DNA of 64,000 bases from a virus: positions 62,001 through 126,000 of IMG/VR virus record IMGVR_UViG_3300027498_000003; one strand, 5' to 3'. The position numbers and the translations under genes were made by a program. This document shows positions 1 to 64,000 of this stretch, one piece after another (the first letter of the stretch is position 1; every line of letters begins with the position of its first letter). The notes beneath the pieces were generated by a model. It was not told the origin of the DNA and searched no databases. It worked only from the letters and a program-made list of their open reading frames with translations.

Positions 1-1351
1 GGCCTAATTTATTTGTAGCATTCGCCAATCCTCTAGCTTCTGCATCCGCTATCTCATAACCTAAACCGGTTATAGTATCTCTAAATCCTATGGCCTCAGT
101 TTCATCGGCATCTAAGCCAGATTGAGAGGTACTCTCTGCCGCTGCCTGATCTACTTCGGCCGCTAATCTCGCCTCTTTAGCCACCTCGGTGTTAGCCTTT
201 ATACGATCAGTATTTTCGGAAAAAGCATCATTGGCCGCTTCATTATCTTCCTCTCTAATGTTATTATCAGTTTCTAAAGTGTCTGACCGGTCGTCTCTTA
301 TAGCCTTGGCCGCTCCTACAGCTGAATCCCCTTCTCTTGCTATAATCGTATTACGCTGAGACTTAGATCTTTTTGCTATTGCAAACTTATTATCAACTTC
401 ATCTTTTACCCATTGATCAAATGTTTTAGGAGGTAACCCTGCCGCTCTTTGAGCATCTACATGTTTTCCATATCTGTACCTATATATAGAAGATCCTTGG
501 GTGTTTGATTTTATAAATTTCTCTAAACCCAATTTCTTCTGTTCTAATTGTTCATTGGATGCGCCAGCTTCCATCCTTGCCGCTACTGCAGAGGAGTCAT
601 CTGAAGTCATATTTTGAAGTATCCATTTATTAGAAAAAGCTTGATCATCTACAAACTGAGTTACAGATTCATCGAACTTATCTACTGTATCCTTACTTAT
701 GGAACCGTTAGCCTGTGTGTTCATCCAAGCTCTAACTAACCTTTTGAAGTCTCCAGAGTCTTTACTTCCTGAAGATTTGAACCGCCTTACCGCGTCCATC
801 GCCGCATCATGTGCTGCGTAATTAGGTATATCCTCATCTGATATGCCATCAAGAGACTCTAGCATCTTTCCATATATAGCATTACCTTGTACCGCCCTTA
901 TAACATCTTTATCTTGGTAAAATGCCCCTAATTGAGCCTGCAAAGCCTTAAACTCTTGAGACTTCTGCTGAGCAGTTCGTGGAGATAAAGCTACGTCTGA
1001 TCCTAATTGAGTTAATCTAGATAACAAAGCTTGTTCCTTATTAAACAGAGCCATCTCTTCGGCGCTGTTGGTATCCAATAAGCTGGGAGTTAATCTAGCT
1101 TTGAACTGCTTCTGCATAGCGCTTACCTGATCTAAAAAGGTATCTCTCCTATCTCTGGAGATACTCTCTTCTAATCTCTGCCTGTTTAAGGCTGTATTCA
1201 TGGTAGATAGAAACGGCTGAATGCTCGGGCCGGATCCTACATCAATACCTTGAGTACTTAATCTACCTAAATTAGTATTAAGGCCGGCGTTAGGTAGTAC
1301 TCCACCAACTTGCTTATTAATGATATCTATTATTCTAATCTCTCTTGCCAT
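1..1351 (-). CDS. Partial virion-associated (cargo/ejected-type) protein, 3' end outside window
   Basis: The frame is open for 450 codons from an ATG at 1351 to the window edge, with no stop. The ATG overlaps the stop of the preceding gene by one base (TAATG), as at many junctions in this operon. The protein is rich in Gln, Asn, Ala and charged residues and looks almost entirely helical. The visible C-terminal part is an Ala/Glu/Asp-rich coiled-coil-like stretch. I recognise no domain. As the last visible gene behind two other Gln/Asn-rich proteins downstream of the tail genes, it sits where crAss-like phages encode internal cargo proteins, so that role is inferred from position and composition only. 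Confidence 0.75.
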   Translation of the reverse strand, partial: MAREIRIIDIINKQVGGVLPNAGLNTNLGRLSTQGIDVGSGPSIQPFLSTMNTALNRQRLEESISRDRRDTFLDQVSAMQKQFKARLTPSLLDTNSAEEMALFNKEQALLSRLTQLGSDVALSPRTAQQKSQEFKALQAQLGAFYQDKDVIRAVQGNAIYGKMLESLDGISDEDIPNYAAHDAAMDAVRRFKSSGSKDSGDFKRLVRAWMNTQANGSISKDTVDKFDESVTQFVDDQAFSNKWILQNMTSDDSSAVAARMEAGASNEQLEQKKLGLEKFIKSNTQGSSIYRYRYGKHVDAQRAAGLPPKTFDQWVKDEVDNKFAIAKRSKSQRNTIIAREGDSAVGAAKAIRDDRSDTLETDNNIREEDNEAANDAFSENTDRIKANTEVAKEARLAAEVDQAAAESTSQSGLDADETEAIGFRDTITGLGYEIADAEARGLANATNKLG

Positions 1352-4002
1352 TAAACTGCATTTGAAGGATTAGCAAAATTACCTTGTGATAGTATTTGTA
1401 GAGGTATATTTTGTAAGGCTTGATTAAATGCTCGCCTCGCCGCGATTTCTGCATTTGCTCTTTGAGACGCCACGTCATTTTTACTTTGAGCCTCATTCGT
1501 CAGTAAGTTAGTATTTAGCCCTAATAGCTGGTTAGCTAAAGCTTGCTGCTGATCAACTATACCTAAGTCAAATCTTGCTCTGTTTGTAACCTGCCCACTG
1601 TTAAATCCAAATTGATTCTGGTTAATCCCAGAGTTAATACCAAATATTTGATTAGCAATACCGTTTTGTAAATTTATATTGTTATTAGTTGCATCGAATA
1701 TTCTTCCTATGTTGTTGGCCTGGTTATTAAAACCTGTTTGTATTGCACCGTTAAATCCTTGAAATCTATTAGTTAGCCCTGCAACTTGTCTATCCGCATT
1801 GAGGTTATCTGTATCGATAAATGCATTAGCCTGATTCGTTCTGAGTTCCCCTAATCTTAGGTCAAAATTGGGATTAAATCCTGCCTGCTGTTGTCGGGCT
1901 AAATTAGCTCTCACTAAAGCGTCCTGTACTGGATCTCCTGTAGACACGTTGTTAGCGAAGTTGTTGGCCGCCTGTCTGGATGCTCTGTCGCTTATAGCTG
2001 CTTGTTGAGTAGCATCTATGGAAGGTTGGAATGTATTAGCTCTAATCACAGCTGGGGCTGGGCTAAACAAGGCCGTGGCTGCTCCAAGCGCTGTCGCTGA
2101 ATTATTTATGTCTTCTAAACCATCCAAGTTGGCTAAATTATCCTCAGCTCTCTGTAAGCCTCCCTGAAGGATATCAGTAAGGGTATCCGCTTCTCCTCTT
2201 TGATTAGTAAAAAAACTATCTCCTAATCCTTGTAAAGTATCGAACTGATTCTGGCCTATGTTCGATTTTTGGGATCTTAAATCATTAGACCCTTTAGTGT
2301 ATTGATTTTTCACATCTCCTAAGTTGGAGAATAGGTTAGCGTTTCTTTGTTCAACTCCATCAAAAGTATTACCTACTGTTCTTATGTTTCTACCTTCATC
2401 ATAAACCTGATATCCCGCCGCTGCCAATGCTGCAATAGTAGCTGCGTCCTGAGCAACAGGTGATTGGAAAAATCCTTGAACCGGCCCTTGACCTGTGGCA
2501 GGGGAAGTAGCAGGTTGTCCTCCTGTAATCTGAGACAGTATAGCTTGTAGTACGTTATTAGGTATATCTATCTGTGGTAGCGGTGTATTTATAGGGGATT
2601 GAGGTATCTGTAGAGGACTTATAGGTATTCTAGGCAAAGGAAGAGGAACCGAAGTTCCGTCCTGAGCATGTATAACTGGCCTTCCTCCTAATTGATTTCT
2701 TGCTGCAAAAGTATTTCCAAATACGTTTCCCAATGTCGGCGTTGATTGAATAGCTGCTGCCTGGGCTTGCGGCGCGGGGCCTGCAATACCTTGTGTACCG
2801 AATTGACCGAGACCACCTAATAGGCTTCCTAAATTAAGGCCGCTCATATTACCTAAAGGGTTCATACCTCCTGCTGTTCCTAAACTCCCTGCTCCTCCTA
2901 ACAATCCTGCGATACTGCCTATATCAAATCCTCCGATCTTTACGCCGTTCAGTCCCCCAGATCCTATGAAATTGCCTGTCACCCCTTTCAATACATCTCC
3001 GAAATCACCTCCGCCTCTTATTGTGTTATCTATGCTACCTATACCTGCTCTTGCAGCTACAGCTAAGTGGGGTGGTATTCCTAATGCTCCTGCCACGGCC
3101 GGCATTGCGAAGTCCCCGAATTTATCGGCTAAACCATCTGCTATTCCGAATGCATTTCTACCTATGCCTGTTTGATATGCCCCATCTTGTATAAGATCAA
3201 GGCCGAGTACTCCGTTAGTCGCTACGTCGAATGCTCCTAAAGTCTGGTCTCCTACAAATCCTAATGCATCTCTTAATATTGGTATATCGTCAAATCCAGA
3301 GTTAATCAAATTGCCGCCGCCTGCGGTAGTTAATGCGGCATCTGCTACTCCTTTGGCTACATTACCTACAGCTTTAGCCGCTTTACCGAAAAACCTTCCT
3401 ATCCCTCCGAATGCAGCTTTATTTACTGCGAAAGAGTGTACTGGCCCCCCTGTCTTGTATATGGGTGTGAATATAACTTCTCCTTCTTCTCGGCGGATCT
3501 CCTCACTTTCTCTCTCTATCTCTGCCATGGTGGCTATGGCTTCCAGATACGGAAGTCTATGTTTTCTATTCTCTTCGTTAGTTATTTTCGTAAGATAGTC
3601 ATCTCCTTTTTTGACAGGTATATTACTCTTCAGAGACTTAGACATCTTGGCCGGAGTCAGCTTCCTTTTCTTCCCCGTGAATCCTACCATCTTCAAAATA
3701 TCGAACTCTTTAGGTTCTTTCCCTTTCTTGAACTCACTATAGGGGTATATCTTCTCTGCAATTATATATTGCTCTGCATTTTTCTTATCTATTTTTAGAA
3801 AATCAGATAAAATAAAAGTTTCTCCAGGAAGAGCGTCTGTTACCAAATCATCATCGCCGCTGTCTTCCATTTGCTTATGGCTACGCTTAGCATGGACATC
3901 TGTTATAGCCCCATTTGGCCACGCAATCGTCTCTTCGCGCTCACTTTGAATTCGCACCAATTCAGTATTACTGCTAAAGTACTTATCTATATCGTCTTTC
4001 AT
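1351..4002 (-). CDS. Large Gln/Asn-rich virion protein, probable internal/ejected cargo protein
   Basis: An 883-aa protein. The N-terminal ~190 residues are charged. They are followed by a Gly/Ala-rich amphipathic segment (about 195-400, with FFGKAAKAVGNVAKGVADAA), then a Pro-rich patch (about 450-500). The rest is Asn/Gln-rich and apparently helical, with many NQ-, NN- and QQ-containing turns. The motifs NQLGGRP and HAQDGT resemble QLGG motifs in the upstream gene. No enzyme motif is seen. The start ATG directly abuts the upstream stop (TAAATG). Membrane-active amphipathic segments plus disordered helical regions are typical of proteins packaged in podovirus-type heads and ejected with the DNA. 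That role is inferred from composition and position behind the tail genes. Confidence 0.8.
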   Translation of the reverse strand: MKDDIDKYFSSNTELVRIQSEREETIAWPNGAITDVHAKRSHKQMEDSGDDDLVTDALPGETFILSDFLKIDKKNAEQYIIAEKIYPYSEFKKGKEPKEFDILKMVGFTGKKRKLTPAKMSKSLKSNIPVKKGDDYLTKITNEENRKHRLPYLEAIATMAEIERESEEIRREEGEVIFTPIYKTGGPVHSFAVNKAAFGGIGRFFGKAAKAVGNVAKGVADAALTTAGGGNLINSGFDDIPILRDALGFVGDQTLGAFDVATNGVLGLDLIQDGAYQTGIGRNAFGIADGLADKFGDFAMPAVAGALGIPPHLAVAARAGIGSIDNTIRGGGDFGDVLKGVTGNFIGSGGLNGVKIGGFDIGSIAGLLGGAGSLGTAGGMNPLGNMSGLNLGSLLGGLGQFGTQGIAGPAPQAQAAAIQSTPTLGNVFGNTFAARNQLGGRPVIHAQDGTSVPLPLPRIPISPLQIPQSPINTPLPQIDIPNNVLQAILSQITGGQPATSPATGQGPVQGFFQSPVAQDAATIAALAAAGYQVYDEGRNIRTVGNTFDGVEQRNANLFSNLGDVKNQYTKGSNDLRSQKSNIGQNQFDTLQGLGDSFFTNQRGEADTLTDILQGGLQRAEDNLANLDGLEDINNSATALGAATALFSPAPAVIRANTFQPSIDATQQAAISDRASRQAANNFANNVSTGDPVQDALVRANLARQQQAGFNPNFDLRLGELRTNQANAFIDTDNLNADRQVAGLTNRFQGFNGAIQTGFNNQANNIGRIFDATNNNINLQNGIANQIFGINSGINQNQFGFNSGQVTNRARFDLGIVDQQQALANQLLGLNTNLLTNEAQSKNDVASQRANAEIAARRAFNQALQNIPLQILSQGNFANPSNAV

Positions 4003-5493
4003 TTATGCCAATTTTTGATCAAAATACTCGTTACGCTTCATATGCGGCCCAGTCTTAGGGAACCCGCATTCTATTGGATTACGTTTTTTCTTCCTTCTCT
4101 TCTTGCTTTTCTTTTTGCTACTTGATTCATCCCCTTCTCTTTCTATGGATGTTGTAGCTATAGGGACTTCTACTACAGCATTCATACCTGGTATAGGTAC
4201 AACTATAGTCGGGGCATCTATGTTCGCAAAAGTCAATTGTCTGCTCGGGACCACCACAGGGCCCTCCTCTTGCAGTAGCCCTAATGGATTTACTGGGATA
4301 CCTGCTAATTGTGTGGGCAGAGGCTTCATCTGAGGTGCTTGTACCTGTTGTTGAAGGGCAGCTGGACCTACTGCAGCCCCTAACTGTGCTCCTAATGGTT
4401 GCTGTAAAAGCTGGTTCAATAGTTGTTGTTGTCGGCGCTGCTGAGTCTGCTGAGCACTTGGCACCAGTGGGCTTTCAAACGCTGTTGGATCTATGAATTG
4501 AGGAGGCATCATTCCCATAAGGGATCCGCCTTCGTTACCGTTTAATCCTACAGGGGGTATTGCATTGATATTTCTTAGAGGTGCTGATACTCCTCCGCCT
4601 AACTGTCTTTTGAACTTCTTACCATCTCTCGGTACTACATCTCTGGCATTAGTTCTAAATGCAGATTGGTTAAATAGTTGTGCCGCCGCTTCATTTGTAA
4701 TTTCTTTACGAGCTTCTCTTACTTCCATTCTCGCCTCATTCACCTTCTTCTGGTACTTCTTTAGCATTCTATTGAGCTTGGTTCTGCCCTTAGATTTCTT
4801 CTTTTTGGAAGGTAAGGTTACTTTAACATCGATAGCCATGCCCGGAGATCCCCCATTTTTAAACCCAAAAAATCCTCTAGATTCCGTTAAGACTCTGTCG
4901 GTCCTCGGATCGGCTTGGTTGTTCTGCAATCCAGAAAACATTAAACCTAACATATTCGCTGCATTCCCAGATTGAGCATTAAAGCCCGCATTAAGGTGGC
5001 TGGTCTGCCCTAAAGCACTTGTAAGCGATGGAAGAGTATTCAGCTGATCTATAAAGCTATTGAAGTTGAATCCCCCCAACTGAGCTTTCGCTCGTACAGG
5101 TCTTCCTCTTCTATTTTTCTTTTTTTTCTTATATGGCATGCCTCCTAATTTTAATATTGGTAACTGTGCTGGGCCTCCTACCCATCCGCCGGTGCTCCAT
5201 TTTTGCTTATTTGACCAAAAAGCAGCACTTAACTTTCCTTTAGCTATATTCTTAGCATGACGAGCTTTAAATGATTTACGCTTCTGCTTCATCCTATCTG
5301 ATTCCCCCTTCTTAGGCTTGCCCGCCGTGCTCGCTCCCTGTTCTCCAAAACGAATAAGTTTAGTAGTATCACCACTTTTGGCGAGTACTATATGGCTTTT
5401 CTTAGGATGGCTCGGCGTTCGCTTGGGTTTATTAACCCCGCTAAGCCTGTGCTTTTTTAAAAGATTCCTTACTCGACTGCTTTTTTTAGTCAT
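4003..5493 (-). CDS. Highly basic virion protein with KLIRFG/RKSF.ARH N-terminal motif
   Basis: A 496-aa protein. Residues 30-97 carry the motif series LAKSGDTTKLIRFGEQG, then RKSFKARHA, then SAAFWSNKQKW. I recognise this arrangement from uncharacterised proteins of many large environmental phages. Three Lys/Arg clusters follow: about 121-132 (YKKKKKNRRGRP), 228-245 and 462-475 (KKKSKKRRKKKR), with Gln/Pro-rich linkers between. QLGG occurs at 138-141 and again near 298. It overlaps the upstream gene by 8 bases. The basic clusters suggest DNA contact within the capsid or a packaged internal protein (inference). The end lies next to the ATG of the following Gln/Asn-rich cargo-like gene. Confidence 0.8.
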   Translation of the reverse strand: MTKKSSRVRNLLKKHRLSGVNKPKRTPSHPKKSHIVLAKSGDTTKLIRFGEQGASTAGKPKKGESDRMKQKRKSFKARHAKNIAKGKLSAAFWSNKQKWSTGGWVGGPAQLPILKLGGMPYKKKKKNRRGRPVRAKAQLGGFNFNSFIDQLNTLPSLTSALGQTSHLNAGFNAQSGNAANMLGLMFSGLQNNQADPRTDRVLTESRGFFGFKNGGSPGMAIDVKVTLPSKKKKSKGRTKLNRMLKKYQKKVNEARMEVREARKEITNEAAAQLFNQSAFRTNARDVVPRDGKKFKRQLGGGVSAPLRNINAIPPVGLNGNEGGSLMGMMPPQFIDPTAFESPLVPSAQQTQQRRQQQLLNQLLQQPLGAQLGAAVGPAALQQQVQAPQMKPLPTQLAGIPVNPLGLLQEEGPVVVPSRQLTFANIDAPTIVVPIPGMNAVVEVPIATTSIEREGDESSSKKKSKKRRKKKRNPIECGFPKTGPHMKRNEYFDQKLA

Positions 5494-8400
5494 TTAAGTG
5501 TCTTTTTATGTAGGTTGTGTTCGATATCAACACAAACTGTTTCTGAGACTTATTATCGTATGTATATCTATAAACAATAAAACGGTCCTTAAAGATCCTG
5601 TTCCAGTAATCTTGTTTCGTTAATTCCGCGCAATTCAGAATAGCTTCGTTTATTCTGTGGTAAGGTTCGCATACATCGCAGGTCACCATGGCTACGCAAT
5701 CGCAATTAGATACGATGTCATGTATCTCATTAAATTCCCACTCTCTCTGGTTCTTGTATATGTTTATATTTTTTGATGACTCTTTTATTTTTATAGTATC
5801 TGAGATATCTAAAGGTCTTGAAGCGTCATCACTTCTGATAACAGTATTCATAATCCCGGTGGACTGTGTACTATTGTAAAGAGCGATCGTAGTAAAGAAT
5901 TCATCGATGTCCTTCTTTAAAGTACATCCTTCGCATTCTTCTACTAATAGGAATACATCACTGTAGTGGTAGGTATACTCTTTTAGATCCGGGGATACCG
6001 CGGAGAATGATACTTCAAACTCTCCCTGAACTTCCCCATAATCGCCCCATTCACAATCTTTATGTTTCTTCCAATAGGAAGATGATTGTAATTGGTAAGA
6101 ATCGTATCTGTCCCAATTATACTTTCGGGGGATTTCTGTATGGAATGATATCCATTTTTGCCCTACAAAATCAAAGCTTAAAGTCCAGCTTCCCTTAGGG
6201 TTGCCGTCTGATTTAGTGATCAAGAACGTCTCATTCCGGGGATCCATACCTAATGAGTAATAAGATGTCCCTGCTTTAAATTCATTCTTACATTCTGTTT
6301 CTTCGCAAAATGGTAGATGCTCCTTGAACCAGTTCCTGCCGTCTATATCAGATATTGGGATAATGCTATTACCTTTCATCCAATATATCTTAGCTGCTTC
6401 CTGATCAACCCATATCGGTCCCGCATGGGTATTTTCGAAATGATTCCTATGCTGAAGTCCTGCATAACCTTCAGCTGGTCCAGACCCAGATGTTGTATGG
6501 CTTAGAAAGTCTCCTGTGCCTAATAGTATCTCTCCTATATTTGAAGGTATTATAGCCCTTCCGTGTCTTAGAGGTTTAGTAACGTCCGTGGTTTGATACC
6601 ACAGCACATCTCCTGATATGAAAAGATTTGTAAGTTTTCCTTCGCTCGGGTCGATGACAACATTATTTCTCGGTCTTATCTGTCTGTAGGCGTTCTGGTC
6701 GCCGTTAGGTTGTCTGGTTTCTGACCATGATACTACATTATTTGTTTGCCCTGCTTCGCACTGATCACATACACATAAAGAGTTGTTATACTCCTCGCTG
6801 GCGGGGTAGTATTTCTTTATGTTATTCTGAAGACTATAATTCCAATTATATCTACATGGGTTGTTAAAGAATCCCCTAATACATCCGTCGCCTTGGTGGC
6901 CTACTTCATCTGTCTTGCATACAGGTATCCCTAATATCTCATCGATTCTCTCTGGCGTAAACAGCACCTGGTTCATTAGATGCCAAGCTGTGGCCAGAAG
7001 CCCTCCTGATGCAAAAGCGAATGTATCTGAGAATGTACTAGGTATATTCGACCCCCCCGCGAGCCCTTGCATAGGTTGTTGTATAGCTATATATGATCTT
7101 ATAGCTATTTTCATCATTTTCTTCCATTGAGAAGGTTGACGTAGTTCGCATCCGAATTGAGATAAGTAGCTATCTTCCCATTTCCCCGCGTTTCCATCTA
7201 CCTCTACTCCTGGGTCGTAATGGAAGTTCCTGTGGAGCTCGGGCATCCACTGCTCATGTAGTAAATCTGATTTCTCTCTTTTCCAAATGTTTATTCTGGA
7301 TTCAACAGGGTATATTATCTCTGTTGTAGCTGTTCTTGGGTAAAAGAAGTCAGATACCGCTGGGCCGCTGCCTGCCTCTGCGTATGTATCAGTAGTATTA
7401 AAGCTATGAGTCCTTAATCCTAACCAATTCTTGGCATCTGCTAAATCTCCAGACTCGGGCAAAGAGGTCCATACATGATCACCAACGTACCCCTGAATGG
7501 CATCATTAGGTGTGTCGCATATACATCTCTTCTCTTTCTTTATTGGGACCTCGTTTGGTATGTTGAATTTTCTTGCCTCATCGCAGTATCCATATCGATC
7601 TGACACATGGCTGGTCTTTACAAAAGAGTACGGGCCTATAAAAGTATCCCCCACTATCCCCTCTATTGATCCCCCATTAAATTTACCAGCTTGAAGTATC
7701 GGTATATATGTAAGAGTCTCGAGCGCTCCGTATTGATCGGGGGCATCGTTTCTGAGAGATACATATAATCCTACAGCATCTGGGATAGGTACGTTATGTT
7801 CTAACATAACTCCAGGTAATGAATCATCTGATAGTTGAGGTAGCCCTGACTTTATCCAGGTGCTCTTCTGTTGATACGCCTGCATAAGTGGCACATTACC
7901 CCCGCTCGGCGGTGCTATCTTTCCTCCATGGTTACTCCCTCTTGCAGGGACGTGCATGGCAAAATCTAAAGGAATAGCTGAACAAGCGCCTGACTCCCAT
8001 TGACTTAGATTTACAGCTTGTCTAGCTCCTAACTTATCTACTCTTTCTCCATGGATATCATTGTCTGTGACATCTCCCATGGCCACAACACCGAACCTCT
8101 CCCCTGTTCCTCTCCACCTACCCTCTTCCATAACACTCTGTACTCTAAGAGCCGGTTCCCTTATGCATAAATCAGGTGAGAACATGTTATGACTTGTTCC
8201 TCTTCCTAAATTGGCCAATCTTGGATAGTTTCCGCCGCCTTCGTGGTATGCTGAAACTTCCATCCTACTGCTCGCGCCGTGAGCTGGATGCTCTATCTGC
8301 TCTCCGTTATTATCTATAACGAAAGTGGGAAAAGCTATCCCTTTAGATACTATATGTCGATTAGTGTCCGTAACCTCGGCCATGAGTATGGTATAGGGAT

Positions 8401-11164
8401 TATTAGGGCACAATGGTTTAGGCGTCTCTTCGGCTGAAGGGAATTCTATACCTGTGAATGTGGGATACATTATTCTTACATACAAATCCTCATATGGATT
8501 AGAGTCTCTCCAATATGTCCCGTGCGGTACTCCCACTGATTTCGGGACAGCGAATGGTTCCTGACACGCATTTGGAAATTGGAAAGAGGCCACTCTGGAA
8601 TCCGCCAATCCACAATAAATGAAATTGCCTTGACAATCTACGTCGCATGGGTATTTTATGTTTTGTTCTAACTTAGGAGATGGTCTTCCTGAAGAAACTA
8701 TTACTATATTAGTTTCAGTTTCCTTAACTCCGCAGCAATCTGTGAAATTATCTCCGAATATGCTGCTTGTTTCTGTAGGGTCGGTGCCTCCTGTTGTGTA
8801 TGACACTGATTTAGATATCGTATATGTCTGAGATTTTCTTCTTATTCTCTCCCTCTGCTGTATAGCTTGAGACATTAATGCTTTTGCAGCATCGTTAAAT
8901 GTCCCCGAAGGGAATGTGTAATCTAATTCGTCTACACCTAAATCATTGAGTACGGATACATAATCGACCGCGCCCTGCTCGTAGTCTGCCATATCCTGAT
9001 TACACCTGTTTAGATCCTCTCCTGGAGGTAATAGGCTGCCTGAAGGGCAACATTTCCCTACCTCAGCTATTCCTGTTATATCAGCGCAGGGGTGACCTTC
9101 AGCCAATATATCTGAAAACCCATACCCTCCATCATCTGAGGTATTACTAGTGTCGTCTCCTCCTAAAGATACCACACAATCACTACCTGGGATAAGTATA
9201 GTTCCTTCTGATCCTTCCGTACAATTGCACCCTTCAGCTCTTCTTTCAGCTTCTATTAACTCTAGTTCTTTACATTTGTCAACTGCTTTAGATGTTATCT
9301 TATTTAACATCGCTTCTAACTTATCATCCCACTCATCATTCTCTGGGTTACTCACATCTTCAGGTTCGTGAGCTCTAAATCGAATTACACACTGGGGTGT
9401 CCCTATAGTTGCTGTGGGGGTTCCTGATATGCCTGTATTTCCCGATCCTGTAGTTCCTGAGCTCCCTGTACCTCCATTTGATGGGCCGCTGCCTGATCCT
9501 GGCTGGACGTGCAGTACGTAGATGTGTTTAGCATCTACTGGAGCCGAAGTGGCCCCTCCCTGAGAGTTACCTGAAACTATTATCTGATTAGGCGTAAGAG
9601 ATACTACATTATATGCATCGAATGTATGTTCCTCACCTCCGTGGCCTGTCAAATATATTTTGGTTAATACATTGCCTTTTTTTACACAATCGTCAATGCA
9701 TGATAACAAATCTGTGCCAGCTGCATTATTTGTTAGATCGATCGATAGCCTATCTGGAGATCCAGAATTAATCACTACATCATAAGTTATATCTAATGCA
9801 GGGTCAGTGTCTACATATTCGCATACCTTCTCTATGCCTGTAGATGCTGAAGATCCTCCTGAGCCTGTACTGTTTCCAGAAGACCCCCCTCCCGTCGCGT
9901 CGGGATTAAAAGTCTCATCTGGCTCTCCTGTTTGCCCTGTATCTGGAGCTCCGCATCCTCCTGAAAAAGGAGATAAAGGAAATGCTGGACTACTGGTCCC
10001 ATCACAGTAATTCCATTTGATTGCAAAATGGTAGGCTTCCCCTCTCATTAATCCCGAATAATCATGCTTGCAGGCATAATTAAAAGACATTTCTGCTACT
10101 TTATACCCTACACTTATATCCAGTGCTCGGCCTTGATAATTGAGGTTTCTCTGGGCTTTCTGTCCAAAGTAAAGCATAGTGTTTTTGTACTGCAGCTGGT
10201 ATCGCCCTTCTATGTGTAGGCTTGTTTCAGGTAGCAGCACTTCTTCTAAAGGTATAGGGGTTCCCGGCTGGCCTATGTAGTTGTAGGTATATTTAAGAGA
10301 ATCGTAGCCTACGTCTAATACTTGGGCTACTGGATTTTGGTTACCTATAACTTGGACTACGACTAATTCTCCTCTTCCAAATTGATAACATTCGAGGCAT
10401 GATAGATTTACTGCTATATGCCCGTTCGTTACTTCTCCTCCTATATTGTGTTCTGAGCCTACGTAAGCTGGTTGGGATAGGTCTGATATATTTGTAGTTC
10501 CTCCTGATTCATATTTGTATCTCCATCCGAAATAATAAGTACCTGCTAGTAGTCCCGCGCCTCCCGACTCGTATGTTCTGGTTGTTATCTTTGGATGGCA
10601 TGACTTTTTGAATACTTTGAAATATTCACATCCTGAAGACCCATCACAACTTTCACAAGCTAAAGCCTTCTTCCTGCCTGCTTTTCTTGTAGGGTCAAGC
10701 ATCTCTGTAATATTGACTATATAGTAAGTGCATCCGCAGCTCCACTGCATGTATACGTCTGAACAATTACCAGAGGTGTAGAACTCCATAGAGTTTCCTA
10801 CCCATTCACATTGAGTACATCCCCAATCACATCCAAATTCAGCAGGATTCATTACTTCCTCAGATTCGCAACTTCTATGATCGTGTTTTAGTATTGTCCC
10901 ATCCTGCTTCATCCCGATGGACCAGTTCTTCTCTCCTACTAACTTAAACCCTATAGTATCTCCTCCGAATACATTACATGCAGAGTAGGATATCTTATTA
11001 GTTAGGCCCGGCTCTCGGGCGTCTCTGCTATGTTTCTCAGCATTTAGGGCATGGATGTAAGAATCAGGTGGAGCTAACTCAGGCCTGTCCATATAGTCCA
11101 AGGCGAGGCCTCCTCTGAAACTATTCTTAATTATCTCGTTTCCGCTGTCTACTTTTTCTGACAT
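5486..11164 (-). CDS. Giant tail protein (crAss-like muzzle/tail-stabilisation type), 1892 aa
   Basis: The N-terminus (residues 10-60: NSFRGGLALDYMDRPELAPP, then DALNAEK-like spacing, then LTNK) follows the pattern 'F-x-G-G-x-x-x-D-x-x-P-x-x-Y-x-x-A-x-N' that I associate with large tail/stabilisation proteins of crAss-like and P22-like podoviruses. Cys is frequent (for example CGCTYY, ACESCDGSSGCEYF). A segment at about 443-552 is bracketed by two Gly/Ser/Thr-rich linkers (about 420-442 and 553-590) and looks like an inserted domain. The C-terminal half contains repeated short Trp/Tyr/Gly strands compatible with beta structure. The start is ATG at 11164. It lies after the ring-like genes and before the cargo genes. 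Tail identity is likely; the exact homologue is uncertain. Confidence 0.8.
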   Translation of the reverse strand: MSEKVDSGNEIIKNSFRGGLALDYMDRPELAPPDSYIHALNAEKHSRDAREPGLTNKISYSACNVFGGDTIGFKLVGEKNWSIGMKQDGTILKHDHRSCESEEVMNPAEFGCDWGCTQCEWVGNSMEFYTSGNCSDVYMQWSCGCTYYIVNITEMLDPTRKAGRKKALACESCDGSSGCEYFKVFKKSCHPKITTRTYESGGAGLLAGTYYFGWRYKYESGGTTNISDLSQPAYVGSEHNIGGEVTNGHIAVNLSCLECYQFGRGELVVVQVIGNQNPVAQVLDVGYDSLKYTYNYIGQPGTPIPLEEVLLPETSLHIEGRYQLQYKNTMLYFGQKAQRNLNYQGRALDISVGYKVAEMSFNYACKHDYSGLMRGEAYHFAIKWNYCDGTSSPAFPLSPFSGGCGAPDTGQTGEPDETFNPDATGGGSSGNSTGSGGSSASTGIEKVCEYVDTDPALDITYDVVINSGSPDRLSIDLTNNAAGTDLLSCIDDCVKKGNVLTKIYLTGHGGEEHTFDAYNVVSLTPNQIIVSGNSQGGATSAPVDAKHIYVLHVQPGSGSGPSNGGTGSSGTTGSGNTGISGTPTATIGTPQCVIRFRAHEPEDVSNPENDEWDDKLEAMLNKITSKAVDKCKELELIEAERRAEGCNCTEGSEGTILIPGSDCVVSLGGDDTSNTSDDGGYGFSDILAEGHPCADITGIAEVGKCCPSGSLLPPGEDLNRCNQDMADYEQGAVDYVSVLNDLGVDELDYTFPSGTFNDAAKALMSQAIQQRERIRRKSQTYTISKSVSYTTGGTDPTETSSIFGDNFTDCCGVKETETNIVIVSSGRPSPKLEQNIKYPCDVDCQGNFIYCGLADSRVASFQFPNACQEPFAVPKSVGVPHGTYWRDSNPYEDLYVRIMYPTFTGIEFPSAEETPKPLCPNNPYTILMAEVTDTNRHIVSKGIAFPTFVIDNNGEQIEHPAHGASSRMEVSAYHEGGGNYPRLANLGRGTSHNMFSPDLCIREPALRVQSVMEEGRWRGTGERFGVVAMGDVTDNDIHGERVDKLGARQAVNLSQWESGACSAIPLDFAMHVPARGSNHGGKIAPPSGGNVPLMQAYQQKSTWIKSGLPQLSDDSLPGVMLEHNVPIPDAVGLYVSLRNDAPDQYGALETLTYIPILQAGKFNGGSIEGIVGDTFIGPYSFVKTSHVSDRYGYCDEARKFNIPNEVPIKKEKRCICDTPNDAIQGYVGDHVWTSLPESGDLADAKNWLGLRTHSFNTTDTYAEAGSGPAVSDFFYPRTATTEIIYPVESRINIWKREKSDLLHEQWMPELHRNFHYDPGVEVDGNAGKWEDSYLSQFGCELRQPSQWKKMMKIAIRSYIAIQQPMQGLAGGSNIPSTFSDTFAFASGGLLATAWHLMNQVLFTPERIDEILGIPVCKTDEVGHQGDGCIRGFFNNPCRYNWNYSLQNNIKKYYPASEEYNNSLCVCDQCEAGQTNNVVSWSETRQPNGDQNAYRQIRPRNNVVIDPSEGKLTNLFISGDVLWYQTTDVTKPLRHGRAIIPSNIGEILLGTGDFLSHTTSGSGPAEGYAGLQHRNHFENTHAGPIWVDQEAAKIYWMKGNSIIPISDIDGRNWFKEHLPFCEETECKNEFKAGTSYYSLGMDPRNETFLITKSDGNPKGSWTLSFDFVGQKWISFHTEIPRKYNWDRYDSYQLQSSSYWKKHKDCEWGDYGEVQGEFEVSFSAVSPDLKEYTYHYSDVFLLVEECEGCTLKKDIDEFFTTIALYNSTQSTGIMNTVIRSDDASRPLDISDTIKIKESSKNINIYKNQREWEFNEIHDIVSNCDCVAMVTCDVCEPYHRINEAILNCAELTKQDYWNRIFKDRFIVYRYTYDNKSQKQFVLISNTTYIKRHLND

Positions 11165-11297
11165 TATATTCCTCTTTCTCTATCCTATTAGCTTTTACTA
11201 TTTTCAAGGCCTCCTCTTGTGTTACCCCGTTTTTGAGCTCAATTAGGAATGTACCTGCCTGTGTCTTCCACGGGGTGATCCAGTGCTTCTTCTCCAT
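11127..11297 (-). CDS. Small 56-aa overlapping gene between ring-like and giant tail genes
   Basis: A 57-codon frame starts with MEKKHWITPWKTQAG and ends RQRKRDN. It bridges the 78-bp gap between the 356-aa gene and the 1892-aa gene, overlapping the first by 55 bases and the second by 38. Its composition (FLIELKNGVTQEEALKIVKA) looks like a folded helix-strand protein. The overlapping C-terminus of the upstream frame (RRSTGSPRGRHRQ) looks like the by-product of a shared reading region. Function is unknown. It could be coincidental, but the protein-like composition and the exact bridging favour a real gene. Confidence 0.45.
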   Translation of the reverse strand: MEKKHWITPWKTQAGTFLIELKNGVTQEEALKIVKANRIEKEEYNVRKSRQRKRDN

Positions 11298-12313
11298 GGG
11301 CTTTTTCCGTAGGTGTTATAATAGTCTTGATAATTACTATTCATTTGGGGAGGTACTTTTCCTTGGTATATATCTTCAATACTTTTTGATAGTCTATTGG
11401 ATTTTGTATCCATTAGTATTCCAAACAGTTTATCTACCTGAGAAACCGCTATTGCTGATCCGTATCGAGATTCGTATTCTTCTGACATCTGCATAGCCTC
11501 TATATAAAGAGCTCTATCTGAAGCTTCTCTGGATTTTTGGTACTGTCTGTAGAAGTATTTATACTTCATATGTTCCACAACTGCGCGGATTCCATCCTTA
11601 TTGGATATCTCTAAAACTCTGTTTCCATCTTCATCTATGCATACTCCCAGATAAGATATCAACAACCACCCTTCCTTTATGGTAGGGGTGTTTATATAGT
11701 TCTTAGTGATGTAGTAAGAGTCTTCGCAAGTTTGAGTGCACGTTATATTTGCACAGTCTGGAAGGTGCTGTATCTCATTCCACGGAGAGTCTGAGGGTTT
11801 TAGTAGGGTAAATTTGGGGTGGTGCACTGATCTACCGTGGCCGAATGTATGCTTTCCTTGGTAATGGAGCATATCTCTATAATAATATTCTGGACGGGCA
11901 TCTAACCAGGCCTGGTCTATATCGATTGAATATCCAAGGCTATTACAGTCACAGTCTGATTTATGGCAATTTGGGCAAAGTAAATTGATCTGAAGCTCGC
12001 AGCCCTCCATGTTTATCTGCTCTTTCCATTCTACAACTTGCTCTCCTATAATTCTTAGCTCTTTATTACAATCGTTATCTCTCTTCTCTTTCCCCGCTAT
12101 TTCACATATAATCTTAGCATTGGGAGGCCTACTGGCTTTGTAGCCTTTTATAGGTATAAGATCCACATTAGGTTCATAGGTCTCAAACATATCCATATCA
12201 GACATCTTATCCTCTGCCCATTTGATAAATATGGGCATATCTGTATCTGCCGGGTTTATCCCAGTGTCTTCTACAAAATCAGATGATATGGCTTTAGCTG
12301 TTACAAATTCCAT
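11243..12313 (-). CDS. Tail tube/ring-like connector protein, crAss-like type
   Basis: A 356-aa protein. It has a Cys cluster near residues 120-140 (CPNCHKSDCDCNS). A C-terminal module contains YLGVCIDEDGNRVLEI and then VVEHMKYKYFYRQYQKSREAS. This 'DEDG...' turn followed by a helix rich in Lys/Tyr is how I recall tail-tubular/ring proteins of crAss-like phages ending. It starts with an ATG that overlaps the upstream stop by one base (TAATG). Gene order (ring-like, small basic, this, giant tail protein) supports a place in the portal-tail junction. Family assignment is from memory of motif style and order, not from a search. Confidence 0.65.
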   Translation of the reverse strand: MEFVTAKAISSDFVEDTGINPADTDMPIFIKWAEDKMSDMDMFETYEPNVDLIPIKGYKASRPPNAKIICEIAGKEKRDNDCNKELRIIGEQVVEWKEQINMEGCELQINLLCPNCHKSDCDCNSLGYSIDIDQAWLDARPEYYYRDMLHYQGKHTFGHGRSVHHPKFTLLKPSDSPWNEIQHLPDCANITCTQTCEDSYYITKNYINTPTIKEGWLLISYLGVCIDEDGNRVLEISNKDGIRAVVEHMKYKYFYRQYQKSREASDRALYIEAMQMSEEYESRYGSAIAVSQVDKLFGILMDTKSNRLSKSIEDIYQGKVPPQMNSNYQDYYNTYGKSPWRRSTGSPRGRHRQVHS

Positions 12314-12768
12314 TATAATTCTATGAATTCTCGTAAGGGATAAGGATATGGCTCCATCATTGTCATATTCCCTTCTCTCATTTTCCAGAGGAATGTTCTC
12401 TTATGCCTAGTAGTACGGTCACTTGTCTGGAATGTCATTATCTTTCTATTCAATAAAGTTGAATCTTTTGTGTGGGCCCATTTTAGTTGGAAATACTTAC
12501 CGTCAGGTGGTACGAGGCCTCCTCTGAATTTCCATGGGGCTATGAATAAATCCCCGCCACTATTAGGGAGGGTTAGATGGAACTTATGGGTGAACATAAG
12601 CTCAAACATGGCCTTAAACATTAACCTTATGAACTTAGTGTAAGTCTTCTTACTTACCTTTCCTCCTGTGTTATCTTGGTAACTATTGTAAAAATCATTA
12701 ACAATAACTCTCATACGGGTATGACTTCTTTGATTTCTTTTTATTAATATTCTTTCCTCCTGTATCAT
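12313..12768 (-). CDS. Small basic head-tail connector/ring-like protein
   Basis: A 151-aa basic protein (RTTRHKRTFLWKM, SHTRMRVIVNDFYNSY). Crassvirales genomes carry a ~150-aa basic protein of this general form beside the ring proteins. The sequence shows a central helix-rich part and a strand region (KFHLTLPNSGGDLFIAPWKF). Both ends are one-base overlaps (12768 and 12313), implying tight translational coupling with its neighbours and stoichiometric assembly. No catalytic motif is visible. Its exact role in the neck is inferred from context. Confidence 0.6.
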   Translation of the reverse strand: MIQEERILIKRNQRSHTRMRVIVNDFYNSYQDNTGGKVSKKTYTKFIRLMFKAMFELMFTHKFHLTLPNSGGDLFIAPWKFRGGLVPPDGKYFQLKWAHTKDSTLLNRKIMTFQTSDRTTRHKRTFLWKMREGNMTMMEPYPYPLREFIEL

Positions 12769-13496
12769 TAAACGGTTGTGTTTATCCCCGACCTGTCTTC
12801 TCGGTCGTTATTAACTAAATCAGGTTGCCCCAGCTGTAATTTCTTGGCGAAGAAGTCTGTAACTAAAGCACATACTATATCTGTTATTCTTCCATCCATA
12901 TATAAGGGAGCATCGAATGGGCTGCACATTATCTCTTTTTGCTTCTTAGTCATGGTTTCGCAGCCTTCGAAAGTTATTGCATCTACTGGGTCTTCGAATA
13001 CCCCGGTTATGGCTATATTCTTAAGTTTCTTAGTATTATACAAGTACAGGTAAGACCCATTACCTGAATCTAAGAATGTGTAGTACTTATCTCCTTTTTT
13101 GAAAGACCTACCGCTAATCTTAAGATCGAACTGGGTCCAATCGACAAACTGTGCTGTGAAATTGGCTGAAGAGTTTGAGACAGTATTAAGGAATATTGCC
13201 TTTGGTATTGGGTCTTTGCTTCTAAGCCATATACACCCTGACGGCGGCGCACATGGGCATATTTCCTTATCTGCTTTTTCAAGTGGAATACACGGTATTG
13301 TCTGAATACACTGCTCTGATATCCCTTGTCGGGCCTCTTTGGATCTTCTATATACGCTACTTCTTGAGGTGAGTAGCTTAGCTACAATCTGAGAAATGGG
13401 GAAACGAGATCCCCTATGAGGAGATCCATCCGCATCGAACGACATCTGAATATCGTTTGCCAAGCTCCTGTATGTAGGTATGCTGGTATCAGACAT
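12768..13496 (-). CDS. Ring/neck protein of crAss-like type
   Basis: A 242-aa protein. It contains IPCIPLEKADKEICPCAPPS followed by CIWLRSKDPIPKAI. Later come a strand-rich block (YTFLDSGNGSYLYLYN, then KLKNIAITGVFEDP) and AITFEGCETM. I recognise this order (P-C-I/V-E-...-C-...-LRSK-x-x-x-P, then 'ITGLFEDP') from structural ring proteins of crAss-like phages, and it is one of the stronger clues to the phage's affiliation. The ATG follows a 56-bp AT-rich spacer containing a perfect inverted repeat, so it may begin a new transcript or translation block. The stop overlaps the next ATG. Confidence 0.7.
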   Translation of the reverse strand: MSDTSIPTYRSLANDIQMSFDADGSPHRGSRFPISQIVAKLLTSRSSVYRRSKEARQGISEQCIQTIPCIPLEKADKEICPCAPPSGCIWLRSKDPIPKAIFLNTVSNSSANFTAQFVDWTQFDLKISGRSFKKGDKYYTFLDSGNGSYLYLYNTKKLKNIAITGVFEDPVDAITFEGCETMTKKQKEIMCSPFDAPLYMDGRITDIVCALVTDFFAKKLQLGQPDLVNNDREDRSGINTTV

Positions 13497-13528
13497 CTAA
13501 TAAAATTATGTCTATTATTTTGCTTTTA

Positions 13529-13552
13529 ATTATATAATATTTATTATATAAT
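13529..13552. repeat. 24-bp AT-rich perfect inverted repeat between structural genes
   Basis: Two copies of the palindrome ATTATATAAT are separated by ATTT in the 56-bp spacer between the 296-aa fibre-like gene and the ring gene. It is one of the few clear spacers in this operon, so it may act as an operator, an internal promoter or a processing hairpin. Confidence 0.6.
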
Positions 13553-14443
13553 CTATGAGCTGCCGGCGATGATGGTATCTAATTTATTGTATAATGTTCT
13601 TAATGAGCTCAATTCTGACTGAATAGCCGTCATATCAGCCTGTAGGCTCTGCAATGCGGTGTTTATGTCACATATCGATACTCCGTCGCAAGTTGTATCG
13701 ATTCCATCTAAAGTGTCAGTTAAATCGGCTAATTTGGCGTTTTGATCTGCTATGATGGAATCTATGCCTTGGATTCCATTGCTTTCCACGCTTTCCTGCG
13801 TTCTGAGGCGGTATTTGATATCATCCACACATTCCTGTAGGAAATCCATTCTATCATCTGAGGATGAAAATCCCCCGGTTTGGATGGTTTGCCCTGAGAT
13901 GAACTCCTCTTTATCCGAGGTCGCGTCTCTGATGATCTTTTCGAAATCTATCTTTACCTCCTGGCCATCTTTTACACATGTTCCCTGCACTCTCAAAGTT
14001 ACAGGCAGATCTGATGGTTTTACGGTGAATACTCCTGTTTCGGTGGATTGATTCCCTAAAGTAGTACTCCCATTGCTTATAGAGACGTTAGAGAAACACT
14101 TATCGCAGCCTATGCTCGCTATTGCTGGGGCCACGTTGTAATGGACCTCTACGGAACTGTCTGAGGCTTTAGTACCGTATGTAATAGGTGAATCTATCTG
14201 AATCTGCCTAGTTACGGGTGCTGAGCTTGATTGAGTCGTAGATGTAATAGAATCTCCGGAAGACACTTCTGCGCATGGATCCGCCGTAGCACAGGGATCC
14301 TCTTTCCAAGCCTTAAGTTCATCAATACTTGTTTGATGCTCATCTAATATAGCTTGAACAGAATCCCCGTTCTTGTCTACCAAACACTTTATGTTCTTTG
14401 GCATACAATCCCCTACTAATTTTCTACTATCTTTTGTTGGCAT
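13553..14443 (-). CDS. Fibre-like virion protein with C-terminal coiled coil
   Basis: A 296-aa protein. The N-terminal ~60 residues have paired Cys (DPCATADPCAE). A beta-type middle part (about 75-165) includes CDKCFSNVSI. The C-terminal ~100 residues show regular hydrophobic heptads (LQECVDDIKYRL, then SIIADQNAKLADLTDTL, then LQSLQADMTAIQSELSSL) typical of a trimeric coiled coil. It lies directly before the ring genes and after the 1774-aa Cys-rich protein. A tail fibre or adaptor is likely. No receptor-binding fold can be identified by eye. Confidence 0.65.
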   Translation of the reverse strand: MPTKDSRKLVGDCMPKNIKCLVDKNGDSVQAILDEHQTSIDELKAWKEDPCATADPCAEVSSGDSITSTTQSSSAPVTRQIQIDSPITYGTKASDSSVEVHYNVAPAIASIGCDKCFSNVSISNGSTTLGNQSTETGVFTVKPSDLPVTLRVQGTCVKDGQEVKIDFEKIIRDATSDKEEFISGQTIQTGGFSSSDDRMDFLQECVDDIKYRLRTQESVESNGIQGIDSIIADQNAKLADLTDTLDGIDTTCDGVSICDINTALQSLQADMTAIQSELSSLRTLYNKLDTIIAGSS

Positions 14444-14453
14444 AGTTTACATA

Positions 14454-17400
14454 TTAAGAACACGAAGCTGATAAGCTCCAGAATGTGTTTGTATTACATT
14501 CTTGGCACCCCGTACACCCTCCACTTATTGATATACTCACAGTGTCTCCCGCATTTACGGATAAGGTAGTAGTAAAGACGCCTGCAGGAGGATAATCAAA
14601 TTCCAAAATTCCGCAATTCGCTGTGCACAGCGTTCCTATGCCGTCTGAACTTATACATCCACTGGTAATTGGCGTACCACCATTGACGCTTATCGTTATA
14701 CTGTCAGGCGTACCTGTTGTGTCGAATGATAACGATAAAGTGCCATTACCGCTCGCTGTGAATGTCTGGCTAATGCTTCCAGATGATCCACTAAATGCTG
14801 TACTTATGTCTTGGCAAGTGTCATTTAGGCTTCCGATACTTCCTACGCATGTGCACTCTGCGTTTAAAGATTGCCCACTCGGGCACGTTGCTGTTCTTAG
14901 TATTTTCGCACCTCCCTCGTCTTCGCAACAGCAAGGTGCATTAGATGAGGTACTGTCGCATACTGGACTATTACCACATGGATCATCAACTACACAAGTA
15001 GTTCCATTACACGTAGACCCTGCGGCGCATCCTGTACCTACTACAGTCCAGCATGGGTTACCGCTATCATCTACACACTCTGAATTTGAATCAGTAGAAA
15101 ATGTGGTTGATCCGCATGCCACGCCTGACGGGCTTGGCGCATTGGACGGGCCACAAGCTCCTGAACAATTCTGGCTACATGGATTAGGGCTACAAGTCGA
15201 GTTATCCCCTTGATAAACTCCTGCGGTCCCATTTATGGTCTGCAAACAGTCTGCCTGTGTGACCCCTTCTGTACAGCTCTCTCCTCTACAACAAGCTCCT
15301 GTAGGATCTCCTCCTGTATCACAATCTCTGACAACTACATTACTAACTTTAAATTTGCAATCACTGTTATTCGGATCTATAAATGTTACTGAATATATAT
15401 TAGCACTTGGATTAGTAGTAATACTCTGAGTAGTAAATGTATTTCCATTATATTCCCAAAGGTAATTATATCCGGACGTAGCCGTTAATGTGGCTGTCTC
15501 GTTATTGTTGGTGCAAATAGGGGTTGGGCTTTGGGTCACTCCTACTCCCATAAAATCAGGACAATCTGAGTTGCAGAATTCTGAGACAGTAACAAATAGT
15601 TTTTTTCCGCAGCCTTGTATATTGTCATTGGTAATTGTCACTATGTAGTTGCCATCCGAAGTAGCTGTTATGCTTTGCTGATTCGTAGCGCCGCTTATAG
15701 TGCCTCCACTCGATGTTGACCAGCTGTAGCTGGTAACAACACCTGAATGTGCTACACTTAATATTATACTCCCATTACCATCAAAACATGCTTGATCTGG
15801 TCCTGATATCTTCGCATCATCCAAGTTACAATCTGTGCTGGCGCATTCTGGGCATGAGCCCTCTTTACAATCAGTAGCTGTACTTTCTTGGCAGTCTGCT
15901 AAACTATTAAACTGTTGAGAGCATTCCGGCCCATTCTGCCCTTGTATACACCCAAATGAAGGAGCAGACGAGCAGTAATCATTAGTGTCAGTTACCGTGA
16001 CTGTTACTGAGCAATTCGCGGCCAAACCATTCACACTTACTGGAATAGTAAAGGATTGACCTACATCTGCACAATTAAAAGTTTGTGGAGGTATACTTAA
16101 CGAAGTACATACCCCCGTAGCTTTGGCAATTAGATTTTGAGTTCTAAATGCGACGTTTTTATCAGAAGTTATATTTGCTGTATAACTTAATTCTAATTCA
16201 TTTGAGCAGTTATTAGGGTCACATTCTGCTTGAGTATCTTTTATCTCGCAATAGCACCCAGATTGGGTATAGGTCTCGTTTACTCCGTAGAAAGTATTAC
16301 ATGCTGAGCAATCTGTCCCTAATACACTACCAGTGGGGTTCTGTGCGCATGTAACGTAATCATTACAACTTGTTCCATCAGAATTTGGCTGAGTACATCC
16401 TGTGCAGTTTAAAGGTTCAGGCAGTATAGTTACTTCGTCTGTAGTTGTACAGAACTCACCATTATCTACAATTATTGTGTAATTCCCTGCAGGAAGATTT
16501 GAAGCCGAAGATGTACCAACAACAGAATTAGAGCTATCTAATATTTGGAAATTTACTCCCCAAGTTGCTGTAACATTTATAGAACTGTTAGGTAAATTAG
16601 AAGATGTCACGTTTATAGATGTATCCGTAAGCTCGCATGTGTTATTGCCCGTTTCGCATCCTGTAGATTTAGTACCTACTATTTGTGCTGTTGTTTGGTT
16701 ACCATTAGCGTCGCAGCAAGTTACGTTCTGAGTTCCACAATAATTATTTGTATTTATACTACTGCACAGGATGAAATTACAAGGATCTGGTATATCTTCG
16801 CAGCAATTTCCGCAACCATTAGGTGCTTGTACTTCTGATCCATTACAGGTAACATTGCCGCAATCCGGGCCTATTGGGTCGCATCCCAAATCTACAATTA
16901 CTACATCTTGATCATTCTGACATACCCTCTTTCTGCATCTTAAACAGTTTTCAGTAGTAGTCTCCAGCACTGCAGGGCCGCAAGTGTCTGGAATATCAGT
17001 AACGATACATTCGCAATTCACATAAAAACCAGCGTCGCCGCTTGTAACAGTACATGGGTCTCCGTTATCAATACCATTAGGACAGTCTGTAGTAGGGATA
17101 ATTGGGTCATCTGCTATATCGCAATTCCCTGTAGCTATTCCTGAAAATTCACACCCATTAGCATCTGTAACCTTCCATGGTATAGATGTAGTCGCAGCAG
17201 GTAGTGATACATTAAATTTACGTGTCCTGCTATTGCGCACAAAAGGGAAAGCTTGGTTACTTTGAGGATCAAATACCGCGTAAGTTATAGGTAGAGTACC
17301 GCCAGATACACTTACTTCATACGACCTAATCGAATACACACTACCTGCTATGCCTTTTGTACAATCTGAAGCCGGCTCTGTGAACGCAAAAGTAGCCGAT

Positions 17401-19778
17401 ATGTCGCAGCAAGATGCAGTTGATGGTAAACCGAAGTCTACAGTTTCTCTATAACATTCCCCTTGCCCATCTCCATATACCACTATAGCTGACGCAGATG
17501 TTAGAGTTCTCGGTATTGTGTATTGGGAGTTATAGATATCTGTATTATTATAGAATACATTTATAACCCCGTTACCGCCTGTAGAGTTGATAACTCTCTC
17601 CCCTCCTGCACATTCTGCAACTATCTGAGGTTTATCTAATGAAGCCTCTAAAGACATATCATAAGTACATCCTATATCCCCAGTATTAACGCAATTCATT
17701 TCTACAGTTACCGAAGTTATAGGTTCGGTATAAGTTAAATTATCATCATAAGGAAGTTGGTCCCTCATAGATAGATTAGACAGTATTGCCGTTCCATTTA
17801 GTTTAATGTTAAATGTATTCGCATCATTAACATCGCATGAATCAGGTATCTGTACTCTTATTTCTGTATTACAGATGTTTAGGGATTCGGCGGTCGACTC
17901 TTCTATTGATTTACAGAATACAACATCTTCGGTTGCATTACCTTCTCCGCAGCAACAAACTGTAGCTTTATAGGTATGGCATGATTCCAGTCTACCTAAT
18001 TGATCTCCTAATATTTTACGTTGTAGGTTTTCATCTTCTAATCCCCCGCCATCTACGCCTTTGAGTACGTGCTCATTTAGATCTGTATATACTCTGATGA
18101 AGTCTCCTAAGTCATCTCTATTCCATTCTACAATAGCATTTCCGCAATCTGAGGAGTTTATAGTATTTGTCTGTACATCTATTTGATTGATGTCAGTTAC
18201 ACGGTAGCTGTAGTACTCTGCTCCGTTATCGCCGCCCCACGTACAGTTAGAATTACTGTTTTCAGTAGGTTTAAGGATGATATCTACTCTTGCTTCTATA
18301 TTATTTCCTCCTACTACTGGCCCTAAATTAATAGGAACCCCATTGATATCTAAAACATCGGAGCCGTTAAATGATGCTCCTGGGTATTCTATAGATTTAG
18401 TAACTACTGTTCGAGTTCTCGTCTGCCCGCCGCCTAAATCGATAACTATCTCTTGTAGATAAGAAACTCTAGCACAAACACTGCCTGATGTAGGTATCTC
18501 CTGATCGTTACCAACAACTTTATTGTCTTGTCGCTCGTCAGAGAGATTGCTACCGTTTTTCTTGAACTGCAGACTGAAGTCTACGTTATTTCCAGATATT
18601 GTGGGTGTGATCGTTGCCTCAAGAGCTGGGCATGGGCAACAGTCGTTTGCCCAAGAAGCCTTGAGATCGCAGTTGTTTCCATCTTCTATCTTTTCTAATG
18701 TAACAGATGTGTCACAAGGTTCGCCGTCGTCTACGCATTGCCCATCTACACATACTTGACCTACTGGGCATACAATACCTGCACACGGGTCAGGTACACA
18801 TTGACCTACGTCGTTGCAAATGCATTCTCGGGAGTTAGCTCCTCCGCAGGCAGACGCTCCCTCTTCTACACAGCTAAAATCTGAGCAATTCTTACAGTAG
18901 CATTGCAGAGCGTTTGCTTCGGCACAAACAGCTCCCGCTTCACTGCATCCTCCTGTCTGGCAATCACATTCTTCTCTACATCCTAATCCATCAATACAAA
19001 TCCTTCCTGCTCCGCAATCTACGGGCACTATTGTACCATAGCCGGTACAAGAATCTATATTTTGGCAACTTTCGCAGGTTGATAACGGTGTAGACCCATT
19101 ACAAGATCCTATGGGAATAGGTACACATTCCCCTGTACAAGTATCTAATGTGTAACCGTCACAGCACACGCATTTGTTACCTTCACACTTTCTGCATCCT
19201 TTAGTCTGATCACAATGTCCATCTAAAGTACATTCTACACAGGCTTCTGTTTCTGGATCGCACTGACTGTCTGGGCATTTAGGTAGGCATGTCCCTCCTA
19301 CGCAATCATAGCACGGCGGGCATGGATTATCATTATCACAATCTACGCAGCAATCTCCGTTAGGGATTCTTCCTGTAGGACATACACAATTACCATTTCT
19401 ACAGATTTGATCGCAAGGACATGGAGTATTATCATCGCACTCCGCACATTGACCATTAAAGCAGGCTTGGTCTGGGCATAAGTCTACACATACACCTCCT
19501 ATACAATCTTGGCATGGCCCACATTCGCCTTTATCGCTACAAAGACATATGGTTTGAATATCTCTACATGTTTCGCAGCCTGCGTCATTGCATACTACAT
19601 CAAAGTCGAAACAAGTCTGGCCCTCCAATTCTGGGTGTAGTTGTATTGTATATAGATCTCCATCAATGCAGTTTATGGCCACATTAGTGTAGCCTCTTAG
19701 TTTAACATCCAGATTCTTGCACGTACTGCCATCCGGTCTTGTGGCGCTAATTCTAAATTGCTTTTTAAGGAGACTCAT
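14454..19778 (-). CDS. Giant Cys-rich adhesin-like virion protein (EGF-like plus PKD/Ig-like), 1774 aa
   Basis: The N-terminal domain (about 1-65) is a short beta domain. Residues 65-360 are dense in Cys, with repeated EGF/TIL-like units such as CQDCIGGVCVDLCPDQAC, CPCDQICRNGNCVCP and CIDGLGCREECDCQTGGC. From about 365 follow long beta-rich segments. At about 880-960 lies a block with SVSGGTLPITYAV, resembling the SprB-type repeats of Bacteroidota gliding adhesins. At about 1370-1480 are PKD-like stretches (SYSWSTSSGGTISGA, SDGNYIVTITN). More Cys modules and a C-terminal jelly-roll-like domain follow (about 1660-1774). No signal peptide is present, so it is probably assembled into the virion as a receptor-binding or decoration fibre. 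It overlaps the preceding gene by 14 bases. Confidence 0.75.
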   Translation of the reverse strand: MSLLKKQFRISATRPDGSTCKNLDVKLRGYTNVAINCIDGDLYTIQLHPELEGQTCFDFDVVCNDAGCETCRDIQTICLCSDKGECGPCQDCIGGVCVDLCPDQACFNGQCAECDDNTPCPCDQICRNGNCVCPTGRIPNGDCCVDCDNDNPCPPCYDCVGGTCLPKCPDSQCDPETEACVECTLDGHCDQTKGCRKCEGNKCVCCDGYTLDTCTGECVPIPIGSCNGSTPLSTCESCQNIDSCTGYGTIVPVDCGAGRICIDGLGCREECDCQTGGCSEAGAVCAEANALQCYCKNCSDFSCVEEGASACGGANSRECICNDVGQCVPDPCAGIVCPVGQVCVDGQCVDDGEPCDTSVTLEKIEDGNNCDLKASWANDCCPCPALEATITPTISGNNVDFSLQFKKNGSNLSDERQDNKVVGNDQEIPTSGSVCARVSYLQEIVIDLGGGQTRTRTVVTKSIEYPGASFNGSDVLDINGVPINLGPVVGGNNIEARVDIILKPTENSNSNCTWGGDNGAEYYSYRVTDINQIDVQTNTINSSDCGNAIVEWNRDDLGDFIRVYTDLNEHVLKGVDGGGLEDENLQRKILGDQLGRLESCHTYKATVCCCGEGNATEDVVFCKSIEESTAESLNICNTEIRVQIPDSCDVNDANTFNIKLNGTAILSNLSMRDQLPYDDNLTYTEPITSVTVEMNCVNTGDIGCTYDMSLEASLDKPQIVAECAGGERVINSTGGNGVINVFYNNTDIYNSQYTIPRTLTSASAIVVYGDGQGECYRETVDFGLPSTASCCDISATFAFTEPASDCTKGIAGSVYSIRSYEVSVSGGTLPITYAVFDPQSNQAFPFVRNSRTRKFNVSLPAATTSIPWKVTDANGCEFSGIATGNCDIADDPIIPTTDCPNGIDNGDPCTVTSGDAGFYVNCECIVTDIPDTCGPAVLETTTENCLRCRKRVCQNDQDVVIVDLGCDPIGPDCGNVTCNGSEVQAPNGCGNCCEDIPDPCNFILCSSINTNNYCGTQNVTCCDANGNQTTAQIVGTKSTGCETGNNTCELTDTSINVTSSNLPNSSINVTATWGVNFQILDSSNSVVGTSSASNLPAGNYTIIVDNGEFCTTTDEVTILPEPLNCTGCTQPNSDGTSCNDYVTCAQNPTGSVLGTDCSACNTFYGVNETYTQSGCYCEIKDTQAECDPNNCSNELELSYTANITSDKNVAFRTQNLIAKATGVCTSLSIPPQTFNCADVGQSFTIPVSVNGLAANCSVTVTVTDTNDYCSSAPSFGCIQGQNGPECSQQFNSLADCQESTATDCKEGSCPECASTDCNLDDAKISGPDQACFDGNGSIILSVAHSGVVTSYSWSTSSGGTISGATNQQSITATSDGNYIVTITNDNIQGCGKKLFVTVSEFCNSDCPDFMGVGVTQSPTPICTNNNETATLTATSGYNYLWEYNGNTFTTQSITTNPSANIYSVTFIDPNNSDCKFKVSNVVVRDCDTGGDPTGACCRGESCTEGVTQADCLQTINGTAGVYQGDNSTCSPNPCSQNCSGACGPSNAPSPSGVACGSTTFSTDSNSECVDDSGNPCWTVVGTGCAAGSTCNGTTCVVDDPCGNSPVCDSTSSNAPCCCEDEGGAKILRTATCPSGQSLNAECTCVGSIGSLNDTCQDISTAFSGSSGSISQTFTASGNGTLSLSFDTTGTPDSITISVNGGTPITSGCISSDGIGTLCTANCGILEFDYPPAGVFTTTLSVNAGDTVSISISGGCTGCQECNTNTFWSLSASCS

Positions 19779-20637
19779 TGTCTAATATCTTTTTTGCGTT
19801 AAGAGGTGCTTTATCCTCTATAATGACATCTAATCCTAATTTCCCCTGCGATAAAGATATACCGTGTTGGTATACAATGTTTAAAGCCGCCGTAGTTAGC
19901 CCCGTATCCAGGCACTCGGCGACTATCTTTAATTCATCACTGCTTACTTCACTAACAATCGCATTCAATATTAGATTCTTTTTTTCTTCTGAAAATTCTA
20001 TTTTGAGCTTTACCGACTCATCTTTGTGTTCTACAGAATTTATATTAAGTCTTATCGGATTCTCTGTTTTAGTAATGTCTTCTGCGTGTATAGACAGGCT
20101 TGATAAGGGTATTTCCTCTGTTGCTATATCTACTATTAGTTTGTTAGGTAGGCTTTTTATAGCCTCGAAGTTTACGTTTATCCCGGCGCAGAAGTCTATT
20201 AGGCACTTTTCCCATACTTCATATGCGAAACAATTTGGGTTAGCTAATTTCCAAATCTCTCTATTGGATTCATCTTTTTCGCAGAGCTCATACTGACCTT
20301 GGCATCCCATAGATGCAAGTTTTATCTTCTCTCTCAGCTTAGTTAGGTCTTCACACTTTAAGCAGGGCTGATACCCCTGTGATAGTTTGTCTTTCTCATC
20401 CTCTAGTACTTCTAAATAAGTGCACAGATCTTCTACGTCTTTGTCTATAGTAGAGCTACATTCGTGCCCCCAGCTATCCCTTCTTAGTTTCTGCTCGGAC
20501 AATATAGACAGTTTATTGTATCCTGCTTGTAGATCCTTTGAAATGCCAAAAGTGCTGCAACATTTAGAGTTGTCAGCACATTGGTTAGCACTCTCTGAGC
20601 ATGCGGTATGTTGTATGCCTTTCTTTAACATCCGCAT
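19765..20637 (-). CDS. Cys-containing helical-plus-beta virion protein, possible adaptor
   Basis: A 290-aa protein lying between two giant Cys-rich proteins and overlapping both (13 bases at its start, 14 at its end). Residues 1-160 are helical and Cys-rich (CADNSKCCSTFG, CLKCEDLTKLREKI, CQGQYELCEK). Residues 160-290 look like one or two beta domains (LSSLSIHAEDITKT, SVKLKIEFSEEKKN). No family is recognised. Its overlap on both sides suggests it is made in step with the giants and may connect or fold them. That is inference. Confidence 0.65.
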   Translation of the reverse strand: MRMLKKGIQHTACSESANQCADNSKCCSTFGISKDLQAGYNKLSILSEQKLRRDSWGHECSSTIDKDVEDLCTYLEVLEDEKDKLSQGYQPCLKCEDLTKLREKIKLASMGCQGQYELCEKDESNREIWKLANPNCFAYEVWEKCLIDFCAGINVNFEAIKSLPNKLIVDIATEEIPLSSLSIHAEDITKTENPIRLNINSVEHKDESVKLKIEFSEEKKNLILNAIVSEVSSDELKIVAECLDTGLTTAALNIVYQHGISLSQGKLGLDVIIEDKAPLNAKKILDNESP

Positions 20638-23600
20638 GCGTCTTTATCTGCTTGAGTTATTGTGAACGATGCCGATCCTGTATCGCTGCCGCAACTTGAA
20701 TTAACAGTAACTGAAGCTGTGGCTACTTGGTTTAGGGATGCTGAACATATGTTTAGTAAATTTGCCTGCAATGTAGAGAATCCGCAAGAGGTAGTTCCCG
20801 AAGAAGATCCAGTTGATCCTGACGCATCGGTAAAAGAGCCTGTCCACCCTATATTGTTGTCACTACAGCAGTCACATGAAACTTCGCCCTCTGCCAATAA
20901 ATTACATCCTGAAAGAGTTATACTCACATTGGATGTTACACTTCCTGAATTTGTCCCATCAACCATATTTCCACAATCATCATCACACGTATTTCCTATA
21001 CAAGTTGATGCTGCACAATTATTAGGGGTGCAACATGCTGGATCATTAGCGTTAAGTTTGTTTATAGTAACACTATCTTGGCTACCAGAAGCCCCCGGGC
21101 AATCTGGATCATAAGTCATAACTAATGTTCCAGAACTGCCACTTATGTCATTATGACTTACTGATTCTGAAGGTCCTGTTCCGATTTGTACTCCGTCTAA
21201 CGTCCACGTAATACTTCCTGGACAATTGGATACGGAAGCGCTTGATAGTGCGTAGAGACTTGAGTCTCCCGGACAAAGAGCCGAGCTTCCTCCTCCAATA
21301 CTTGCTGTACAATTTGCTGATCCACCACATACTCCGCAATCATCAGTTACGCAACATGACGGGTCATCTGAATCTAATTTACTAATCGTTATACTATCTT
21401 GGCTACCAGAAGCCCCCGGGCAATCTGGATCATAAGTCATAACTAATGTTCCAGAACTGCCACTTATGTCATTATGACTTACTGATTCTGAAGGTCCTGT
21501 TCCGATTTGTACTCCGTCTAACGTCCACGTAATACTTCCTGGACAATTGGATACGGAAGCGCTTGATAGTGCGTAGAGACTTGAGTCTCCCGGACAAAGA
21601 GCCGAGCTTCCTCCTCCAATACTTGCTGTACAATTTGCTGATCCACCACATACTCCGCAATCATCTGAAGTTGGACCTTCGCAATTTCCGTTTGACGAAT
21701 TACAACTTTGACAAGGATCTGCGCATGTTACAACATCTCCATTACCACACGGTCCGCATATACTTCCGTCTGAACCTATTAGCTGAGTGGTTCCTGTAAT
21801 ACATGCATTATTGCTGCCACAGGGTTCAGTCGTAGCACATGTACAATATTCACAACTATTATCACTGCAATCAAAAATCCCTCCATTACAAGCTACATTA
21901 TCTGTACATCCAAATGTTAACTCGTCAGGCGTGGTTATTGAATTGGTTGACCCCGATATTGTACTATCGTTATCACAAGTACATCTTGTCTGTATTGTTA
22001 AATTATCTGAATATGTTGGAGGAGTCGCAGTCCAGTTTACGGCATCTACGCTATATTGTATTGTAGTTTCTGCTTGACAACCAGATGTTACATTTACTGA
22101 ACCTGTATTATTAGTACAAGTCGGTATTGTTATATCAGCAACAGGGGCTTGGGCTATCGTTTCTGGGCATTTTGGTTCACATGACTCTATAGTAAACATT
22201 TCTTTCACTACTTCACATGTCACCTCTGGGTCTATGTACCTAACACACGCATCGTATGCTCCTGCCGCATCTATTACTGTTTGGTTATTAGAACTGAATG
22301 TTATGTTATCAAAGCTATATTCTACATCTGTGCCTTGTGTAATATTTATAGTAATAGTTCTATTATCTCCGTCTTCTAAACATTCTGCCGCACCGTCTAT
22401 AGTAAACTCAATATTTGGTAAACAGCTTCCGTCATCACAATTTGCTTCTGGATTAAAGTTACAGGCAGTGCTGTCTGTGCACCCCTCTACTCTCAAGAAT
22501 CCTTCTACTATTCCCGTACAATCTCCTGCGGAATATATTATAGTACCATCTGATTCTATATTAACAGTATTTGATCCCGATTGACCCCCTGCTAAATTAA
22601 ATACTACCCCACCTACAGTTATTGGAGCCGAATTCGATCCCAAGTACATGCTGTTTGTAACAGTAGCTGAAATTGTATTCGGATCTCCATCGCAATCTAA
22701 TGTGCTTTCATCCACTTCTATGTTCAAACAACTACAAGTATCATATACTAACTCTTCTGATCTACAGCAAGGGCTTCCGTTAAGATTACCCGATTGTACA
22801 TGAACAGATAATGTATCTCCTAATATTACGTTATTTCCCGCCGAATTCTCTGAATTATAATCCGAATCAGCATTAGTCCAAATAGATTCTGACGATCCAT
22901 TATACGTCCATATCCATTCGATATTCTCTAAATTAGCTGTGTCTGGGGATGTTAACAATACAGAAGTTGATCCCGTGGGGTTTACGTCTATTGAATAGGT
23001 ACATCCTCCTTTCAGTATTATATCTCCTGATAAGTTGTAAGGATTACCAGAGCTATGATCTGGTGCTGTTGTAGGTATTGTCGTACTTTCTATTTCCCCG
23101 CAACCCGGATTTACGTCTACCACACAATTGAAATAGTTTACGCTTGTAACATTTCCAAACTCATCCGTAACCAATTCTGTCTGACAAGAAACGTTCACCC
23201 CTACTGTAGGGCACGGTTCATCGTCTGGTGTATTTGCAAATGGCGCATCTCCGCATTCAGTTAAGGTTATTTCTTTTTGACAAGGATCGCCGGGTTCCCC
23301 TGAGTTGTCTGTATTCTGACATCCTGAAGGTGTACAAACTTCCCCTGTTGGGCAGCCACTTGTAGAGCAATCTGGCGTACAGCTACATATTCCTCCTGAA
23401 CATTCTGGTGTAAAATTATCTGAACAAGTTAGGTTACTGCAATCAACTCCGTCGCAAGGATCGGGAGCTGATATGGGTTCGCATTGGCACGTTTTGTCTT
23501 CTTGACATACGCAGCTCTCCCCTTCTGGACAATTTGTACAATCTGTCGATGTACATGGATTTGTATCGCAATCTGGTAAACACTTACATCCTTCTTCAGA

Positions 23601-24101
23601 ACATCTGCAAGATTCTCCTTCTGCACATTCGTCGCAGTCTGTTGGTAAGCATCCTGTGGGTGGGCAATCAGTAAATACGCAAATACAGGTATCATTCCCT
23701 CCGCATTCGCATTTTCCATCGCAGTTTACACAATCTTCTGGATTACATATTCCCTCATTACAAGGTGTCTCTATACATGCACATGTACCACCTACACATA
23801 CTTTCTGTCCTTGGCAATCTAATAATTCATTTGTACAATCCACTCCCTCACATAACGGATCAGGGAGGCACTTGCAATCTCCTAATAAACATCCGCATAT
23901 TTCCCCCACAGCACACCCTGTGCATTGCCCTGAGCAGTCTATCCCTTCGCAAGGATCAGTTACTTCATTACAATCACAGCATATTTCTAAGTTACTTAAA
24001 TCTCCTATATACTCCGTACCCTGTAAGTCATAAAACTTACAGTCATTTCCTAAAACGTAAATTGTTTTTACGTCATTGTCATTTTTACAGAATGTCTTCA
24101 T
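20625..24101 (-). CDS. Giant Cys-rich adhesin-like virion protein with perfect internal duplication, 1158 aa
   Basis: Residues 45-250 are a chain of short Cys modules (for example ECAEGESCRCSEEGCKC followed by NCPEGESCVCQEDKTCQC). Residues 270-800 contain beta-rich Ig/PKD-type segments with embedded Cys (SCLNIEVDESTLDCDG, CTDSTACNFNPEANC, CEPKCPETIAQAPVADI). Near the C-terminus two ~107-aa units, each starting DDCGVCGGSANC, are tandem copies with 91 consecutive identical residues. DCGVCGG motifs are known from secreted Bacteroidota and calcium-binding-type repeats. The final ~110 residues form another Cys-containing beta domain. There is no signal peptide, so it is inferred to be a virion fibre or decoration protein. 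The start lies 6 bp after the upstream stop. Confidence 0.75.
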   Translation of the reverse strand: MKTFCKNDNDVKTIYVLGNDCKFYDLQGTEYIGDLSNLEICCDCNEVTDPCEGIDCSGQCTGCAVGEICGCLLGDCKCLPDPLCEGVDCTNELLDCQGQKVCVGGTCACIETPCNEGICNPEDCVNCDGKCECGGNDTCICVFTDCPPTGCLPTDCDECAEGESCRCSEEGCKCLPDCDTNPCTSTDCTNCPEGESCVCQEDKTCQCEPISAPDPCDGVDCSNLTCSDNFTPECSGGICSCTPDCSTSGCPTGEVCTPSGCQNTDNSGEPGDPCQKEITLTECGDAPFANTPDDEPCPTVGVNVSCQTELVTDEFGNVTSVNYFNCVVDVNPGCGEIESTTIPTTAPDHSSGNPYNLSGDIILKGGCTYSIDVNPTGSTSVLLTSPDTANLENIEWIWTYNGSSESIWTNADSDYNSENSAGNNVILGDTLSVHVQSGNLNGSPCCRSEELVYDTCSCLNIEVDESTLDCDGDPNTISATVTNSMYLGSNSAPITVGGVVFNLAGGQSGSNTVNIESDGTIIYSAGDCTGIVEGFLRVEGCTDSTACNFNPEANCDDGSCLPNIEFTIDGAAECLEDGDNRTITINITQGTDVEYSFDNITFSSNNQTVIDAAGAYDACVRYIDPEVTCEVVKEMFTIESCEPKCPETIAQAPVADITIPTCTNNTGSVNVTSGCQAETTIQYSVDAVNWTATPPTYSDNLTIQTRCTCDNDSTISGSTNSITTPDELTFGCTDNVACNGGIFDCSDNSCEYCTCATTEPCGSNNACITGTTQLIGSDGSICGPCGNGDVVTCADPCQSCNSSNGNCEGPTSDDCGVCGGSANCTASIGGGSSALCPGDSSLYALSSASVSNCPGSITWTLDGVQIGTGPSESVSHNDISGSSGTLVMTYDPDCPGASGSQDSITISKLDSDDPSCCVTDDCGVCGGSANCTASIGGGSSALCPGDSSLYALSSASVSNCPGSITWTLDGVQIGTGPSESVSHNDISGSSGTLVMTYDPDCPGASGSQDSVTINKLNANDPACCTPNNCAASTCIGNTCDDDCGNMVDGTNSGSVTSNVSITLSGCNLLAEGEVSCDCCSDNNIGWTGSFTDASGSTGSSSGTTSCGFSTLQANLLNICSASLNQVATASVTVNSSCGSDTGSASFTITQADKDACGC
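21072..21344. repeat. Tandem duplication, copy 1 (273 bp identical)
   Basis: This 273-bp stretch inside the 1158-aa gene is identical, base for base, to 21393-21665. The repeat period is 321 bp, that is 107 codons in frame. The 48 bp between the identical cores differ. Identity extends over synonymous positions, so the duplication is recent or kept identical by recombination. Confidence 0.95.
21393..21665. repeat. Tandem duplication, copy 2 (273 bp identical)
   Basis: Second copy of the duplicated PKD/Ig-like unit, in frame with copy 1. Sequence diverges immediately outside at 21666 (compare 21345) and before 21393 (compare 21072). Confidence 0.95.
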
Positions 24102-24107
24102 ATATTG

Positions 24108-25520
24108 TTATTCGCAACAAGGCGTCAAGAATAGTCTATAGTTATTATTGAAATTTGGTGTATTTGTGGTGTATATCTCTACTGAGGTGGCAGGGGCATC
24201 GGATAACCACCTTGGATTTACACCATTCGTTGCTTGGTCAACACCGTCACTCGTGGGCGGAGCTGTAACTTGGTAGTTTGGATGTGAACTTGTATCAGTA
24301 TACCCCGCCTTTAGGGATCCTCCAACATAAGAATATGTTACACCATCTAAAGAAGTAAATCCGTCTATACCTGATTCAGATATATTCTTACCATGCTGCA
24401 CTGTTATTTTAACTGGTTGAGTGCCTGATACCGTCCATGTAGTTGACGCCGAGTCACTGGTAGTTAACGCTGCGTCGCTGTTATTTTGTGTATTTACATC
24501 ATTAGAAGAGATCGTGACGCTGCCTGACGGTAAGCCCCATAAAGCAGAAACATCCTCGCTAACAGCCTTCCCTACTTCTCCCCCTTGTAAATCAAAAAGA
24601 GTAGCAACTACTTCGGCTTCTACACCGCAGAAGCTACAATCCTTAGTTCCTTTCCCACAAGTCACCTCTGGGCAACCGCTATCTGGAATAGGATCGTCTG
24701 GGCAATATGTATCTGTATCTGGGCAATTTGGTGTACAGCTATTGTCTAAAGTACCATCACAGGTGCCTCCGCATTTATCTGGACAGGTCATACCTATTAG
24801 CGTAGTTGCAGCGCAGCTACAATCAGGCTCACAAGGCTCCCCTATGCAACAACATACTCCTAACCCTGTAGCATCTCCTGTATAAGGAGTTCCATCTAAG
24901 TTACTGTAAGTAGCATTGTTTTGGCAATCTAATTTCCATATGACTTTAGCTTTTTCCGCATCTCCGTCTACACATAGTATATCTGTTGCTATAGATGGTA
25001 ATTTGTAGATATCTCCTTTTCCGTCGCATAATTCACAATCCCCTAATGTAATACTATCACAGGGATGAATATAGTTAGGTACGCACTCCCCTTCGCCATC
25101 GCATGTCTCATTTGGTCCGCAATTAGCTGTCTCACACGGGTGAGAGTACTGTGTTACTGTATTAGTTACTTGGCCAGTTGTATCGTTGCAATTTGTAGTA
25201 ACCCCCTCCCCTATAGTTATGTCTTTATAAGATAAGTCTTTGATCCATGTATCATTATAACAATCGTATGTCCATGTAACTATTACATCTAAATATTCCT
25301 CTACTATCTCCCCGCCGTGGGCAATTCCTACTACTGCTTCGTCGAAACAATCTTCTACTGTAGGAATATTCGCAGGAGCTAATAACATATCATCAAAAGC
25401 TGCGCACTGGAAGTTCCTGTGCATATAGGATTGCTTAGATAGTATCTTACCATCTTTCCTGTATGAGTCGCAGATACTGAAGTTGTCCTGCGTTAAGCGT
25501 GTTGGTTTATTACAATCCAT
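24108..25520 (-). CDS. Cys-rich virion protein, 470 aa
   Basis: The N-terminal ~110 residues are non-repetitive (SYMHRNFQCAAFDDML, VIVTWTYDCYND-type strands). Residues ~110-330 are Cys-rich with EGF-like spacing (CETANCGPNETCDGEGEC, CCCIGEPCEPDCSC, CGKGTKDCSFCGVEAE). The C-terminal ~140 residues are Ser/Thr-rich beta sequence (SGSVTISSNDVNT, SASTTWTVSGTQP). The N-terminal portion shares wording with the next giant protein (CNDTW-, YTGD-type segments such as DGTPYTGDATGLGVCC against GTEYIGDLSNLEICC), so the two probably share a domain. It is a likely fibre or decoration subunit. The start is separated from the upstream stop by 10 bp. Confidence 0.7.
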   Translation of the reverse strand: MDCNKPTRLTQDNFSICDSYRKDGKILSKQSYMHRNFQCAAFDDMLLAPANIPTVEDCFDEAVVGIAHGGEIVEEYLDVIVTWTYDCYNDTWIKDLSYKDITIGEGVTTNCNDTTGQVTNTVTQYSHPCETANCGPNETCDGEGECVPNYIHPCDSITLGDCELCDGKGDIYKLPSIATDILCVDGDAEKAKVIWKLDCQNNATYSNLDGTPYTGDATGLGVCCCIGEPCEPDCSCAATTLIGMTCPDKCGGTCDGTLDNSCTPNCPDTDTYCPDDPIPDSGCPEVTCGKGTKDCSFCGVEAEVVATLFDLQGGEVGKAVSEDVSALWGLPSGSVTISSNDVNTQNNSDAALTTSDSASTTWTVSGTQPVKITVQHGKNISESGIDGFTSLDGVTYSYVGGSLKAGYTDTSSHPNYQVTAPPTSDGVDQATNGVNPRWLSDAPATSVEIYTTNTPNFNNNYRLFLTPCCE

Positions 25521-25530
25521 TATTTACTTA

Positions 25531-28500
25531 TTAGTATGCCCAGTTTATTTCTATCTCTGAGAACGAAGTTATTGTTGCTGCCTCTCCTGTTAATGGATTG
25601 ACAACATCAGCAGTTATGTTAATTGGGTATATGCCTGGGCCTGGGAAACATACGACATTATCTAATCTCACTCTACGTCTTGAATCATCTCCTATTGTCG
25701 CGCCGTCTGTAGATATGTCTCCTGTATTACCTGCACCACCGATCGTGTATGTTGAATTTGTAATTTGCCAATCATTTAAATTGCTATTACCATTGTTTTC
25801 AGCAATCCACAATTCCAATCTGTCTAAACAAAAATCATTACAAGAAGTGGGGGTGTAGTTCACTCTTCTCGCCTCTACGCCTATAGCAACTCTGTCAGGA
25901 CCTACTCCGTAGTAAGCCTCTCTATACAAATCTATTTTACCAATTAAACCATTAATTCTATCATTATCAAACTGCTCTATACAACCTGCGCCTGTGTTAC
26001 TTTGTATATCAACTATACGTCCTACAGTTTCAATAAAAACTGGTGCAAGAGGAGGGAAAGGGCTTGCCGTAGTTTGATAATTTTCACAACCTGTTATACT
26101 GTAATTCGATAATAAGTTGTCGGCAGCTCCATTAACCCCTTCAGTATTTATAAAGACATGTATAGGATCACCGGCAACTGGGTATTCCCTAATTTCTGCA
26201 TCAAAATTTGATGTTTTACCAAGGGGTATTTTGCATATTTCAGATATATTGTCAGGATTAACTGACTCTATAGGACACGTTGTCGATCCTTGTCCCCCCA
26301 CAAAAATGTGAGTTTCAAGCTCTTGTGCAAATGTTCTGCTATCTAATGCCCTTGTAGTGATTGGCGTATTACCGTTTATGCTACTTTGGCCTGTCGCAGC
26401 GTATATGTTGCCTGTTGCATTAGCCCAATCTCTCTTATTGAAAGAGAAAGATAATCCATTTCCAAAATCTCCTGTTGGAGAGAAGTTAGTTATAGATAAG
26501 CCATCTGTCCTATCTGAGGCATAATCTGCGCTACAAAGAGTCCCTGTTATAGTTTCCCATAAAGTGCCCTCCTCTAAAAACACTTCAAATCTAAATGGCT
26601 CTCCGCAAGCTACTAAAGCTCCTGAAGGTGCTTTTACATATGATTGACTTCCTGTCGCCGCCACTCCTGTAGTTCCGTTGGTTTCCTCCCAAGCTAACCT
26701 TGCCTCTGGATTTTGATTTTCATTAAGTACATTTATATCTGCATCTGAAGTAGAGTTAGGTCCGTTGACTCCATCATTCCCCACTGCTGTTACGACATTT
26801 GGTATAAACTCAAATCCTGTTGAATCTGGATCAACTTGCACAACTACGTCTATTGATTCACAATCTCCCGGAGCTAATGGCCCTGCAAAAGTCCATGTTA
26901 ATCTAGTTCCTAACGGGTCTATAGCCGTTGTTACATTTCCTCCTGCTGCCGTTCCTCCATCATCTGAAGTATAGATCAAAGGTGATTTCAATACATCTGA
27001 AGTAGTTATATCTGTTATTGGTCCTGAAGCTGCTGGCTCATTACACACGGTTATTGTATAAGTAAATGTATCTCCTGCAGCAACTGTACCAGCCTTTACA
27101 TCATTTGTCTTATCTACTCTTATTTCTCCTATAGGAGGTGGTGTGAACGTAAAGAGGTCAGTTACTGTGTTTGATATAGTACCGTCTGGGCATTTAATAC
27201 ATGTCTGGATTCCCTCAGCGATTGCTTTACTACAATCGGTAGGTCTAACATAAGCTTTTCCGTCGCCTGTTAACGCTACTAACTCTAAATTAGTAGGATT
27301 GTCTATGCCTTTTAACACATAGGTTCCATTTCCACTTGATATTAAATTACCATCTTCATCATAAGTTTCACAAGGGGTGTCATTTGTACTTAAATCAAAT
27401 ACTTGAACTCCACAATTAGACTCCATCTCAAAAGTTTCACCTGCCTCAGACGTTATAGTTGTTGTACATGCTGGTACGCACCATTCTGCTACGGTTCCGT
27501 CTACTGCTGTGTGTGTGAGTGTTTTTGTTCCATCCTCATTATTTACTACTTCTACTGAATCTGTTCCTACACAAGCTATGACATCTTCGCAAGAAACAAA
27601 CGTCCCTCCATCACTTCCTATAGTTGCCAAGTTATCTTCATCAGTTGATGTTACTGTAATATCTACTGTATGATTCGCTGGTCCACTTTGATTTACCCCT
27701 GTTGTATCCCCATCTGTAGTAACTACTAAATCAGTTTCTGGTGGTACTGTAAAAGTGGTTTTGTTCCCTTGAGGGTCTGTTATTATTAAAGTAGTCGGAT
27801 CGTTAGGGTCTATTATTACGCAACATCCGTTAACTATGAATGGATCCGCCGGTGACCCTGTGCCTGTTATAACTACGTTATTTCCTTGTTGTATCGCGGT
27901 GACAATTGGGTACACGCTCTCTACTCCCTCCGCATCAATTATGGTAAGCTCACCTGTAGTTGGGTCGAAACTGCTGCAGCATCCATTTACAATGTAAGGA
28001 TCTGCAGATGTACCAGTTCCTGTTATCGTAATGTTATTGCCCGGTGTAACTGGGGTTATATTGCCTACTGGCACGCATACCACGTTCTCTGTAACTATTG
28101 ATCCAGTGATGTTATCTACTAAATCAAAGCAGATCTGAGGATTTGCCGGGTCTGAGTTATCTGGCTTAGGTACGCATTTTAGATCGGTATCTAAGTCTCT
28201 TAAACATTCTCTTAATTCTGTTAGGCTAATTCCCTTTATCTCTACGCTACATGCTATGTCACATCCTGAGCAATCTGTAAATTCCAGGTTTGTCTCTATC
28301 TTAAACGGCGCGAGAGAGTCATCTTCTACAATGAAGCACACCTCTAAAGTTTCCTCGGCACCACAATCCACATCGATATTTCTCCACTCGGTCGTTCCTT
28401 GCGTATACGATCCTACTGAAGGATTACTAACTGTGCTTGGGTCGATAGCCAGGCCAGGAGGAAGAGTCCAAGTAAATGCGGCTCCAGTTATAGGCGCACC

Positions 28501-28590
28501 ATTACTCGGTGCCTTAATTGTAAAAGGGTGACAAAAAATGCCACCTGTTTTTATTATACCGTTATATACTGTTGGGGTGCACTTTGCCAT
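25531..28590 (-). CDS. Fibre-like virion protein with DUF11-type domain, 1019 aa
   Basis: Residues 1-170 contain a Cys-bearing beta domain (DCSGCDIACSVEI). At 184-205 and 236-257 there are two copies of a GNN-V/I-ITGTG-ADP-IVNGCC unit, a pattern common in phage tail fibres. Around 500-620 lies a DUF11-like (conserved repeat) domain: IGEIRVDKTNDV, DTFTYTITVCNEP, TWTFAGPLAPGDCE and FIPNVVTA. DUF11 is otherwise typical of bacterial surface proteins. The C-terminal ~370 residues are further beta-rich sequence with ANNxxF/SITG-type elements. There is no signal peptide. It is probably a receptor-binding or decoration fibre. Confidence 0.75.
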   Translation of the reverse strand: MAKCTPTVYNGIIKTGGIFCHPFTIKAPSNGAPITGAAFTWTLPPGLAIDPSTVSNPSVGSYTQGTTEWRNIDVDCGAEETLEVCFIVEDDSLAPFKIETNLEFTDCSGCDIACSVEIKGISLTELRECLRDLDTDLKCVPKPDNSDPANPQICFDLVDNITGSIVTENVVCVPVGNITPVTPGNNITITGTGTSADPYIVNGCCSSFDPTTGELTIIDAEGVESVYPIVTAIQQGNNVVITGTGSPADPFIVNGCCVIIDPNDPTTLIITDPQGNKTTFTVPPETDLVVTTDGDTTGVNQSGPANHTVDITVTSTDEDNLATIGSDGGTFVSCEDVIACVGTDSVEVVNNEDGTKTLTHTAVDGTVAEWCVPACTTTITSEAGETFEMESNCGVQVFDLSTNDTPCETYDEDGNLISSGNGTYVLKGIDNPTNLELVALTGDGKAYVRPTDCSKAIAEGIQTCIKCPDGTISNTVTDLFTFTPPPIGEIRVDKTNDVKAGTVAAGDTFTYTITVCNEPAASGPITDITTSDVLKSPLIYTSDDGGTAAGGNVTTAIDPLGTRLTWTFAGPLAPGDCESIDVVVQVDPDSTGFEFIPNVVTAVGNDGVNGPNSTSDADINVLNENQNPEARLAWEETNGTTGVAATGSQSYVKAPSGALVACGEPFRFEVFLEEGTLWETITGTLCSADYASDRTDGLSITNFSPTGDFGNGLSFSFNKRDWANATGNIYAATGQSSINGNTPITTRALDSRTFAQELETHIFVGGQGSTTCPIESVNPDNISEICKIPLGKTSNFDAEIREYPVAGDPIHVFINTEGVNGAADNLLSNYSITGCENYQTTASPFPPLAPVFIETVGRIVDIQSNTGAGCIEQFDNDRINGLIGKIDLYREAYYGVGPDRVAIGVEARRVNYTPTSCNDFCLDRLELWIAENNGNSNLNDWQITNSTYTIGGAGNTGDISTDGATIGDDSRRRVRLDNVVCFPGPGIYPINITADVVNPLTGEAATITSFSEIEINWAY

Positions 28591-28592
28591 AA

Positions 28593-29066
28593 TTACTTAG
28601 TTAAACTTTTTGTACAATCTAATCCTTGATCAAAACATTCTTGTATTTGCTTGCAGGATATTCCTGCTGATATTTTAGTCAATTGGCTTGCCATAAATAG
28701 CAAACACTGCTCTTCATCCATCTGAGTAATAGTTACCGTCGTCGGGAATACACACTCATTGGTTACTCTTAAATTCAAAGTACCTTCTAATGCTTCATCA
28801 GAGCATTGGGTCCCTACTTCTATTGTCTCTGTGTTAGCATTATAACTACCAATTGATAGCGTGGAGCTTACGTATTCCAATCCCCCTAAATTTACCACAT
28901 AGCTGACCCCATCTACGCAGGTCTTCGCTACGTCACAAGCCACACCCTCCTCGTTCTCGGCAGATCCTATGCCAAAGTACTTTATAGGGACACTTATGAT
29001 GTCGCCGCATTTAGCAAAATCTAAATGGATGCTTGGCTGCTGGTATGGTGCTGGTGTCTGTATCAT
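28593..29066 (-). CDS. Small virion-module protein, 157 aa
   Basis: Starts MIQTPAPYQQPSIHLDFAKC. It is a mostly beta protein with paired Cys (CDVAKTCVDG, CKQIQECFDQGLDC near the C-terminus). It lies 2 bp upstream of the DUF11-type fibre gene, and its stop directly precedes the next ATG region. Phrases such as LEYVSSTLSIGSYN and TLNLRVTNECVFPTTVTIT resemble the N-terminal domain of the following fibre, which suggests a related fold. No family is recognised. Confidence 0.6.
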   Translation of the reverse strand: MIQTPAPYQQPSIHLDFAKCGDIISVPIKYFGIGSAENEEGVACDVAKTCVDGVSYVVNLGGLEYVSSTLSIGSYNANTETIEVGTQCSDEALEGTLNLRVTNECVFPTTVTITQMDEEQCLLFMASQLTKISAGISCKQIQECFDQGLDCTKSLTK

Positions 29067-29645
29067 TTAAGAAATACTTACGTCATTTGGACAATTATCA
29101 ATCTTCTGCTTAGTAGAAACCTTTCTTTTTGTTGCTACTGGGGGCCTACCTATTATAGGTCGGACTCTCACGATTTTATCTTTAACAACAGGCTTAACTG
29201 GATTTTCGTAACATATCTGCTCCTCGATAATCACTCCGCACTCCTCTGCTGGCGGATCCACCTCAACTTCTGGGCATGGTTTCTTTTTAACTTCGATCGT
29301 TATTGATGCGATGTTGTTCCCAGTGTCTTCTGTGGTACTGGTATATCCTGTTACAGAGTAAGTACCAGATACTATCGTTAAGTCAGTTACGCATGCCTGC
29401 CATTGTACGGTGAAAGTCTGATCTGGGTCTTTACAGTCTTTGTCTCCTATAATCCAAGCAGGCTGACCTTCGGGGCCTAATCCGAATGTAGTACTATTGC
29501 CATATACATCCTGAGGGTTGCCTAAGAATGACACATCTGCGCCCGGTATGTCAGGCAGCTCAAGCATTACGCCCTTTACGCATTCCTCCAGCCTTATTGT
29601 GTTGCTGAATGTTTGGCAGTCTCCTATAGTTGTAAATATTGTCAT
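29067..29645 (-). CDS. Virion-module protein, 192 aa (start corrected by TAATG overlap)
   Basis: The open frame extends upstream to 29738, but the ATG at 29645 (MTIFTTIGDCQTF) overlaps the upstream stop by one base exactly like other junctions in this operon, so I place the start there. The protein is beta-rich (VTDLTIVSGTYSVTGYTS) with a Pro/Val-rich C-terminal tail (VKPVVKDKIVRVRPIIGRPP) and a basic end. The next gene begins directly after its stop. It is of unknown function and probably a minor structural protein. Confidence 0.65.
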   Translation of the reverse strand: MTIFTTIGDCQTFSNTIRLEECVKGVMLELPDIPGADVSFLGNPQDVYGNSTTFGLGPEGQPAWIIGDKDCKDPDQTFTVQWQACVTDLTIVSGTYSVTGYTSTTEDTGNNIASITIEVKKKPCPEVEVDPPAEECGVIIEEQICYENPVKPVVKDKIVRVRPIIGRPPVATKRKVSTKQKIDNCPNDVSIS

Positions 29646-30181
29646 TACTTTACTATTATTTGGCCTGAAGTATTCTGAGTCTCTCCTACTATTATTGCTC
29701 CCGGCTTTGGTATACATAAGCCTGTACACGGATCGCACTTCTCACAAGTTTCATCACAGTTCACACATTTGCATATATCTTCTATGTACGGTGTGATACA
29801 GAAATAGACTGTTCTTGTTACTCCGTCCTTGCCTTTGCAACATGCTTCTATGACAATATCTGAATAGCGATTGGGTTGATCTCCTACTGTAATAAAGCTT
29901 AATTCTGTTCCTGTAATCTCTGGATTAGCAAACATCGTAGAATCATAGGACTCTACTGAGTATGATATTTCTCCTTCGCATACACATGAATCTAATATAA
30001 GAGTTGAAAAGTCTACGGATTTAGAATCTCCGCAAGGTTTAAGAGGGTTGTCAGGATCAGAAGGTACTGTTCCGTCGCATATGTTAAGGCATGAGCATTT
30101 CTCTGCCTTAGGAGGGCATGGTGACGATTTACTTGAGCAAATCGATATACAAAAACAAGGGTCTATTTTCTCGTATGCCAT
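29645..30181 (-). CDS. Cys-rich virion-module protein, 178 aa
   Basis: The N-terminal 50 residues contain CFCISICSSKSSPCPPKAEK and CSCLNICDG. The centre (55-140) looks like one beta domain (ISYSVESYDSTMFANPEIT). The C-terminal portion has a second Cys cluster (CKCVNCDETCEKCDPCTGLC) resembling a knottin or zinc cluster. The stop overlaps the next ATG (TAATG). The same modular recipe, a Cys cluster plus a beta domain, recurs across the block 14454-32646. Function is unknown. Confidence 0.65.
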   Translation of the reverse strand: MAYEKIDPCFCISICSSKSSPCPPKAEKCSCLNICDGTVPSDPDNPLKPCGDSKSVDFSTLILDSCVCEGEISYSVESYDSTMFANPEITGTELSFITVGDQPNRYSDIVIEACCKGKDGVTRTVYFCITPYIEDICKCVNCDETCEKCDPCTGLCIPKPGAIIVGETQNTSGQIIVK

Positions 30182-30190
30182 TTTCTATTT

Positions 30191-30694
30191 TTAACAACAT
30201 TTGTCGCAACTCTCCATAGATAGATCTTCATCTAAAGAACTATACAACTCTTTCACTCTTTCAGTCAGTCCCAACTTAGCGCTGGCTTTAACCTCTTTCA
30301 TCCTCCCCCAAAATTCTGTTTTACCTTGAGCCGTAAGCTGGGTAATAGAACATAACATTTGAGGAGCTATAAGTTCTGTCTTAGTGAACTCCGTATCCCC
30401 CCACTCCCCGTTTTCGCATGATTTACATGCCTTTGCTTGTATGCAGTATATCCCATCTTCAATGCAGCCAGATACTCCTAAATCTGAATTAGTTATAATC
30501 GTAGATCCTGTTGGATTTACTTTTAGAGTAATTGGCTGGTCACTATCTGGAGCTGTGATGTATATTTCGTGCTCATCGGGGATAGTATAGTTTCCCTCAG
30601 TTTGCCACGTAGAAAGATGCACAAACTCTAATGTCTTTACATCGAGAGTATTTATCTTAAAATCAAAGTCTCCTTTTATACAGCTGCATGCCAC
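30191..30694 (-). CDS. Virion-module protein, 167 aa
   Basis: The beta-rich N-terminus (FDFKINTLDVKTLEFVHLSTW) contains an EHEIYITAPDSDQPITLKV stretch. The C-terminal half is helical (GRMKEVKASAKLGLTERVKEL) and ends SCDKCC. Paired Cys occur at CIKAKACKSC-type spacing (CIQAKACKSCENG). It is separated by 9 bp from its upstream and 7 bp from its downstream neighbours in orientation of transcription. No family is recognised; it is probably structural by context. Confidence 0.6.
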   Translation of the reverse strand: MACSCIKGDFDFKINTLDVKTLEFVHLSTWQTEGNYTIPDEHEIYITAPDSDQPITLKVNPTGSTIITNSDLGVSGCIEDGIYCIQAKACKSCENGEWGDTEFTKTELIAPQMLCSITQLTAQGKTEFWGRMKEVKASAKLGLTERVKELYSSLDEDLSMESCDKCC

Positions 30695-30701
30695 TGTTTA
30701 A

Positions 30702-30920
30702 TTATTTTACTCCTCCTTCACAAGGTGGTAAAGCTTTAAAATCTGCTATAGGTAAAGTCTTTACTACTCCGCCCTCTACATAGATAGCCACGGTTTCGCC
30801 TGTACATCGATCCTTAATAGTATAGGCCTTTCCGCAAGTAGAGCAGCCACATGGCTTACATTTCTTGTAGAGCCCTTCTAAAGCTTCTATGGCTAATTCT
30901 TTTATTGTACCTCCTAACAT
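30702..30920 (-). CDS. Small Cys-cluster protein, 72 aa
   Basis: A 72-aa protein with six Cys, four of them in CKPCGCSTCG at residues 21-30, suggesting a zinc knuckle or disulphide knot. A short hairpin segment follows (TVAIYVEGGVVKTLPI). It begins 28 bp after the upstream gene's stop. Small Cys proteins like this may help cross-link or template the Cys-rich fibres around them, but the sequence does not prove that. Confidence 0.6.
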   Translation of the reverse strand: MLGGTIKELAIEALEGLYKKCKPCGCSTCGKAYTIKDRCTGETVAIYVEGGVVKTLPIADFKALPPCEGGVK

Positions 30921-30948
30921 GGTTATCTATGTTTAACTGTTTAGTTAT

Positions 30949-32646
30949 TTACTCCTTCTCTTCCTCCGGCGGGCACTCTTCGATAGCTTCTGCACACGTC
31001 CCTATCTTAGGTACATGACACTTGGTAGCTGAAGACTCTGCTAATGCTGTGAAGAATAGTTCTAAAGCTTCTCCGGCAACTGGATGATCTTTATCTACTC
31101 CCCATATTGTCTCATAGACGCACACTTGCGGAGTTTTACCATCTTCGGCCATAGTGCTTCTCTTATTCCTCCACTCATATCTGCAATACTTGCTACTGCA
31201 CTTAGCACATGTGGCAGCGTTTCTCTCTCTGCCGTACTTATCTTTTCTGAGATCACCATGGTATCCCTCTCTTTCTGAGTCATTATTCCACCATTCGCCT
31301 TCCGCTTCTCGATTAGCCTCTTCCCATCTCATTATCCCTCCAGACCCTGTTGGAATCTTAGGCTCCATCAACTCTCTTCCGTATGATACGATGCCGCAGT
31401 TGGTGGGGTCCCCTTTAAGTAGTTCAACTTTAAGAAATCTTAGGAATGTATCTGGCGGTGGGTCACTTGGTCCACAAGGACAATCACATTCGAATTTATC
31501 CTGATCAGCAACCCAAATAATTCCGCAGCAAACTTTATTCTCTGCAACAATCGCTTCTACGCATCCTCCGCCTTCACAATCTTTATACCCTGGCTTATCT
31601 TTCTTTGTGAAAGGCTCATCAACTTTCAATACATCACATGGCTCCAATCCTGCAATAGCAAAACCCTCGTCACAAGTATTGACCATCAGCTGCCTTGGGC
31701 AGCAGTCATCTGTTCCTCCAGAAACAAAAGCTGTACCACTGTGGGGGCCTAAGATCTCTTTGAACTTACAATTGATTTGGTCTACAATTGTATCTAACTG
31801 ACCTAAGAATGTTTTATCTCCGGCTGCGTTAGTAGTATTCTCAAGTACTACAGTTTCACCGCCTATGGTTACTTCTGTGATTGCAGCAATAGAGTTACAA
31901 TCATCACAAGAGCACTCTTCTTTGGTCGGCGCAAGGCAATACACTGGGAAGTAGCAGTTGGCTACCATCCAAGTTACGTTAGTCTTCTCTGTAGGGCATA
32001 CCGTTTTTATTCCTGGATATCCTATTCCATTATCTCCTGCGGTTTTTATATTACCCATCAGTTGATCTACCAAATTCATCATTGGTTTCTGGCAACCTCC
32101 TTCTCCTGGGCAATCATCACATCCTTGGCAGCATTCTACAGGTGCAGACGCTTCGTATATCTCATAACCTCTCTCTTCTTCGTCCATCCATGAAGCTATC
32201 CTATTATCATGCTTCTTAGCTCTAATAGAAATAGTATCTCCGCATTCGAAGCATCCATCGATACCTACATAGCCTATCTGAGGTTGTGGGCATGAATATC
32301 CTGTAACATCGATATTGACTAAATCACAAGCAGTCATATACTCTCCCGCGATATACCTGATGCCGTTAGCATAATTCTTACCGTACTGAGATTCAAGTTG
32401 ACCTATAAATATCTGCTCGTCTGTAAGATTCGGTATGTCGGTATGGTCGATAGTTGTATACGTATCTCCGTCATAGATGTAAGAGATCCACTGACCCACT
32501 TCTCCGGGAAGTACATACTCAGAATCCGCACAATCACCTTCGACGCACGGCCAAAGCTCTATGCCTCTTTCTACGAAAGGTAAATCCTTGCATGAGACTA
32601 GTACTTTATTTCCTATCTCTGGGGTTACTGTCTTTAATGACTGCAT
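30949..32646 (-). CDS. Cys-rich structural protein, 565 aa
   Basis: The protein has many Cys pairs through its length: CVEGDCADSE, ECCQGCDDCPGEGGCQ, CSCDDCNS, CDCPCGPSDPPP and ATCAKCSSKYCRYEW. Segments of ordinary alpha/beta sequence lie between them (QIFIGQLESQYGKNYANGI, KTFLGQLDTIVDQINCKF), and the two FxGQL-DTI/ES- phrases may mark a repeated domain. The C-terminus is acidic (ECPPEEEKE). It is encoded between the capsid-proximal genes and the Cys-rich fibre block. A capsid decoration or tail component is possible. No family is recognised. Confidence 0.65.
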   Translation of the reverse strand: MQSLKTVTPEIGNKVLVSCKDLPFVERGIELWPCVEGDCADSEYVLPGEVGQWISYIYDGDTYTTIDHTDIPNLTDEQIFIGQLESQYGKNYANGIRYIAGEYMTACDLVNIDVTGYSCPQPQIGYVGIDGCFECGDTISIRAKKHDNRIASWMDEEERGYEIYEASAPVECCQGCDDCPGEGGCQKPMMNLVDQLMGNIKTAGDNGIGYPGIKTVCPTEKTNVTWMVANCYFPVYCLAPTKEECSCDDCNSIAAITEVTIGGETVVLENTTNAAGDKTFLGQLDTIVDQINCKFKEILGPHSGTAFVSGGTDDCCPRQLMVNTCDEGFAIAGLEPCDVLKVDEPFTKKDKPGYKDCEGGGCVEAIVAENKVCCGIIWVADQDKFECDCPCGPSDPPPDTFLRFLKVELLKGDPTNCGIVSYGRELMEPKIPTGSGGIMRWEEANREAEGEWWNNDSEREGYHGDLRKDKYGRERNAATCAKCSSKYCRYEWRNKRSTMAEDGKTPQVCVYETIWGVDKDHPVAGEALELFFTALAESSATKCHVPKIGTCAEAIEECPPEEEKE

Positions 32647-32654
32647 ATCTTTAC

Positions 32655-33380
32655 TTATTTATAAATGCTATTATTTGTTATTATTTCCTTCAGCTTTAAT
32701 TCGCTGAACTGTACTTCGTTGTTTGCTACTGCTGCGTGGTATATTGCTACATCCACTATCTTGTGTCCTAAAGGTTCGCAAGCGTCTAAATCATGGGGCG
32801 TGATTAGTTGTCCATCCCAATCTTTAGCAGCTACTCCTGAGCAATCATCTAAATCAGATAATTGTATAGGCTTTATCTTTCTATAGTATCTAAGATTTAC
32901 GCAGTCTATGTCAAATGCACAATCATGATAGATCACGGCGCCTTGCTTTGTATCTTGAGCAATTACGTTTTCTTTGAAGAAATCCGATTTTCTATGTGGA
33001 TTTTTTCTAGCAGAATCAAGCTCATCATGCTGCGGGAACCAAGCATCAATACGTTTATTGATTCCTGGGCAACAACTGTTGGTGACATTTACTTCTAAAC
33101 TATTTCTATAATAAAAATCTTTTGGATAAGTAATCTCGCAACAATTGCTATCTAATTTCTTACATTTCAAAGGTTTCTTCGGCTCCGACAATAAGTGCCT
33201 AAGAAGGTTGTTTATGGTTTGGTTCTGTCCTTGTTCTTCTATTAAGTGAGTTACTATATCCCAGTAACTTTTATTAAAGAACATGGCTACTTCTAAAGCT
33301 CTATAGTCCTTTGTTTTGCCGGACATTAAAGCTCCTCTTCTCAGAAGAAACTCCGTGAAGAGTTTATTTCTGCTTACCAT
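32655..33380 (-). CDS. Head-tail region protein, 241 aa
   Basis: The N-terminal ~90 residues are helical (YRALEVAMFFNKSYWDIVTH). The remainder has Cys pairs (DSNCCEITYP, NVTNSCCPGINKR, YHDCAFDIDCVNLRYYRKIK). It overlaps the upstream gene by 17 bases and is followed 8 bp later by the 565-aa Cys-rich gene. Its position, two genes after the capsid protein, suggests a head-completion or connector role. I see no motif that decides. Confidence 0.6.
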   Translation of the reverse strand: MVSRNKLFTEFLLRRGALMSGKTKDYRALEVAMFFNKSYWDIVTHLIEEQGQNQTINNLLRHLLSEPKKPLKCKKLDSNCCEITYPKDFYYRNSLEVNVTNSCCPGINKRIDAWFPQHDELDSARKNPHRKSDFFKENVIAQDTKQGAVIYHDCAFDIDCVNLRYYRKIKPIQLSDLDDCSGVAAKDWDGQLITPHDLDACEPLGHKIVDVAIYHAAVANNEVQFSELKLKEIITNNSIYK

Positions 33381-34425
33381 ATAGCTCGTCGATGACCGTT
33401 GTCACCTCGTCTTTTATTTTCTTGAACTTCGCCTCATTTAAAGGTGATGCAAAGTATTTGAATAGTTCAAAATCATTACTTACGTCGTCAATAACTTCCT
33501 CACTGTAAGCCCATGAATACTCTTCGTTTGCTTTTACTATTCTATTATAGTCTAAAGCTTGGTTAACGATATCAAACTTCTTAAGATCCTCTATTTTGCA
33601 CTTAGAAAACAACACCCACTGTTTAATCGATCGGTTTTGATACCTGTGCATCATTGAGTTCTTATTGATGATCTCATTCATCGCCGCAGCTCGAATCTCA
33701 TCTAAGTTATTCTCACCGTCCTCTTCGTAACCCACTAAGGACATCAATTTTGCTATAAGCTTAAGTCTCGTGCCCTTGAGGCCTGTCTTAGGATGAAGCA
33801 TGCTCGCTGCTTCTATACTTAAGTTCGCTTTTTCCACTTTCTTCTTACTTTCCATTTCTGGCGAGTAGAGAAGGAACTTAGGAGTAGATCTTACGTATTT
33901 ATCTATGTCCTGGTCTACAGGATCCACGTCTGGATCGTATAAAAGACCATAGTATAGCATCCGATCATAAGGGTCTGACATATTCAAAAGGAGCTCTCCT
34001 CCTTTCATTTCTCTTCGACACCTTTCATCCTTGATAGTTGCTATCTGTGAAAAAAAAGGGCCTGGGTACTGCGCTGTGTCTACTTCTTCTGACTTTATGT
34101 ACTGATTCTCTTTGGGATGGCCTTCTGGATAAGTTAGTTTTAAATAGTCAATGGCTTCGTCTAAAGGCTTTCTATCTGGGCATAGCCAATAGCTTCTATC
34201 TTGCTTACTATAAGTCAACCCCATATCATGGGTTTGATGAGGGAAATATTCCTCTATAAAATCTTCAGCAGTCTCTTCATTGTCCACACCTTCGCCCAAC
34301 TCTATACCTCCGTTCTCCATATCTGATTCAGATCTAAGAACTTTTATCTGCTTGATACCCACACTTTCCAGTGTTTGAGCAAGTTTTACTTTGGCGAGTC
34401 CGCTTGTTATTAATTCTAATTCCAT
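33364..34425 (-). CDS. Capsid-proximal protein of unknown function, 353 aa
   Basis: A mostly helical acidic protein lying 22 bp after the capsid gene. Recognisable sub-stretches are YFPHQTHDMGLTYSKQDRSY and a helical C-terminal half (LIAKLMSLVGYEEDGENNLD, MHRYQNRSIKQWVLFSKCK, FKKIKDEVTTVIDELYG). Cys is rare, unlike the genes that follow. In crAss-like phages a head-associated gene commonly follows the capsid gene. That is the only basis for calling it head-related. Confidence 0.65.
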   Translation of the reverse strand: MELELITSGLAKVKLAQTLESVGIKQIKVLRSESDMENGGIELGEGVDNEETAEDFIEEYFPHQTHDMGLTYSKQDRSYWLCPDRKPLDEAIDYLKLTYPEGHPKENQYIKSEEVDTAQYPGPFFSQIATIKDERCRREMKGGELLLNMSDPYDRMLYYGLLYDPDVDPVDQDIDKYVRSTPKFLLYSPEMESKKKVEKANLSIEAASMLHPKTGLKGTRLKLIAKLMSLVGYEEDGENNLDEIRAAAMNEIINKNSMMHRYQNRSIKQWVLFSKCKIEDLKKFDIVNQALDYNRIVKANEEYSWAYSEEVIDDVSNDFELFKYFASPLNEAKFKKIKDEVTTVIDELYGKQK

Positions 34426-34447
34426 GATATATTTCCCCCCTTTTTTA

Positions 34448-36022
34448 TTATCTAATGTCTGGTATGAACTTCTTCATCAACCTTGGATTAAAGTGAATCA
34501 ACCCTAATGATCTATTGAAAGTCTGAATATACCCATCTAAATCTGGATAATCACTTGATTTCCAGATAGGGTTATCCTGGCCAACATATCCGTTAGGTGC
34601 GAGCTCTCCTACCTTAATTCTATCTCTATTTTTGTGTTTGTTACTTACCAGTTGTAATCCTGATGAAGCTGAATTTGTAGAATTAGATGGAAATACATGT
34701 ATCTCATATGATTGAATAGGATAATCTGTACCTGGCATTGTCCTGGCATCAAATACTTTATGATTATCTAACCATGCCCAGTGTTTGATCGATATAGATC
34801 CGAACATAGGGAAGTGGTACTTAGTAAATTGGTAGGGTGCGTATGATGCTCCTCGTCTTCCGTTCTCAAGAGGTTCCGATGTTCCTAACATAGAATCCTC
34901 TAAAGTCATTACGCAATCTTTCTTCCACTCATTCCTTATCCACTTATGTATAAGCTCTGCTGATCCCTCTCCTACTTGTAAAGTGTAGTGTCTTTGATTG
35001 TAAGGGGTTTTATCGTGCCAAGTAGCTTTAAGGTGAGAAAATACTGCAGAAATACCATCTAACGTTGGTGGGTATTTTCTGATATCTCCCATCTCTGACC
35101 ACTGGTGAAGCCCCGGTGCCTGTAGCTCTTCTCCATTTGTTCTTGAATCTACTAAAGTCTTAGAGTATCTAGCATTTACAAGCATTGTTTCTGTTTCCTT
35201 CAACATTGTCTCTTTAAGCTTCATTAAAGCTCCAGAGAATATCATCCCTTGCTGCATGCCTGGGATAGGTGTTGATGTGCCCGGCTTGCATTTTAAGACT
35301 TTAATAGTCTTATCAGCTAACCACGCCTTTCTAGTTACTTCGAATTCCCATTTGTAAGTACCAATACCTACTCGTGCCCTTAAATAAGAGAAGCCTTTAT
35401 TCATCTCTCCTATACCGGCGTCCCCTCTAAAACTGTGTAAATCAGTCATAGCTGGGCCTTTAATCCAGATATTACCCGCTCTGAAAAACTCAGGACGAAC
35501 AACTGCATTAAGCTCTGCTACTACTGCTTCATACTGAAATACTACTCCGTACTTTTTGGCTCTAGAAACAATCTTAATACCTACAGAAGGATCTTCGGCT
35601 AAGTACATTTGTTGTCCCGGACGTAGGTGCTCGGTATTGAATCTTACTTTAAATTTTCTGCCTCTCTTCCCGAGGCATTTATCTTTGCAATTGTTTGCAT
35701 CTCCCATGGATCTTAGATCCTTGTGAGGCTTACCAAAAATACGATATACAACCCAATCATGATCTATCTCAGCGATTCCTCCTGCATTTCTTATAGAGGT
35801 AAAGAAAGGGGCAGGGTCCATGGACAGCGGCTGATGCCTCTGATTGAACCATTGCATAGCCCTATCGGTAAAGTCCGTGTGATCAACTGCGTCTGGGCCT
35901 CGCATGATCATTATATCCTTCTTGGTGATGTTGGTCCCAAAGTTCTGTGACCTATCAAATTGATATTCACCAACAAACCATTTGAACTTGGAAGGATCTG
36001 GGCGATTAAATTTTCCTAACAT
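34448..36022 (-). CDS. Probable major capsid protein, 524 aa
   Basis: Size and place (scaffold-like gene before it, after portal and terminase) match crAss-like major capsid proteins of roughly 500 aa with an HK97-type fold. The N-terminal part includes KFKWFVGEYQFDRSQNFGTN and VVYRIFGKPHKDLRSMG. The middle has typical domain phrases such as VVRPEFFRAGNIWIKGP and RARVGIGTYKWEFEVTRKAW. The C-terminal part carries HVFPSNSTNSASSGLQLV. The fold itself cannot be shown without modelling. It starts with ATG 44 bp after the scaffold-like gene; that spacer is AT-rich. Confidence 0.75.
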   Translation of the reverse strand: MLGKFNRPDPSKFKWFVGEYQFDRSQNFGTNITKKDIMIMRGPDAVDHTDFTDRAMQWFNQRHQPLSMDPAPFFTSIRNAGGIAEIDHDWVVYRIFGKPHKDLRSMGDANNCKDKCLGKRGRKFKVRFNTEHLRPGQQMYLAEDPSVGIKIVSRAKKYGVVFQYEAVVAELNAVVRPEFFRAGNIWIKGPAMTDLHSFRGDAGIGEMNKGFSYLRARVGIGTYKWEFEVTRKAWLADKTIKVLKCKPGTSTPIPGMQQGMIFSGALMKLKETMLKETETMLVNARYSKTLVDSRTNGEELQAPGLHQWSEMGDIRKYPPTLDGISAVFSHLKATWHDKTPYNQRHYTLQVGEGSAELIHKWIRNEWKKDCVMTLEDSMLGTSEPLENGRRGASYAPYQFTKYHFPMFGSISIKHWAWLDNHKVFDARTMPGTDYPIQSYEIHVFPSNSTNSASSGLQLVSNKHKNRDRIKVGELAPNGYVGQDNPIWKSSDYPDLDGYIQTFNRSLGLIHFNPRLMKKFIPDIR

Positions 36023-36066
36023 TTGCTTATCTTTTTTTGCAAAAATTCTCTTATCTACTTATGAGG

Positions 36067-37287
36067 TTAATTAGATGCATTAAAGACCATAAGATCTTGT
36101 GCATCTTCTTTTTTTATCTTTTCCCCCTTATTTGCCTTACTTGATGTTACTACCCCACTCGCAGGTTGAGTGGAGGTCTTTTTTCTGCCGAATTTTACCG
36201 CAGCGTCTTTAGTTACAACGGTAGGTGCTATGCTCGCGTTCAAAATTTGAGCAAATACTGCTAATTGATACTGTTTACTGCTGGAAAACGCTTGTGCGAA
36301 AGCGTCGAATGCTGTAACTGCTGTTGTCCCCTGCGCCGTCTGCATTGGCGTATTTCTTACTGTGACTCCCTGCTTAAACAAGCTATGGAGCTCTGTAGGC
36401 ATTTGGTATTCTCCTAATTTGCCGGAATTAACTGCTTGTGTTACAAATGCTGCTTCAGCGGCGTCTCTCTGTTTCCTTGCTTCTAAATTGGCTTGATACT
36501 GGGTATCTGCATCTTCTTCTATCTCAGATGAAAAGTCTTTATACCACTCTCGGGACTCTTTTATACTCTTCAAACGCATCTCTTCGTCCTCTTTGACACT
36601 ATCTAAGAAGGCAGTAGCTGCTGTCTTAGTCATCTCGGAGTCTTTGGCAAATGCCTCTAAAAAGTCTATCTCTTCATCTTCTGTTTCAAATTTATCTTGC
36701 TCAGCTTTTCCTTTATAATAATCTATCGTCCGCATAGTATCCTCTGCGATACCGTTCTCCAACATCGAAGCCCTCTTCATTATGTCAGGGTTATCCCATC
36801 CATTTTGCCTCATTTCCGTGGTCAAATGTTGGTATATCCTATTGGTCAATGGCTGAGCCATTTTGGTTTCGTAAGAGGTTTGTATATCCTCTGAAGTTAT
36901 CTGCTCTGCATTGATATCAAAATCATCCGTTAAAACGCCGGCTTGATATAGTTTAGTGGCTTCTACTCTATAAAAGTCGTCATCTAATTGTATGGATTCT
37001 GGTGTTTCGGGTGATTCTGGCTGTTCTACCTCTGCTTCAGCTGGAGGTTCTTTCTGTGTAGGCTCCTCTGGTGTTTCCTCTTTAATTACCGCGTCTGTAG
37101 GTTCCGATTCAGCGGCGGGCGCTGGATCGGTGGGCTGCTCGGGTATTTCTGGTGCAACTGCTTCGGGCTCTGCTGCGGGTGCAGCTGGTTCTGGGATAAC
37201 TTCAGCTGGATTAGACATCGGGGCCACTGCTCCCTCTGCCTCGAATACTGCAGCATTTTCGAAAAAATTATCGTCTTCTTTAGCCAA
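36067..37287 (-). CDS. Scaffolding-like protein, acidic/Pro-rich N-terminus, 406 aa
   Basis: Residues 15-100 are almost entirely Glu, Pro, Ala and Thr (EPAAPAAEPEAVAPEIPEQP) and clearly disordered. Residues 100-260 are helical and acidic with probable coiled coil (RASMLENGIAEDTMRTIDYY, SVKEDEEMRLKSIKESREWY). The Lys-rich C-terminus (SSKANKGEKIKKEDAQDL) could contact the capsid protein. Position directly before the capsid gene and this composition are characteristic of phage scaffolding proteins. No protease motif is seen. Confidence 0.65.
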   Translation of the reverse strand: MAKEDDNFFENAAVFEAEGAVAPMSNPAEVIPEPAAPAAEPEAVAPEIPEQPTDPAPAAESEPTDAVIKEETPEEPTQKEPPAEAEVEQPESPETPESIQLDDDFYRVEATKLYQAGVLTDDFDINAEQITSEDIQTSYETKMAQPLTNRIYQHLTTEMRQNGWDNPDIMKRASMLENGIAEDTMRTIDYYKGKAEQDKFETEDEEIDFLEAFAKDSEMTKTAATAFLDSVKEDEEMRLKSIKESREWYKDFSSEIEEDADTQYQANLEARKQRDAAEAAFVTQAVNSGKLGEYQMPTELHSLFKQGVTVRNTPMQTAQGTTAVTAFDAFAQAFSSSKQYQLAVFAQILNASIAPTVVTKDAAVKFGRKKTSTQPASGVVTSSKANKGEKIKKEDAQDLMVFNASN

Positions 37288-37315
37288 AAGTTATATTTTT
37301 GATAATATTAAAAGT

Positions 37316-37323
37316 CAAAAATA
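37316..37323 (-). promoter_or_regulatory. Candidate -7 promoter element TATTTTTG before scaffold/capsid genes
   Basis: The 84-bp spacer between portal stop and scaffold start is very AT-rich. On the minus strand it contains TATTTTTG, an exact TAnnTTTG match (the Bacteroidota -7 consensus), about 28 bases before the ATG. A -33 partner is only weakly visible (GTTTAC about 20 bases upstream). Confidence 0.4.
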
Positions 37324-37371
37324 TATTAAATATAACTTCAGTAAACTACATGAATAGGTGATAAGGGGTAC

Positions 37372-39852
37372 TTAGCTGGTTAATCCTTTCTCAAATTCAA
37401 ACTTCTCTTTTTCAAAATCTAATTTGTCTTTATGGATAGCATATTCATTCTGAAGCTTGGCAATAGCCCCTTCGTACAGGTCGCTTACTTGGTTGAAATT
37501 TAGGTCATTTGCTAATGCGAACTTTTGAACCTCTATCGCTGATCTCCTTTCTTTAGAAGCTAAATCAGCTAATTTAAGCTCTTTCTCCAGCTGCCTGCCC
37601 TTCTCACTGTCTATGAGATCTGCTTGTATTTTTTGCTGAGCGACCTGCTGCTGTTGTTGGAATTGTAATTGAGATTCTTTCTTCCTCTCGTTTATATCCT
37701 CTTTTAGTATATCCCATACCTGCTCTTTAGATTTAGAAAATGCTATTTTGAAAGCAGACTCTAATCCCAGCTGATTTTGAATACCAGACTGGAGAAGTGA
37801 TCTTACAAATTTCAATTCATTAGATTTCTCTTTAGAATCCTTTATACGGATTCCGAATTGTTTGAAGTAGTTCTTACCTAATACATCTAGTAATTCTATC
37901 GACACTTGGTCAAATATAAGCTTAGCTTCTAATTTATGTTCTGAATAGTAGTGTCTGGCAGTTTCGAAAAATATCTCAAGGGCGCTTTCGCCTATTTTCC
38001 TGACCTTCTCCTCAAACAGTCCTGTTTTATTATACATGACTTGTTGGGACTGTTCTACTATTTCTTTATTTGAGTACTGGCCAATTCCTTCTGCCCGCGC
38101 TTCGCTTATGAAGAGGTTAAAGGCTACCATCTCTTTCCAGTAATTTAACATCTGAAGTTTCTGGGCCATGTTTGCTGTTCTGCTTAAGTCCAGCTGTCTC
38201 ATGTTGTTTAGCTCCACTCCCCTCATGTTTGCTTGCTTCGGATCCACCCACATCATTCCGAAGTATTTGATAAAGTGAAACCAGGTCTCTGGCTTCATAT
38301 TCTTTGGCCTGGCATTCATGGTCATCATGAATACTGGTCCCCAATCTGATTTCATGTCACGCTTTATTCCGGCTAATATAACATCGAACATTTTATTGGC
38401 CCCTCTTGCTCTGTCTACCATGCTTCGAGATCTTACAGTGCCATGGTGGGTAGATAACATGCCTCCTGCATAAGGCATAATTGCTCTGTGGAAATGTCCT
38501 TGACGTTCGTAGGCGCACTTTACAAGGCTGATCCCTGTCCATACTCTTCCTGCAAGCAGCCATCCTTGGTAGATGGCATCTCCTCTGATTTCTCTTACTT
38601 CTATATCCCCTGGTTGTTCTTTATAATGTTCGCCGAATTCGTATGTCTCGACCTGGCCGGTCCTATCATCATATCTATCTACTTCATGTAGAATTATAGG
38701 CAATCTGTAGCAGATGTGCTCTTCTGATATGAAGCAGTCTGTATAGGCGTCTCCGGTGAATGTGTTCATTATCTCCGAATACATCATGTCCATATTCGCA
38801 CTGGCTTCCAAAGATCCCGGGGATCCTTTGTCGTATTTGGCACTGAAATACTTCTGATGCATGGAGTACTTATACATAAACTCTACATCTTGCTCATAAG
38901 AAGCTCCGAATACCCCAGGCTTTGATCCTGCTTTTTTGAATGCCCCGTAGAAACTTTCTAGCTCTTTAATGGCTTCTGGCCCTAATTTATGTGTACTTTT
39001 TGCTTGGGTCAAAGAGATCATATCGGTACTCTTTACCCAGTCTGCGTGTTCTATCCTATCTTCAGACATCTTACCTCTCTGCCAAAGTACGTGTAGAGGG
39101 TTTTTAGATTTGAACATCATCTCACCGTTCCAGTTACCGCAGAAATAGTATATCTGCCCCAGAGCCACGGCATATTGAAGTCCTTGTAATTTCTCGGACT
39201 TTATATCGTGTAGATCTACTAATGCTTGTAATAGTTGGGCTGCATGCTGGACTATTACTGCAGAGTAATTTCCTTCTAAGAATGCTTTTACAGGATCAGA
39301 TATCTGTTCGTTTAGTATGTTTTCTACAGTTTGTTGTATGTTGTTCTGGTTTGCCGGGATCGATGTCAGTTGATCAATCGATTTACCAGATGTATCTTCT
39401 ATGGCTGCTGTTAGTTTCTGCCTAAGTATATCTGCTCCGTTTCTAAACTGCTGAGTCATAGGCTCCAGTAGCTCAGCTCTGTGATCTTCGAATTTAGAAT
39501 AACGAGTATCTACTACTTCTGGCTCGTAATCCTGCCTGGCCGCCTCTCCGAACATCGGTTGCACAAAATTAGCTATAAGAGGTGTGTGTACCAGATCATC
39601 ATCGTCAAAGTTTATCTCCTCTATTTGCCCAGTTGTTGGGTCATTATAAGTAAAGCAGTCCCTATTTGCGTAATGGACGGGATCGAAATCTCCATTGGTC
39701 AGCTGGAGATTAATAATCATTCTAAAGTTCTCATCCTGAGTTCTACTAAGGTTATGGATACTCATCATGGCCTCCTTCACCTTTTCAAAGTCTTTCTTCT
39801 CTTTCTCTTTATTCTTAGCTAACTCGTCGGTTACCTTATGTAAAAATGACAT
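37372..39852 (-). CDS. Portal protein, crAss-like size (826 aa)
   Basis: The gene lies between large terminase and scaffold/capsid genes, and the ~800-aa size matches portals of crAss-like phages. Early residues give FRMIINLQLTNGDFDPVHYA and then PLIANFVQPMFGEAARQDYE, a layout similar to crAss portals (an early 'NGxxD...' turn and 'xPNF..PxxG' helix start). Middle: HFHRAIMPYAGGMLSTHHGT, then VDRARGANKMFDVILAGIKR. The C-terminal ~170 residues form a long Gln-rich coiled coil (QFQQQQQVAQQKIQADL), compatible with the barrel region projecting into the head. Identity is inferred from order, size and motif style. Confidence 0.8.
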   Translation of the reverse strand: MSFLHKVTDELAKNKEKEKKDFEKVKEAMMSIHNLSRTQDENFRMIINLQLTNGDFDPVHYANRDCFTYNDPTTGQIEEINFDDDDLVHTPLIANFVQPMFGEAARQDYEPEVVDTRYSKFEDHRAELLEPMTQQFRNGADILRQKLTAAIEDTSGKSIDQLTSIPANQNNIQQTVENILNEQISDPVKAFLEGNYSAVIVQHAAQLLQALVDLHDIKSEKLQGLQYAVALGQIYYFCGNWNGEMMFKSKNPLHVLWQRGKMSEDRIEHADWVKSTDMISLTQAKSTHKLGPEAIKELESFYGAFKKAGSKPGVFGASYEQDVEFMYKYSMHQKYFSAKYDKGSPGSLEASANMDMMYSEIMNTFTGDAYTDCFISEEHICYRLPIILHEVDRYDDRTGQVETYEFGEHYKEQPGDIEVREIRGDAIYQGWLLAGRVWTGISLVKCAYERQGHFHRAIMPYAGGMLSTHHGTVRSRSMVDRARGANKMFDVILAGIKRDMKSDWGPVFMMTMNARPKNMKPETWFHFIKYFGMMWVDPKQANMRGVELNNMRQLDLSRTANMAQKLQMLNYWKEMVAFNLFISEARAEGIGQYSNKEIVEQSQQVMYNKTGLFEEKVRKIGESALEIFFETARHYYSEHKLEAKLIFDQVSIELLDVLGKNYFKQFGIRIKDSKEKSNELKFVRSLLQSGIQNQLGLESAFKIAFSKSKEQVWDILKEDINERKKESQLQFQQQQQVAQQKIQADLIDSEKGRQLEKELKLADLASKERRSAIEVQKFALANDLNFNQVSDLYEGAIAKLQNEYAIHKDKLDFEKEKFEFEKGLTS

Positions 39853-39875
39853 ATTGGGGATGTTATGTTATGTTA

Positions 39876-42299
39876 TCAAAGACGTTCAAAAGTACGGGTA
39901 TTATTATAACCAGATTTTACTACCCCTCGGTTCATCCCTAATTTAGGCTTGTCTTTATAGGGATCTTCGTCGTAGTCTTTTTCAGGCTCTTCATCTGGTA
40001 TAAAGTCTTCTTCTAATGCATCTAATAATAAGGCTAGTCCGTGGCCGCATGATATTAAATCATAGTTTCCGCCAGGGGTGTGGCTCTTTATTTCATTTAA
40101 AAACATGATGCTGTATATGTAATCAATATTCCTCTTTAAAATAGTACCATGTTCATCCCATGCTCTTTCTTCTAAGAGCCATTGACAGAACCTTTTCTCG
40201 GCATAAGGTTTATTTCTTCCTAATCTATATCCATATTTTATGCCAGCTCCTTTTACTTTATAAGGGTTATCATCTGCAGAAAGTGTGTCATAAGTAGGCA
40301 TAAGATGATGAAGTAGGTTGTTCTTACGGCACCATGGGTGAAATCCCCCTGAGTTATCCTCAAACCATATTAGTGCATTTCCAAAGTATTTTGATACTCT
40401 TATAATATGCTTCCAGTTATCGTGGAGTAAATTAAATCTCCCTTTCCATACTGCAGCTATACCGTCTGTAAGCCATCCTCCATTTGATCTATGATGTTTG
40501 TATACTACCAGCCCATAAGAAGATGTACCGTAGCCATCTTTAGAAGACACCGGATCCAGTACTAAAAAATACGTATTCTTAGGTATTATCTCCCTTACTG
40601 GTTCAAATATTACTAATCTTCCTTCCTGCTTTAGATTATTAAAATCAGGATTCATCTCCTGTATAACTCGATCGTAATTTGAATCTTGGTCAAATCTAAC
40701 TTTATAAGGAGATGTATAATCGTCTACCAAAGCACCTGCTCGGGCAAATTTCTCATATAAATCATTGTTTTCTATGTGAAGAAGTTGCGAGGATGCCTCC
40801 TCTTTTGGATACAATGATTGCATATTAGGAATCATTGCATGCCGAGGCATTATCGGATTATTAAGCTTCTTTATTGTGGCGGTGTTGCTATCACCTTCTG
40901 ACCATTCTTGATATTGCTTTATAAACCTCTTAAAAGAGGCATGCATATACATGTTACCTTGATCATCTTCATAATCTCTGTATTTGTATACAGCTGACAT
41001 GAATAATGCTATATTTTTACCTGAATTCTCCCAGTGGTTAGGTATTCCAAATATTCCATAGTCATTAGGCTTCATAAACAGCGGCTTCACTGCTTCGAAC
41101 TTCTCGAGCTCTCCAGAGGTGCCTAATCCGACGAATTTGCCAGTCCTCTTTCCCGAGACGCTCAGTGTATCCTCACTTTTTGCTAACAGTGATTTTAAAA
41201 ATGACCCTACAAGACCTACCTCCTCTACTATTATATTCTCTACCCTTCCCCCGATCATCTTATCCAGGTTCTCTTTTTTAAGAGTGCCCATCTGTATATT
41301 GGCCCCGTTCAATGCTCTGACACCTGATCCCTCTTTTATCACGTGCTCTATCGCGCCTTGTTTGTATGTAAAAGCGCCTTGTATATTCTTATAGGCTAAA
41401 CCTCTGTACGCCCTATCTTCTTCATAAACATACTTACCTGGATGATTAGTATGCATATGCTTCATGATATCTAGGGATCTCTGGAAAGCCTGACCTTCGG
41501 GGCCCACAATTACCGATCGAACTGGCCTGGACCTTTGATCTCTCTCTTCCCAAAATTTAATACCAGAAAAACAGAAATCATGGTAGGCTACAGCTGCCAT
41601 GATATGTACAGATTTAGAAATACCTCTACATCCAATTGTGAGGAAGTTCTTTTGGTTGATTCTTTCTGTTATTCCGGAGTTAGGCTTATTCTTCTGTTGT
41701 TTTGTTGGGCTATAAAGGGGCCTGCCCAATGGGGCATCCCTTGGGTCGTCTATCAGATATGTCTTTGTTAAGAATGTCCACGGATCGACGTACTCTTTTA
41801 GTTTACCTCTGTAATAGCAAGATGGCGGGATCTTCCCTCTTTCTACTTCATCTAAATCTTCATCGTGAGCCTTTTTAGCCAGATAATGGCTAGTATACTT
41901 AGGATCTCCTTCAAATCCGGAGAATCCCTCGCAGCATAACCAATACGTAGCGAATATCCATTCTATATCTCTAAGCCATGGTGATATCGTGTTTTTCTCC
42001 TCATCTTGTATTGTGGTGTAATTTACAAAGAAGAAAAGCTTAGGAGGCATGAATACCCAAGTATCTTTATCCTTGACCCAAGTTCCCTCTACGCATTTTC
42101 GGGCAAAAGGTATCCAGTACTTCTCCCAAAGAAAAGAATTCGGTTCTAAATTTTCGGGGTGGTCTCTTTGGTAGAATGAATCTCTGCTCTTTATCTTGTA
42201 TGGAAACAAATCAACTAATACAAACTCCTCATCGTTGACCACTTCTTTGTATATCGCACCTTCATTGGTCTCCTTATCGTATATTGGTATATGCTCCAT
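39876..42299 (-). CDS. terL: Terminase large subunit (807 aa)
   Basis: ATPase and nuclease motor that packages DNA through the portal. The Walker A-like motif GCRGISKS lies at residues 223-230 counted from the ATG at 42299, with S where the usual G precedes K. The Walker B-like motif NIIVEEVG follows about 125 residues later. The RNase H-like nuclease half shows YFLVLDPVSSKDG, IWFEDNSGGF and a C-terminal acidic helix (LLLDALEED). An in-frame ATG 18 bases upstream (42317) exists, but the ATG at 42299 makes the one-base TAATG overlap used throughout this operon, so I prefer it. An N-terminal extension of ~220 residues before Walker A resembles crAss-like terminases. Confidence 0.88.
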   Translation of the reverse strand: MEHIPIYDKETNEGAIYKEVVNDEEFVLVDLFPYKIKSRDSFYQRDHPENLEPNSFLWEKYWIPFARKCVEGTWVKDKDTWVFMPPKLFFFVNYTTIQDEEKNTISPWLRDIEWIFATYWLCCEGFSGFEGDPKYTSHYLAKKAHDEDLDEVERGKIPPSCYYRGKLKEYVDPWTFLTKTYLIDDPRDAPLGRPLYSPTKQQKNKPNSGITERINQKNFLTIGCRGISKSVHIMAAVAYHDFCFSGIKFWEERDQRSRPVRSVIVGPEGQAFQRSLDIMKHMHTNHPGKYVYEEDRAYRGLAYKNIQGAFTYKQGAIEHVIKEGSGVRALNGANIQMGTLKKENLDKMIGGRVENIIVEEVGLVGSFLKSLLAKSEDTLSVSGKRTGKFVGLGTSGELEKFEAVKPLFMKPNDYGIFGIPNHWENSGKNIALFMSAVYKYRDYEDDQGNMYMHASFKRFIKQYQEWSEGDSNTATIKKLNNPIMPRHAMIPNMQSLYPKEEASSQLLHIENNDLYEKFARAGALVDDYTSPYKVRFDQDSNYDRVIQEMNPDFNNLKQEGRLVIFEPVREIIPKNTYFLVLDPVSSKDGYGTSSYGLVVYKHHRSNGGWLTDGIAAVWKGRFNLLHDNWKHIIRVSKYFGNALIWFEDNSGGFHPWCRKNNLLHHLMPTYDTLSADDNPYKVKGAGIKYGYRLGRNKPYAEKRFCQWLLEERAWDEHGTILKRNIDYIYSIMFLNEIKSHTPGGNYDLISCGHGLALLLDALEEDFIPDEEPEKDYDEDPYKDKPKLGMNRGVVKSGYNNTRTFERL

Positions 42300-42874
42300 T
42301 AAACTACTTCTACCCAATGAAGTATTGTCCCCTTCCTGAATGTCCCTTGTGATGCTCTCTCTTTATCGATATCTTTTAGCTTCTTTATGTACTTGCTCTC
42401 CATTTTATCATATTCATCCATTAAGGATGCTATCTCCCTAGGATCTGTCTCTACGGTAAGTTTGTTTATGTGCTCTCTGAATATGTCTATTTTTTCTTTG
42501 TAAAAAAGGGCATTAGATTCTGCTACTGTTAGAACGTGTTTTTTGAAAGGCTCTATTACCCAATCATAATCATCCCATGGGAAGTCTTTGTCACCGAATA
42601 TGACAAATGCTGTCTGTTCTTTAAGCTCTTTTTCTTCGGCGGACCCGTTCTCTTTCAGGTGATTGACAGGTGCCTTACCATCGTATATGGTCCATATGGC
42701 ATCCATTATTTTAGAGGACTTATCTTTGCCCTCCTGTTTTATAAGGGACTTATATGGTTCGTAGTCTTTTAGTTGGTGGTTCTCTTCCCAAAATGATTCT
42801 TCGGGAAAGTTACGAGTACAAAATGCGTATAGATCAGCAATCTTTATCTCTGCATTTCGATTCTTTGTACTCAT
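42299..42874 (-). CDS. Candidate terminase small subunit, 191 aa
   Basis: Encoded immediately before terL with a stop-start overlap. N-terminal half: NAEIKIADLYAFCTRNFPEE, then an acidic central part. The C-terminal half is a long amphipathic helix or coiled coil (IDIFREHINKLTVETDPREI, LMDEYDKMESKYIKKLKDID). A coiled-coil oligomerisation segment next to terL is what small terminases show, but the DNA-binding helix-turn-helix is not evident. It begins a transcription unit after the terminator at 42960-42992, so it probably has its own promoter in 42875-42955. Confidence 0.5.
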   Translation of the reverse strand: MSTKNRNAEIKIADLYAFCTRNFPEESFWEENHQLKDYEPYKSLIKQEGKDKSSKIMDAIWTIYDGKAPVNHLKENGSAEEKELKEQTAFVIFGDKDFPWDDYDWVIEPFKKHVLTVAESNALFYKEKIDIFREHINKLTVETDPREIASLMDEYDKMESKYIKKLKDIDKERASQGTFRKGTILHWVEVV

Positions 42875-42959
42875 TGTAGTTAAGTTTAACTATGCATGTT
42901 TTTGGCTTATTCTTGTCTTCGCAAGGGTTCTCCTTTAGGCAGCCTACCTTCAAATCAAC

Positions 42960-42992
42960 AAAAGAGCCCCCTTGTGAATGGGAAGCTCTTTT
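42960..42992. terminator. Bidirectional intrinsic terminator between 72-aa gene and packaging genes
   Basis: An inverted repeat AAAAGAGC...GCTCTTTT with inner CCC/GGG pairing and an 8-base loop is followed by T runs in both orientations. It separates the 45551-43016 gene group from the terminase-portal group. An overlapping 61-codon frame at 42834-43019 would have to run through it and is judged not to be a gene. Confidence 0.7.
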
Positions 42993-43015
42993 TGCATCTT
43001 GATTGAGTCGTATTC

Positions 43016-43234
43016 TCACTGGATAAAATTAAACCCAGTTCCAGATCCTGTACTATCTGCAAGGGTATCTATCACGGGCTCTTCGATCCGAATAGTGTCT
43101 ACCTGCTCCGGCTCTGGTGATATTGTTATGGATCCATCTTCTCCTACAAAGAATACGTATCCAAAGTATCCAGCAATTGCTACTAAAGCGCCTACTATCA
43201 ACTGTCTTAATCTTTTTGGGATTTTTTCAAACAT
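43016..43234 (-). CDS. Small single-pass membrane protein, 72 aa
   Basis: A basic N-terminus (FEKIPKRLRQ) is followed by one membrane segment at about 11-30 (LIVGALVAIAGYFGYVFFV) and an acidic, Ser/Gly/Thr-rich periplasmic-type tail (EPEQVDTIRIEEPV). The topology would be N-in. It lies at the end of a six-gene group just before a terminator. A spanin- or holin-accessory role is possible on size and topology, but no family motif confirms it. Confidence 0.6.
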   Translation of the reverse strand: MFEKIPKRLRQLIVGALVAIAGYFGYVFFVGEDGSITISPEPEQVDTIRIEEPVIDTLADSTGSGTGFNFIQ

Positions 43235-43250
43235 AGTATTGGTTTTTAAT

Positions 43251-43655
43251 TTAGTTTAACCTTTCTACGTATCCATCAACAGTTAGTTTGATCAAAGAGT
43301 TCTGGTAAGCGGGATTCACCTGCCTCATTAAAGACCTCTTTCCATTATTCACCATCTCTCTGTATTGTTTTGGGCTATGTATTGTTTCGAAAGATATGGT
43401 AGCAGTTTTCTTAGTATTTCCTAAGCTTGCCGGCTTTGGCATCTTATCCACTGTCCACTTACCTTTTATCTTCCTCTCTGCTTCAGAGAAATGCCAGGAG
43501 AAGCACGAGCAATTCTGATCATGCCATCCGTGTGTGATTTCAGCAATATTATATTCTGGTAATAATTCAAATTCAAAGTCTATTACCTGGTTCTGCCCGA
43601 TCGTCTTTCTGCCATAATCGAACACATCTTCTTTTACTACGTTTGTTTTAGCCAT
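43251..43655 (-). CDS. Possible DUF1573-like beta-domain protein, 134 aa
   Basis: The pattern DYGRKTIGQNQVIDFEFEL, then NCSCFSWHF, then KKTATISFETIHSP, and finally LIKLTVDGYVERLN resembles the 'DFGTI-x-x-G...SCGCT...L-x-x-I-x-G-x-V' layout of DUF1573 immunoglobulin-like domains that are common in Bacteroidota. NCSC replaces the usual SCGC. No signal peptide is present. It is encoded 16 bp upstream of the small membrane protein. The fold call is tentative and the function unknown. Confidence 0.55.
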   Translation of the reverse strand: MAKTNVVKEDVFDYGRKTIGQNQVIDFEFELLPEYNIAEITHGWHDQNCSCFSWHFSEAERKIKGKWTVDKMPKPASLGNTKKTATISFETIHSPKQYREMVNNGKRSLMRQVNPAYQNSLIKLTVDGYVERLN

Positions 43656-43660
43656 CTTAT

Positions 43661-44038
43661 TTAGAATCTTTTTATATCAACTACTAAATTATTTTCTTTT
43701 TTAAAGTTATTCCAATCTTCAGTTATGTTATTTTTATCGATCGGAAACCATCTTGCGGCGCCTGATTGCTCCTTACCGCATGTCTTGCTCATATCAAAAG
43801 CCATATTAGGCATCGTACAGCCGCATCCCCCTTTACTTTTAAGGCAAGCACCATCGTCAACGCACTCTTGGCACAGAGTAGTTCTGTAAATTATAATCTC
43901 AGATACAGCTACTAAATCCTTATGCTTTATTCTAACTCCCCAGAATATACTCCATTTGTCTTTTAGGAAAGAGATAATTCTCCCCGGAGATATATCCTTC
44001 CATTCCAGCTTCTCCCCGGCTTTGTTAATTTTAAACAT
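43661..44038 (-). CDS. Zinc-binding-type small protein, 125 aa
   Basis: A CQECVDDGACLKSKGGCGC stretch followed by DMSKTCGKEQSGAARWFPID gives a cluster of six or seven Cys compatible with one or two zinc sites. The N-terminal part (EKLEWKDISPGRIISFLKDK) is helical and basic. The frame could start at 44059, but ATG 44038 overlaps the upstream stop as TAATG, so that start is preferred. No family is named; the metal site suggests binding of nucleic acid or a virion part. Confidence 0.6.
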   Translation of the reverse strand: MFKINKAGEKLEWKDISPGRIISFLKDKWSIFWGVRIKHKDLVAVSEIIIYRTTLCQECVDDGACLKSKGGCGCTMPNMAFDMSKTCGKEQSGAARWFPIDKNNITEDWNNFKKENNLVVDIKRF

Positions 44039-44661
44039 TACTCCTCTTTTACTTTGCAAAATTTATTCACATCAAAAGGCCCGTATACCTCGGAGGCCTT
44101 TAGAACGTATACATCTAAATCTTTCTCGTCTACTGAAGTCGCTCCGAATCGTATAAATTGATCCTGAGCATAGGATACTTCTATTGCTGGTAACTTCGGC
44201 GGAGGAGGTGTTGTAACTATATGCATGCCTGCGGCTTCTTTAGTCGTCGCCCAAAATCTAAAATCTGGGTTGTCTAACTCCCCTACAACTTTACTAGGCT
44301 GTATCAGCACTACATCCCCCTCTTCGTAAACTCTACTGAAGTGGTCAGGGTTGCTTTTTATGAAAGCGCCTACCTTTAGTATCTTGGCAGCTGGATATAC
44401 TACAGAAGAGTATAACCCTGTTTGAGGTATGTAGTCCCCTTTAGTGTGATTTGGTCCGTCTGTGTTCGCTACCACATACTTAACATGCTTCTCTTGGTGC
44501 GATTTTGGAGGAAAGAATCTAAAGAATCTGACCAAATATACATCTTCGTCAAACCCATAGGGGGTATGAGTATCCGGGAATTGGTCGTTATTAGCAAATC
44601 CCTTTATCTGCCTGTTCAGCTCCTTGTAGAACTTACTGCTATCCGTTTGTTTTTTCTTCAC
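44038..44661 (-). CDS. Virion-module protein of unknown function, 207 aa
   Basis: N-terminus KKKQTDSSKFYKELNRQIKG, then a beta-rich centre with HVKYVVANTDGPNHTKGDY, YPAAKILKVGAFIKSNPDHF and YEEGDVVLIQPSKVVGE. The GDVVLIQPSKV phrase looks like a small SH3/OB-type barrel strand. It overlaps the upstream gene by 23 bases and ends in a one-base overlap with the next. No known family is recognised. Confidence 0.6.
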   Translation of the reverse strand: MKKKQTDSSKFYKELNRQIKGFANNDQFPDTHTPYGFDEDVYLVRFFRFFPPKSHQEKHVKYVVANTDGPNHTKGDYIPQTGLYSSVVYPAAKILKVGAFIKSNPDHFSRVYEEGDVVLIQPSKVVGELDNPDFRFWATTKEAAGMHIVTTPPPPKLPAIEVSYAQDQFIRFGATSVDEKDLDVYVLKASEVYGPFDVNKFCKVKEE

Positions 44662-45130
44662 TCGATTTGTTTATGTAATCTTTAAATGCGGCAATCCCTG
44701 CCTCAGGGTTTTTAGGATGTTGCCTTTTAAAAAACCTAGACTTTTGATATATCTTAAATTTCCGCAATGTTTCGTAAAATATCCCCTCGCCATGCCACGA
44801 GAATCCTGTATTCCCTCCAGCCTCCTCTCTCTCTATTATTGGATCTATATAGTCTTTATAAGTGCCCCTGACTAATTTACCCATCTCAGTCATACCTGGC
44901 TTAGTCATGTAAACATCTCTATTAAGCTTTGCTCTGTGGCTAAGCATAAAATGCCCCCAAGGGATGACTATCCTCGGGATCCGTACGTCATGTAGACATT
45001 TAGATAATAAAGTCAGGTAATCTGTTAGTATTTCAATTCCATCGGATAACGTCATATCCAAGTCATTTTCCTCTATGATATCCTCTATGTGAGGTGTCAA
45101 AAACTTCATCATACCGTCCAGTTTAGCCAT
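44639..45130 (-). CDS. Unknown helical protein, 163 aa
   Basis: A mainly helical protein (GMMKFLTPHIEDIIEENDLD, GIEILTDYLTLLSKCLHDVR) with a conserved-looking IPWGHFMLSHRAKLNRDVYM centre and a basic C-terminal part (KIYQKSRFFKRQHPKNPEAG). It overlaps the preceding gene by 8 bases. It is probably part of a small-gene group transcribed from the strand-switch promoter. Function unknown. Confidence 0.6.
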   Translation of the reverse strand: MAKLDGMMKFLTPHIEDIIEENDLDMTLSDGIEILTDYLTLLSKCLHDVRIPRIVIPWGHFMLSHRAKLNRDVYMTKPGMTEMGKLVRGTYKDYIDPIIEREEAGGNTGFSWHGEGIFYETLRKFKIYQKSRFFKRQHPKNPEAGIAAFKDYINKSSEEKTNG

Positions 45131-45551
45131 CCAGTACTACGTTAAATTTGCAAGTAAAAGACGGTATCGATCCGTCTTCTAATTTATCTAATGGTAAATG
45201 CTGAAACATCTCTGGGATATCAAATTCCTTCTTCTTTTTATCAAATGTAATCCAATCACTATCCCTAAGCTTAGCCAAATACATATTTATATCTGAACTA
45301 GCGTTAAACCTCATTGATTGCATTATATAAGACACCGCTCTCTTGTCTCTATACTTCGTAACCCCTTTATTATATAATATTACTAATAATATAAGAAATT
45401 TCTTAACAGAATCTGGGGGTATCGGGATGCGGTATGTTGTAGAATAGAAATCTATTATAATCCCTACATAAGTATATATATTTTTAGTATTAAATTCTTC
45501 CCTGCCCAACGACACATTACTTCCTTCCACACTAAACTTAGGCGAGCTCAA
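45123..45551 (-). CDS. Possible winged-helix protein, first gene of the minus-strand block, 142 aa
   Basis: The long frame has no early ATG. The TTG at 45551 gives MSSPKFSVEGSN and lies 8-10 bases after a TATATTAA element, so either this TTG or a nearby GTG is the start. The centre (DKRAVSYIMQSMRFNASSDI, then MYLAKLRDSDWITFDKKKKE) reads like helix-turn-helix plus wing. A DNA-binding regulator or small-terminase-like protein at the head of the late block would fit, but this is a weak structural impression. Confidence 0.5.
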   Translation of the reverse strand: MSSPKFSVEGSNVSLGREEFNTKNIYTYVGIIIDFYSTTYRIPIPPDSVKKFLILLVILYNKGVTKYRDKRAVSYIMQSMRFNASSDINMYLAKLRDSDWITFDKKKKEFDIPEMFQHLPLDKLEDGSIPSFTCKFNVVLDG

Positions 45552-45614
45552 ACTCTTAATTTAATATAATAAATATTATCTTTACAGAGCAAAAGTAATA
45601 TAAAATATAATATA
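45552..45614. promoter_or_regulatory. Divergent promoter region at the strand switch
   Basis: This 63-bp, extremely AT-rich region separates the leftward late gene block from the rightward nuclease gene. It contains TATATTAA on the minus strand near the TTG start and a run of overlapping ATATAA/AATATA words immediately before the nuclease ATG. No gene fits here; divergent transcription must begin in it. Confidence 0.5.
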
Positions 45615-46514
45615 ATGAAAGACCCTACTGTTATTTTCGAAGAAGATACTCATAGTTACTGGCATGGGTCAGGCCTTTTGGGATCTGATACCCGTACAAA
45701 GATGGTATCCGGAACTACTTTTATAGGGCAGTTCACTGAGCCTTTCAATAGAGCTGAGATCATAGCTAGATGCGCTATGGCGGAGATAGTAGGCCCTCAG
45801 TTTTGGTCTATGTTCTTTGCTAATGAAGATGTTATGGCTACCGAAGATGAGCTATTGGACTTCTTCCACTATAAAATAAGTGAGGATCATTATCTGGAGA
45901 GAAAGATTACAATAAGGGAGGAGTGGGATTTGGGTAATAGAAGAGGTACGGCGCTTCACCAGGAAATAGAAGAGGATCTGTATGCTGCGGGATTCGCTAA
46001 GCATCCATTTATGGATATAGAGGTCCCTGTAGTTAAGTTTCCCAAAAATTACGATAATCAGAGTATTGTTAAAGACTTATCCTCTTTAGAAGACGGAGCT
46101 TACCCAGAGCTGGTGGTATGGCATGACGACGCATTGCTGGCTGGCCAGGCTGATTTCCCTATTATATACACCGATCCTAAAACAGAAGAAAGGTGCGTAA
46201 TCATAATAGATTTTAAAACAAATGGTGGTTATAACCCTAATAAAGGATTAAAAAAGCGGGAAGAGCTTACAAAGCCTACCTACGCCAAAACATTCATGAA
46301 GGATCCGATATCCCATCTATATGACTGTACTTACTCCAAATATCAGCTGCAGTTATCTCTGTATGGGCATCTACTTGAGTTGCATGGATTCAAGCCGCAG
46401 CCGCCGGTAGTAAAACACTTCCTAAACTACGATAAAGAAGACTTTGAATACATCAAATACCCTTATATTGGTAAAGAGTGCGAATCTATCGTCGCTACTC
46501 TTCTTGAGGATTAA
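45615..46514 (+). CDS. PD-(D/E)XK nuclease (RecB/Cas4-type)
   Basis: A 299-aa protein with the RecB-like motif order: H115 in GTALHQEIEEDL, E165 in YPELVV, D180 in LAGQADFPII, the DFK triad at 199-201 (IIIDFKTNG) and the QLQLSLYGHLLE helix at 244-255. The family cuts DNA or acts as an exonuclease in recombination and DNA metabolism. It is a lone rightward gene whose end overlaps by 4 bases with the convergent 76-aa gene. The catalytic set appears complete. Confidence 0.85.
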   Translation: MKDPTVIFEEDTHSYWHGSGLLGSDTRTKMVSGTTFIGQFTEPFNRAEIIARCAMAEIVGPQFWSMFFANEDVMATEDELLDFFHYKISEDHYLERKITIREEWDLGNRRGTALHQEIEEDLYAAGFAKHPFMDIEVPVVKFPKNYDNQSIVKDLSSLEDGAYPELVVWHDDALLAGQADFPIIYTDPKTEERCVIIIDFKTNGGYNPNKGLKKREELTKPTYAKTFMKDPISHLYDCTYSKYQLQLSLYGHLLELHGFKPQPPVVKHFLNYDKEDFEYIKYPYIGKECESIVATLLED

Positions 46515-46741
46515 CCAAATGCTTCCCTTGCTTCGTCTTCATTGGGGAAGAGTTCACATCCCCAAGTACTGAAGTGCGTACCCCTATCGTCTATGAGGTA
46601 CCCTTTATGTCGGTTTTCAATGTATTCTAATACTGCATCTCTAAACGTAATGCCATACCCTATTCCCAATTTAGATGCCTTGGCTGAATTGCCAGTCACA
46701 ACGTAACCCTGCATCCATATATCCCACTCTTTCATATTCAT
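46511..46741 (-). CDS. Small hypothetical phage protein, 76 aa
   Basis: W-x-I-W-M-x-G-Y-x-x-T-G-N-type N-terminus (EWDIWMQGYVVTGNSAKASK), then ITFRDAVLEYIENRHKGYLI and a C-terminal CELFPNEDEAREAF. This pattern is familiar from small uncharacterised phage proteins. Its 3' end overlaps the nuclease gene convergently by 4 bases. Its start lies about 15-20 bp from the insertion sequence, so the IS may have displaced its original promoter. Confidence 0.65.
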   Translation of the reverse strand: MNMKEWDIWMQGYVVTGNSAKASKLGIGYGITFRDAVLEYIENRHKGYLIDDRGTHFSTWGCELFPNEDEAREAFG

Positions 46742-46759
46742 AGTTTCTATTTAAGGATA

Positions 46760-46779
46760 CCAACTCCTTTAGGTGTTGG
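46760..46779. repeat. Left-end hairpin of the IS605-type element
   Basis: CCAAC-t-CC-TTTA-GG-t-GTTGG forms a subterminal hairpin just beyond the tnpA stop codon. This is the kind of imperfect palindrome that TnpA recognises in single-stranded DNA. Confidence 0.75.
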
Positions 46780-46784
46780 AGGAA

Positions 46785-47156
46785 TTAACTTCGCTTTTGG
46801 TTTTGGATATACCTTTGAACAGTTTGTTCAGAGGCATGCCCAATAGTCCCTGCATAATAACTCTTAGTCCAAAGAGTAGGTATCCGTGTTGTTAAATGTT
46901 TAAATTCTTTTCTTAAAATACTACTTGTATACCCTTTTACTTGGTTTGCAATAAACTTAACAGGTGTTGAACTATCTGCCTTGACAAACAGATGTACATG
47001 ATTGTCCATTATTTCTAACTCTATGATTTCCCAATCTCTTTGCTTGCATTTCTCAATTATCAAGTCTTTTAACCGTTCTTGTACTACCTGTGTCAGGACA
47101 TTTCGTCTATACTTAGTACACCAAACTATATGATATTGTAACTTTCCTGTGTGCAT
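46785..47156 (-). CDS. tnpA: IS200/IS605-family Y1 transposase
   Basis: A 123-aa single-domain transposase. It has the HUH motif NHVHLFV (His53, His55) and the catalytic tyrosine at residue 116 in QRYIQNQ. The opening YHIVWCTKYRRNVL and KGYTSSILRKEF are typical of the family. It catalyses single-strand excision and insertion at the terminal hairpins. At 123 residues it is slightly short of typical 130-150-aa members but contains all key residues. Confidence 0.92.
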   Translation of the reverse strand: MHTGKLQYHIVWCTKYRRNVLTQVVQERLKDLIIEKCKQRDWEIIELEIMDNHVHLFVKADSSTPVKFIANQVKGYTSSILRKEFKHLTTRIPTLWTKSYYAGTIGHASEQTVQRYIQNQKRS

Positions 47157-47205
47157 AGGAACTATTTATGGGTTAACAAGTGTTATATGGTAGTATATCT
47201 GTATA

Positions 47206-48312
47206 ATGGTAACAAAAGTTCACAAAACATATCAATTTAAACTGAAACCAAACAAAACTCAAGCAAATATATTCCATCAATGGCTTGGGACTTGTAGGTA
47301 TCTTTATAACTCGGCCTTAGAGCACCGAATATCTTACTTCAAAGATACTGGTGAAGGCGTGTCCAAGTATGACCAATATAACGAGCTGCCTCAAATAAAA
47401 AGAGAACTTCCATTCGTAGCCAAGGTTTATTCCGATGTTCTTCAAGAAGTCTTAGATAGAATAGATAAGTCATACAAGTTATTTTTCAAAGGTGGCGGAT
47501 TTCCTAAATTCAAAAATAAATATAGTTACAACTCCTTCACTTACAAAAGAAACTACAAAATAAATGAAAATAAAGTCAAACTACCTAAGATTGGGTGGGT
47601 TAAGTTCTTTAACTCAAGACCAATAAAAGGTAAACCCAAAACAGCAACATTAATATTCAAAAATAATAGTTGGTTTATATCAATTGTATGTGAGCAAGAG
47701 ATACAATCTAAACCTATTGACGATAGCCAAGCAGTCGGAATAGATGTAGGTATTGCTAAGTTTGCATATTTGTCTGATGGATCTTTTATAGAGTCTCCTT
47801 ATTTTTTAGAGCCTAATTTGGGGAAGTTAAGGCTTCTGCAAAGAAAGTTATCTAGGCAAAAGAAAGGTTCTAACTCTATAGAGAAAACTAAAAGACAAAT
47901 TTCAAAACTACACAACAAGATAAAGAACCAACGAAAGGACTTTCTACACAAGGTATCCACTAACATTGAGCAGTTTTATTCTTCTTGTTATGTTGAGGAT
48001 TTGAAGATTAGTAATATGACTAAACTTAACTCCACCCTTTCAAGAAGGATGTTAGATAATGGTTTTTACTCATTTAGGCTTATGCTTGAGTATAAGTTTA
48101 AACACAATAGTAAACATTTTCTATCAGTCAACCCAGCCTACACTTCTCAAATGTGCTCAAGTTGCGGCGCTGTGGATAAGAAATCTAGACTTTCCCAAAG
48201 CGAATACCTTTGTACTAACTGCGGATTTGTGGATAATAGTGATCTGAATGCTGCAAAAAATATAAGAGCTAAGGGCATTAGCTTTGGAACAAAACGTAAG
48301 GTGTTAGCCTAA
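47206..48312 (+). CDS. tnpB: TnpB RNA-guided nuclease of the IS605-type element
   Basis: A 368-aa protein. The N-terminal HTH/WED-type region begins KTYQFKLKPNKTQANIF. RuvC motifs are complete: D180 in VGIDVGIAK, E264 in CYVEDLKISN and D346 in NSDLNAAKNI. The zinc ribbon is C317-x2-C320 and C336-x2-C339. The family is an RNA-guided endonuclease using a right-end-derived RNA (omega/reRNA) to cut the donor or target site and promote transposon retention. The expected guide would begin just beyond the right end at about 48357. It is divergent from tnpA with ~50 bp between starts. Confidence 0.93.
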   Translation: MVTKVHKTYQFKLKPNKTQANIFHQWLGTCRYLYNSALEHRISYFKDTGEGVSKYDQYNELPQIKRELPFVAKVYSDVLQEVLDRIDKSYKLFFKGGGFPKFKNKYSYNSFTYKRNYKINENKVKLPKIGWVKFFNSRPIKGKPKTATLIFKNNSWFISIVCEQEIQSKPIDDSQAVGIDVGIAKFAYLSDGSFIESPYFLEPNLGKLRLLQRKLSRQKKGSNSIEKTKRQISKLHNKIKNQRKDFLHKVSTNIEQFYSSCYVEDLKISNMTKLNSTLSRRMLDNGFYSFRLMLEYKFKHNSKHFLSVNPAYTSQMCSSCGAVDKKSRLSQSEYLCTNCGFVDNSDLNAAKNIRAKGISFGTKRKVLA

Positions 48313-48326
48313 GCGTGTCCCTAGAA

Positions 48327-48349
48327 TCCACCTTGCTTTAGCTGGTGGA
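48327..48349. repeat. Right-end hairpin of the IS605-type element (likely part of reRNA)
   Basis: TCCACC...GGTGGA with a TTGCTTTAGCT interior lies 14 bp after the tnpB stop and is followed by GTTGTCAA. It resembles the left-end hairpin in its CTTTAG core. In this family the right end forms the 3' scaffold of the TnpB guide RNA, with the guide taken from adjoining flank. Confidence 0.7.
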
Positions 48350-48353
48350 GTTG

Positions 48354-48539
48354 TCAATCTTCTTCATTTATGAATCCTTTAGATAATTGCGCTTCGAGGT
48401 GAGCGACGCGCTTCTGCTTCATAACCATGGGCACCTGCCTGCGGACGAAGTGCCGCCCTGCCTCGCGGCGGAGCACCCGCGTTTCAGATTCGGTAACCTC
48501 CGCGTGGGTTACCCTGTTTCCTTTTTCGTAGTATTTCAT
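48354..48539 (-). CDS. GC-rich small gene abutting the IS, 61 aa
   Basis: The product is strongly charged (SETRVLRREAGRHFVRRQVP, MVMKQKRVAHLEAQL). Its TGA stop (48354-48356) lies inside the TCAA at the IS right end, so the present C-terminus is set by the insertion. About 110 bp of the gene (48400-48510) is far richer in G and C than the rest of the window, which suggests foreign origin. The opposite strand is also open in this stretch (48387-48581), but it lacks a plausible start context, so I prefer the minus strand. Function unknown. Confidence 0.5.
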   Translation of the reverse strand: MKYYEKGNRVTHAEVTESETRVLRREAGRHFVRRQVPMVMKQKRVAHLEAQLSKGFINEED

Positions 48540-49018
48540 TTTCTAGCTATTTTTCCTAGATTTTCTCTAGACCAAATTTAGGGATTTTCGGTCCCAAAGC
48601 CGAAAAAATCCCGGAGGAATTTGGTATCTTTTTTACCCAAAGAACCTTATGTTCTCCGGTGTAAAAAGCTAATTTCTATATATACCGGGGTTCCCGATAC
48701 GTAGGTAGGGGGTAAAAAAGGGTTACCCTATTTACCCGAAATAACCATTTAGGTATAAATGGATAAATGCTGGGCATTTGTTTGTTTATTGTATTCGAAA
48801 GTGTCGCCTTCTTTTAAGAGGCGGCGCCGAGGATACTTGATTGTAATTAATTTGGTAATTGAAAATTAACGAATTGAATACCAATTCAACTTGGTGGTGA
48901 AGCTACCGATTTAATTTTGAAATCCGTATGTATTAACATAATTTTAACTTATTACAATTTATTATATATTTAGAGGATACTTTGTTTATATAAGTATTTG
49001 CTATATTAGCCTTCAGTA
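48540..49018. other. Non-coding hairpin-rich region upstream of the early genes
   Basis: There is no credible gene in 479 bp. Consecutive inverted repeats occur at 48571-48625 (ACCAAATT/AATTTGGT outer, GGGATTTT/AAAATCCC and CGG/CCG inner), 48630-48667 (TTTTTAC/GTAAAAA with AGAAC/GTTCT), 48710-48737 (GGGTAAA/TTTACCC with AGGG/CCCT), 48745-48762 (CCATTT/AAATGG), 48765-48779 (AAATGC/GCATTT), 48791-48836 (GTATTC/GGATAC enclosing CGCCT/AGGCG) and 48871-48887 (GAATTG/CAATTC). The end of the region carries a promoter for rnhA. A replication origin, a structured RNA or a regulatory region is possible. Confidence 0.8.
48981..49009 (+). promoter_or_regulatory. Early promoter candidate: TTTG - 17 bp - TATATTAG
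   Basis: TTTG (48981-48984) and TATATTAG (49002-49009) are separated by 17 bp, matching Bacteroidota -33/-7 spacing except for A in place of T in TAnnTTTG. The rnhA ATG is 9 bases downstream. The same octamer recurs before at least five other starts in this arm. Confidence 0.55.
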
Positions 49019-49504
49019 ATGGGTAGAAAGATAGTAACAGAGTTAGACATCTATACAGATGCATCTACTGAAGGTAGTAAGTCGAAGAACGGAGGGGTGG
49101 CATTCGTAGTTTGCCGGGACGGGGCTCCTATCTGTATGGAGAGTATGTATATGGCTGGGGGAGATAATAGTAGATTAGAGCTTTCTGCAGCCTGCGCGGC
49201 TATAAAGTGGTGTACTGACCAGGGATACCTAATCAATAAGAGAAAAAGAATAAAGAAACTAAACATCTATTCAGATGCTAAGTATGTAACTAACTCTATT
49301 AGATATGTAGAAACTTGGAAAAAAGACGGCACATGGGATGGCCGGCCGAATAAAGATTTACTAGAATATATCTATAAGTGGTCTAAATTTATTAAGTTTA
49401 CGTGGGTTCGCGGGCACAGAGGTAATAAATACAACGAAGTGGCAGACTTTATGGCCAGAACTACACGTAAAACAAAAGAAAATTTTATTATAAATGATGG
49501 ATAG
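49019..49504 (+). CDS. rnhA: Ribonuclease HI
   Basis: A 161-aa protein. The catalytic residues are in family order: D14 (IYTDAS), E54 (RLELSAACAAI), D86 (IYSDAKYV) and D143 (NEVADFMA), with H133 in the flexible GHRGN loop. It hydrolyses RNA in RNA-DNA hybrids and would remove primers or R-loops during phage replication. Full length for the family. It is the first gene of the rightward early block, with a promoter-like element 9 bp upstream, and overlaps the next gene by 11 bases. Confidence 0.93.
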   Translation: MGRKIVTELDIYTDASTEGSKSKNGGVAFVVCRDGAPICMESMYMAGGDNSRLELSAACAAIKWCTDQGYLINKRKRIKKLNIYSDAKYVTNSIRYVETWKKDGTWDGRPNKDLLEYIYKWSKFIKFTWVRGHRGNKYNEVADFMARTTRKTKENFIINDG

Positions 49505-49811
49505 TATAGTTTTTATAGATGTAAAGTATCTCATAATTTTAGGGATAATAGCCTTAGCAGTTTTATGGTTTGTATTTATGTACTTCATATACGCACCCAT
49601 TAAAGCCTACATATTTGGGTATAAAGTATATCAGTATAGAAATCATCACACTAACTTTTATTCTAAATATAATAAATCTAAGGTCATGTGGCATAAAACG
49701 GACGAAGAGGCTCTCAAACATATGAGTAGCACTTTTTATCACATGGATATTGTCTACCCTAATAAACATGCTAAAAAGATTTCTTATAAACCAAACGGCC
49801 CGTGGAAATGA
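49494..49811 (+). CDS. Membrane protein, 105 aa
   Basis: N-terminal membrane segment at about 12-34 (YLIILGIIALAVLWFVFMYF), then a basic/aromatic cytoplasmic-type tail (YRNHHTNFYSKYNKSKVMWH). It starts ATGATG within the end of rnhA. The C-terminal soluble part of ~65 residues has no recognisable motif. It could be an inner-membrane host-modulation protein; that is inferred from topology and early position. Confidence 0.65.
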   Translation: MMDSIVFIDVKYLIILGIIALAVLWFVFMYFIYAPIKAYIFGYKVYQYRNHHTNFYSKYNKSKVMWHKTDEEALKHMSSTFYHMDIVYPNKHAKKISYKPNGPWK

Positions 49812-50077
49812 CACTATTTGAGAGATATGAAGATTATCTAACAGATAATAACTGGAAAGATAAAGTAGGCGGATCGGATTGGGATACGTATACTTATATA
49901 GGTAAAGATGGTGCTTATGAGTACTTCTTAACTGTTGTAGATAGAGCAGATAAAGTATTGATTGTTAAAAAGATGCATAACTCAGAGATATTTTATAAAA
50001 TAGAAACATCTGATCCTCCTGAGATAGTTATAGGAGAGCTTTTGAAATGGGAAGTTGATAAAGGGGCGGAGATATGA
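49808..50077 (+). CDS. Small early protein, 89 aa (start at ATGA overlap)
   Basis: The frame is open from a GTG at 49802, but the ATG at 49808 overlaps the upstream stop as ATGA, so I choose it (MTLFERYEDYL). A small alpha/beta protein: DTYTYIGKDGAYEYFLTVVD, then EIVIGELLKWEVD. No family is recognised. It ends in another ATGA with the 18-codon gene at 50074. Confidence 0.6.
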   Translation: MTLFERYEDYLTDNNWKDKVGGSDWDTYTYIGKDGAYEYFLTVVDRADKVLIVKKMHNSEIFYKIETSDPPEIVIGELLKWEVDKGAEI

Positions 50078-50130
50078 CTGAGGTGTTAATTGCAGATTAT
50101 TGGGAACATTTTAAAAAACCTGTAGAGTAA
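50074..50130 (+). CDS. 18-aa microprotein linking two genes
   Basis: ATG at 50074 overlaps the previous stop (ATGA), and its TAA directly precedes the ATG of the RuvC-like gene (TAAATG). The product is MTEVLIADYWEHFKKPVE. Perfect coupling at both ends supports translation, perhaps mainly to carry ribosomes to the resolvase gene. It may have no function of its own. Confidence 0.45.
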   Translation: MTEVLIADYWEHFKKPVE

Positions 50131-50664
50131 ATGAGAGAAGTTGAATGTTTTGTTGGAATAGATCCTGGTAAAAGTCCAGGGTTATGCCTTATAGACATAA
50201 GAGGAGATATAATTAGTACTAAGCTTTTGAAAGATAAGAAAGGGGAGATGCGTCATCTTGAGCTTTTTGAATGGGTAAAATTAAGTTCTTATGGCGCCAA
50301 AGCAGCCATGGAGCTGCCTCACAGTGTATTCAGCGCCTCTTCTAAGTCCAATTTTCAGTTTGGGCTATCCGTCGGCGCATGCAAACAAAGCTTAATATCC
50401 ACGTTTCCCAAGGGGAGAGTTAAATTCCCACAACCTAAAGAGTGGCAAAAACTAATCCTTATAGATAATGACATTGTTATTAAGAAAGGCAAGAAGGACA
50501 CAAAGAGTACCGCATTTGCTGCCGCGAAACGGATATTAGGCAATAGATGGGATTATAGTGTATTTTTACCTACAGAAAGGAGCAGTGTGGCTAATCATAA
50601 TTTAATAGACGCCTATCTCATAGCAGAATACTGCCGAATTACTCATATAAATTTACCATTATGA
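50131..50664 (+). CDS. RuvC-like Holliday junction resolvase
   Basis: A 177-aa RNase H-fold resolvase. The acidic motifs are D11 in FVGIDPGKSPG, E61 in AAMELPHS and D160 in NHNLIDAYLIAEY with H156. KFPQPKEWQKLIL and KDTKSTAFAAAKRIL match the central part of RuvC-type phage enzymes. It would resolve branched DNA before packaging. It overlaps the following metalloprotease gene (ATGA). Confidence 0.85.
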   Translation: MREVECFVGIDPGKSPGLCLIDIRGDIISTKLLKDKKGEMRHLELFEWVKLSSYGAKAAMELPHSVFSASSKSNFQFGLSVGACKQSLISTFPKGRVKFPQPKEWQKLILIDNDIVIKKGKKDTKSTAFAAAKRILGNRWDYSVFLPTERSSVANHNLIDAYLIAEYCRITHINLPL

Positions 50665-51464
50665 CAAAGCAATTTTTATTCGGATTTTTAGTAGCCTCAT
50701 TATTGTCAGCGGGATATGTAGCGCTGAAGTACATAAGTGACGAGGAAATGGCTGTTGATATTGATCAGGTATTTAAGCCGTGCACCATTTTGACGGTGCC
50801 TAACGCTGTATCTGATACTATCCCTCAGTACTCGCATATTAAAGGGAAGATGTTACCTCCAGGCACATATACCTACGCGACTCGGAACAGTACGGGGCGT
50901 AATAAACTTTGGATAGATTTAGGGTTTGATATCTATGAGTTAATTACAGATAGTCTTCATTTCGAAAGGATAGATGTTTGGGAAGATGCTGATATTAAGA
51001 TCGCGGCCAATGATGCCGGCGGATCTCGAGCATACACGGGCACTGATATCTTCTTAATCGATGCATATGATCCACAGCAACCTACCATGTGGTTAGGGAA
51101 ACCAATATACCATGCTTACGACCTATATGTACTTATACATGAGCTCGGTCATAATTTAGGCCTTGCCCACGAGCATCCTAACCCTAAAAATGGAATAAAA
51201 TGGAGACGAAAGCTGATGTACGATGAAGTATTCTCCAAGTCTCCATACAATTGGACCTGGGAGCGAGCTAATGTCTGGTTTGATGGATTTGATCCTGAAA
51301 AATATGAACTATCCGAATTTGACGCGGAAAGTGCTTGGTTATACTATTACCCATGCAAATACACATTGGATAGTATAGGATGCGGAAAAATAAATTACTT
51401 CTTCTCTCGAGGAGACATAAAAGGGCTCCAGTCCGATTATGGTAACCCTTTTAAAGATAACTAA
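50661..51464 (+). CDS. Secreted or membrane-anchored zinc metalloprotease (HExxHxxGxxH)
   Basis: A 267-aa protein. Residues 1-22 form an N-terminal hydrophobic segment (FLFGFLVASLLSAGYVAL), a signal peptide or anchor. The zinc motif HELGHNLGLAHEH spans residues 160-172, the metzincin pattern with a Glu following the third His as in astacin-like enzymes. A Met in the KLMYDEV segment about 15 residues later could be the Met-turn. Central region: YTYATRNSTGRNKLWIDLGF, typical of matrixin/astacin strands. The enzyme would act outside the cytoplasm, perhaps on host envelope proteins or virion processing. Its place among early genes is unusual for a protease. Confidence 0.85.
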   Translation: MTKQFLFGFLVASLLSAGYVALKYISDEEMAVDIDQVFKPCTILTVPNAVSDTIPQYSHIKGKMLPPGTYTYATRNSTGRNKLWIDLGFDIYELITDSLHFERIDVWEDADIKIAANDAGGSRAYTGTDIFLIDAYDPQQPTMWLGKPIYHAYDLYVLIHELGHNLGLAHEHPNPKNGIKWRRKLMYDEVFSKSPYNWTWERANVWFDGFDPEKYELSEFDAESAWLYYYPCKYTLDSIGCGKINYFFSRGDIKGLQSDYGNPFKDN

Positions 51465-51467
51465 ATA

Positions 51468-52520
51468 ATGAAAAAAGACTTTATAGATGGAGAGATAAGC
51501 AAATTAGATACTATTATATCGGAGCTCGATATAACTGAGAGCTTGGAGCTGTATACTCATTTAGTTGATTTGAGATCAAAGTTCACAAGTCAAAGACTGT
51601 TAGAATCCACCAAAGATCCAGTAGCTGTGCGAGAAGACTTTGCTCCTATTAAAAACAGCATAGAAGAAGCTGATTGGTGGGACGAAGTAAATAGAGCCGT
51701 GGGCCTTAGTTTGGATAAAGATAAAGTGTCACACACAGCGGAAGATTTCGATAAAGAGGTGGATCTATCCAATATGAGATCAATTGTATTTCGAAATTAT
51801 GGGTTAACACCAGATGCGGATATTGGCCCTTTTATTACAAAAAATATAGGTGAAGATTCTTTTGGGTATGAACTAGAAGAAGATTCTATATTAGGATACA
51901 AAGGTGAGGTAATTTTTTTCGATATAACTGATGAGTATAAAAATAAGCTGAAAATAACGACTGAATCTGCACGTAGAATAAGGGCAGAGTTGGGGAAGAG
52001 GGAGTTCAAAGAATCAAATGATATAGACTCTGATAAGTTAGATAATTTATTTGATACTGCCTGTAAAACGTTGGAAGAGAAGATGAGTTGGGATAAGCTG
52101 TATCAGTCTAGGGAAGAGGCAATTAGAGGAACCAGTGGGGAATTACCAGGGCTGCTACAGATGGAATTAAATAAAAACTTAGATAAATTGCCTGAATGGT
52201 ATAACTATGATCCGTTGCCCTATTTTCTCGAGCTTAAAAAGTCGAACATACATGGGTACGGTGTATTTGCCAAAACTGATATTTCTTTAATTTTACATAC
52301 AAAATATATAACTCATATAGTTACCACGCATGGGGTTTTGAGGACGCCCTTAGGTGGATATATAAACCACTCTGCCACTCCAAACTGTGAGTTTAGTAAG
52401 TATGGAGATATTTTTTATTTAAGGCTTATAGATAAGGAACGTATAAAAAAAGGAGATGAAATAACCGTAAACTATCATGATCAAGAGGATATTTGTAAAC
52501 CAGACAATGAATGCACATGA
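51468..52520 (+). CDS. SET-domain protein (putative protein lysine methyltransferase)
   Basis: A 350-aa protein. The C-terminal SET domain (about 249-340) shows SNIHGYGVFAKTDI, GGYINHSATPNCEF (the NHS-x-x-PN core at 300-306) and KGDEITVNYHDQED (the GDE-x-x-x-x-Y motif), followed by two Cys (CKPDNEC). The N-terminal ~240 residues are charged and helical with no known domain and could select a substrate. SET enzymes transfer methyl groups from S-adenosylmethionine to lysine. Phage members are rare and the target is unknown. Alternatively it may methylate a non-histone translation or virion protein. Confidence 0.82.
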   Translation: MKKDFIDGEISKLDTIISELDITESLELYTHLVDLRSKFTSQRLLESTKDPVAVREDFAPIKNSIEEADWWDEVNRAVGLSLDKDKVSHTAEDFDKEVDLSNMRSIVFRNYGLTPDADIGPFITKNIGEDSFGYELEEDSILGYKGEVIFFDITDEYKNKLKITTESARRIRAELGKREFKESNDIDSDKLDNLFDTACKTLEEKMSWDKLYQSREEAIRGTSGELPGLLQMELNKNLDKLPEWYNYDPLPYFLELKKSNIHGYGVFAKTDISLILHTKYITHIVTTHGVLRTPLGGYINHSATPNCEFSKYGDIFYLRLIDKERIKKGDEITVNYHDQEDICKPDNECT

Positions 52521-52774
52521 ATGTAGTAAGATCCATAGAAGAGTTAGAAGCCTGGTTCTTAGACGGGCTTTCCGTGTTCGGCAAGGGCCACAAGATAAGG
52601 TACTCTGTAGACTCAGAAACGCAATCCTTTATACTTAGATTGCCCAGCACCGGAATGAAACACGTGGTATTCAACAAACAACAGTTGGAGACCATACCTA
52701 TTGAGAAAATAAAGAAAAACATAATAACCATTGTCCAGGAAGAAATATGTACCTCTTCAGAAGAGATTAGCTGA
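52517..52774 (+). CDS. Small early protein, 85 aa
   Basis: ATG at 52517 overlaps the SET stop (ATGA). An in-frame ATG at 52511 is less likely. Contents: SIEELEAWFLDGLSVFGKGH, then YSVDSETQSFILRLPST and a basic helical C-terminus. A small alpha/beta protein of unknown function. Confidence 0.6.
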   Translation: MNVVRSIEELEAWFLDGLSVFGKGHKIRYSVDSETQSFILRLPSTGMKHVVFNKQQLETIPIEKIKKNIITIVQEEICTSSEEIS

Positions 52775-53387
52775 GGATGCGACTAAGGTAGAGGACCATT
52801 CGGAGCAATCCATACAGGTACTCTTATACGAATGGGCAGATAAGAAGTCTGGGGTTAAGTATACTTTATCTTCTGTGTACATATACAATTTTGATAAATT
52901 TAGATGGGAGACAGACTTTTTTATATGCACAAACTCCTTTCATTCTCATGAATATGAGATTAAGATACACAGATCAGACTTTCGCCGCGATAAGCAAAAA
53001 GTCAAAAAGCATAACTTTATAAGTAGTGTTTACAATAAGGAAGACATTACTATAGATTACTTTATTCCCAATAGATTCTCCTACGTGTGCCCCCAAGGTG
53101 TGATACCGATCGATGAAGTACCCGAATACGCGGGGCTGATAGAGATACTGGATTTGGGTAAAATAAAGATCGTAAAGAAGGCGCCGCTGATTATAGACAA
53201 GCCATCTATGAAGCTCACAGCGCATATGGCGGATAGGTTTTATAAGAAGTCTAGAAGAGATGAAATGAATTACATCGCCTTTATTGAAAGCTTTAGAAAT
53301 ATCCAATCATCTAAGATATCCGGCAACGAAAAGAACATTGCTTTAGAAGAAATGATAAAAAAGTATAGGAAAAATAAAAGAATATAG
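52731..53387 (+). CDS. Early protein, 218 aa, probable TTG start
   Basis: The frame has no ATG near its beginning. A TTG at 52731 gives MSRKKYVPLQKRLAED and overlaps the preceding gene by 44 bases. The centre is strand-rich (VLLYEWADKKSGVKYTLSSV, IYNFDKFRWETDFFICTN) and the C-terminus helical and basic (KKYRKNKRI). No family is recognised. A different start inside the frame is possible. Confidence 0.6.
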   Translation: MSRKKYVPLQKRLAEDATKVEDHSEQSIQVLLYEWADKKSGVKYTLSSVYIYNFDKFRWETDFFICTNSFHSHEYEIKIHRSDFRRDKQKVKKHNFISSVYNKEDITIDYFIPNRFSYVCPQGVIPIDEVPEYAGLIEILDLGKIKIVKKAPLIIDKPSMKLTAHMADRFYKKSRRDEMNYIAFIESFRNIQSSKISGNEKNIALEEMIKKYRKNKRI

Positions 53388-53397
53388 AATTATTTAT

Positions 53398-53405
53398 TAC
53401 ATTAG
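53398..53405 (+). promoter_or_regulatory. TACATTAG element 4 bp before a start codon
   Basis: One of several TAYATTAG octamers in this arm. It lies 4 bases before the ATG at 53410, so if it is a -7 element the transcript is leaderless. Confidence 0.45.
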
Positions 53406-53409
53406 CATA

Positions 53410-53607
53410 ATGGCAGAGGGGCTGGGAGACAGATTATATGCAGTTGTTCAGGAGGAGATAATGATTACAAATGCCATTATAAGTGAGGGGATTCGCGGGC
53501 ACACCGTTTCCCCTCGCATTTTAGCTACAATACAGAGCGCTTTAACTTCATTAGCAATTAACTTACCTGAAACCATAAAAAACATAGTAGATGCAGATAA
53601 TAATTAA
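53410..53607 (+). CDS. Small helical protein, 65 aa
   Basis: Entirely helical by composition (DRLYAVVQEEIMITNAIISE, TIQSALTSLAINLPETIKN). It directly follows a TACATTAG element. The next gene starts inside its last codons (17-base overlap). Unknown function. Confidence 0.6.
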   Translation: MAEGLGDRLYAVVQEEIMITNAIISEGIRGHTVSPRILATIQSALTSLAINLPETIKNIVDADNN

Positions 53608-54064
53608 CAAAGTGCCAGGAAAGAGGCTTTACTCTGGAAGTATTTACAGTTCAGAAGGGGGAGAAATATTCTGCTCCGCTTGTAGAGGTATATTTTTTCC
53701 TACTAAAAAATTTGCTAAAGAGTTTCTAACATCTCAAGCTAAGATAATCAAAGCAAGGCCATCTCCGGGAGCGGTAATAGATACTATAAATTTTACTTAT
53801 AAAAAAGAGAAATACAGACTTCAGTATTACCTAAACAATAACTTCATTGTAAATAAATATAATTCAAAATCAGATCGATATGAACGCATAATTGGCCAAA
53901 TGGAGTTAAGCAGTAACGGAATTAAGGAACCTGCTCATAAGTTCGGAGGATTATTTTCCTATTATAGGAACGATGGAGATAAGTTTCCAAAACGCGTTAG
54001 AAACTTTCTCGACGAAACTGCAGCCTCCTTTAGGGCAGAGAAAATCATTATTACCGACAAATAA
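53591..54064 (+). CDS. Unknown protein with CSAC motif, 157 aa
   Basis: Contains one Cys pair (IFCSACRGIFFP), then a helical segment (KKFAKEFLTSQAKIIKARPS) and strand-rich sequence (YRLQYYLNNNFIVNKYN). The Cys pair alone is not enough to infer metal binding. It is co-oriented and overlaps the 65-aa gene, so they form one unit. Confidence 0.6.
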   Translation: MQIIINKVPGKRLYSGSIYSSEGGEIFCSACRGIFFPTKKFAKEFLTSQAKIIKARPSPGAVIDTINFTYKKEKYRLQYYLNNNFIVNKYNSKSDRYERIIGQMELSSNGIKEPAHKFGGLFSYYRNDGDKFPKRVRNFLDETAASFRAEKIIITDK

Positions 54065-54115
54065 GTATGGCGTTTTTTCCATTAATATCATTTCATCAAT
54101 CTCAACCTCTTTACA

Positions 54116-54652
54116 ATGATCACCAATACATTTAGACTCTATATTATCGTTCATTTGTTATGGATGTGTACCTATACAACGGCGCTTTCGCAGCAATGCG
54201 TTTCCATAGATACTGTATTTAACTCTTTCACTGCAGAAGTAAATGAAGATGTAGATATGATTAGAGGGGCGAAAGAGGTTTATCCTCAATACTCGCCGAC
54301 GTTATTTTCTGATGATCTGCCTTTAGACACTACTTACACTGCAACTCGTATAGAGACTTTACCAAATGGCAGAATCATTTACCTTGTAGTATATGAAACA
54401 GTAATATGCTCCCTCCCTCCTGGCTTTTTCTTTAACGGAGATACTATATCTACTGTAGATCAAGATTCAATCATGCCGCCAGTTCTGATAGACGTAGGTG
54501 GGCCTATACAGCCTGAAGAGCCAATACAAGGTGAGAATATCCCTACAATGGGGCAATGGGGCCTAATATGTTTAGGGCTTCTGCTTACTATATTTGCAGT
54601 AGTTGCTATTAAGCAAAAAGATATCCTAATAGTAAAACCAAACAAGATATGA
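54116..54652 (+). CDS. Secreted protein with IPTM-type C-terminal sorting tail
   Basis: A 178-aa protein. The signal peptide is at about 1-26 (LYIIVHLLWMCTYTTALSQ), with cleavage near ALS-QQ. The ectodomain (27-140) has a Pro-rich end (VGGPIQPEEPIQ). The C-terminal tail is IPTMGQWGLICLGL at about 142-155, then more membrane sequence (LLTIFAVVAIK) and a basic end. This matches the IPTL-CTERM type of sorting signal (I-P-T-[LM]-x-x-W-G-L, TM, basic). Such tails are found in some environmental Bacteroidota and other Gram-negatives. The phage protein would be placed on the infected cell's surface, perhaps blocking superinfection (inference). Confidence 0.75.
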   Translation: MITNTFRLYIIVHLLWMCTYTTALSQQCVSIDTVFNSFTAEVNEDVDMIRGAKEVYPQYSPTLFSDDLPLDTTYTATRIETLPNGRIIYLVVYETVICSLPPGFFFNGDTISTVDQDSIMPPVLIDVGGPIQPEEPIQGENIPTMGQWGLICLGLLLTIFAVVAIKQKDILIVKPNKI

Positions 54653-54867
54653 CAGTACTTGAACTTAAACATATCCTAAATAACCATCCTGATCATATGA
54701 ACATTGGGCTAACTGATTTAGGAACAGATGATCCTTACACAGGGAGTTATATGCTCCACAAGGGAGATGTAGAGTTACTACCGTATTCCGACGACCCTGA
54801 TGATAATAAAATTTTAGGCAAAATGCTGTTTATTACTTTCACAAATAAAAGAGCTCCGGGAGTATGA
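54649..54867 (+). CDS. Small early protein, 72 aa, related in layout to the 57241 gene
   Basis: ATGA overlap with the sorted-protein gene. The N-terminus MTVLELKHILNNHPDHMNIG parallels MTARELINKLKSFDDIDKPV at 57241: a helix followed by a strand and acidic turn, a common small phage protein pattern. The C-terminal strand is KMLFITFTNK. Function unknown. Confidence 0.6.
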   Translation: MTVLELKHILNNHPDHMNIGLTDLGTDDPYTGSYMLHKGDVELLPYSDDPDDNKILGKMLFITFTNKRAPGV

Positions 54868-54970
54868 AGGTTTAAGTCCTTTCGTGGCCTCTATATGGGG
54901 ATGATGCAATAGAATGCTATGTAATCTGATTACAGTGGAAGATCGTAACTTCCCATTCCCACAATTTAAT

Positions 54971-55005
54971 GCCCTTCAGCTTTTAATTAGGCTAAGGGCT
55001 TTTTT
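54971..55005 (+). terminator. Intrinsic terminator
   Basis: GCCCTT...AAGGGC with inner AGC/GCT pairing is followed by TTTTTT. It lies between the genes ending at 54867 and starting at 55022. The remaining bases 54868-54970 hold a GGAAG/CTTCC hairpin but no gene. Confidence 0.7.
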
Positions 55006-55021
55006 ATTCTTAAATTGTAGT

Positions 55022-55423
55022 ATGAATAGATTAGATTTCATAAAGACAACACTATCCGCGCCGATCGCTTTCGTATTAGGCATCTTAGGAATTAAAAAAC
55101 CCAAAGAGCCTTATATTAGAGGCAATGATGAGGTTTACGCATTTGATGTTAAATGGAATTATGTAGATGGAACTAAGACGCCGGTTTACCATTTAGACCC
55201 TCTCGACACGCAAGCCATGGAAGAAGGGTGGACCTTGCATGAAGTTATGGGACATGGCGGGCTTTCTGGAGGTATGAAATACCATAAAGATTTAGATATG
55301 GGTATTAAATATTATTTAGATAGCGAAGACTGGGTAGTTAAGCACGGTACAGCTACTGTTGTTTTTTCTAAAACTGCAGGCTTTATCAAAGTGCAAGATT
55401 GGCCTTTATTTAATGGATTATAA
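55022..55423 (+). CDS. Small protein with hydrophobic N-terminus, 133 aa
   Basis: The frame is open from 54914, but that would run through the terminator, so I start at ATG 55022 (MNRLDFIKTTLSAPIAFVLG). The N-terminus resembles the 28-aa product at 60436-60522 (MNRLSFIKRSIAGLFG), and both look like short leader/anchor sequences. Soluble part: YAFDVKWNYVDGTKTPVYHL, MGHGGLSGGMKYHK and TATVVFSKTAGFIKV. Family not recognised. Confidence 0.6.
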   Translation: MNRLDFIKTTLSAPIAFVLGILGIKKPKEPYIRGNDEVYAFDVKWNYVDGTKTPVYHLDPLDTQAMEEGWTLHEVMGHGGLSGGMKYHKDLDMGIKYYLDSEDWVVKHGTATVVFSKTAGFIKVQDWPLFNGL

Positions 55424-55457
55424 ACACTAATTATAATGAAAAAAGAACTAGATCATT

Positions 55458-55478
55458 TGTAGGTAAACTAAACCTACA
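55458..55478 (+). promoter_or_regulatory. Perfect hairpin before the 68-aa gene, possible leader element
   Basis: TGTAGGT-AAACTAA-ACCTACA is a perfect 7-bp stem ending 4 bases before the ATG at 55483. Just upstream is an 8-codon frame (55436-55462, MKKELDHL) that ends inside the hairpin, a layout seen in translational attenuation. This could also be an operator. Confidence 0.4.
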
Positions 55479-55482
55479 TATA

Positions 55483-55689
55483 ATGAGAAACAATGATTAT
55501 AAGTTAATTACTAATCGTAATTCTTTGAAAAAACTAAGAATGAGCCATATTTACTCTGCTGATGGTCTGTGCACTATATGTGGACCTAATCAAGGTTGTA
55601 ATAGAGCATATAGCCAGGGAGTACGTAGATCCTGGAAAAAATATAGAAAAACTCAATACAAAAATCATGAAGATATTAACACAGATTGA
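55483..55689 (+). CDS. Small basic Cys-containing protein, 68 aa
   Basis: A basic protein with a C-x2-C...C cluster (GLCTICGPNQGC) in its middle and a Lys/Arg/Tyr-rich end (RRSWKKYRKTQYKN). It could bind nucleic acid or a metal. It overlaps the next gene by 23 bases. Confidence 0.55.
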   Translation: MRNNDYKLITNRNSLKKLRMSHIYSADGLCTICGPNQGCNRAYSQGVRRSWKKYRKTQYKNHEDINTD

Positions 55690-55930
55690 AGGGCTAATAT
55701 TCGAAGCCCCGGGCAAAGATAGCGGCACTCTCTTACTATCTACCGATACGGTGATAGAGAATGGCATAATCAATAAATCGTTGATTAATAGAATGGACTA
55801 TTTTATCCTCAATCCGCCGAAATGCGTACCTTTTAAATGCTCCGATCTGAGAGCAAATGAAAGAGAAGACTATATGTTAATGGAAGTTGATCAGAAAACC
55901 ATTGACTATATGTTAGCCATAGCTAAATAA
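55667..55930 (+). CDS. Small early protein, 87 aa
   Basis: The open frame extends upstream to 55562, but ATG 55667 (MKILTQIEGLIFEAPGK) avoids a long overlap and gives a compact protein: LSTDTVIENGIINKSLINRM, then KCVPFKCSDLRANERED. Unknown function. About 90 bp of AT-rich sequence follows, before the next unit. Confidence 0.55.
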   Translation: MKILTQIEGLIFEAPGKDSGTLLLSTDTVIENGIINKSLINRMDYFILNPPKCVPFKCSDLRANEREDYMLMEVDQKTIDYMLAIAK

Positions 55931-56012
55931 GAAAGGCCCCTATATGGAGCCCTCCCTAACCTAAAAATCAAAAATACAAGTCTAATACTCTGCTAAGATA
56001 AAGAATATTTCT

Positions 56013-56020
56013 TACATTAG
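56013..56020 (+). promoter_or_regulatory. TACATTAG element 3 bp before a start codon
   Basis: Same octamer as at 53398, spaced 3 bases from the ATG at 56024. Consistent with a leaderless transcript. Confidence 0.45.
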
Positions 56021-56023
56021 TAT

Positions 56024-56494
56024 ATGGAAAAGATAAAAGGAACGTACACTTTAGCTTTTTACAATCACCCAAAGATAACAGAATGGCTTAATAAGTGCCC
56101 TTGGCTTACCCATTGGTCTGGTAACGGCAATGGAATGTTGGCTCGATTTAGTCAGTTTGAAGCTTCACATTTTAATGATCCTAAATTTGAATTAAAGAGA
56201 GATAAAGAAGGAAGGCCTTACAGAGTCATAGAGGGCGAGAATTATGTACGTATCCCTACTGTAGAGTTAGTGAGAGAAAGTATGGGGACTTTCAACCAAG
56301 TTAACGTTCAGATTGAGCTTCATCAATCGTCGCTAAGTGATGATATTTTAGACATGAAAGTTCTTTTTTATATCCATAGAGCCTCTAATGAGTATGAAGT
56401 TGTGTTTAACGGCTATGTAAAGTCTTTTGAAGAGTTCAAGACGGCGTTAAGATTATTGGGTATTGAAGAGAGTAAGATAGATTTCAAATTATAA
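56024..56494 (+). CDS. Unknown early protein, 156 aa
   Basis: A mixed alpha/beta protein. It begins MEKIKGTYTLAFYNHPKITE, has a Gly/Asn-rich loop (HWSGNGNGMLARFSQFEASH), an INVQIELHQ-type strand region (FNQVNVQIELHQSSLS) and a C-terminal helix (FEEFKTALRLLGIEESK). No family is recognised. It is the first gene of a unit with the next six genes. Confidence 0.6.
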   Translation: MEKIKGTYTLAFYNHPKITEWLNKCPWLTHWSGNGNGMLARFSQFEASHFNDPKFELKRDKEGRPYRVIEGENYVRIPTVELVRESMGTFNQVNVQIELHQSSLSDDILDMKVLFYIHRASNEYEVVFNGYVKSFEEFKTALRLLGIEESKIDFKL

Positions 56495-56500
56495 AAGCAT

Positions 56501-56881
56501 ATGATTAAATATTTTATATATCAATACTCCGCTATTGACAAAGATAAGACAAGTTCGGGGTACGGCAAGGGATTTACCGAGAACCATTACTATAGAGTAG
56601 AGCAGGAGGAAAATGAGAACCTAAAATTTGTGGGAACTATTGAATGCGAAAATAGTTTCTTTTGCGCGACAACAAGTAGATATTACGACCATGATAGGGA
56701 GACTCTTAGTCGTAAGAGTTTGAATAAGATATATAGAGAGACTCCCGACGGCGAATTGAAGGGCATCATAGGGGATTACATAAGATTGAAGTTCAGCTAT
56801 ATCCCTCAACTATTAAAGCATTTCAATCCCGATCCAGGAGGATATTATACGCCTCATAGATCAAAACTAAAAGAAGTATAA
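56501..56881 (+). CDS. Unknown early protein, 126 aa
   Basis: Strand-rich N-terminus (IKYFIYQYSAIDKDKTSSGY, then HYYRVEQEENENLKFVGTIE), a Cys pair (CENSFFC) and a C-terminal helix (YIPQLLKHF). It lies 6 bp after the previous stop. Function unknown. Confidence 0.6.
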   Translation: MIKYFIYQYSAIDKDKTSSGYGKGFTENHYYRVEQEENENLKFVGTIECENSFFCATTSRYYDHDRETLSRKSLNKIYRETPDGELKGIIGDYIRLKFSYIPQLLKHFNPDPGGYYTPHRSKLKEV

Positions 56882-56889
56882 AGTATATT

Positions 56890-57213
56890 ATGAAAACAGA
56901 AAGATTTGAGCAAGTAATAAAGCAACAGTTAAAAGATTGCGAAGAGACATTGGTTGTTAAAGGTAAAGAGTATGTTAGAAACAATGATCGGTTTCATAAT
57001 TTCAATGTTGGTGCTATGATGACAGGAAAACTTCGTGAGGAAGTATTAGACGGCTTTATGCTAAAGCACATCATATCTATTCAAGACATTACAAATGATA
57101 TTAAAACTGGGAAACTGCCGCCCATCGAAGTGTTGGATGAGAAATTCGGAGATGTTATTAATTATTTGTTACTTAAAAAAGCAAGTATAATAGATAGAAT
57201 TGAAAGTGAATAA
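56890..57213 (+). CDS. MazG/DUF1599-like phage protein, 107 aa
   Basis: LVVKGKEYVRNNDRFHNF, then LREEVLDGFMLKHIISIQD and LDEKFGDVINYLLLKKASI match a familiar phage family related to nucleotide pyrophosphohydrolases (DUF1599/MazG-like). These have a 'K-x-K-E-Y...D-R..N' helix, a K-H helix and a 'D-x-x-[GD]-D-x-[IV]-N-Y-x-x-L-L' helix. Such proteins adjust nucleotide pools. Metal-binding Glu/Asp are present in the expected helices. The exact substrate is unknown. Confidence 0.7.
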   Translation: MKTERFEQVIKQQLKDCEETLVVKGKEYVRNNDRFHNFNVGAMMTGKLREEVLDGFMLKHIISIQDITNDIKTGKLPPIEVLDEKFGDVINYLLLKKASIIDRIESE

Positions 57214-57240
57214 TGAAAAAACTAAACAAATAAGTATAAA

Positions 57241-57450
57241 ATGACAGCAAGAGAATTAATCAATAAACTAAAGTCCTTTGACGATATTGATAAACCAGTC
57301 GTACTACTGGACTTAAATGATGATACTGAACTATCTCATTATGACATAAGTGAAAAAGATATAAATTATGTTGATGGTGTTCATGTTTCAGGAAGAAAGC
57401 TCAAAGGACATGCTATTTGCTTTAAAAATCATAGAACAAGTAGATTATGA
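57241..57450 (+). CDS. Small phage protein, 69 aa
   Basis: MTARELINKLKSFDDIDKPV is followed by VLLDLNDDTELSHYDISEKD. The 'M-T-x-x-E-L-I-x-x-L-K...V-V-L' opening is widespread among small phage proteins of unknown function. It is related in layout to the 72-aa gene at 54649. It overlaps the next gene by 4 bases (ATGA). Confidence 0.65.
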   Translation: MTARELINKLKSFDDIDKPVVLLDLNDDTELSHYDISEKDINYVDGVHVSGRKLKGHAICFKNHRTSRL

Positions 57451-57881
57451 ATCACACCTACCAATACAAATCAGACAAAGTCCAAGCCATCAAGTGGACA
57501 GGTGAGAATTACGAAGAGATAAAAGAATTCTTAGGGGACATACAAGTTAATAAAGGCGATCACAATTTAAAAATATTGCATAATGGATTTTCATATGTAA
57601 GTGGTCACGAATGGGTTATACGTCATGAAGATGGTGAGATCACAACAGACTATAATTCTCATTTTGTTCGAAACTTTGAAAAAGTACCAGACGTAAAGCC
57701 CGAACGAAGACGATTTATAGAAGCTCTAAACAAAATCAAATGTATTAAAGACCAAGTCATCCAAGACATCGATGATCAAGGCTACAGCGCAAAGGACACG
57801 CTCCAGGTGATCTTTGAGAACATTGATCATGTGCTGGAAGAGTTTGATATTGATGTGGATGAGTTAATGAATGAGATATGA
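57447..57881 (+). CDS. Phage protein with 'VQAIKWTG' domain, 144 aa
   Basis: YQYKSDKVQAIKWTGENYEE, then FLGDIQVNKGD, SGHEWVIRHEDGEI and HFVRNFEKV follow the pattern of a frequent small phage domain ('V-x-A-x-x-W-T-G...G-D-W-I-V...F-x-x-x-Y'). A helical C-terminal extension (RRRFIEALNKIKCIKDQVIQ, LQVIFENIDHVLEEFDID) follows. Function is unknown in all known members. Confidence 0.7.
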   Translation: MNHTYQYKSDKVQAIKWTGENYEEIKEFLGDIQVNKGDHNLKILHNGFSYVSGHEWVIRHEDGEITTDYNSHFVRNFEKVPDVKPERRRFIEALNKIKCIKDQVIQDIDDQGYSAKDTLQVIFENIDHVLEEFDIDVDELMNEI

Positions 57882-57882
57882 T

Positions 57883-57945
57883 ATGAAAGTGTCAAAATTA
57901 TTCTTTGACATAATAGCTAAATCTAAGTCTAAACAACAAGAATAA
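57883..57945 (+). CDS. 20-aa microprotein
   Basis: ATG one base after the preceding stop; product MKVSKLFFDIIAKSKSKQQE, an amphipathic basic peptide. Tight spacing suggests translation, but nothing shows function. It ends just before the convergent 59-aa gene. Confidence 0.35.
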   Translation: MKVSKLFFDIIAKSKSKQQE

Positions 57946-57952
57946 GAATAAA

Positions 57953-58132
57953 CTAATAACCAATAAGCATCATATGCGATCCCATGCCGCATAAGAAGGT
58001 CATCTTATCATGAGGATTATCTAATTTACTCATAATCACCTTAGATCTATCTATAATCTCATCAATCCCTCTATCAGATAGTACGTAGGTAACATTATTG
58101 CCCTGCCATAGGGCCTCTATCTGTTTATTCAT
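57953..58132 (-). CDS. 59-aa early protein, minus-strand cluster
   Basis: The product starts MNKQIEALWQGNNVTYVLSD and ends MGSHMMLIGY. Middle: RSKVIMSKLDNPHDKMTFLC. It looks like a helix-strand protein of normal composition and starts one base after the stop of the 73-aa gene (TAGCATG). It is the last of three leftward genes embedded in the rightward arm. Function unknown. Confidence 0.65.
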   Translation of the reverse strand: MNKQIEALWQGNNVTYVLSDRGIDEIIDRSKVIMSKLDNPHDKMTFLCGMGSHMMLIGY

Positions 58133-58133
58133 G

Positions 58134-58355
58134 CTATTTATTGTTTATATGGAAGTTAAGTTCATCTACCATGGCCTGAGCCTGTTCTACATCAAGTCTA
58201 AAGCTTGTAGTAGAGTTAAATTTAGCACCGCTTTTCCCGCGATTTGTGATCTCTATCTTGACAGTATGAGTACTACATTTCTCTTTGTTATGTTTTATGT
58301 GCAATACTTCTGCTACTTCTGTAAAAGAGTTTGCTAAGGTTTTCTTTTTAGTCAT
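58134..58355 (-). CDS. 73-aa early protein, minus-strand cluster
   Basis: Basic N-terminus (TKKKTLANSFTEVAEVLHIK), beta strands (HTVKIEITNRGKSGAKFNST) and a C-terminal helix (VEQAQAMVDELNFHINN). Small alpha/beta protein. Unknown family; five bases separate it from the 110-aa gene. Confidence 0.6.
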   Translation of the reverse strand: MTKKKTLANSFTEVAEVLHIKHNKEKCSTHTVKIEITNRGKSGAKFNSTTSFRLDVEQAQAMVDELNFHINNK

Positions 58356-58360
58356 ATTAT

Positions 58361-58693
58361 TTATTTGTCTTGTAAATCAAAGTATAAAGTATCGATATCG
58401 CTATTTTCTGTATCTAGAACATATATACCTGGCTCCCAATAAGGTGGGCATGCGGTAGAGCCATTAGTTAGCTTCTTATTTCCTAAGGGGTCTCTTTTGG
58501 CTATTATGTGGTCTTCTCTTATTTCTACGGCCATATTATCCTTTTTACGAATCTCCATGCCCCTAAGGGTCATAGATCTTACCACACTTCCGCTGTGGTT
58601 ATCGCATATAGTCTTAGAGATAAGAATGCTCGGGGGATAGTGCTTACTTCTAAGTAATCTAAATTCTCCGTATAATAATTCTACATCATCCAT
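58361..58693 (-). CDS. 110-aa early protein, first gene of minus-strand cluster
   Basis: MDDVELLYGEFRLLRSKHYP, then VRSMTLRGMEIRKKDNMAVE and a Cys/Pro-rich segment (STACPPYWEPGIYVLDTENS). It shares a 57-bp divergent promoter region with the 112-aa gene; a TATATTGC word lies ~10 bases before its ATG on the minus strand. Function unknown. Confidence 0.6.
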   Translation of the reverse strand: MDDVELLYGEFRLLRSKHYPPSILISKTICDNHSGSVVRSMTLRGMEIRKKDNMAVEIREDHIIAKRDPLGNKKLTNGSTACPPYWEPGIYVLDTENSDIDTLYFDLQDK

Positions 58694-58716
58694 AGCCGCA
58701 ATATACTAATTATTCT

Positions 58717-58724
58717 TATATTAG
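58717..58724 (+). promoter_or_regulatory. TATATTAG element in a divergent promoter region
   Basis: Lies in a 57-bp region between two divergent genes. The surrounding string AATATACTAA...TATATTA is repeated almost exactly at 60530-60554, also between divergent genes. Here the ATG is 27 bases downstream. Confidence 0.5.
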
Positions 58725-58750
58725 CATTTACAAGCAAATAATAACTACTT

Positions 58751-59089
58751 ATGGGAATGTACGATTATGTTAAAATAGATAAAGAGCTGCTGCCACTCAC
58801 GGATGAGCAAAAAGATAAAATACCCGATAATCCCGGTTGGCAGACTAAATATATCCAGCATAGCTACGATGGCGGCCAGTTGGATACTTTTTATTTAAGT
58901 AAAGATAGTATCAAAGTCGGTAGATTTGTTGAGGATGGTATGCCCATCAAAGATTTCGAATTTACAGGGGATATTATGTTTTACACAGACATAGGGGTAT
59001 ATGGATCTCCCGAATACGAATGGATGAAATTCCTGGCTACATACAAAAGAAGTAAACTTATAAAAATAGAGAGAATTAACCATGAATAA
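58751..59089 (+). CDS. Conserved phage protein of 'MGMYDYV' type, 112 aa
   Basis: The start MGMYDYVKIDKELLPLTDEQ, then WQTKYIQHSYDGGQLDTFYL, is a pattern that recurs in small proteins of many phages (M-G-M-[YF]-D-x-V ... W-Q-T-K). A strand-rich C-terminal half (IMFYTDIGVYGSPEYEWMKF) follows. The function of the family is unknown. It overlaps the next gene by 8 bases. Confidence 0.75.
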   Translation: MGMYDYVKIDKELLPLTDEQKDKIPDNPGWQTKYIQHSYDGGQLDTFYLSKDSIKVGRFVEDGMPIKDFEFTGDIMFYTDIGVYGSPEYEWMKFLATYKRSKLIKIERINHE

Positions 59090-59507
59090 AGGCATAAATC
59101 AGTATGATATGCTGTATGCTCAGGCCCTATTCGGTGATATAAGAGTGAGCGCCGCGACGTATGATAAGATAGTAGACAACATCAAAAACAACCCAGATAA
59201 ATACCCATGGGAGCATGCATTGAATAATTACCCTAAAGAGACTATAGATGCCTACCTAAAAGAGGTGCCGCCAAAACGGAATATAGCTAAATTTAATGCT
59301 CCTACTAAAGGGTTAATGGCGCTCATGGGAGAGGCTGAGCCTATGGTAATTGATAAATCTGAATCATTACTTGATTTACTACAAAAAGTAGGAAAAGCAG
59401 AACGAGAAAGAGAGGAAAAAAGAAAAGCGGAAGTGGATAGGCAAAGGATAATATGGAATAAGTATTTTGATATCGCTCACGACGGCGGGCTATTTATAAT
59501 TTTCTAA
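59082..59507 (+). CDS. Unknown early protein, 141 aa
   Basis: Helical: QYDMLYAQALFGDIRVSAAT, then a charged coiled coil near the end (VGKAEREREEKRKAEVDRQR) followed by a short hydrophobic C-terminus (GGLFIIF). Overlaps the upstream gene. No motif recognised. Confidence 0.6.
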   Translation: MNKGINQYDMLYAQALFGDIRVSAATYDKIVDNIKNNPDKYPWEHALNNYPKETIDAYLKEVPPKRNIAKFNAPTKGLMALMGEAEPMVIDKSESLLDLLQKVGKAEREREEKRKAEVDRQRIIWNKYFDIAHDGGLFIIF

Positions 59508-59516
59508 AATATAACA

Positions 59517-59762
59517 ATGAGTAAATCAAAAATAACAGAAGAAGAAGAAGCAATTAATGAAGGGCCCAGATTTAAGGTAGGAGATATAGTTAAGTTTACA
59601 GATGGGTCAGATACTGTCATTATAATGGTCACAGACCCAGAAACATGCTCAGCGGTTGTATTAACTTCTGATCTACTTCATGTTATAGGTGACCACGGGC
59701 CAGCATGGAATTTCGATGAATTTGAACTTTTCAAAGGTAAAATAACACTATATAATGATTAA
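59517..59762 (+). CDS. Small SH3-like-barrel candidate, 81 aa
   Basis: RFKVGDIVKFTDGSDTVIIM reads like the first strands of a small SH3/KOW-type barrel, ending in GPAWNFDEFELFKGKITLY. Such proteins are often nucleic-acid or protein binders. Identification is weak; function unknown. Confidence 0.6.
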   Translation: MSKSKITEEEEAINEGPRFKVGDIVKFTDGSDTVIIMVTDPETCSAVVLTSDLLHVIGDHGPAWNFDEFELFKGKITLYND

Positions 59763-59771
59763 AATAGAACT

Positions 59772-60116
59772 ATGAAAAAGATAAAAACATTCAAATTTAA
59801 AGATCCTATAAAGCCTCAAGAAGGTATGGACCTTGACGCTTATCTGAAATTGACCATATACGACGGCCGCATAGATGTAGAATCTGTGGGTAAAATAGGC
59901 CTTACAGACCCTGTCACACAATTACAGACTTTCTATGATCATTTCATAAATGAATCGATATATTTCAAAGCCGCGGCAAGGATAAGAATGCACAAAAACT
60001 GGAAAGAAGGTGACTATACTCTTAGAATAGATGACTATTCTGTAGTTTTTAATACTAAGGAGAATGCAGAAGAAGCATTTACTATAATTAAAGATCTGAG
60101 AAACAAGTTAACTTAA
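59772..60116 (+). CDS. Unknown early protein, 114 aa
   Basis: IKTFKFKDPIKPQEGMDLDA, then YLKLTIYDGRIDVESVGKIG and a C-terminal helix (ENAEEAFTIIKDLRNKL). Alpha/beta protein. It is the last gene of this rightward run. An A8 tract follows its stop. Confidence 0.6.
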   Translation: MKKIKTFKFKDPIKPQEGMDLDAYLKLTIYDGRIDVESVGKIGLTDPVTQLQTFYDHFINESIYFKAAARIRMHKNWKEGDYTLRIDDYSVVFNTKENAEEAFTIIKDLRNKLT

Positions 60117-60435
60117 AAAAAAATGATTTATGAATGCAAACACCACTTAGTTGTAAGGAATCGCATAGAGTCTCAATCTGAAATATTAAACTAAAAGAGA
60201 ACCTAACAGCTGTTAAACCATTAAGCTCTCTTTGAAAACACACGGTTGAAGTGAAGCTCCATCCTATCCTGTAAAACTTTGGGTAATGGGTTCGATCCTC
60301 TTTAACGTACAAATTACTTAATCTAAAAACATCTTCATGGTAGATTTATTAGCAAAGCATAAATATACAGTTTTTATTTCTTATAATTAAGAAGATAATA
60401 TTTCTAATGGATTAACCCATGATCTTATAAGAACC
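60117..60435. other. Non-coding gap with palindrome and tRNA-like remnant
   Basis: There is no supported gene in ~320 bp. It contains the 12-bp palindrome TAACAGCTGTTA inside an AGAG/CTCT hairpin (about 60199-60234). At 60245-60306 lies a segment with a 7-bp acceptor-like pairing (GTTGAAG with CTTTAAC) and a GGGTTCGATCC T-arm-like string, but no acceptable anticodon stem. It may be a decayed tRNA. Confidence 0.5.
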
Positions 60436-60522
60436 CTAATCCTCCTCAACCTCAAGCCGAGGAATAATAGCTGTACCAAATAAGCCCGCAATTGATCGTT
60501 TAATAAAAGATAATCTATTCAT
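60436..60522 (-). CDS. 28-aa hydrophobic microprotein with its own promoter motif
   Basis: A 29-codon frame, MNRLSFIKRSIAGLFG and then TAIIPRLEVEED. The amphipathic/hydrophobic N-terminus resembles the start of the protein at 55022. A TATATTAG element lies 5 bases before the ATG, divergently paired with the element for the 88-aa gene. The element makes expression likely. A membrane-active peptide is possible. Confidence 0.55.
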   Translation of the reverse strand: MNRLSFIKRSIAGLFGTAIIPRLEVEED

Positions 60523-60527
60523 AACTA

Positions 60528-60535
60528 CTAATATA
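60528..60535 (-). promoter_or_regulatory. TATATTAG element (minus strand) for the 28-aa gene
   Basis: Minus-strand copy of the arm's recurrent octamer, 5 bases before the ATG at 60522, only 11 bp from the plus-strand element at 60547. Together they form a compact divergent promoter. Confidence 0.5.
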
Positions 60536-60546
60536 CTAAATTTTAC

Positions 60547-60554
60547 TATATTAC
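60547..60554 (+). promoter_or_regulatory. TATATTAC element for the 88-aa gene
   Basis: Variant of the octamer (C for the last G), 3 bases before the ATG at 60558. A leaderless layout like those at 53398 and 56013. Confidence 0.45.
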
Positions 60555-60557
60555 ATC

Positions 60558-60824
60558 ATGGTACATAACACCAAAGAAACAGTAACCGAAGAAATATTAC
60601 GATATTCTCACACAACATGCGATCGATGTAAAGAAGAAATACACACTGGATCTATGTATATTATATTTGAAGCCGAGTTCTCCATGAGAATAGGAGAATC
60701 ATACCCCGATGGCGGTAATGATGAGAGAACTACAATAGACATGTGCCAGGCCTGCGCTGAAGAAGCTCTGAACCTTTTAAAAGCAGCTGGATTTACCTCT
60801 AATACAGAAGAATCAGATTGGTAA
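60558..60824 (+). CDS. Zinc-ribbon-like small protein, 88 aa
   Basis: Two Cys pairs, CDRC at residues 21-24 and CQAC at 64-67, flank a strand region (GSMYIIFEAEFSM) and precede a helix (AEEALNLLKAAGF). This suits a four-Cys zinc site. Small proteins with this plan occur in phages and bacteria. Role unknown; possibly nucleic-acid or partner binding. Transcribed from the TATATTAC element. Confidence 0.65.
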   Translation: MVHNTKETVTEEILRYSHTTCDRCKEEIHTGSMYIIFEAEFSMRIGESYPDGGNDERTTIDMCQACAEEALNLLKAAGFTSNTEESDW

Positions 60825-60921
60825 CTTAAATCCCCAGATATACTCCCCCCACAAGGTAATAGGGCTAAAAAATAAACATTCCTAAAAGTAAGAATGCCTA
60901 TTGATGTTAATTGAAAAATTT

Positions 60922-60993
60922 GGAGGTATAGCACGGTGGCTAATGCGCTGGACTGCAGATCTCGTCATGAGGGTTCAATTCCCCCTACCTCCA
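60922..60993 (+). tRNA. tRNA-Cys (anticodon GCA)
   Basis: The acceptor stem GGAGGTA/TACCTCC is perfect (60922-60928 with 60986-60992). The D arm has GCA/TGC pairing with a GGTGG loop. The anticodon loop is CTGCAGA with T33 and anticodon GCA. The T arm GAGGG-TTCAATT-CCCCC carries one mismatch. Discriminator A, no encoded CCA. The anticodon stem also contains one mismatch and one G-T pair. It reads both Cys codons and would support the extremely Cys-rich late proteins of this phage. Confidence 0.8.
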
Positions 60994-61383
60994 TTGTAAG
61001 CCTAAGAAAAGATAGAAACGTATTTTTTAGGCACAAATCCAACTATGTGGCTGTTAAACAATACAATCCCCTCATCAAGAATCATAGTACAACCACGTTG
61101 GTATAGGATAAGGCTCATTCGCTTATACTCAAAGATAGGGGTATAGTTTGAAAACTAAAATAGCCTATATAACTAATAATTAAATAAAATATGTTTATGT
61201 GTAGGTATGGGCTTGCAGGATGTAATGCTGTAAAAAATGTGTATGTATGTAGATACGTTAGATGATATATATTTAACCCCGGCTACTATAGTCAATACTT
61301 CAGACATACCCCTACCCTATTGATTGTCAGCTATTTAGTTCAGCTCAATTACAATCTTACTTTAACATAGGTAACTGCTCATC

Positions 61384-61405
61384 TATATCATATCTATATC
61401 ATATC
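61384..61405. repeat. 11-bp exact tandem repeat in ATCT-rich region
   Basis: TATATCATATC occurs twice back to back, within a ~130-bp stretch dominated by TATCTA-type words. Could be replication-slippage sequence or protein-binding iterons. Confidence 0.6.
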
Positions 61406-61612
61406 TAATTGATACTATCTATCCCCTATCTATCTATCTGGTCGCTTCGCTGGTCTATCTTCGATCTACTTATTCTATCTATACTATATGATCTACTTGT
61501 CTATACTAATACCATCTAATAGTATGTATTCTATTCAATTGATTGTTATAGTTAGAAATTCAAGTATATAAGGGTTTGCGGCGATTGATGTAAACTATCT
61601 GTAGGTATATGC

Positions 61613-61620
61613 TATATTAG
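61613..61620 (+). promoter_or_regulatory. TATATTAG element with no following gene
   Basis: Identical to the gene-proximal octamers but followed by ATG-TAG. The next gene is 177 bp away with its own promoter-like element, so this copy may drive a short non-coding RNA or be inactive. Confidence 0.35.
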
Positions 61621-61693
61621 ATGTAGTCAATTTGTAGTAAAGTGTAGATGATTTGTAGGTGTACTTTATTCGTTTATAAGCTTTGTTATGTCT

Positions 61694-61701
61694 TATCTTT
61701 G
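61694..61701 (+). promoter_or_regulatory. TATCTTTG (-7 consensus) before the 181-aa gene
   Basis: An exact match to the Bacteroidota -7 consensus TAnnTTTG, about 95 bases before the ATG at 61797. The leader contains the perfect hairpin at 61726-61741, which could regulate translation. No clear -33 element. Confidence 0.45.
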
Positions 61702-61796
61702 TTAATGTATTCTTTTAGTTAGGTAGCCCACAACGGTGGGCGTGCTGTAGCTATATAATTGCCTGATTTTGGGCACAATTTTAAAAACTTTATATC

Positions 61797-62342
61797 ATGA
61801 GTAAATCAGTTTTAGATCAGTTCACAGCTGAACAATTAGCAGAAATTACAGAAGCGTTAGCACCTGTAGTAAAAGAGACTAAGACCGTAAAAGAGGTATT
61901 TAGCCCTCTTAAGGATAGTATGGTCAAAGAGTATAAACGATTTGACAAACTTGTCAAAGCTTACTTCCGTTTAGGTCTTCACGATGCCCTATACAAGGAC
62001 ATTGACAGCTTGAAGTATCACAATAAGCAACTTAGTGATATGTTCTTCGCTTTCGGAGCCGATGACATAAGCAAAGTAGCAAGCATGTTGCGTCAGATAT
62101 TCCAATTGAACTACTTTAGAGTACCAAGTACTCCAGTTCAATTTGTCAACGAGCTTAAAGCTTTATTGACTTCTAAAGAAGCTAAAAAGAGATCAACTAC
62201 ACTAACATTCGAGAGAGTCGTTAATATCGACGACGATCTTTTCGGTCTTGGTAACTTTCGAGCTGATAGCTATAAGGTGAAGCACTCTTTCGAATTCAGT
62301 CAAGATACCGTAAAAGCTATCTTTGAAGCGTATACAAGCTAA
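61797..62342 (+). CDS. Unknown protein, 181 aa, isolated gene
   Basis: Helical protein: SVLDQFTAEQLAEITEALAP, KEYKRFDKLVKAYFRLGLHD, ASMLRQIFQLNYFRV and a C-terminal beta part (TTLTFERVVNIDDDLFGLGN). It is more isolated than any other gene here, flanked by ~0.8 and ~1.2 kb of non-coding DNA, with a consensus -7 promoter and a structured leader. Its base composition is ordinary. No family is recognised. The setting suggests strong, separate expression. Confidence 0.75.
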   Translation: MSKSVLDQFTAEQLAEITEALAPVVKETKTVKEVFSPLKDSMVKEYKRFDKLVKAYFRLGLHDALYKDIDSLKYHNKQLSDMFFAFGADDISKVASMLRQIFQLNYFRVPSTPVQFVNELKALLTSKEAKKRSTTLTFERVVNIDDDLFGLGNFRADSYKVKHSFEFSQDTVKAIFEAYTS

Positions 62343-63508
62343 TTACATGCGTTAACGGTCGCATAACCGTAAAGCGTTCAACATAGGGTTGGACGTTGGC
62401 CCAATAGTAAATTTGCGAATAATATAGTATTCGATTTTTGCTTGTCGTCACCTTGAAAAATTCCATAGGTGCAAGATTCAAAAGTGAATCTTTGGGATGG
62501 TCAAATCTTAGTAATTGCATTCACTGGCAAAGGTGTATCACTGGAGCCGTTCAACTGGATGCATAGCAATTGTCTTTTAAAGGTGTATCACTGGATTAAG
62601 ATAGCGACGTTCTAAGGTTTTGCAGCCGTAACAAAGTAAGTACTTCACAGTAGCTTACAATTAGTTTATCAGATAATGATAGAAGAATATTTTTGAGACG
62701 TTAAAAGGTAGTAGAGATACCTATGCCTATATCGAAAATAGCGACGAAAAAGAGATAAACTAACTGTAAGGACCCGTTGTAAACTACTTTATTGCGTCCC
62801 TTTGGGTACCCATAGTGCTGACTCACGAATCACTATGATAGTTGAATTATCAATAAAATAAGCATAGTTATTTGACATATTATACTCAAGTTCGTTGTCC
62901 TTTTGGTCAACGGTCATCGCATAAAGTAGCACTAAGATTCGGTGTGCTATGTACTTTTGTCGTCTAATCCTATTCGTGGCGCGATTGTATCCGATAAGAC
63001 GTTGGCCCTCATTCCAGTAATGAACTTTGAGATGAATAAAAACCGAAACCATATAGGTCGAGTCTACCCGTGTACAAAGTACGGGTGTGCCTCCTTATAT
63101 AAAGTAGGGACCACTAATAAGCGAACGGCATAATTGGTGGGATACAAAACGACTTGTTATATCTATTGCACGGTAGGTATTCTAAGGATAAAAATAATCG
63201 ACGTGTGTAAAGAGTGAGCCCAGCTTGCTATTATAACCTGCGGTGTAATTGTCCTCTTAGTTTATATAATATTTATAATCTTAAGGCAAAGTAGTCTATA
63301 GTAAGAAACTGGCATACACAAAAGCAATTGTAGTTTATTAATTGCGCTCTTTAAACTAAATCAAACTACCTTTTACCAAACAGTGTAACGCCTTCTATAG
63401 GGAAACGTTGCTTAATGTTCTATACAAAGTGGATATAGACGCTAGGTATTAGGTTATAAGCTTGGAGAGGGATTTGCCCTATGATAGTCATAGATCGCTC
63501 CGGGCTCT
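62343..63508. other. ~1.17-kb non-coding, hairpin-rich region
   Basis: No convincing gene in any frame; small open frames exist but overlap hairpins and lack start context. Clear inverted repeats: 62355-62370 (ACGGT/ACCGT), 62473-62492 (AAGATTCA-AAAG-TGAATCTT), 62811-62837 (CATAGTG/CACTATG), 62923-62957 (AAAG-TAGCAC/GTGCTA-CTTT with a TGTA bulge) and 63111-63140 (CCACTAAT/ATTGGTGG). A 17-bp direct repeat (AAAGGTGTATCACTGGA) occurs at 62529-62545 and 62579-62595. AACGGTC-GCATAA words recur at about 62353 and 62909. Structured RNA(s) are a likely explanation. Confidence 0.7.
62529..62595. repeat. 17-bp direct repeat, 50 bp apart
   Basis: AAAGGTGTATCACTGGA is present exactly at 62529-62545 and 62579-62595 within the non-coding region. 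No further copies were noticed nearby. Confidence 0.85.
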
Positions 63509-63703
63509 ATGAATAAGAAAGAAAGGGCTAAACATATAGCCAAAGGTCGAAAGGCCCTCAAACATCAGCAAATGGGTGCTACGATGAAATTACCTAAGCT
63601 CAGTAGACCTGAGTATATAGGTTCCCATGGCCTTGTGGTCTATCTAAGATCGCCGCGGGGAATGGTATCATTAGACAATCCTAAAATAGGATATAGATAT
63701 TAA
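63509..63703 (+). CDS. Small basic protein, 64 aa
   Basis: Strongly basic N-terminus (NKKERAKHIAKGRKALKHQQ), then a short strand region (GSHGLVVYLRSPRGMVSLDN). Could bind nucleic acid. Starts ATG after the non-coding region; no family recognised. Confidence 0.55.
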   Translation: MNKKERAKHIAKGRKALKHQQMGATMKLPKLSRPEYIGSHGLVVYLRSPRGMVSLDNPKIGYRY

Positions 63704-63726
63704 TTAATTTATATAAAATATATAAT

Positions 63727-64000
63727 ATGAAATACATAACTTTATTTTCAGTCGTATTCTTTCTGTATCAGTTAATGAACCCAAACAGAGTACCCGACTA
63801 CATGAGCAATCATAATACCTATTTAGAAGCCATTAAAGGTAGGGTTAATACTCAAGATAGTGAGATCGTAGTGAAGATAGTTAGGGGCGCGGTGTATGTA
63901 ACGCCTAAAGCCCCGATGCCAGTAGCAAGTGACTTGTTCATAGGTACACTAAAGCATGTGGAGCAGAATTACTATGACTTCTATTATAGTACCGAATTCA
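63727..64000 (+). CDS. Partial protein with N-terminal signal/anchor, runs off window
   Basis: Open for 91 codons to the edge. N-terminus MKYITLFSVVFFLYQLMN is a signal peptide or membrane anchor. It continues NPNRVPDYMSNHNTYLEAIK, then IVVKIVRGAVYVTPKAPMPV. It lies 23 bp after the 64-aa gene behind an AT-rich stretch. Family not recognisable from this part. Confidence 0.65.
   Translation, partial: MKYITLFSVVFFLYQLMNPNRVPDYMSNHNTYLEAIKGRVNTQDSEIVVKIVRGAVYVTPKAPMPVASDLFIGTLKHVEQNYYDFYYSTEF

Follow-up and report, generated by a model that had tools for sequence, protein, structure and literature searches.

The tail barrel and fibre hubs of the crAss-like phage PhicrAss001 are stabilised by disulphides, which are known there between hubs, between hub and ring, and between the ring proteins R1 and R2 (PMC10172136). 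Agrobacterium phage Milano offers a second precedent: its structural proteins are 2.1% Cys and form a tail-wide network of inter- and intrachain disulphides, which has to be broken for contraction (PMC10811340). Modular adhesins with Ig, BACON and PKD domains are present in gut crAss-like phages; the accessible parts of the paper that reports them do not describe them as Cys-rich (PMC13370021).

The window, meaning the whole 64,000-nucleotide stretch analysed here, has the virion plan and gene order of PhicrAss001, carries Cys in ring and hub proteins as that phage does, and retains in its R2 the Cys columns of PhicrAss001 R2. The PhicrAss001 cargo is also nearly Cys-free, with 7 Cys in about 7,480 aa; the 215-aa hub protein gp38 of that phage contains 11. 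Enrichment in PhicrAss001, however, lies mainly in hub A (5.1%) and R2 (2.2%), with R1 at 0.85%, R3/4 below 1%, the muzzle at 0.73% and the examined fibre-region proteins at about 1.2%, against 3-11% in the window. With Milano, in which the disulphides are demonstrated, the window shares virion-wide Cys enrichment of structural proteins, but Milano is a contractile myovirus with unrelated proteins, and its 2.1% compares with 5.9% over the window's 16 outer proteins. The nearest annotated TerL and portal are those of Cellulophaga phage phi14:2 (Crassvirales, Steigviridae), which has syntenic, MS-verified virion genes; most of its fibre-region proteins, by contrast, have 0-1% Cys, and one of 186 aa reaches 3.2%. 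Set against the gut Ig/BACON/PKD adhesins, the window has a sub-threshold PKD match and one DUF11 domain.

Genome setting and virion gene order

The 126.5-kb contig containing the window is that of a crAss-like phage, probably infecting a member of the Bacteroidota. Its TerL, portal and major capsid protein (MCP) match the crAss-type families phrog_6681 (E 1e-42), phrog_6547 (E 3e-37) and phrog_11589 (E 1e-8), and the TerL aligns with that of phi14:2 at E 3e-41 and 25.7% identity. Relatives were recovered by TerL and muzzle alignments; single-protein scans of viral contigs gave no close relatives, nor did tblastn against phage records with the MCP, the block proteins and those of a second Cys-rich cluster (see below). 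The virion genes, all on the minus strand, follow the Crassvirales order TerL-portal-MCP-ring-fibres-ring-IHF-ring-muzzle-cargo, and the presence of several paralogous tail ring proteins together with a muzzle is a further Crassvirales trait.

The conserved head and packaging genes lie at 33364-42317 (TerL 39876-42317, portal 37372-39852, MCP 34448-36022) and have 0.72% Cys over five genes. Next to them is a ring protein 3/4-like gene (32655-33380, 9 Cys), which matches phrog_15924 at E 2e-5, has relatives at E 1e-5 and matches PF25710 weakly. On the far side of the fibre genes, R2 (12768-13496, 8 Cys; PF25702, 47.5 bits) and R1 (11243-12313, 11 Cys; PF24228, 31.3 bits), both above cut-off, flank an IHF-like protein (12313-12768) that resembles phi14:2 g073 in position and size and, with no Cys at all, provides an internal contrast. 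The muzzle protein follows (5486-11164, 58 Cys, 3.1%; phrog_15100), aligning with PhicrAss001 gp44 and others, and then the cargo/virion RNA polymerase genes (1-5493, running past the window edge; contig 54712-67493), with a single Cys in 4,256 aa. Between the fibres and R2, in the position of a tail hub gene, is a 296-aa protein (13553-14443, 10 Cys) whose top match, hub protein B, is non-significant.

An integrated host locus is ruled out because the block lies inside this canonical order, and the gene order on both sides confirms the first-pass annotation in placing it where crAss-like phages keep their fibre genes. Synteny suggests that the block proteins are part of the virion.

Extent and composition of the Cys-rich block

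All of the block genes listed, from ring R3/4 (32655) to ring R2 (13496), are intact and in the same orientation. Eleven ORFs at 13553-32646 contain 466 Cys in 6,297 aa (7.4%, reaching 11.2%), which bears out the first-pass description of about eleven consecutive Cys-rich genes; the eleven counted there correspond to ten ORFs of 157-1774 aa and one of 72 aa (30702-30920, 6 Cys). The comparison with other structural proteins proposed at the same time gives 7.40% Cys for the fibre block against 0.72% for capsid, portal and TerL, with the rings at 3.2-3.7%, the muzzle at 3.07%, the cargo at 0.02% and the other ORFs of the contig at 1.45%. The premise that phage virion proteins are normally Cys-poor has published exceptions in PhicrAss001 (PMC10172136) and Milano (PMC10811340). 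Base composition is excluded as the source of the signal by a frame test, TGY amounting to 7.39% in frame, whereas the two alternative frames of the block give 0.87% and 3.80%. The enriched zone is also wider than first described, taking in the 296-aa protein, R2, R1, the muzzle and R3/4 at 3.1-3.7%. Beyond the window, the minus strand carries a second Cys-rich cluster (contig 33850-39892, 5.2-8.1% Cys).

In the block Thr, Ser, Gly and Asn are raised and Lys and Arg lowered, as in extracellular proteins. A heuristic hydropathy scan of the block N-termini found no signal peptide (best 11-residue hydropathy 1.55), in agreement with the earlier description, and the Pfam matches listed for the remaining contig ORFs of at least 85 aa include no recognisable redox or disulphide-forming enzyme. 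Cytoplasmic folding of Cys-rich proteins with neither oxidase nor oxidation would be accounted for if the Cys held zinc or iron-sulphur centres, and a few CxxC/CC..C stretches do occur, for instance in the protein at 30949-32646. Metal knuckles are nevertheless disfavoured because in none of the block proteins is CxxC significantly commoner than random placement would give (the largest has 18, with 12.9 expected; p 0.08) and His is depleted fourfold (0.57% vs 2.47%); with no Zn-ribbon or ferredoxin family match in the block in Pfam, and with disulphides in the precedent structures, a metal-binding tail appears improbable.

Intrachain pairing alone would be incomplete, since four of the 11 block proteins have an odd number of Cys. 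Such very high, partly odd counts leave room for free thiols, so that thiols or strained disulphides might exchange with host surface proteins, either docking the particle covalently or triggering the opening of the muzzle. Reduction of the Milano disulphides on infection is a partial precedent that has been proposed (PMC10811340), that network being one that must be broken for the tail to contract, and the muzzle, as gatekeeper, is among the Cys-rich proteins here; however, no exchange-active (CxxC-like) sites stand out in the sequence, and we consider a redox-active tail very improbable.

Block proteins and their relation to host adhesins

The largest block protein (14454-19778, 1774 aa) is fibre- or adhesin-like and has 167 Cys, 68 of them within its first 400 aa. 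No relative was found in the PDB or in phage records, and its PKD (PF00801) match reaches 11.4 bits against a cut-off of 23.5, so the earlier PKD label is not upheld. Next come a 290-aa Cys-rich protein with no significant family (19765-20637, 14 Cys), an 1158-aa protein with a near-exact internal duplication (20625-24101, 122 Cys) and a 470-aa protein (24108-25520, 33 Cys). The 1019-aa protein at 25531-28590 (35 Cys) has a DUF11-type beta domain between aa 492 and 614 (PF01345, 30.7 bits, cut-off 24.6); the DUF11 label stands for this protein, while in the 157-aa protein at 28593-29066 (9 Cys) the match is weak and under cut-off, at 20.7 bits. A 223-aa ORF (29067-29738, 8 Cys) has a GTG start that falls inside the neighbouring ORF, so its true start is probably internal; it overlaps a 178-aa protein (29645-30181) with 20 Cys (11.2%).

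The 167-aa adaptor at 30191-30694, with 10 Cys spread over loops, strands and both tails, belongs to a family kept at this place in crAss-like phages (hhalign probability 94.8, E 5.5e-8; hmmsearch E 6e-6). Its predicted fold is an FN3-like beta-sandwich plus a three-helix bundle (AlphaFold pLDDT 86.6). With respect to hub protein A (PF25724), adding gp38 to the homologous family leaves the match in place, and Pfam misses the members of that family; Foldseek returns FN3 domains, not gp38. The 565-aa protein at 30949-32646 (38 Cys) lies where crassviruses encode their auxiliary capsid protein (PF25650) and has a similar C...CC..C stretch; the hhalign match is not significant, and the structure model is unusable (pLDDT 39). 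For the most Cys-rich block proteins, relatives are too shallow for structure prediction.

EGF-like and knottin profiles have no match in the block at E<=1 in Pfam and none in NCBIfam, and the SprB repeat (PF13573) has no profile match in the window (it does in relative G001, at 30.3 bits, cut-off 28), which leaves these three first-pass labels unsupported. What the window has in common with secreted Bacteroidota T9SS adhesins is a GCTD...DDGSC module, found as GCTDxxAxNFNPxAxxDDGSC at residues ~537-563 of the 20625-24101 protein. It is also present in a phage fibre of G007 (E 1.5e-13), and a genome scan with an IUPAC pattern gave mostly Bacteroidota genomes among the matches listed. In one crAss-like relative the fibre block encodes an entire T9SS cargo protein that carries this module. 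Unlike the T9SS adhesins, the window proteins have neither a signal peptide nor a detected T9SS C-terminal domain: the sorting domain TIGR04183, detected in relative L217, is absent from the five window proteins scanned. The view that the block is built like Bacteroidota adhesins therefore survives for at least one shared module, but not for the EGF, knottin and SprB modules. It is plausible that block proteins engage or mimic proteins of the host surface.

One might then regard the Cys as a passive by-product of fibre genes derived from Bacteroidota, with no redox role in the virion. That the window shares the module with other crAss-like fibres and with Bacteroidota would fit such an origin, as would the relative with the T9SS cargo, the other with true SprB repeats, and the independent variation of fibre and ring Cys described below. 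It leaves unexplained, however, the enrichment of the phage scaffolds R1, R2, R3/4 and muzzle; for most block proteins neither Pfam nor NCBIfam reveals a counterpart in the host, and a tRNA-Cys as the sole tRNA suggests that Cys demand matters. As an explanation of the whole pattern we think it unlikely.

Cys partition in crAss-like phages and its proposed basis

The comparison with Crassvirales loci, also proposed in the first-pass annotation, used 36 crAss-like representatives with <60% muzzle identity, giving 35 testable loci. In all 35 the fibres, the ring trio and the muzzle each exceed the cargo in Cys (p=6e-11); the related phages have the same pattern in milder form, and the window exceeds all surveyed relatives in the Cys of its fibres and muzzle. 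Fibre Cys and ring Cys are uncorrelated across the relatives (Spearman 0.006, p 0.97), and redox control coordinated across the whole virion is therefore not demonstrated. In R2 the columns C69, C82, C88 and C191 are conserved order-wide; five Cys columns are among the 20 most conserved in 30 sequences, where Cys makes up only 2.7% of residues, and C191, invariant in all 30, aligns with C178 of PhicrAss001 gp40.

The only tRNA gene that ARAGORN finds in the 126.5-kb contig is a tRNA-Cys(GCA) at 60921-60994 on the plus strand (Rfam RF00005, 43.6 bits). Other Cys-rich relatives with few tRNAs have no tRNA-Cys, so it is not a general companion of Cys-rich fibres.

Because the partition holds in 35 of 35 loci and the R2 Cys are conserved as far as the disulphide-stabilised PhicrAss001, the window most likely shows a known crassvirus trait in greatly exaggerated form, namely a disulphide-stapled tail with Cys-rich adhesion fibres. 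We put at roughly two in three the probability that the block encodes the fibres and outer tail of a crAss-like phage that relies on disulphide bonding to an extreme degree, oxidation most likely following lysis. The lack of signal peptides suggests that synthesis and assembly would take place in the host cytoplasm, where the Cys would stay reduced. On release into the oxidising exterior, Cys pairs would close within fibre modules and between ring and hub subunits, and by analogy with the hub-ring and R1-R2 staples of PhicrAss001 the barrel, hub, fibres and muzzle would become covalently stapled. The stiffened beta-domain fibres, resistant to protease and shear, may then serve as adhesins for the envelope of the probable Bacteroidota host; the sharing of a module with secreted host proteins is observed, and binding is presumed. 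The cargo, presumably threaded unfolded through the tail, may owe its observed Cys depletion to the avoidance of disulphide trapping, and the phage tRNA-Cys may help to supply the late demand for Cys.

Tentatively, a redox rule might apply to crassviruses at large, with a Cys-rich exterior selected and oxidised outside the cell into a disulphide-locked shell, ejected proteins purged of Cys for threading and refolding, and this phage, with its own tRNA-Cys as supply, at the extreme. What had been an isolated remark on one crassvirus tail becomes a quantitative, testable, order-wide pattern, Cys-rich outside and Cys-free in the cargo. In this phage the time and place of particle oxidation could be studied in an extreme natural case, as could its possible role as a step of maturation or as a trigger of entry; the phage also bears on the way in which modules of secreted host proteins are taken up into phage fibres.

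Phage identity and the distribution of cysteine

The window covers bases 62001-126000 of a viral contig 126,546 bases long. Family profile searches assign the terminase, portal and major capsid protein to crAss-phage families; two ring proteins match Pfam crassvirus ring families, and the genes are ordered as in phi14:2, PhicrAss001 and Leptolyngbya phage Lbo-JY46. The closest named terminase belongs to Cellulophaga phage phi14:2 (25.7% identity over 88%), and no sequence found exceeds about 28% terminase identity, which makes this a deep-branching crAss-like member. The genome also carries a gene pair at 46785-48312 encoding an IS200/IS605-type TnpA (Y1 transposase) and a TnpB-like protein (OrfB, Cas12f1-like TNB) and, in the early region, a SET-domain protein (51468-52520; 36 bits, above cut-off) adjoining an ORF with a weak matrixin-like peptidase match (50661-51464). 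The family A DNA polymerase (contig 40356-43157; L004:356-3157, L004 being a stretch of the same contig) looks intein-interrupted in sequence, and Hint and LAGLIDADG homing-endonuclease families were also matched in the protein set holding it.

The first-pass annotation's Cys-rich block is borne out: the eleven minus-strand ORFs of at least 150 aa at 13553-32646, flanked by rings R3/4 and R2, hold 466 Cys in 6,297 residues (7.4%), with 6 more in an additional 72-aa ORF, and the two largest proteins reach 9.4% (1774 aa, 14454-19778) and 10.5% (1158 aa, 20625-24101). TGY codons make up 7.39% in frame versus 0.87% and 3.80% in the other two frames; this confinement to the coding frame points to selection on the amino acid itself. 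Among 645 distinct ORFs of at least 400 aa from related loci, none attains 9% Cys and five attain 5%. The muzzle (5486-11164) contains 3.1% Cys, rings R1 and R2 (11243-12313 and 12768-13496) 3.2% and R3/4 (32655-33380) 3.7%, the mean over 16 outer proteins being 5.9%. Capsid, portal and terminase genes have 0.72%, IHF 0% and the remaining contig ORFs 1.45%, and the cargo/virion RNA polymerase genes (contig 54712-67493; L004:14712-20000 to window 1-5493) encode a single Cys in 4,256 aa. Virion topology, not the borders of the fibre block, tracks Cys enrichment. Outside the window, upstream of the DNA polymerase, lies a second Cys-rich minus-strand cluster (contig 33850-39892; L003:13850-19892, also of this contig), with five proteins of 152-851 aa and 5.2-8.1% Cys (6.0% overall), for which a family search gave no matches. 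The contig encodes a single tRNA, tRNA-Cys, which agrees with a high late Cys demand; it may also be chance, since Cys-rich relatives with few tRNAs have other tRNAs instead.

Relatives, rings and hubs

Using an alignment of three muzzle proteins, 80 related loci were gathered, and 36 representatives with <60% muzzle identity were compared, the cargo contrast being testable in 35. The fibre region had a median of 1.78% Cys, the three pre-muzzle genes 2.10%, the muzzle 1.32% and downstream cargo genes 0.09%; each of the first three exceeded cargo in 35/35 testable loci (Wilcoxon p=6e-11), and in these loci too the cargo and virion RNA polymerase genes encode almost no Cys. The crAss-like relatives thus share the split between outside and cargo in milder form, the fibre and muzzle values of the window exceeding those of every representative. 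Fibre and ring Cys showed no correlation across related phages, so the Cys pattern seems to be two-layered: the staples of rings and hubs are conserved, the fibres variable.

The staple layer is grounded in experiment: in PhicrAss001, disulphides joining hub to hub, hub to ring and R1 to R2 stabilise the tail barrel and fibre hubs (PMC10172136). Of the 215 residues of its hub protein gp38, 11 are Cys, and its R2 (gp40) shares Cys columns with that of the window: C69, C82 and C191 align with gp40 C60, C74 and C178. Over 30 R2 sequences C191 is invariant, with C88 at 97% and C82 and C69 at 90% each.

Fibre proteins and their modules

By hhalign (94.8%, E 5.5e-8), the protein at 30191-30694 belongs to a Cys-rich family that crAss-like phages carry at a fixed site; it may be hub protein A. 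Its structure, modelled at good confidence (pLDDT 86.6), puts three helices after an FN3-like sandwich and places Cys in strands, loops and both tails, a layout that would suit the linking of subunits. The DUF11-like domain proposed earlier was found by Pfam in 25531-28590; the EGF, knottin and SprB labels were not supported, the window proteins giving no such matches in profile searches (Pfam, NCBIfam). The 1158-aa protein contains a GCTDxxAxNFNPxAxxDDGSC module, present in tandem copies in another crAss-like phage, G007. Among the matches listed, the exact pattern in bacterial and archaeal genomes falls mostly in Bacteroidota, with some Neomarinimicrobiota and archaea, and 80/95 of these matching ORFs have a signal-like N-terminus by a loose heuristic. 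Within the G007 fibre block (IMGVR_UViG_3300001450_005500, L217:14129-16486), a 785-aa protein starts with a signal-like N-terminus, carries GCTD repeats in tandem and passes the cut-off for a T9SS type A sorting domain; it is phage-borne and has the build of a substrate for host type 9 secretion. True SprB repeats occur in a third phage, G001, in fibre protein L094:2492-4093; the segment N-terminal to them resembles by eye crassvirus tail hub protein B, which suggests a hub-adhesin fusion. Exchange of modules between crAss-like phages and secreted host proteins has good support from the GCTD module in Bacteroidota ORFs, the G007 T9SS protein and the G001 SprB repeats.

Oxidation, cargo and known systems

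As the first-pass annotation had claimed, no signal peptides were found in the block proteins by a hydropathy heuristic, and no disulphide-forming enzyme was recognised in the contig among the Pfam matches listed; Cys oxidation after lysis would therefore be the simplest route. Metal binding is disfavoured, CxxC showing no excess and His being depleted in the block. The cargo of PhicrAss001 is clearly Cys-depleted as in the window (gp45, 46, 47, 49 and 50 together contain 7 Cys in some 7,480 aa), and PMC10172136 proposes a mechanism in which such proteins thread through the tail in partly unfolded form. The depletion is consistent with such threading, and may reflect avoidance of disulphide trapping.

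Phage Milano, reported to have an extensive disulphide network, has 2.1% Cys in its structural proteins versus 0.9% for T4 and 0.7% for A511, proteins overall (PMC10811340); for the 16 outer proteins of the window the mean is 5.9%. The disulphide-stabilised crassvirus tail is already known as a kind; what is new here is how strong the enrichment is, that it reaches the muzzle, rings and fibres, and that outside and cargo contrast across the order.
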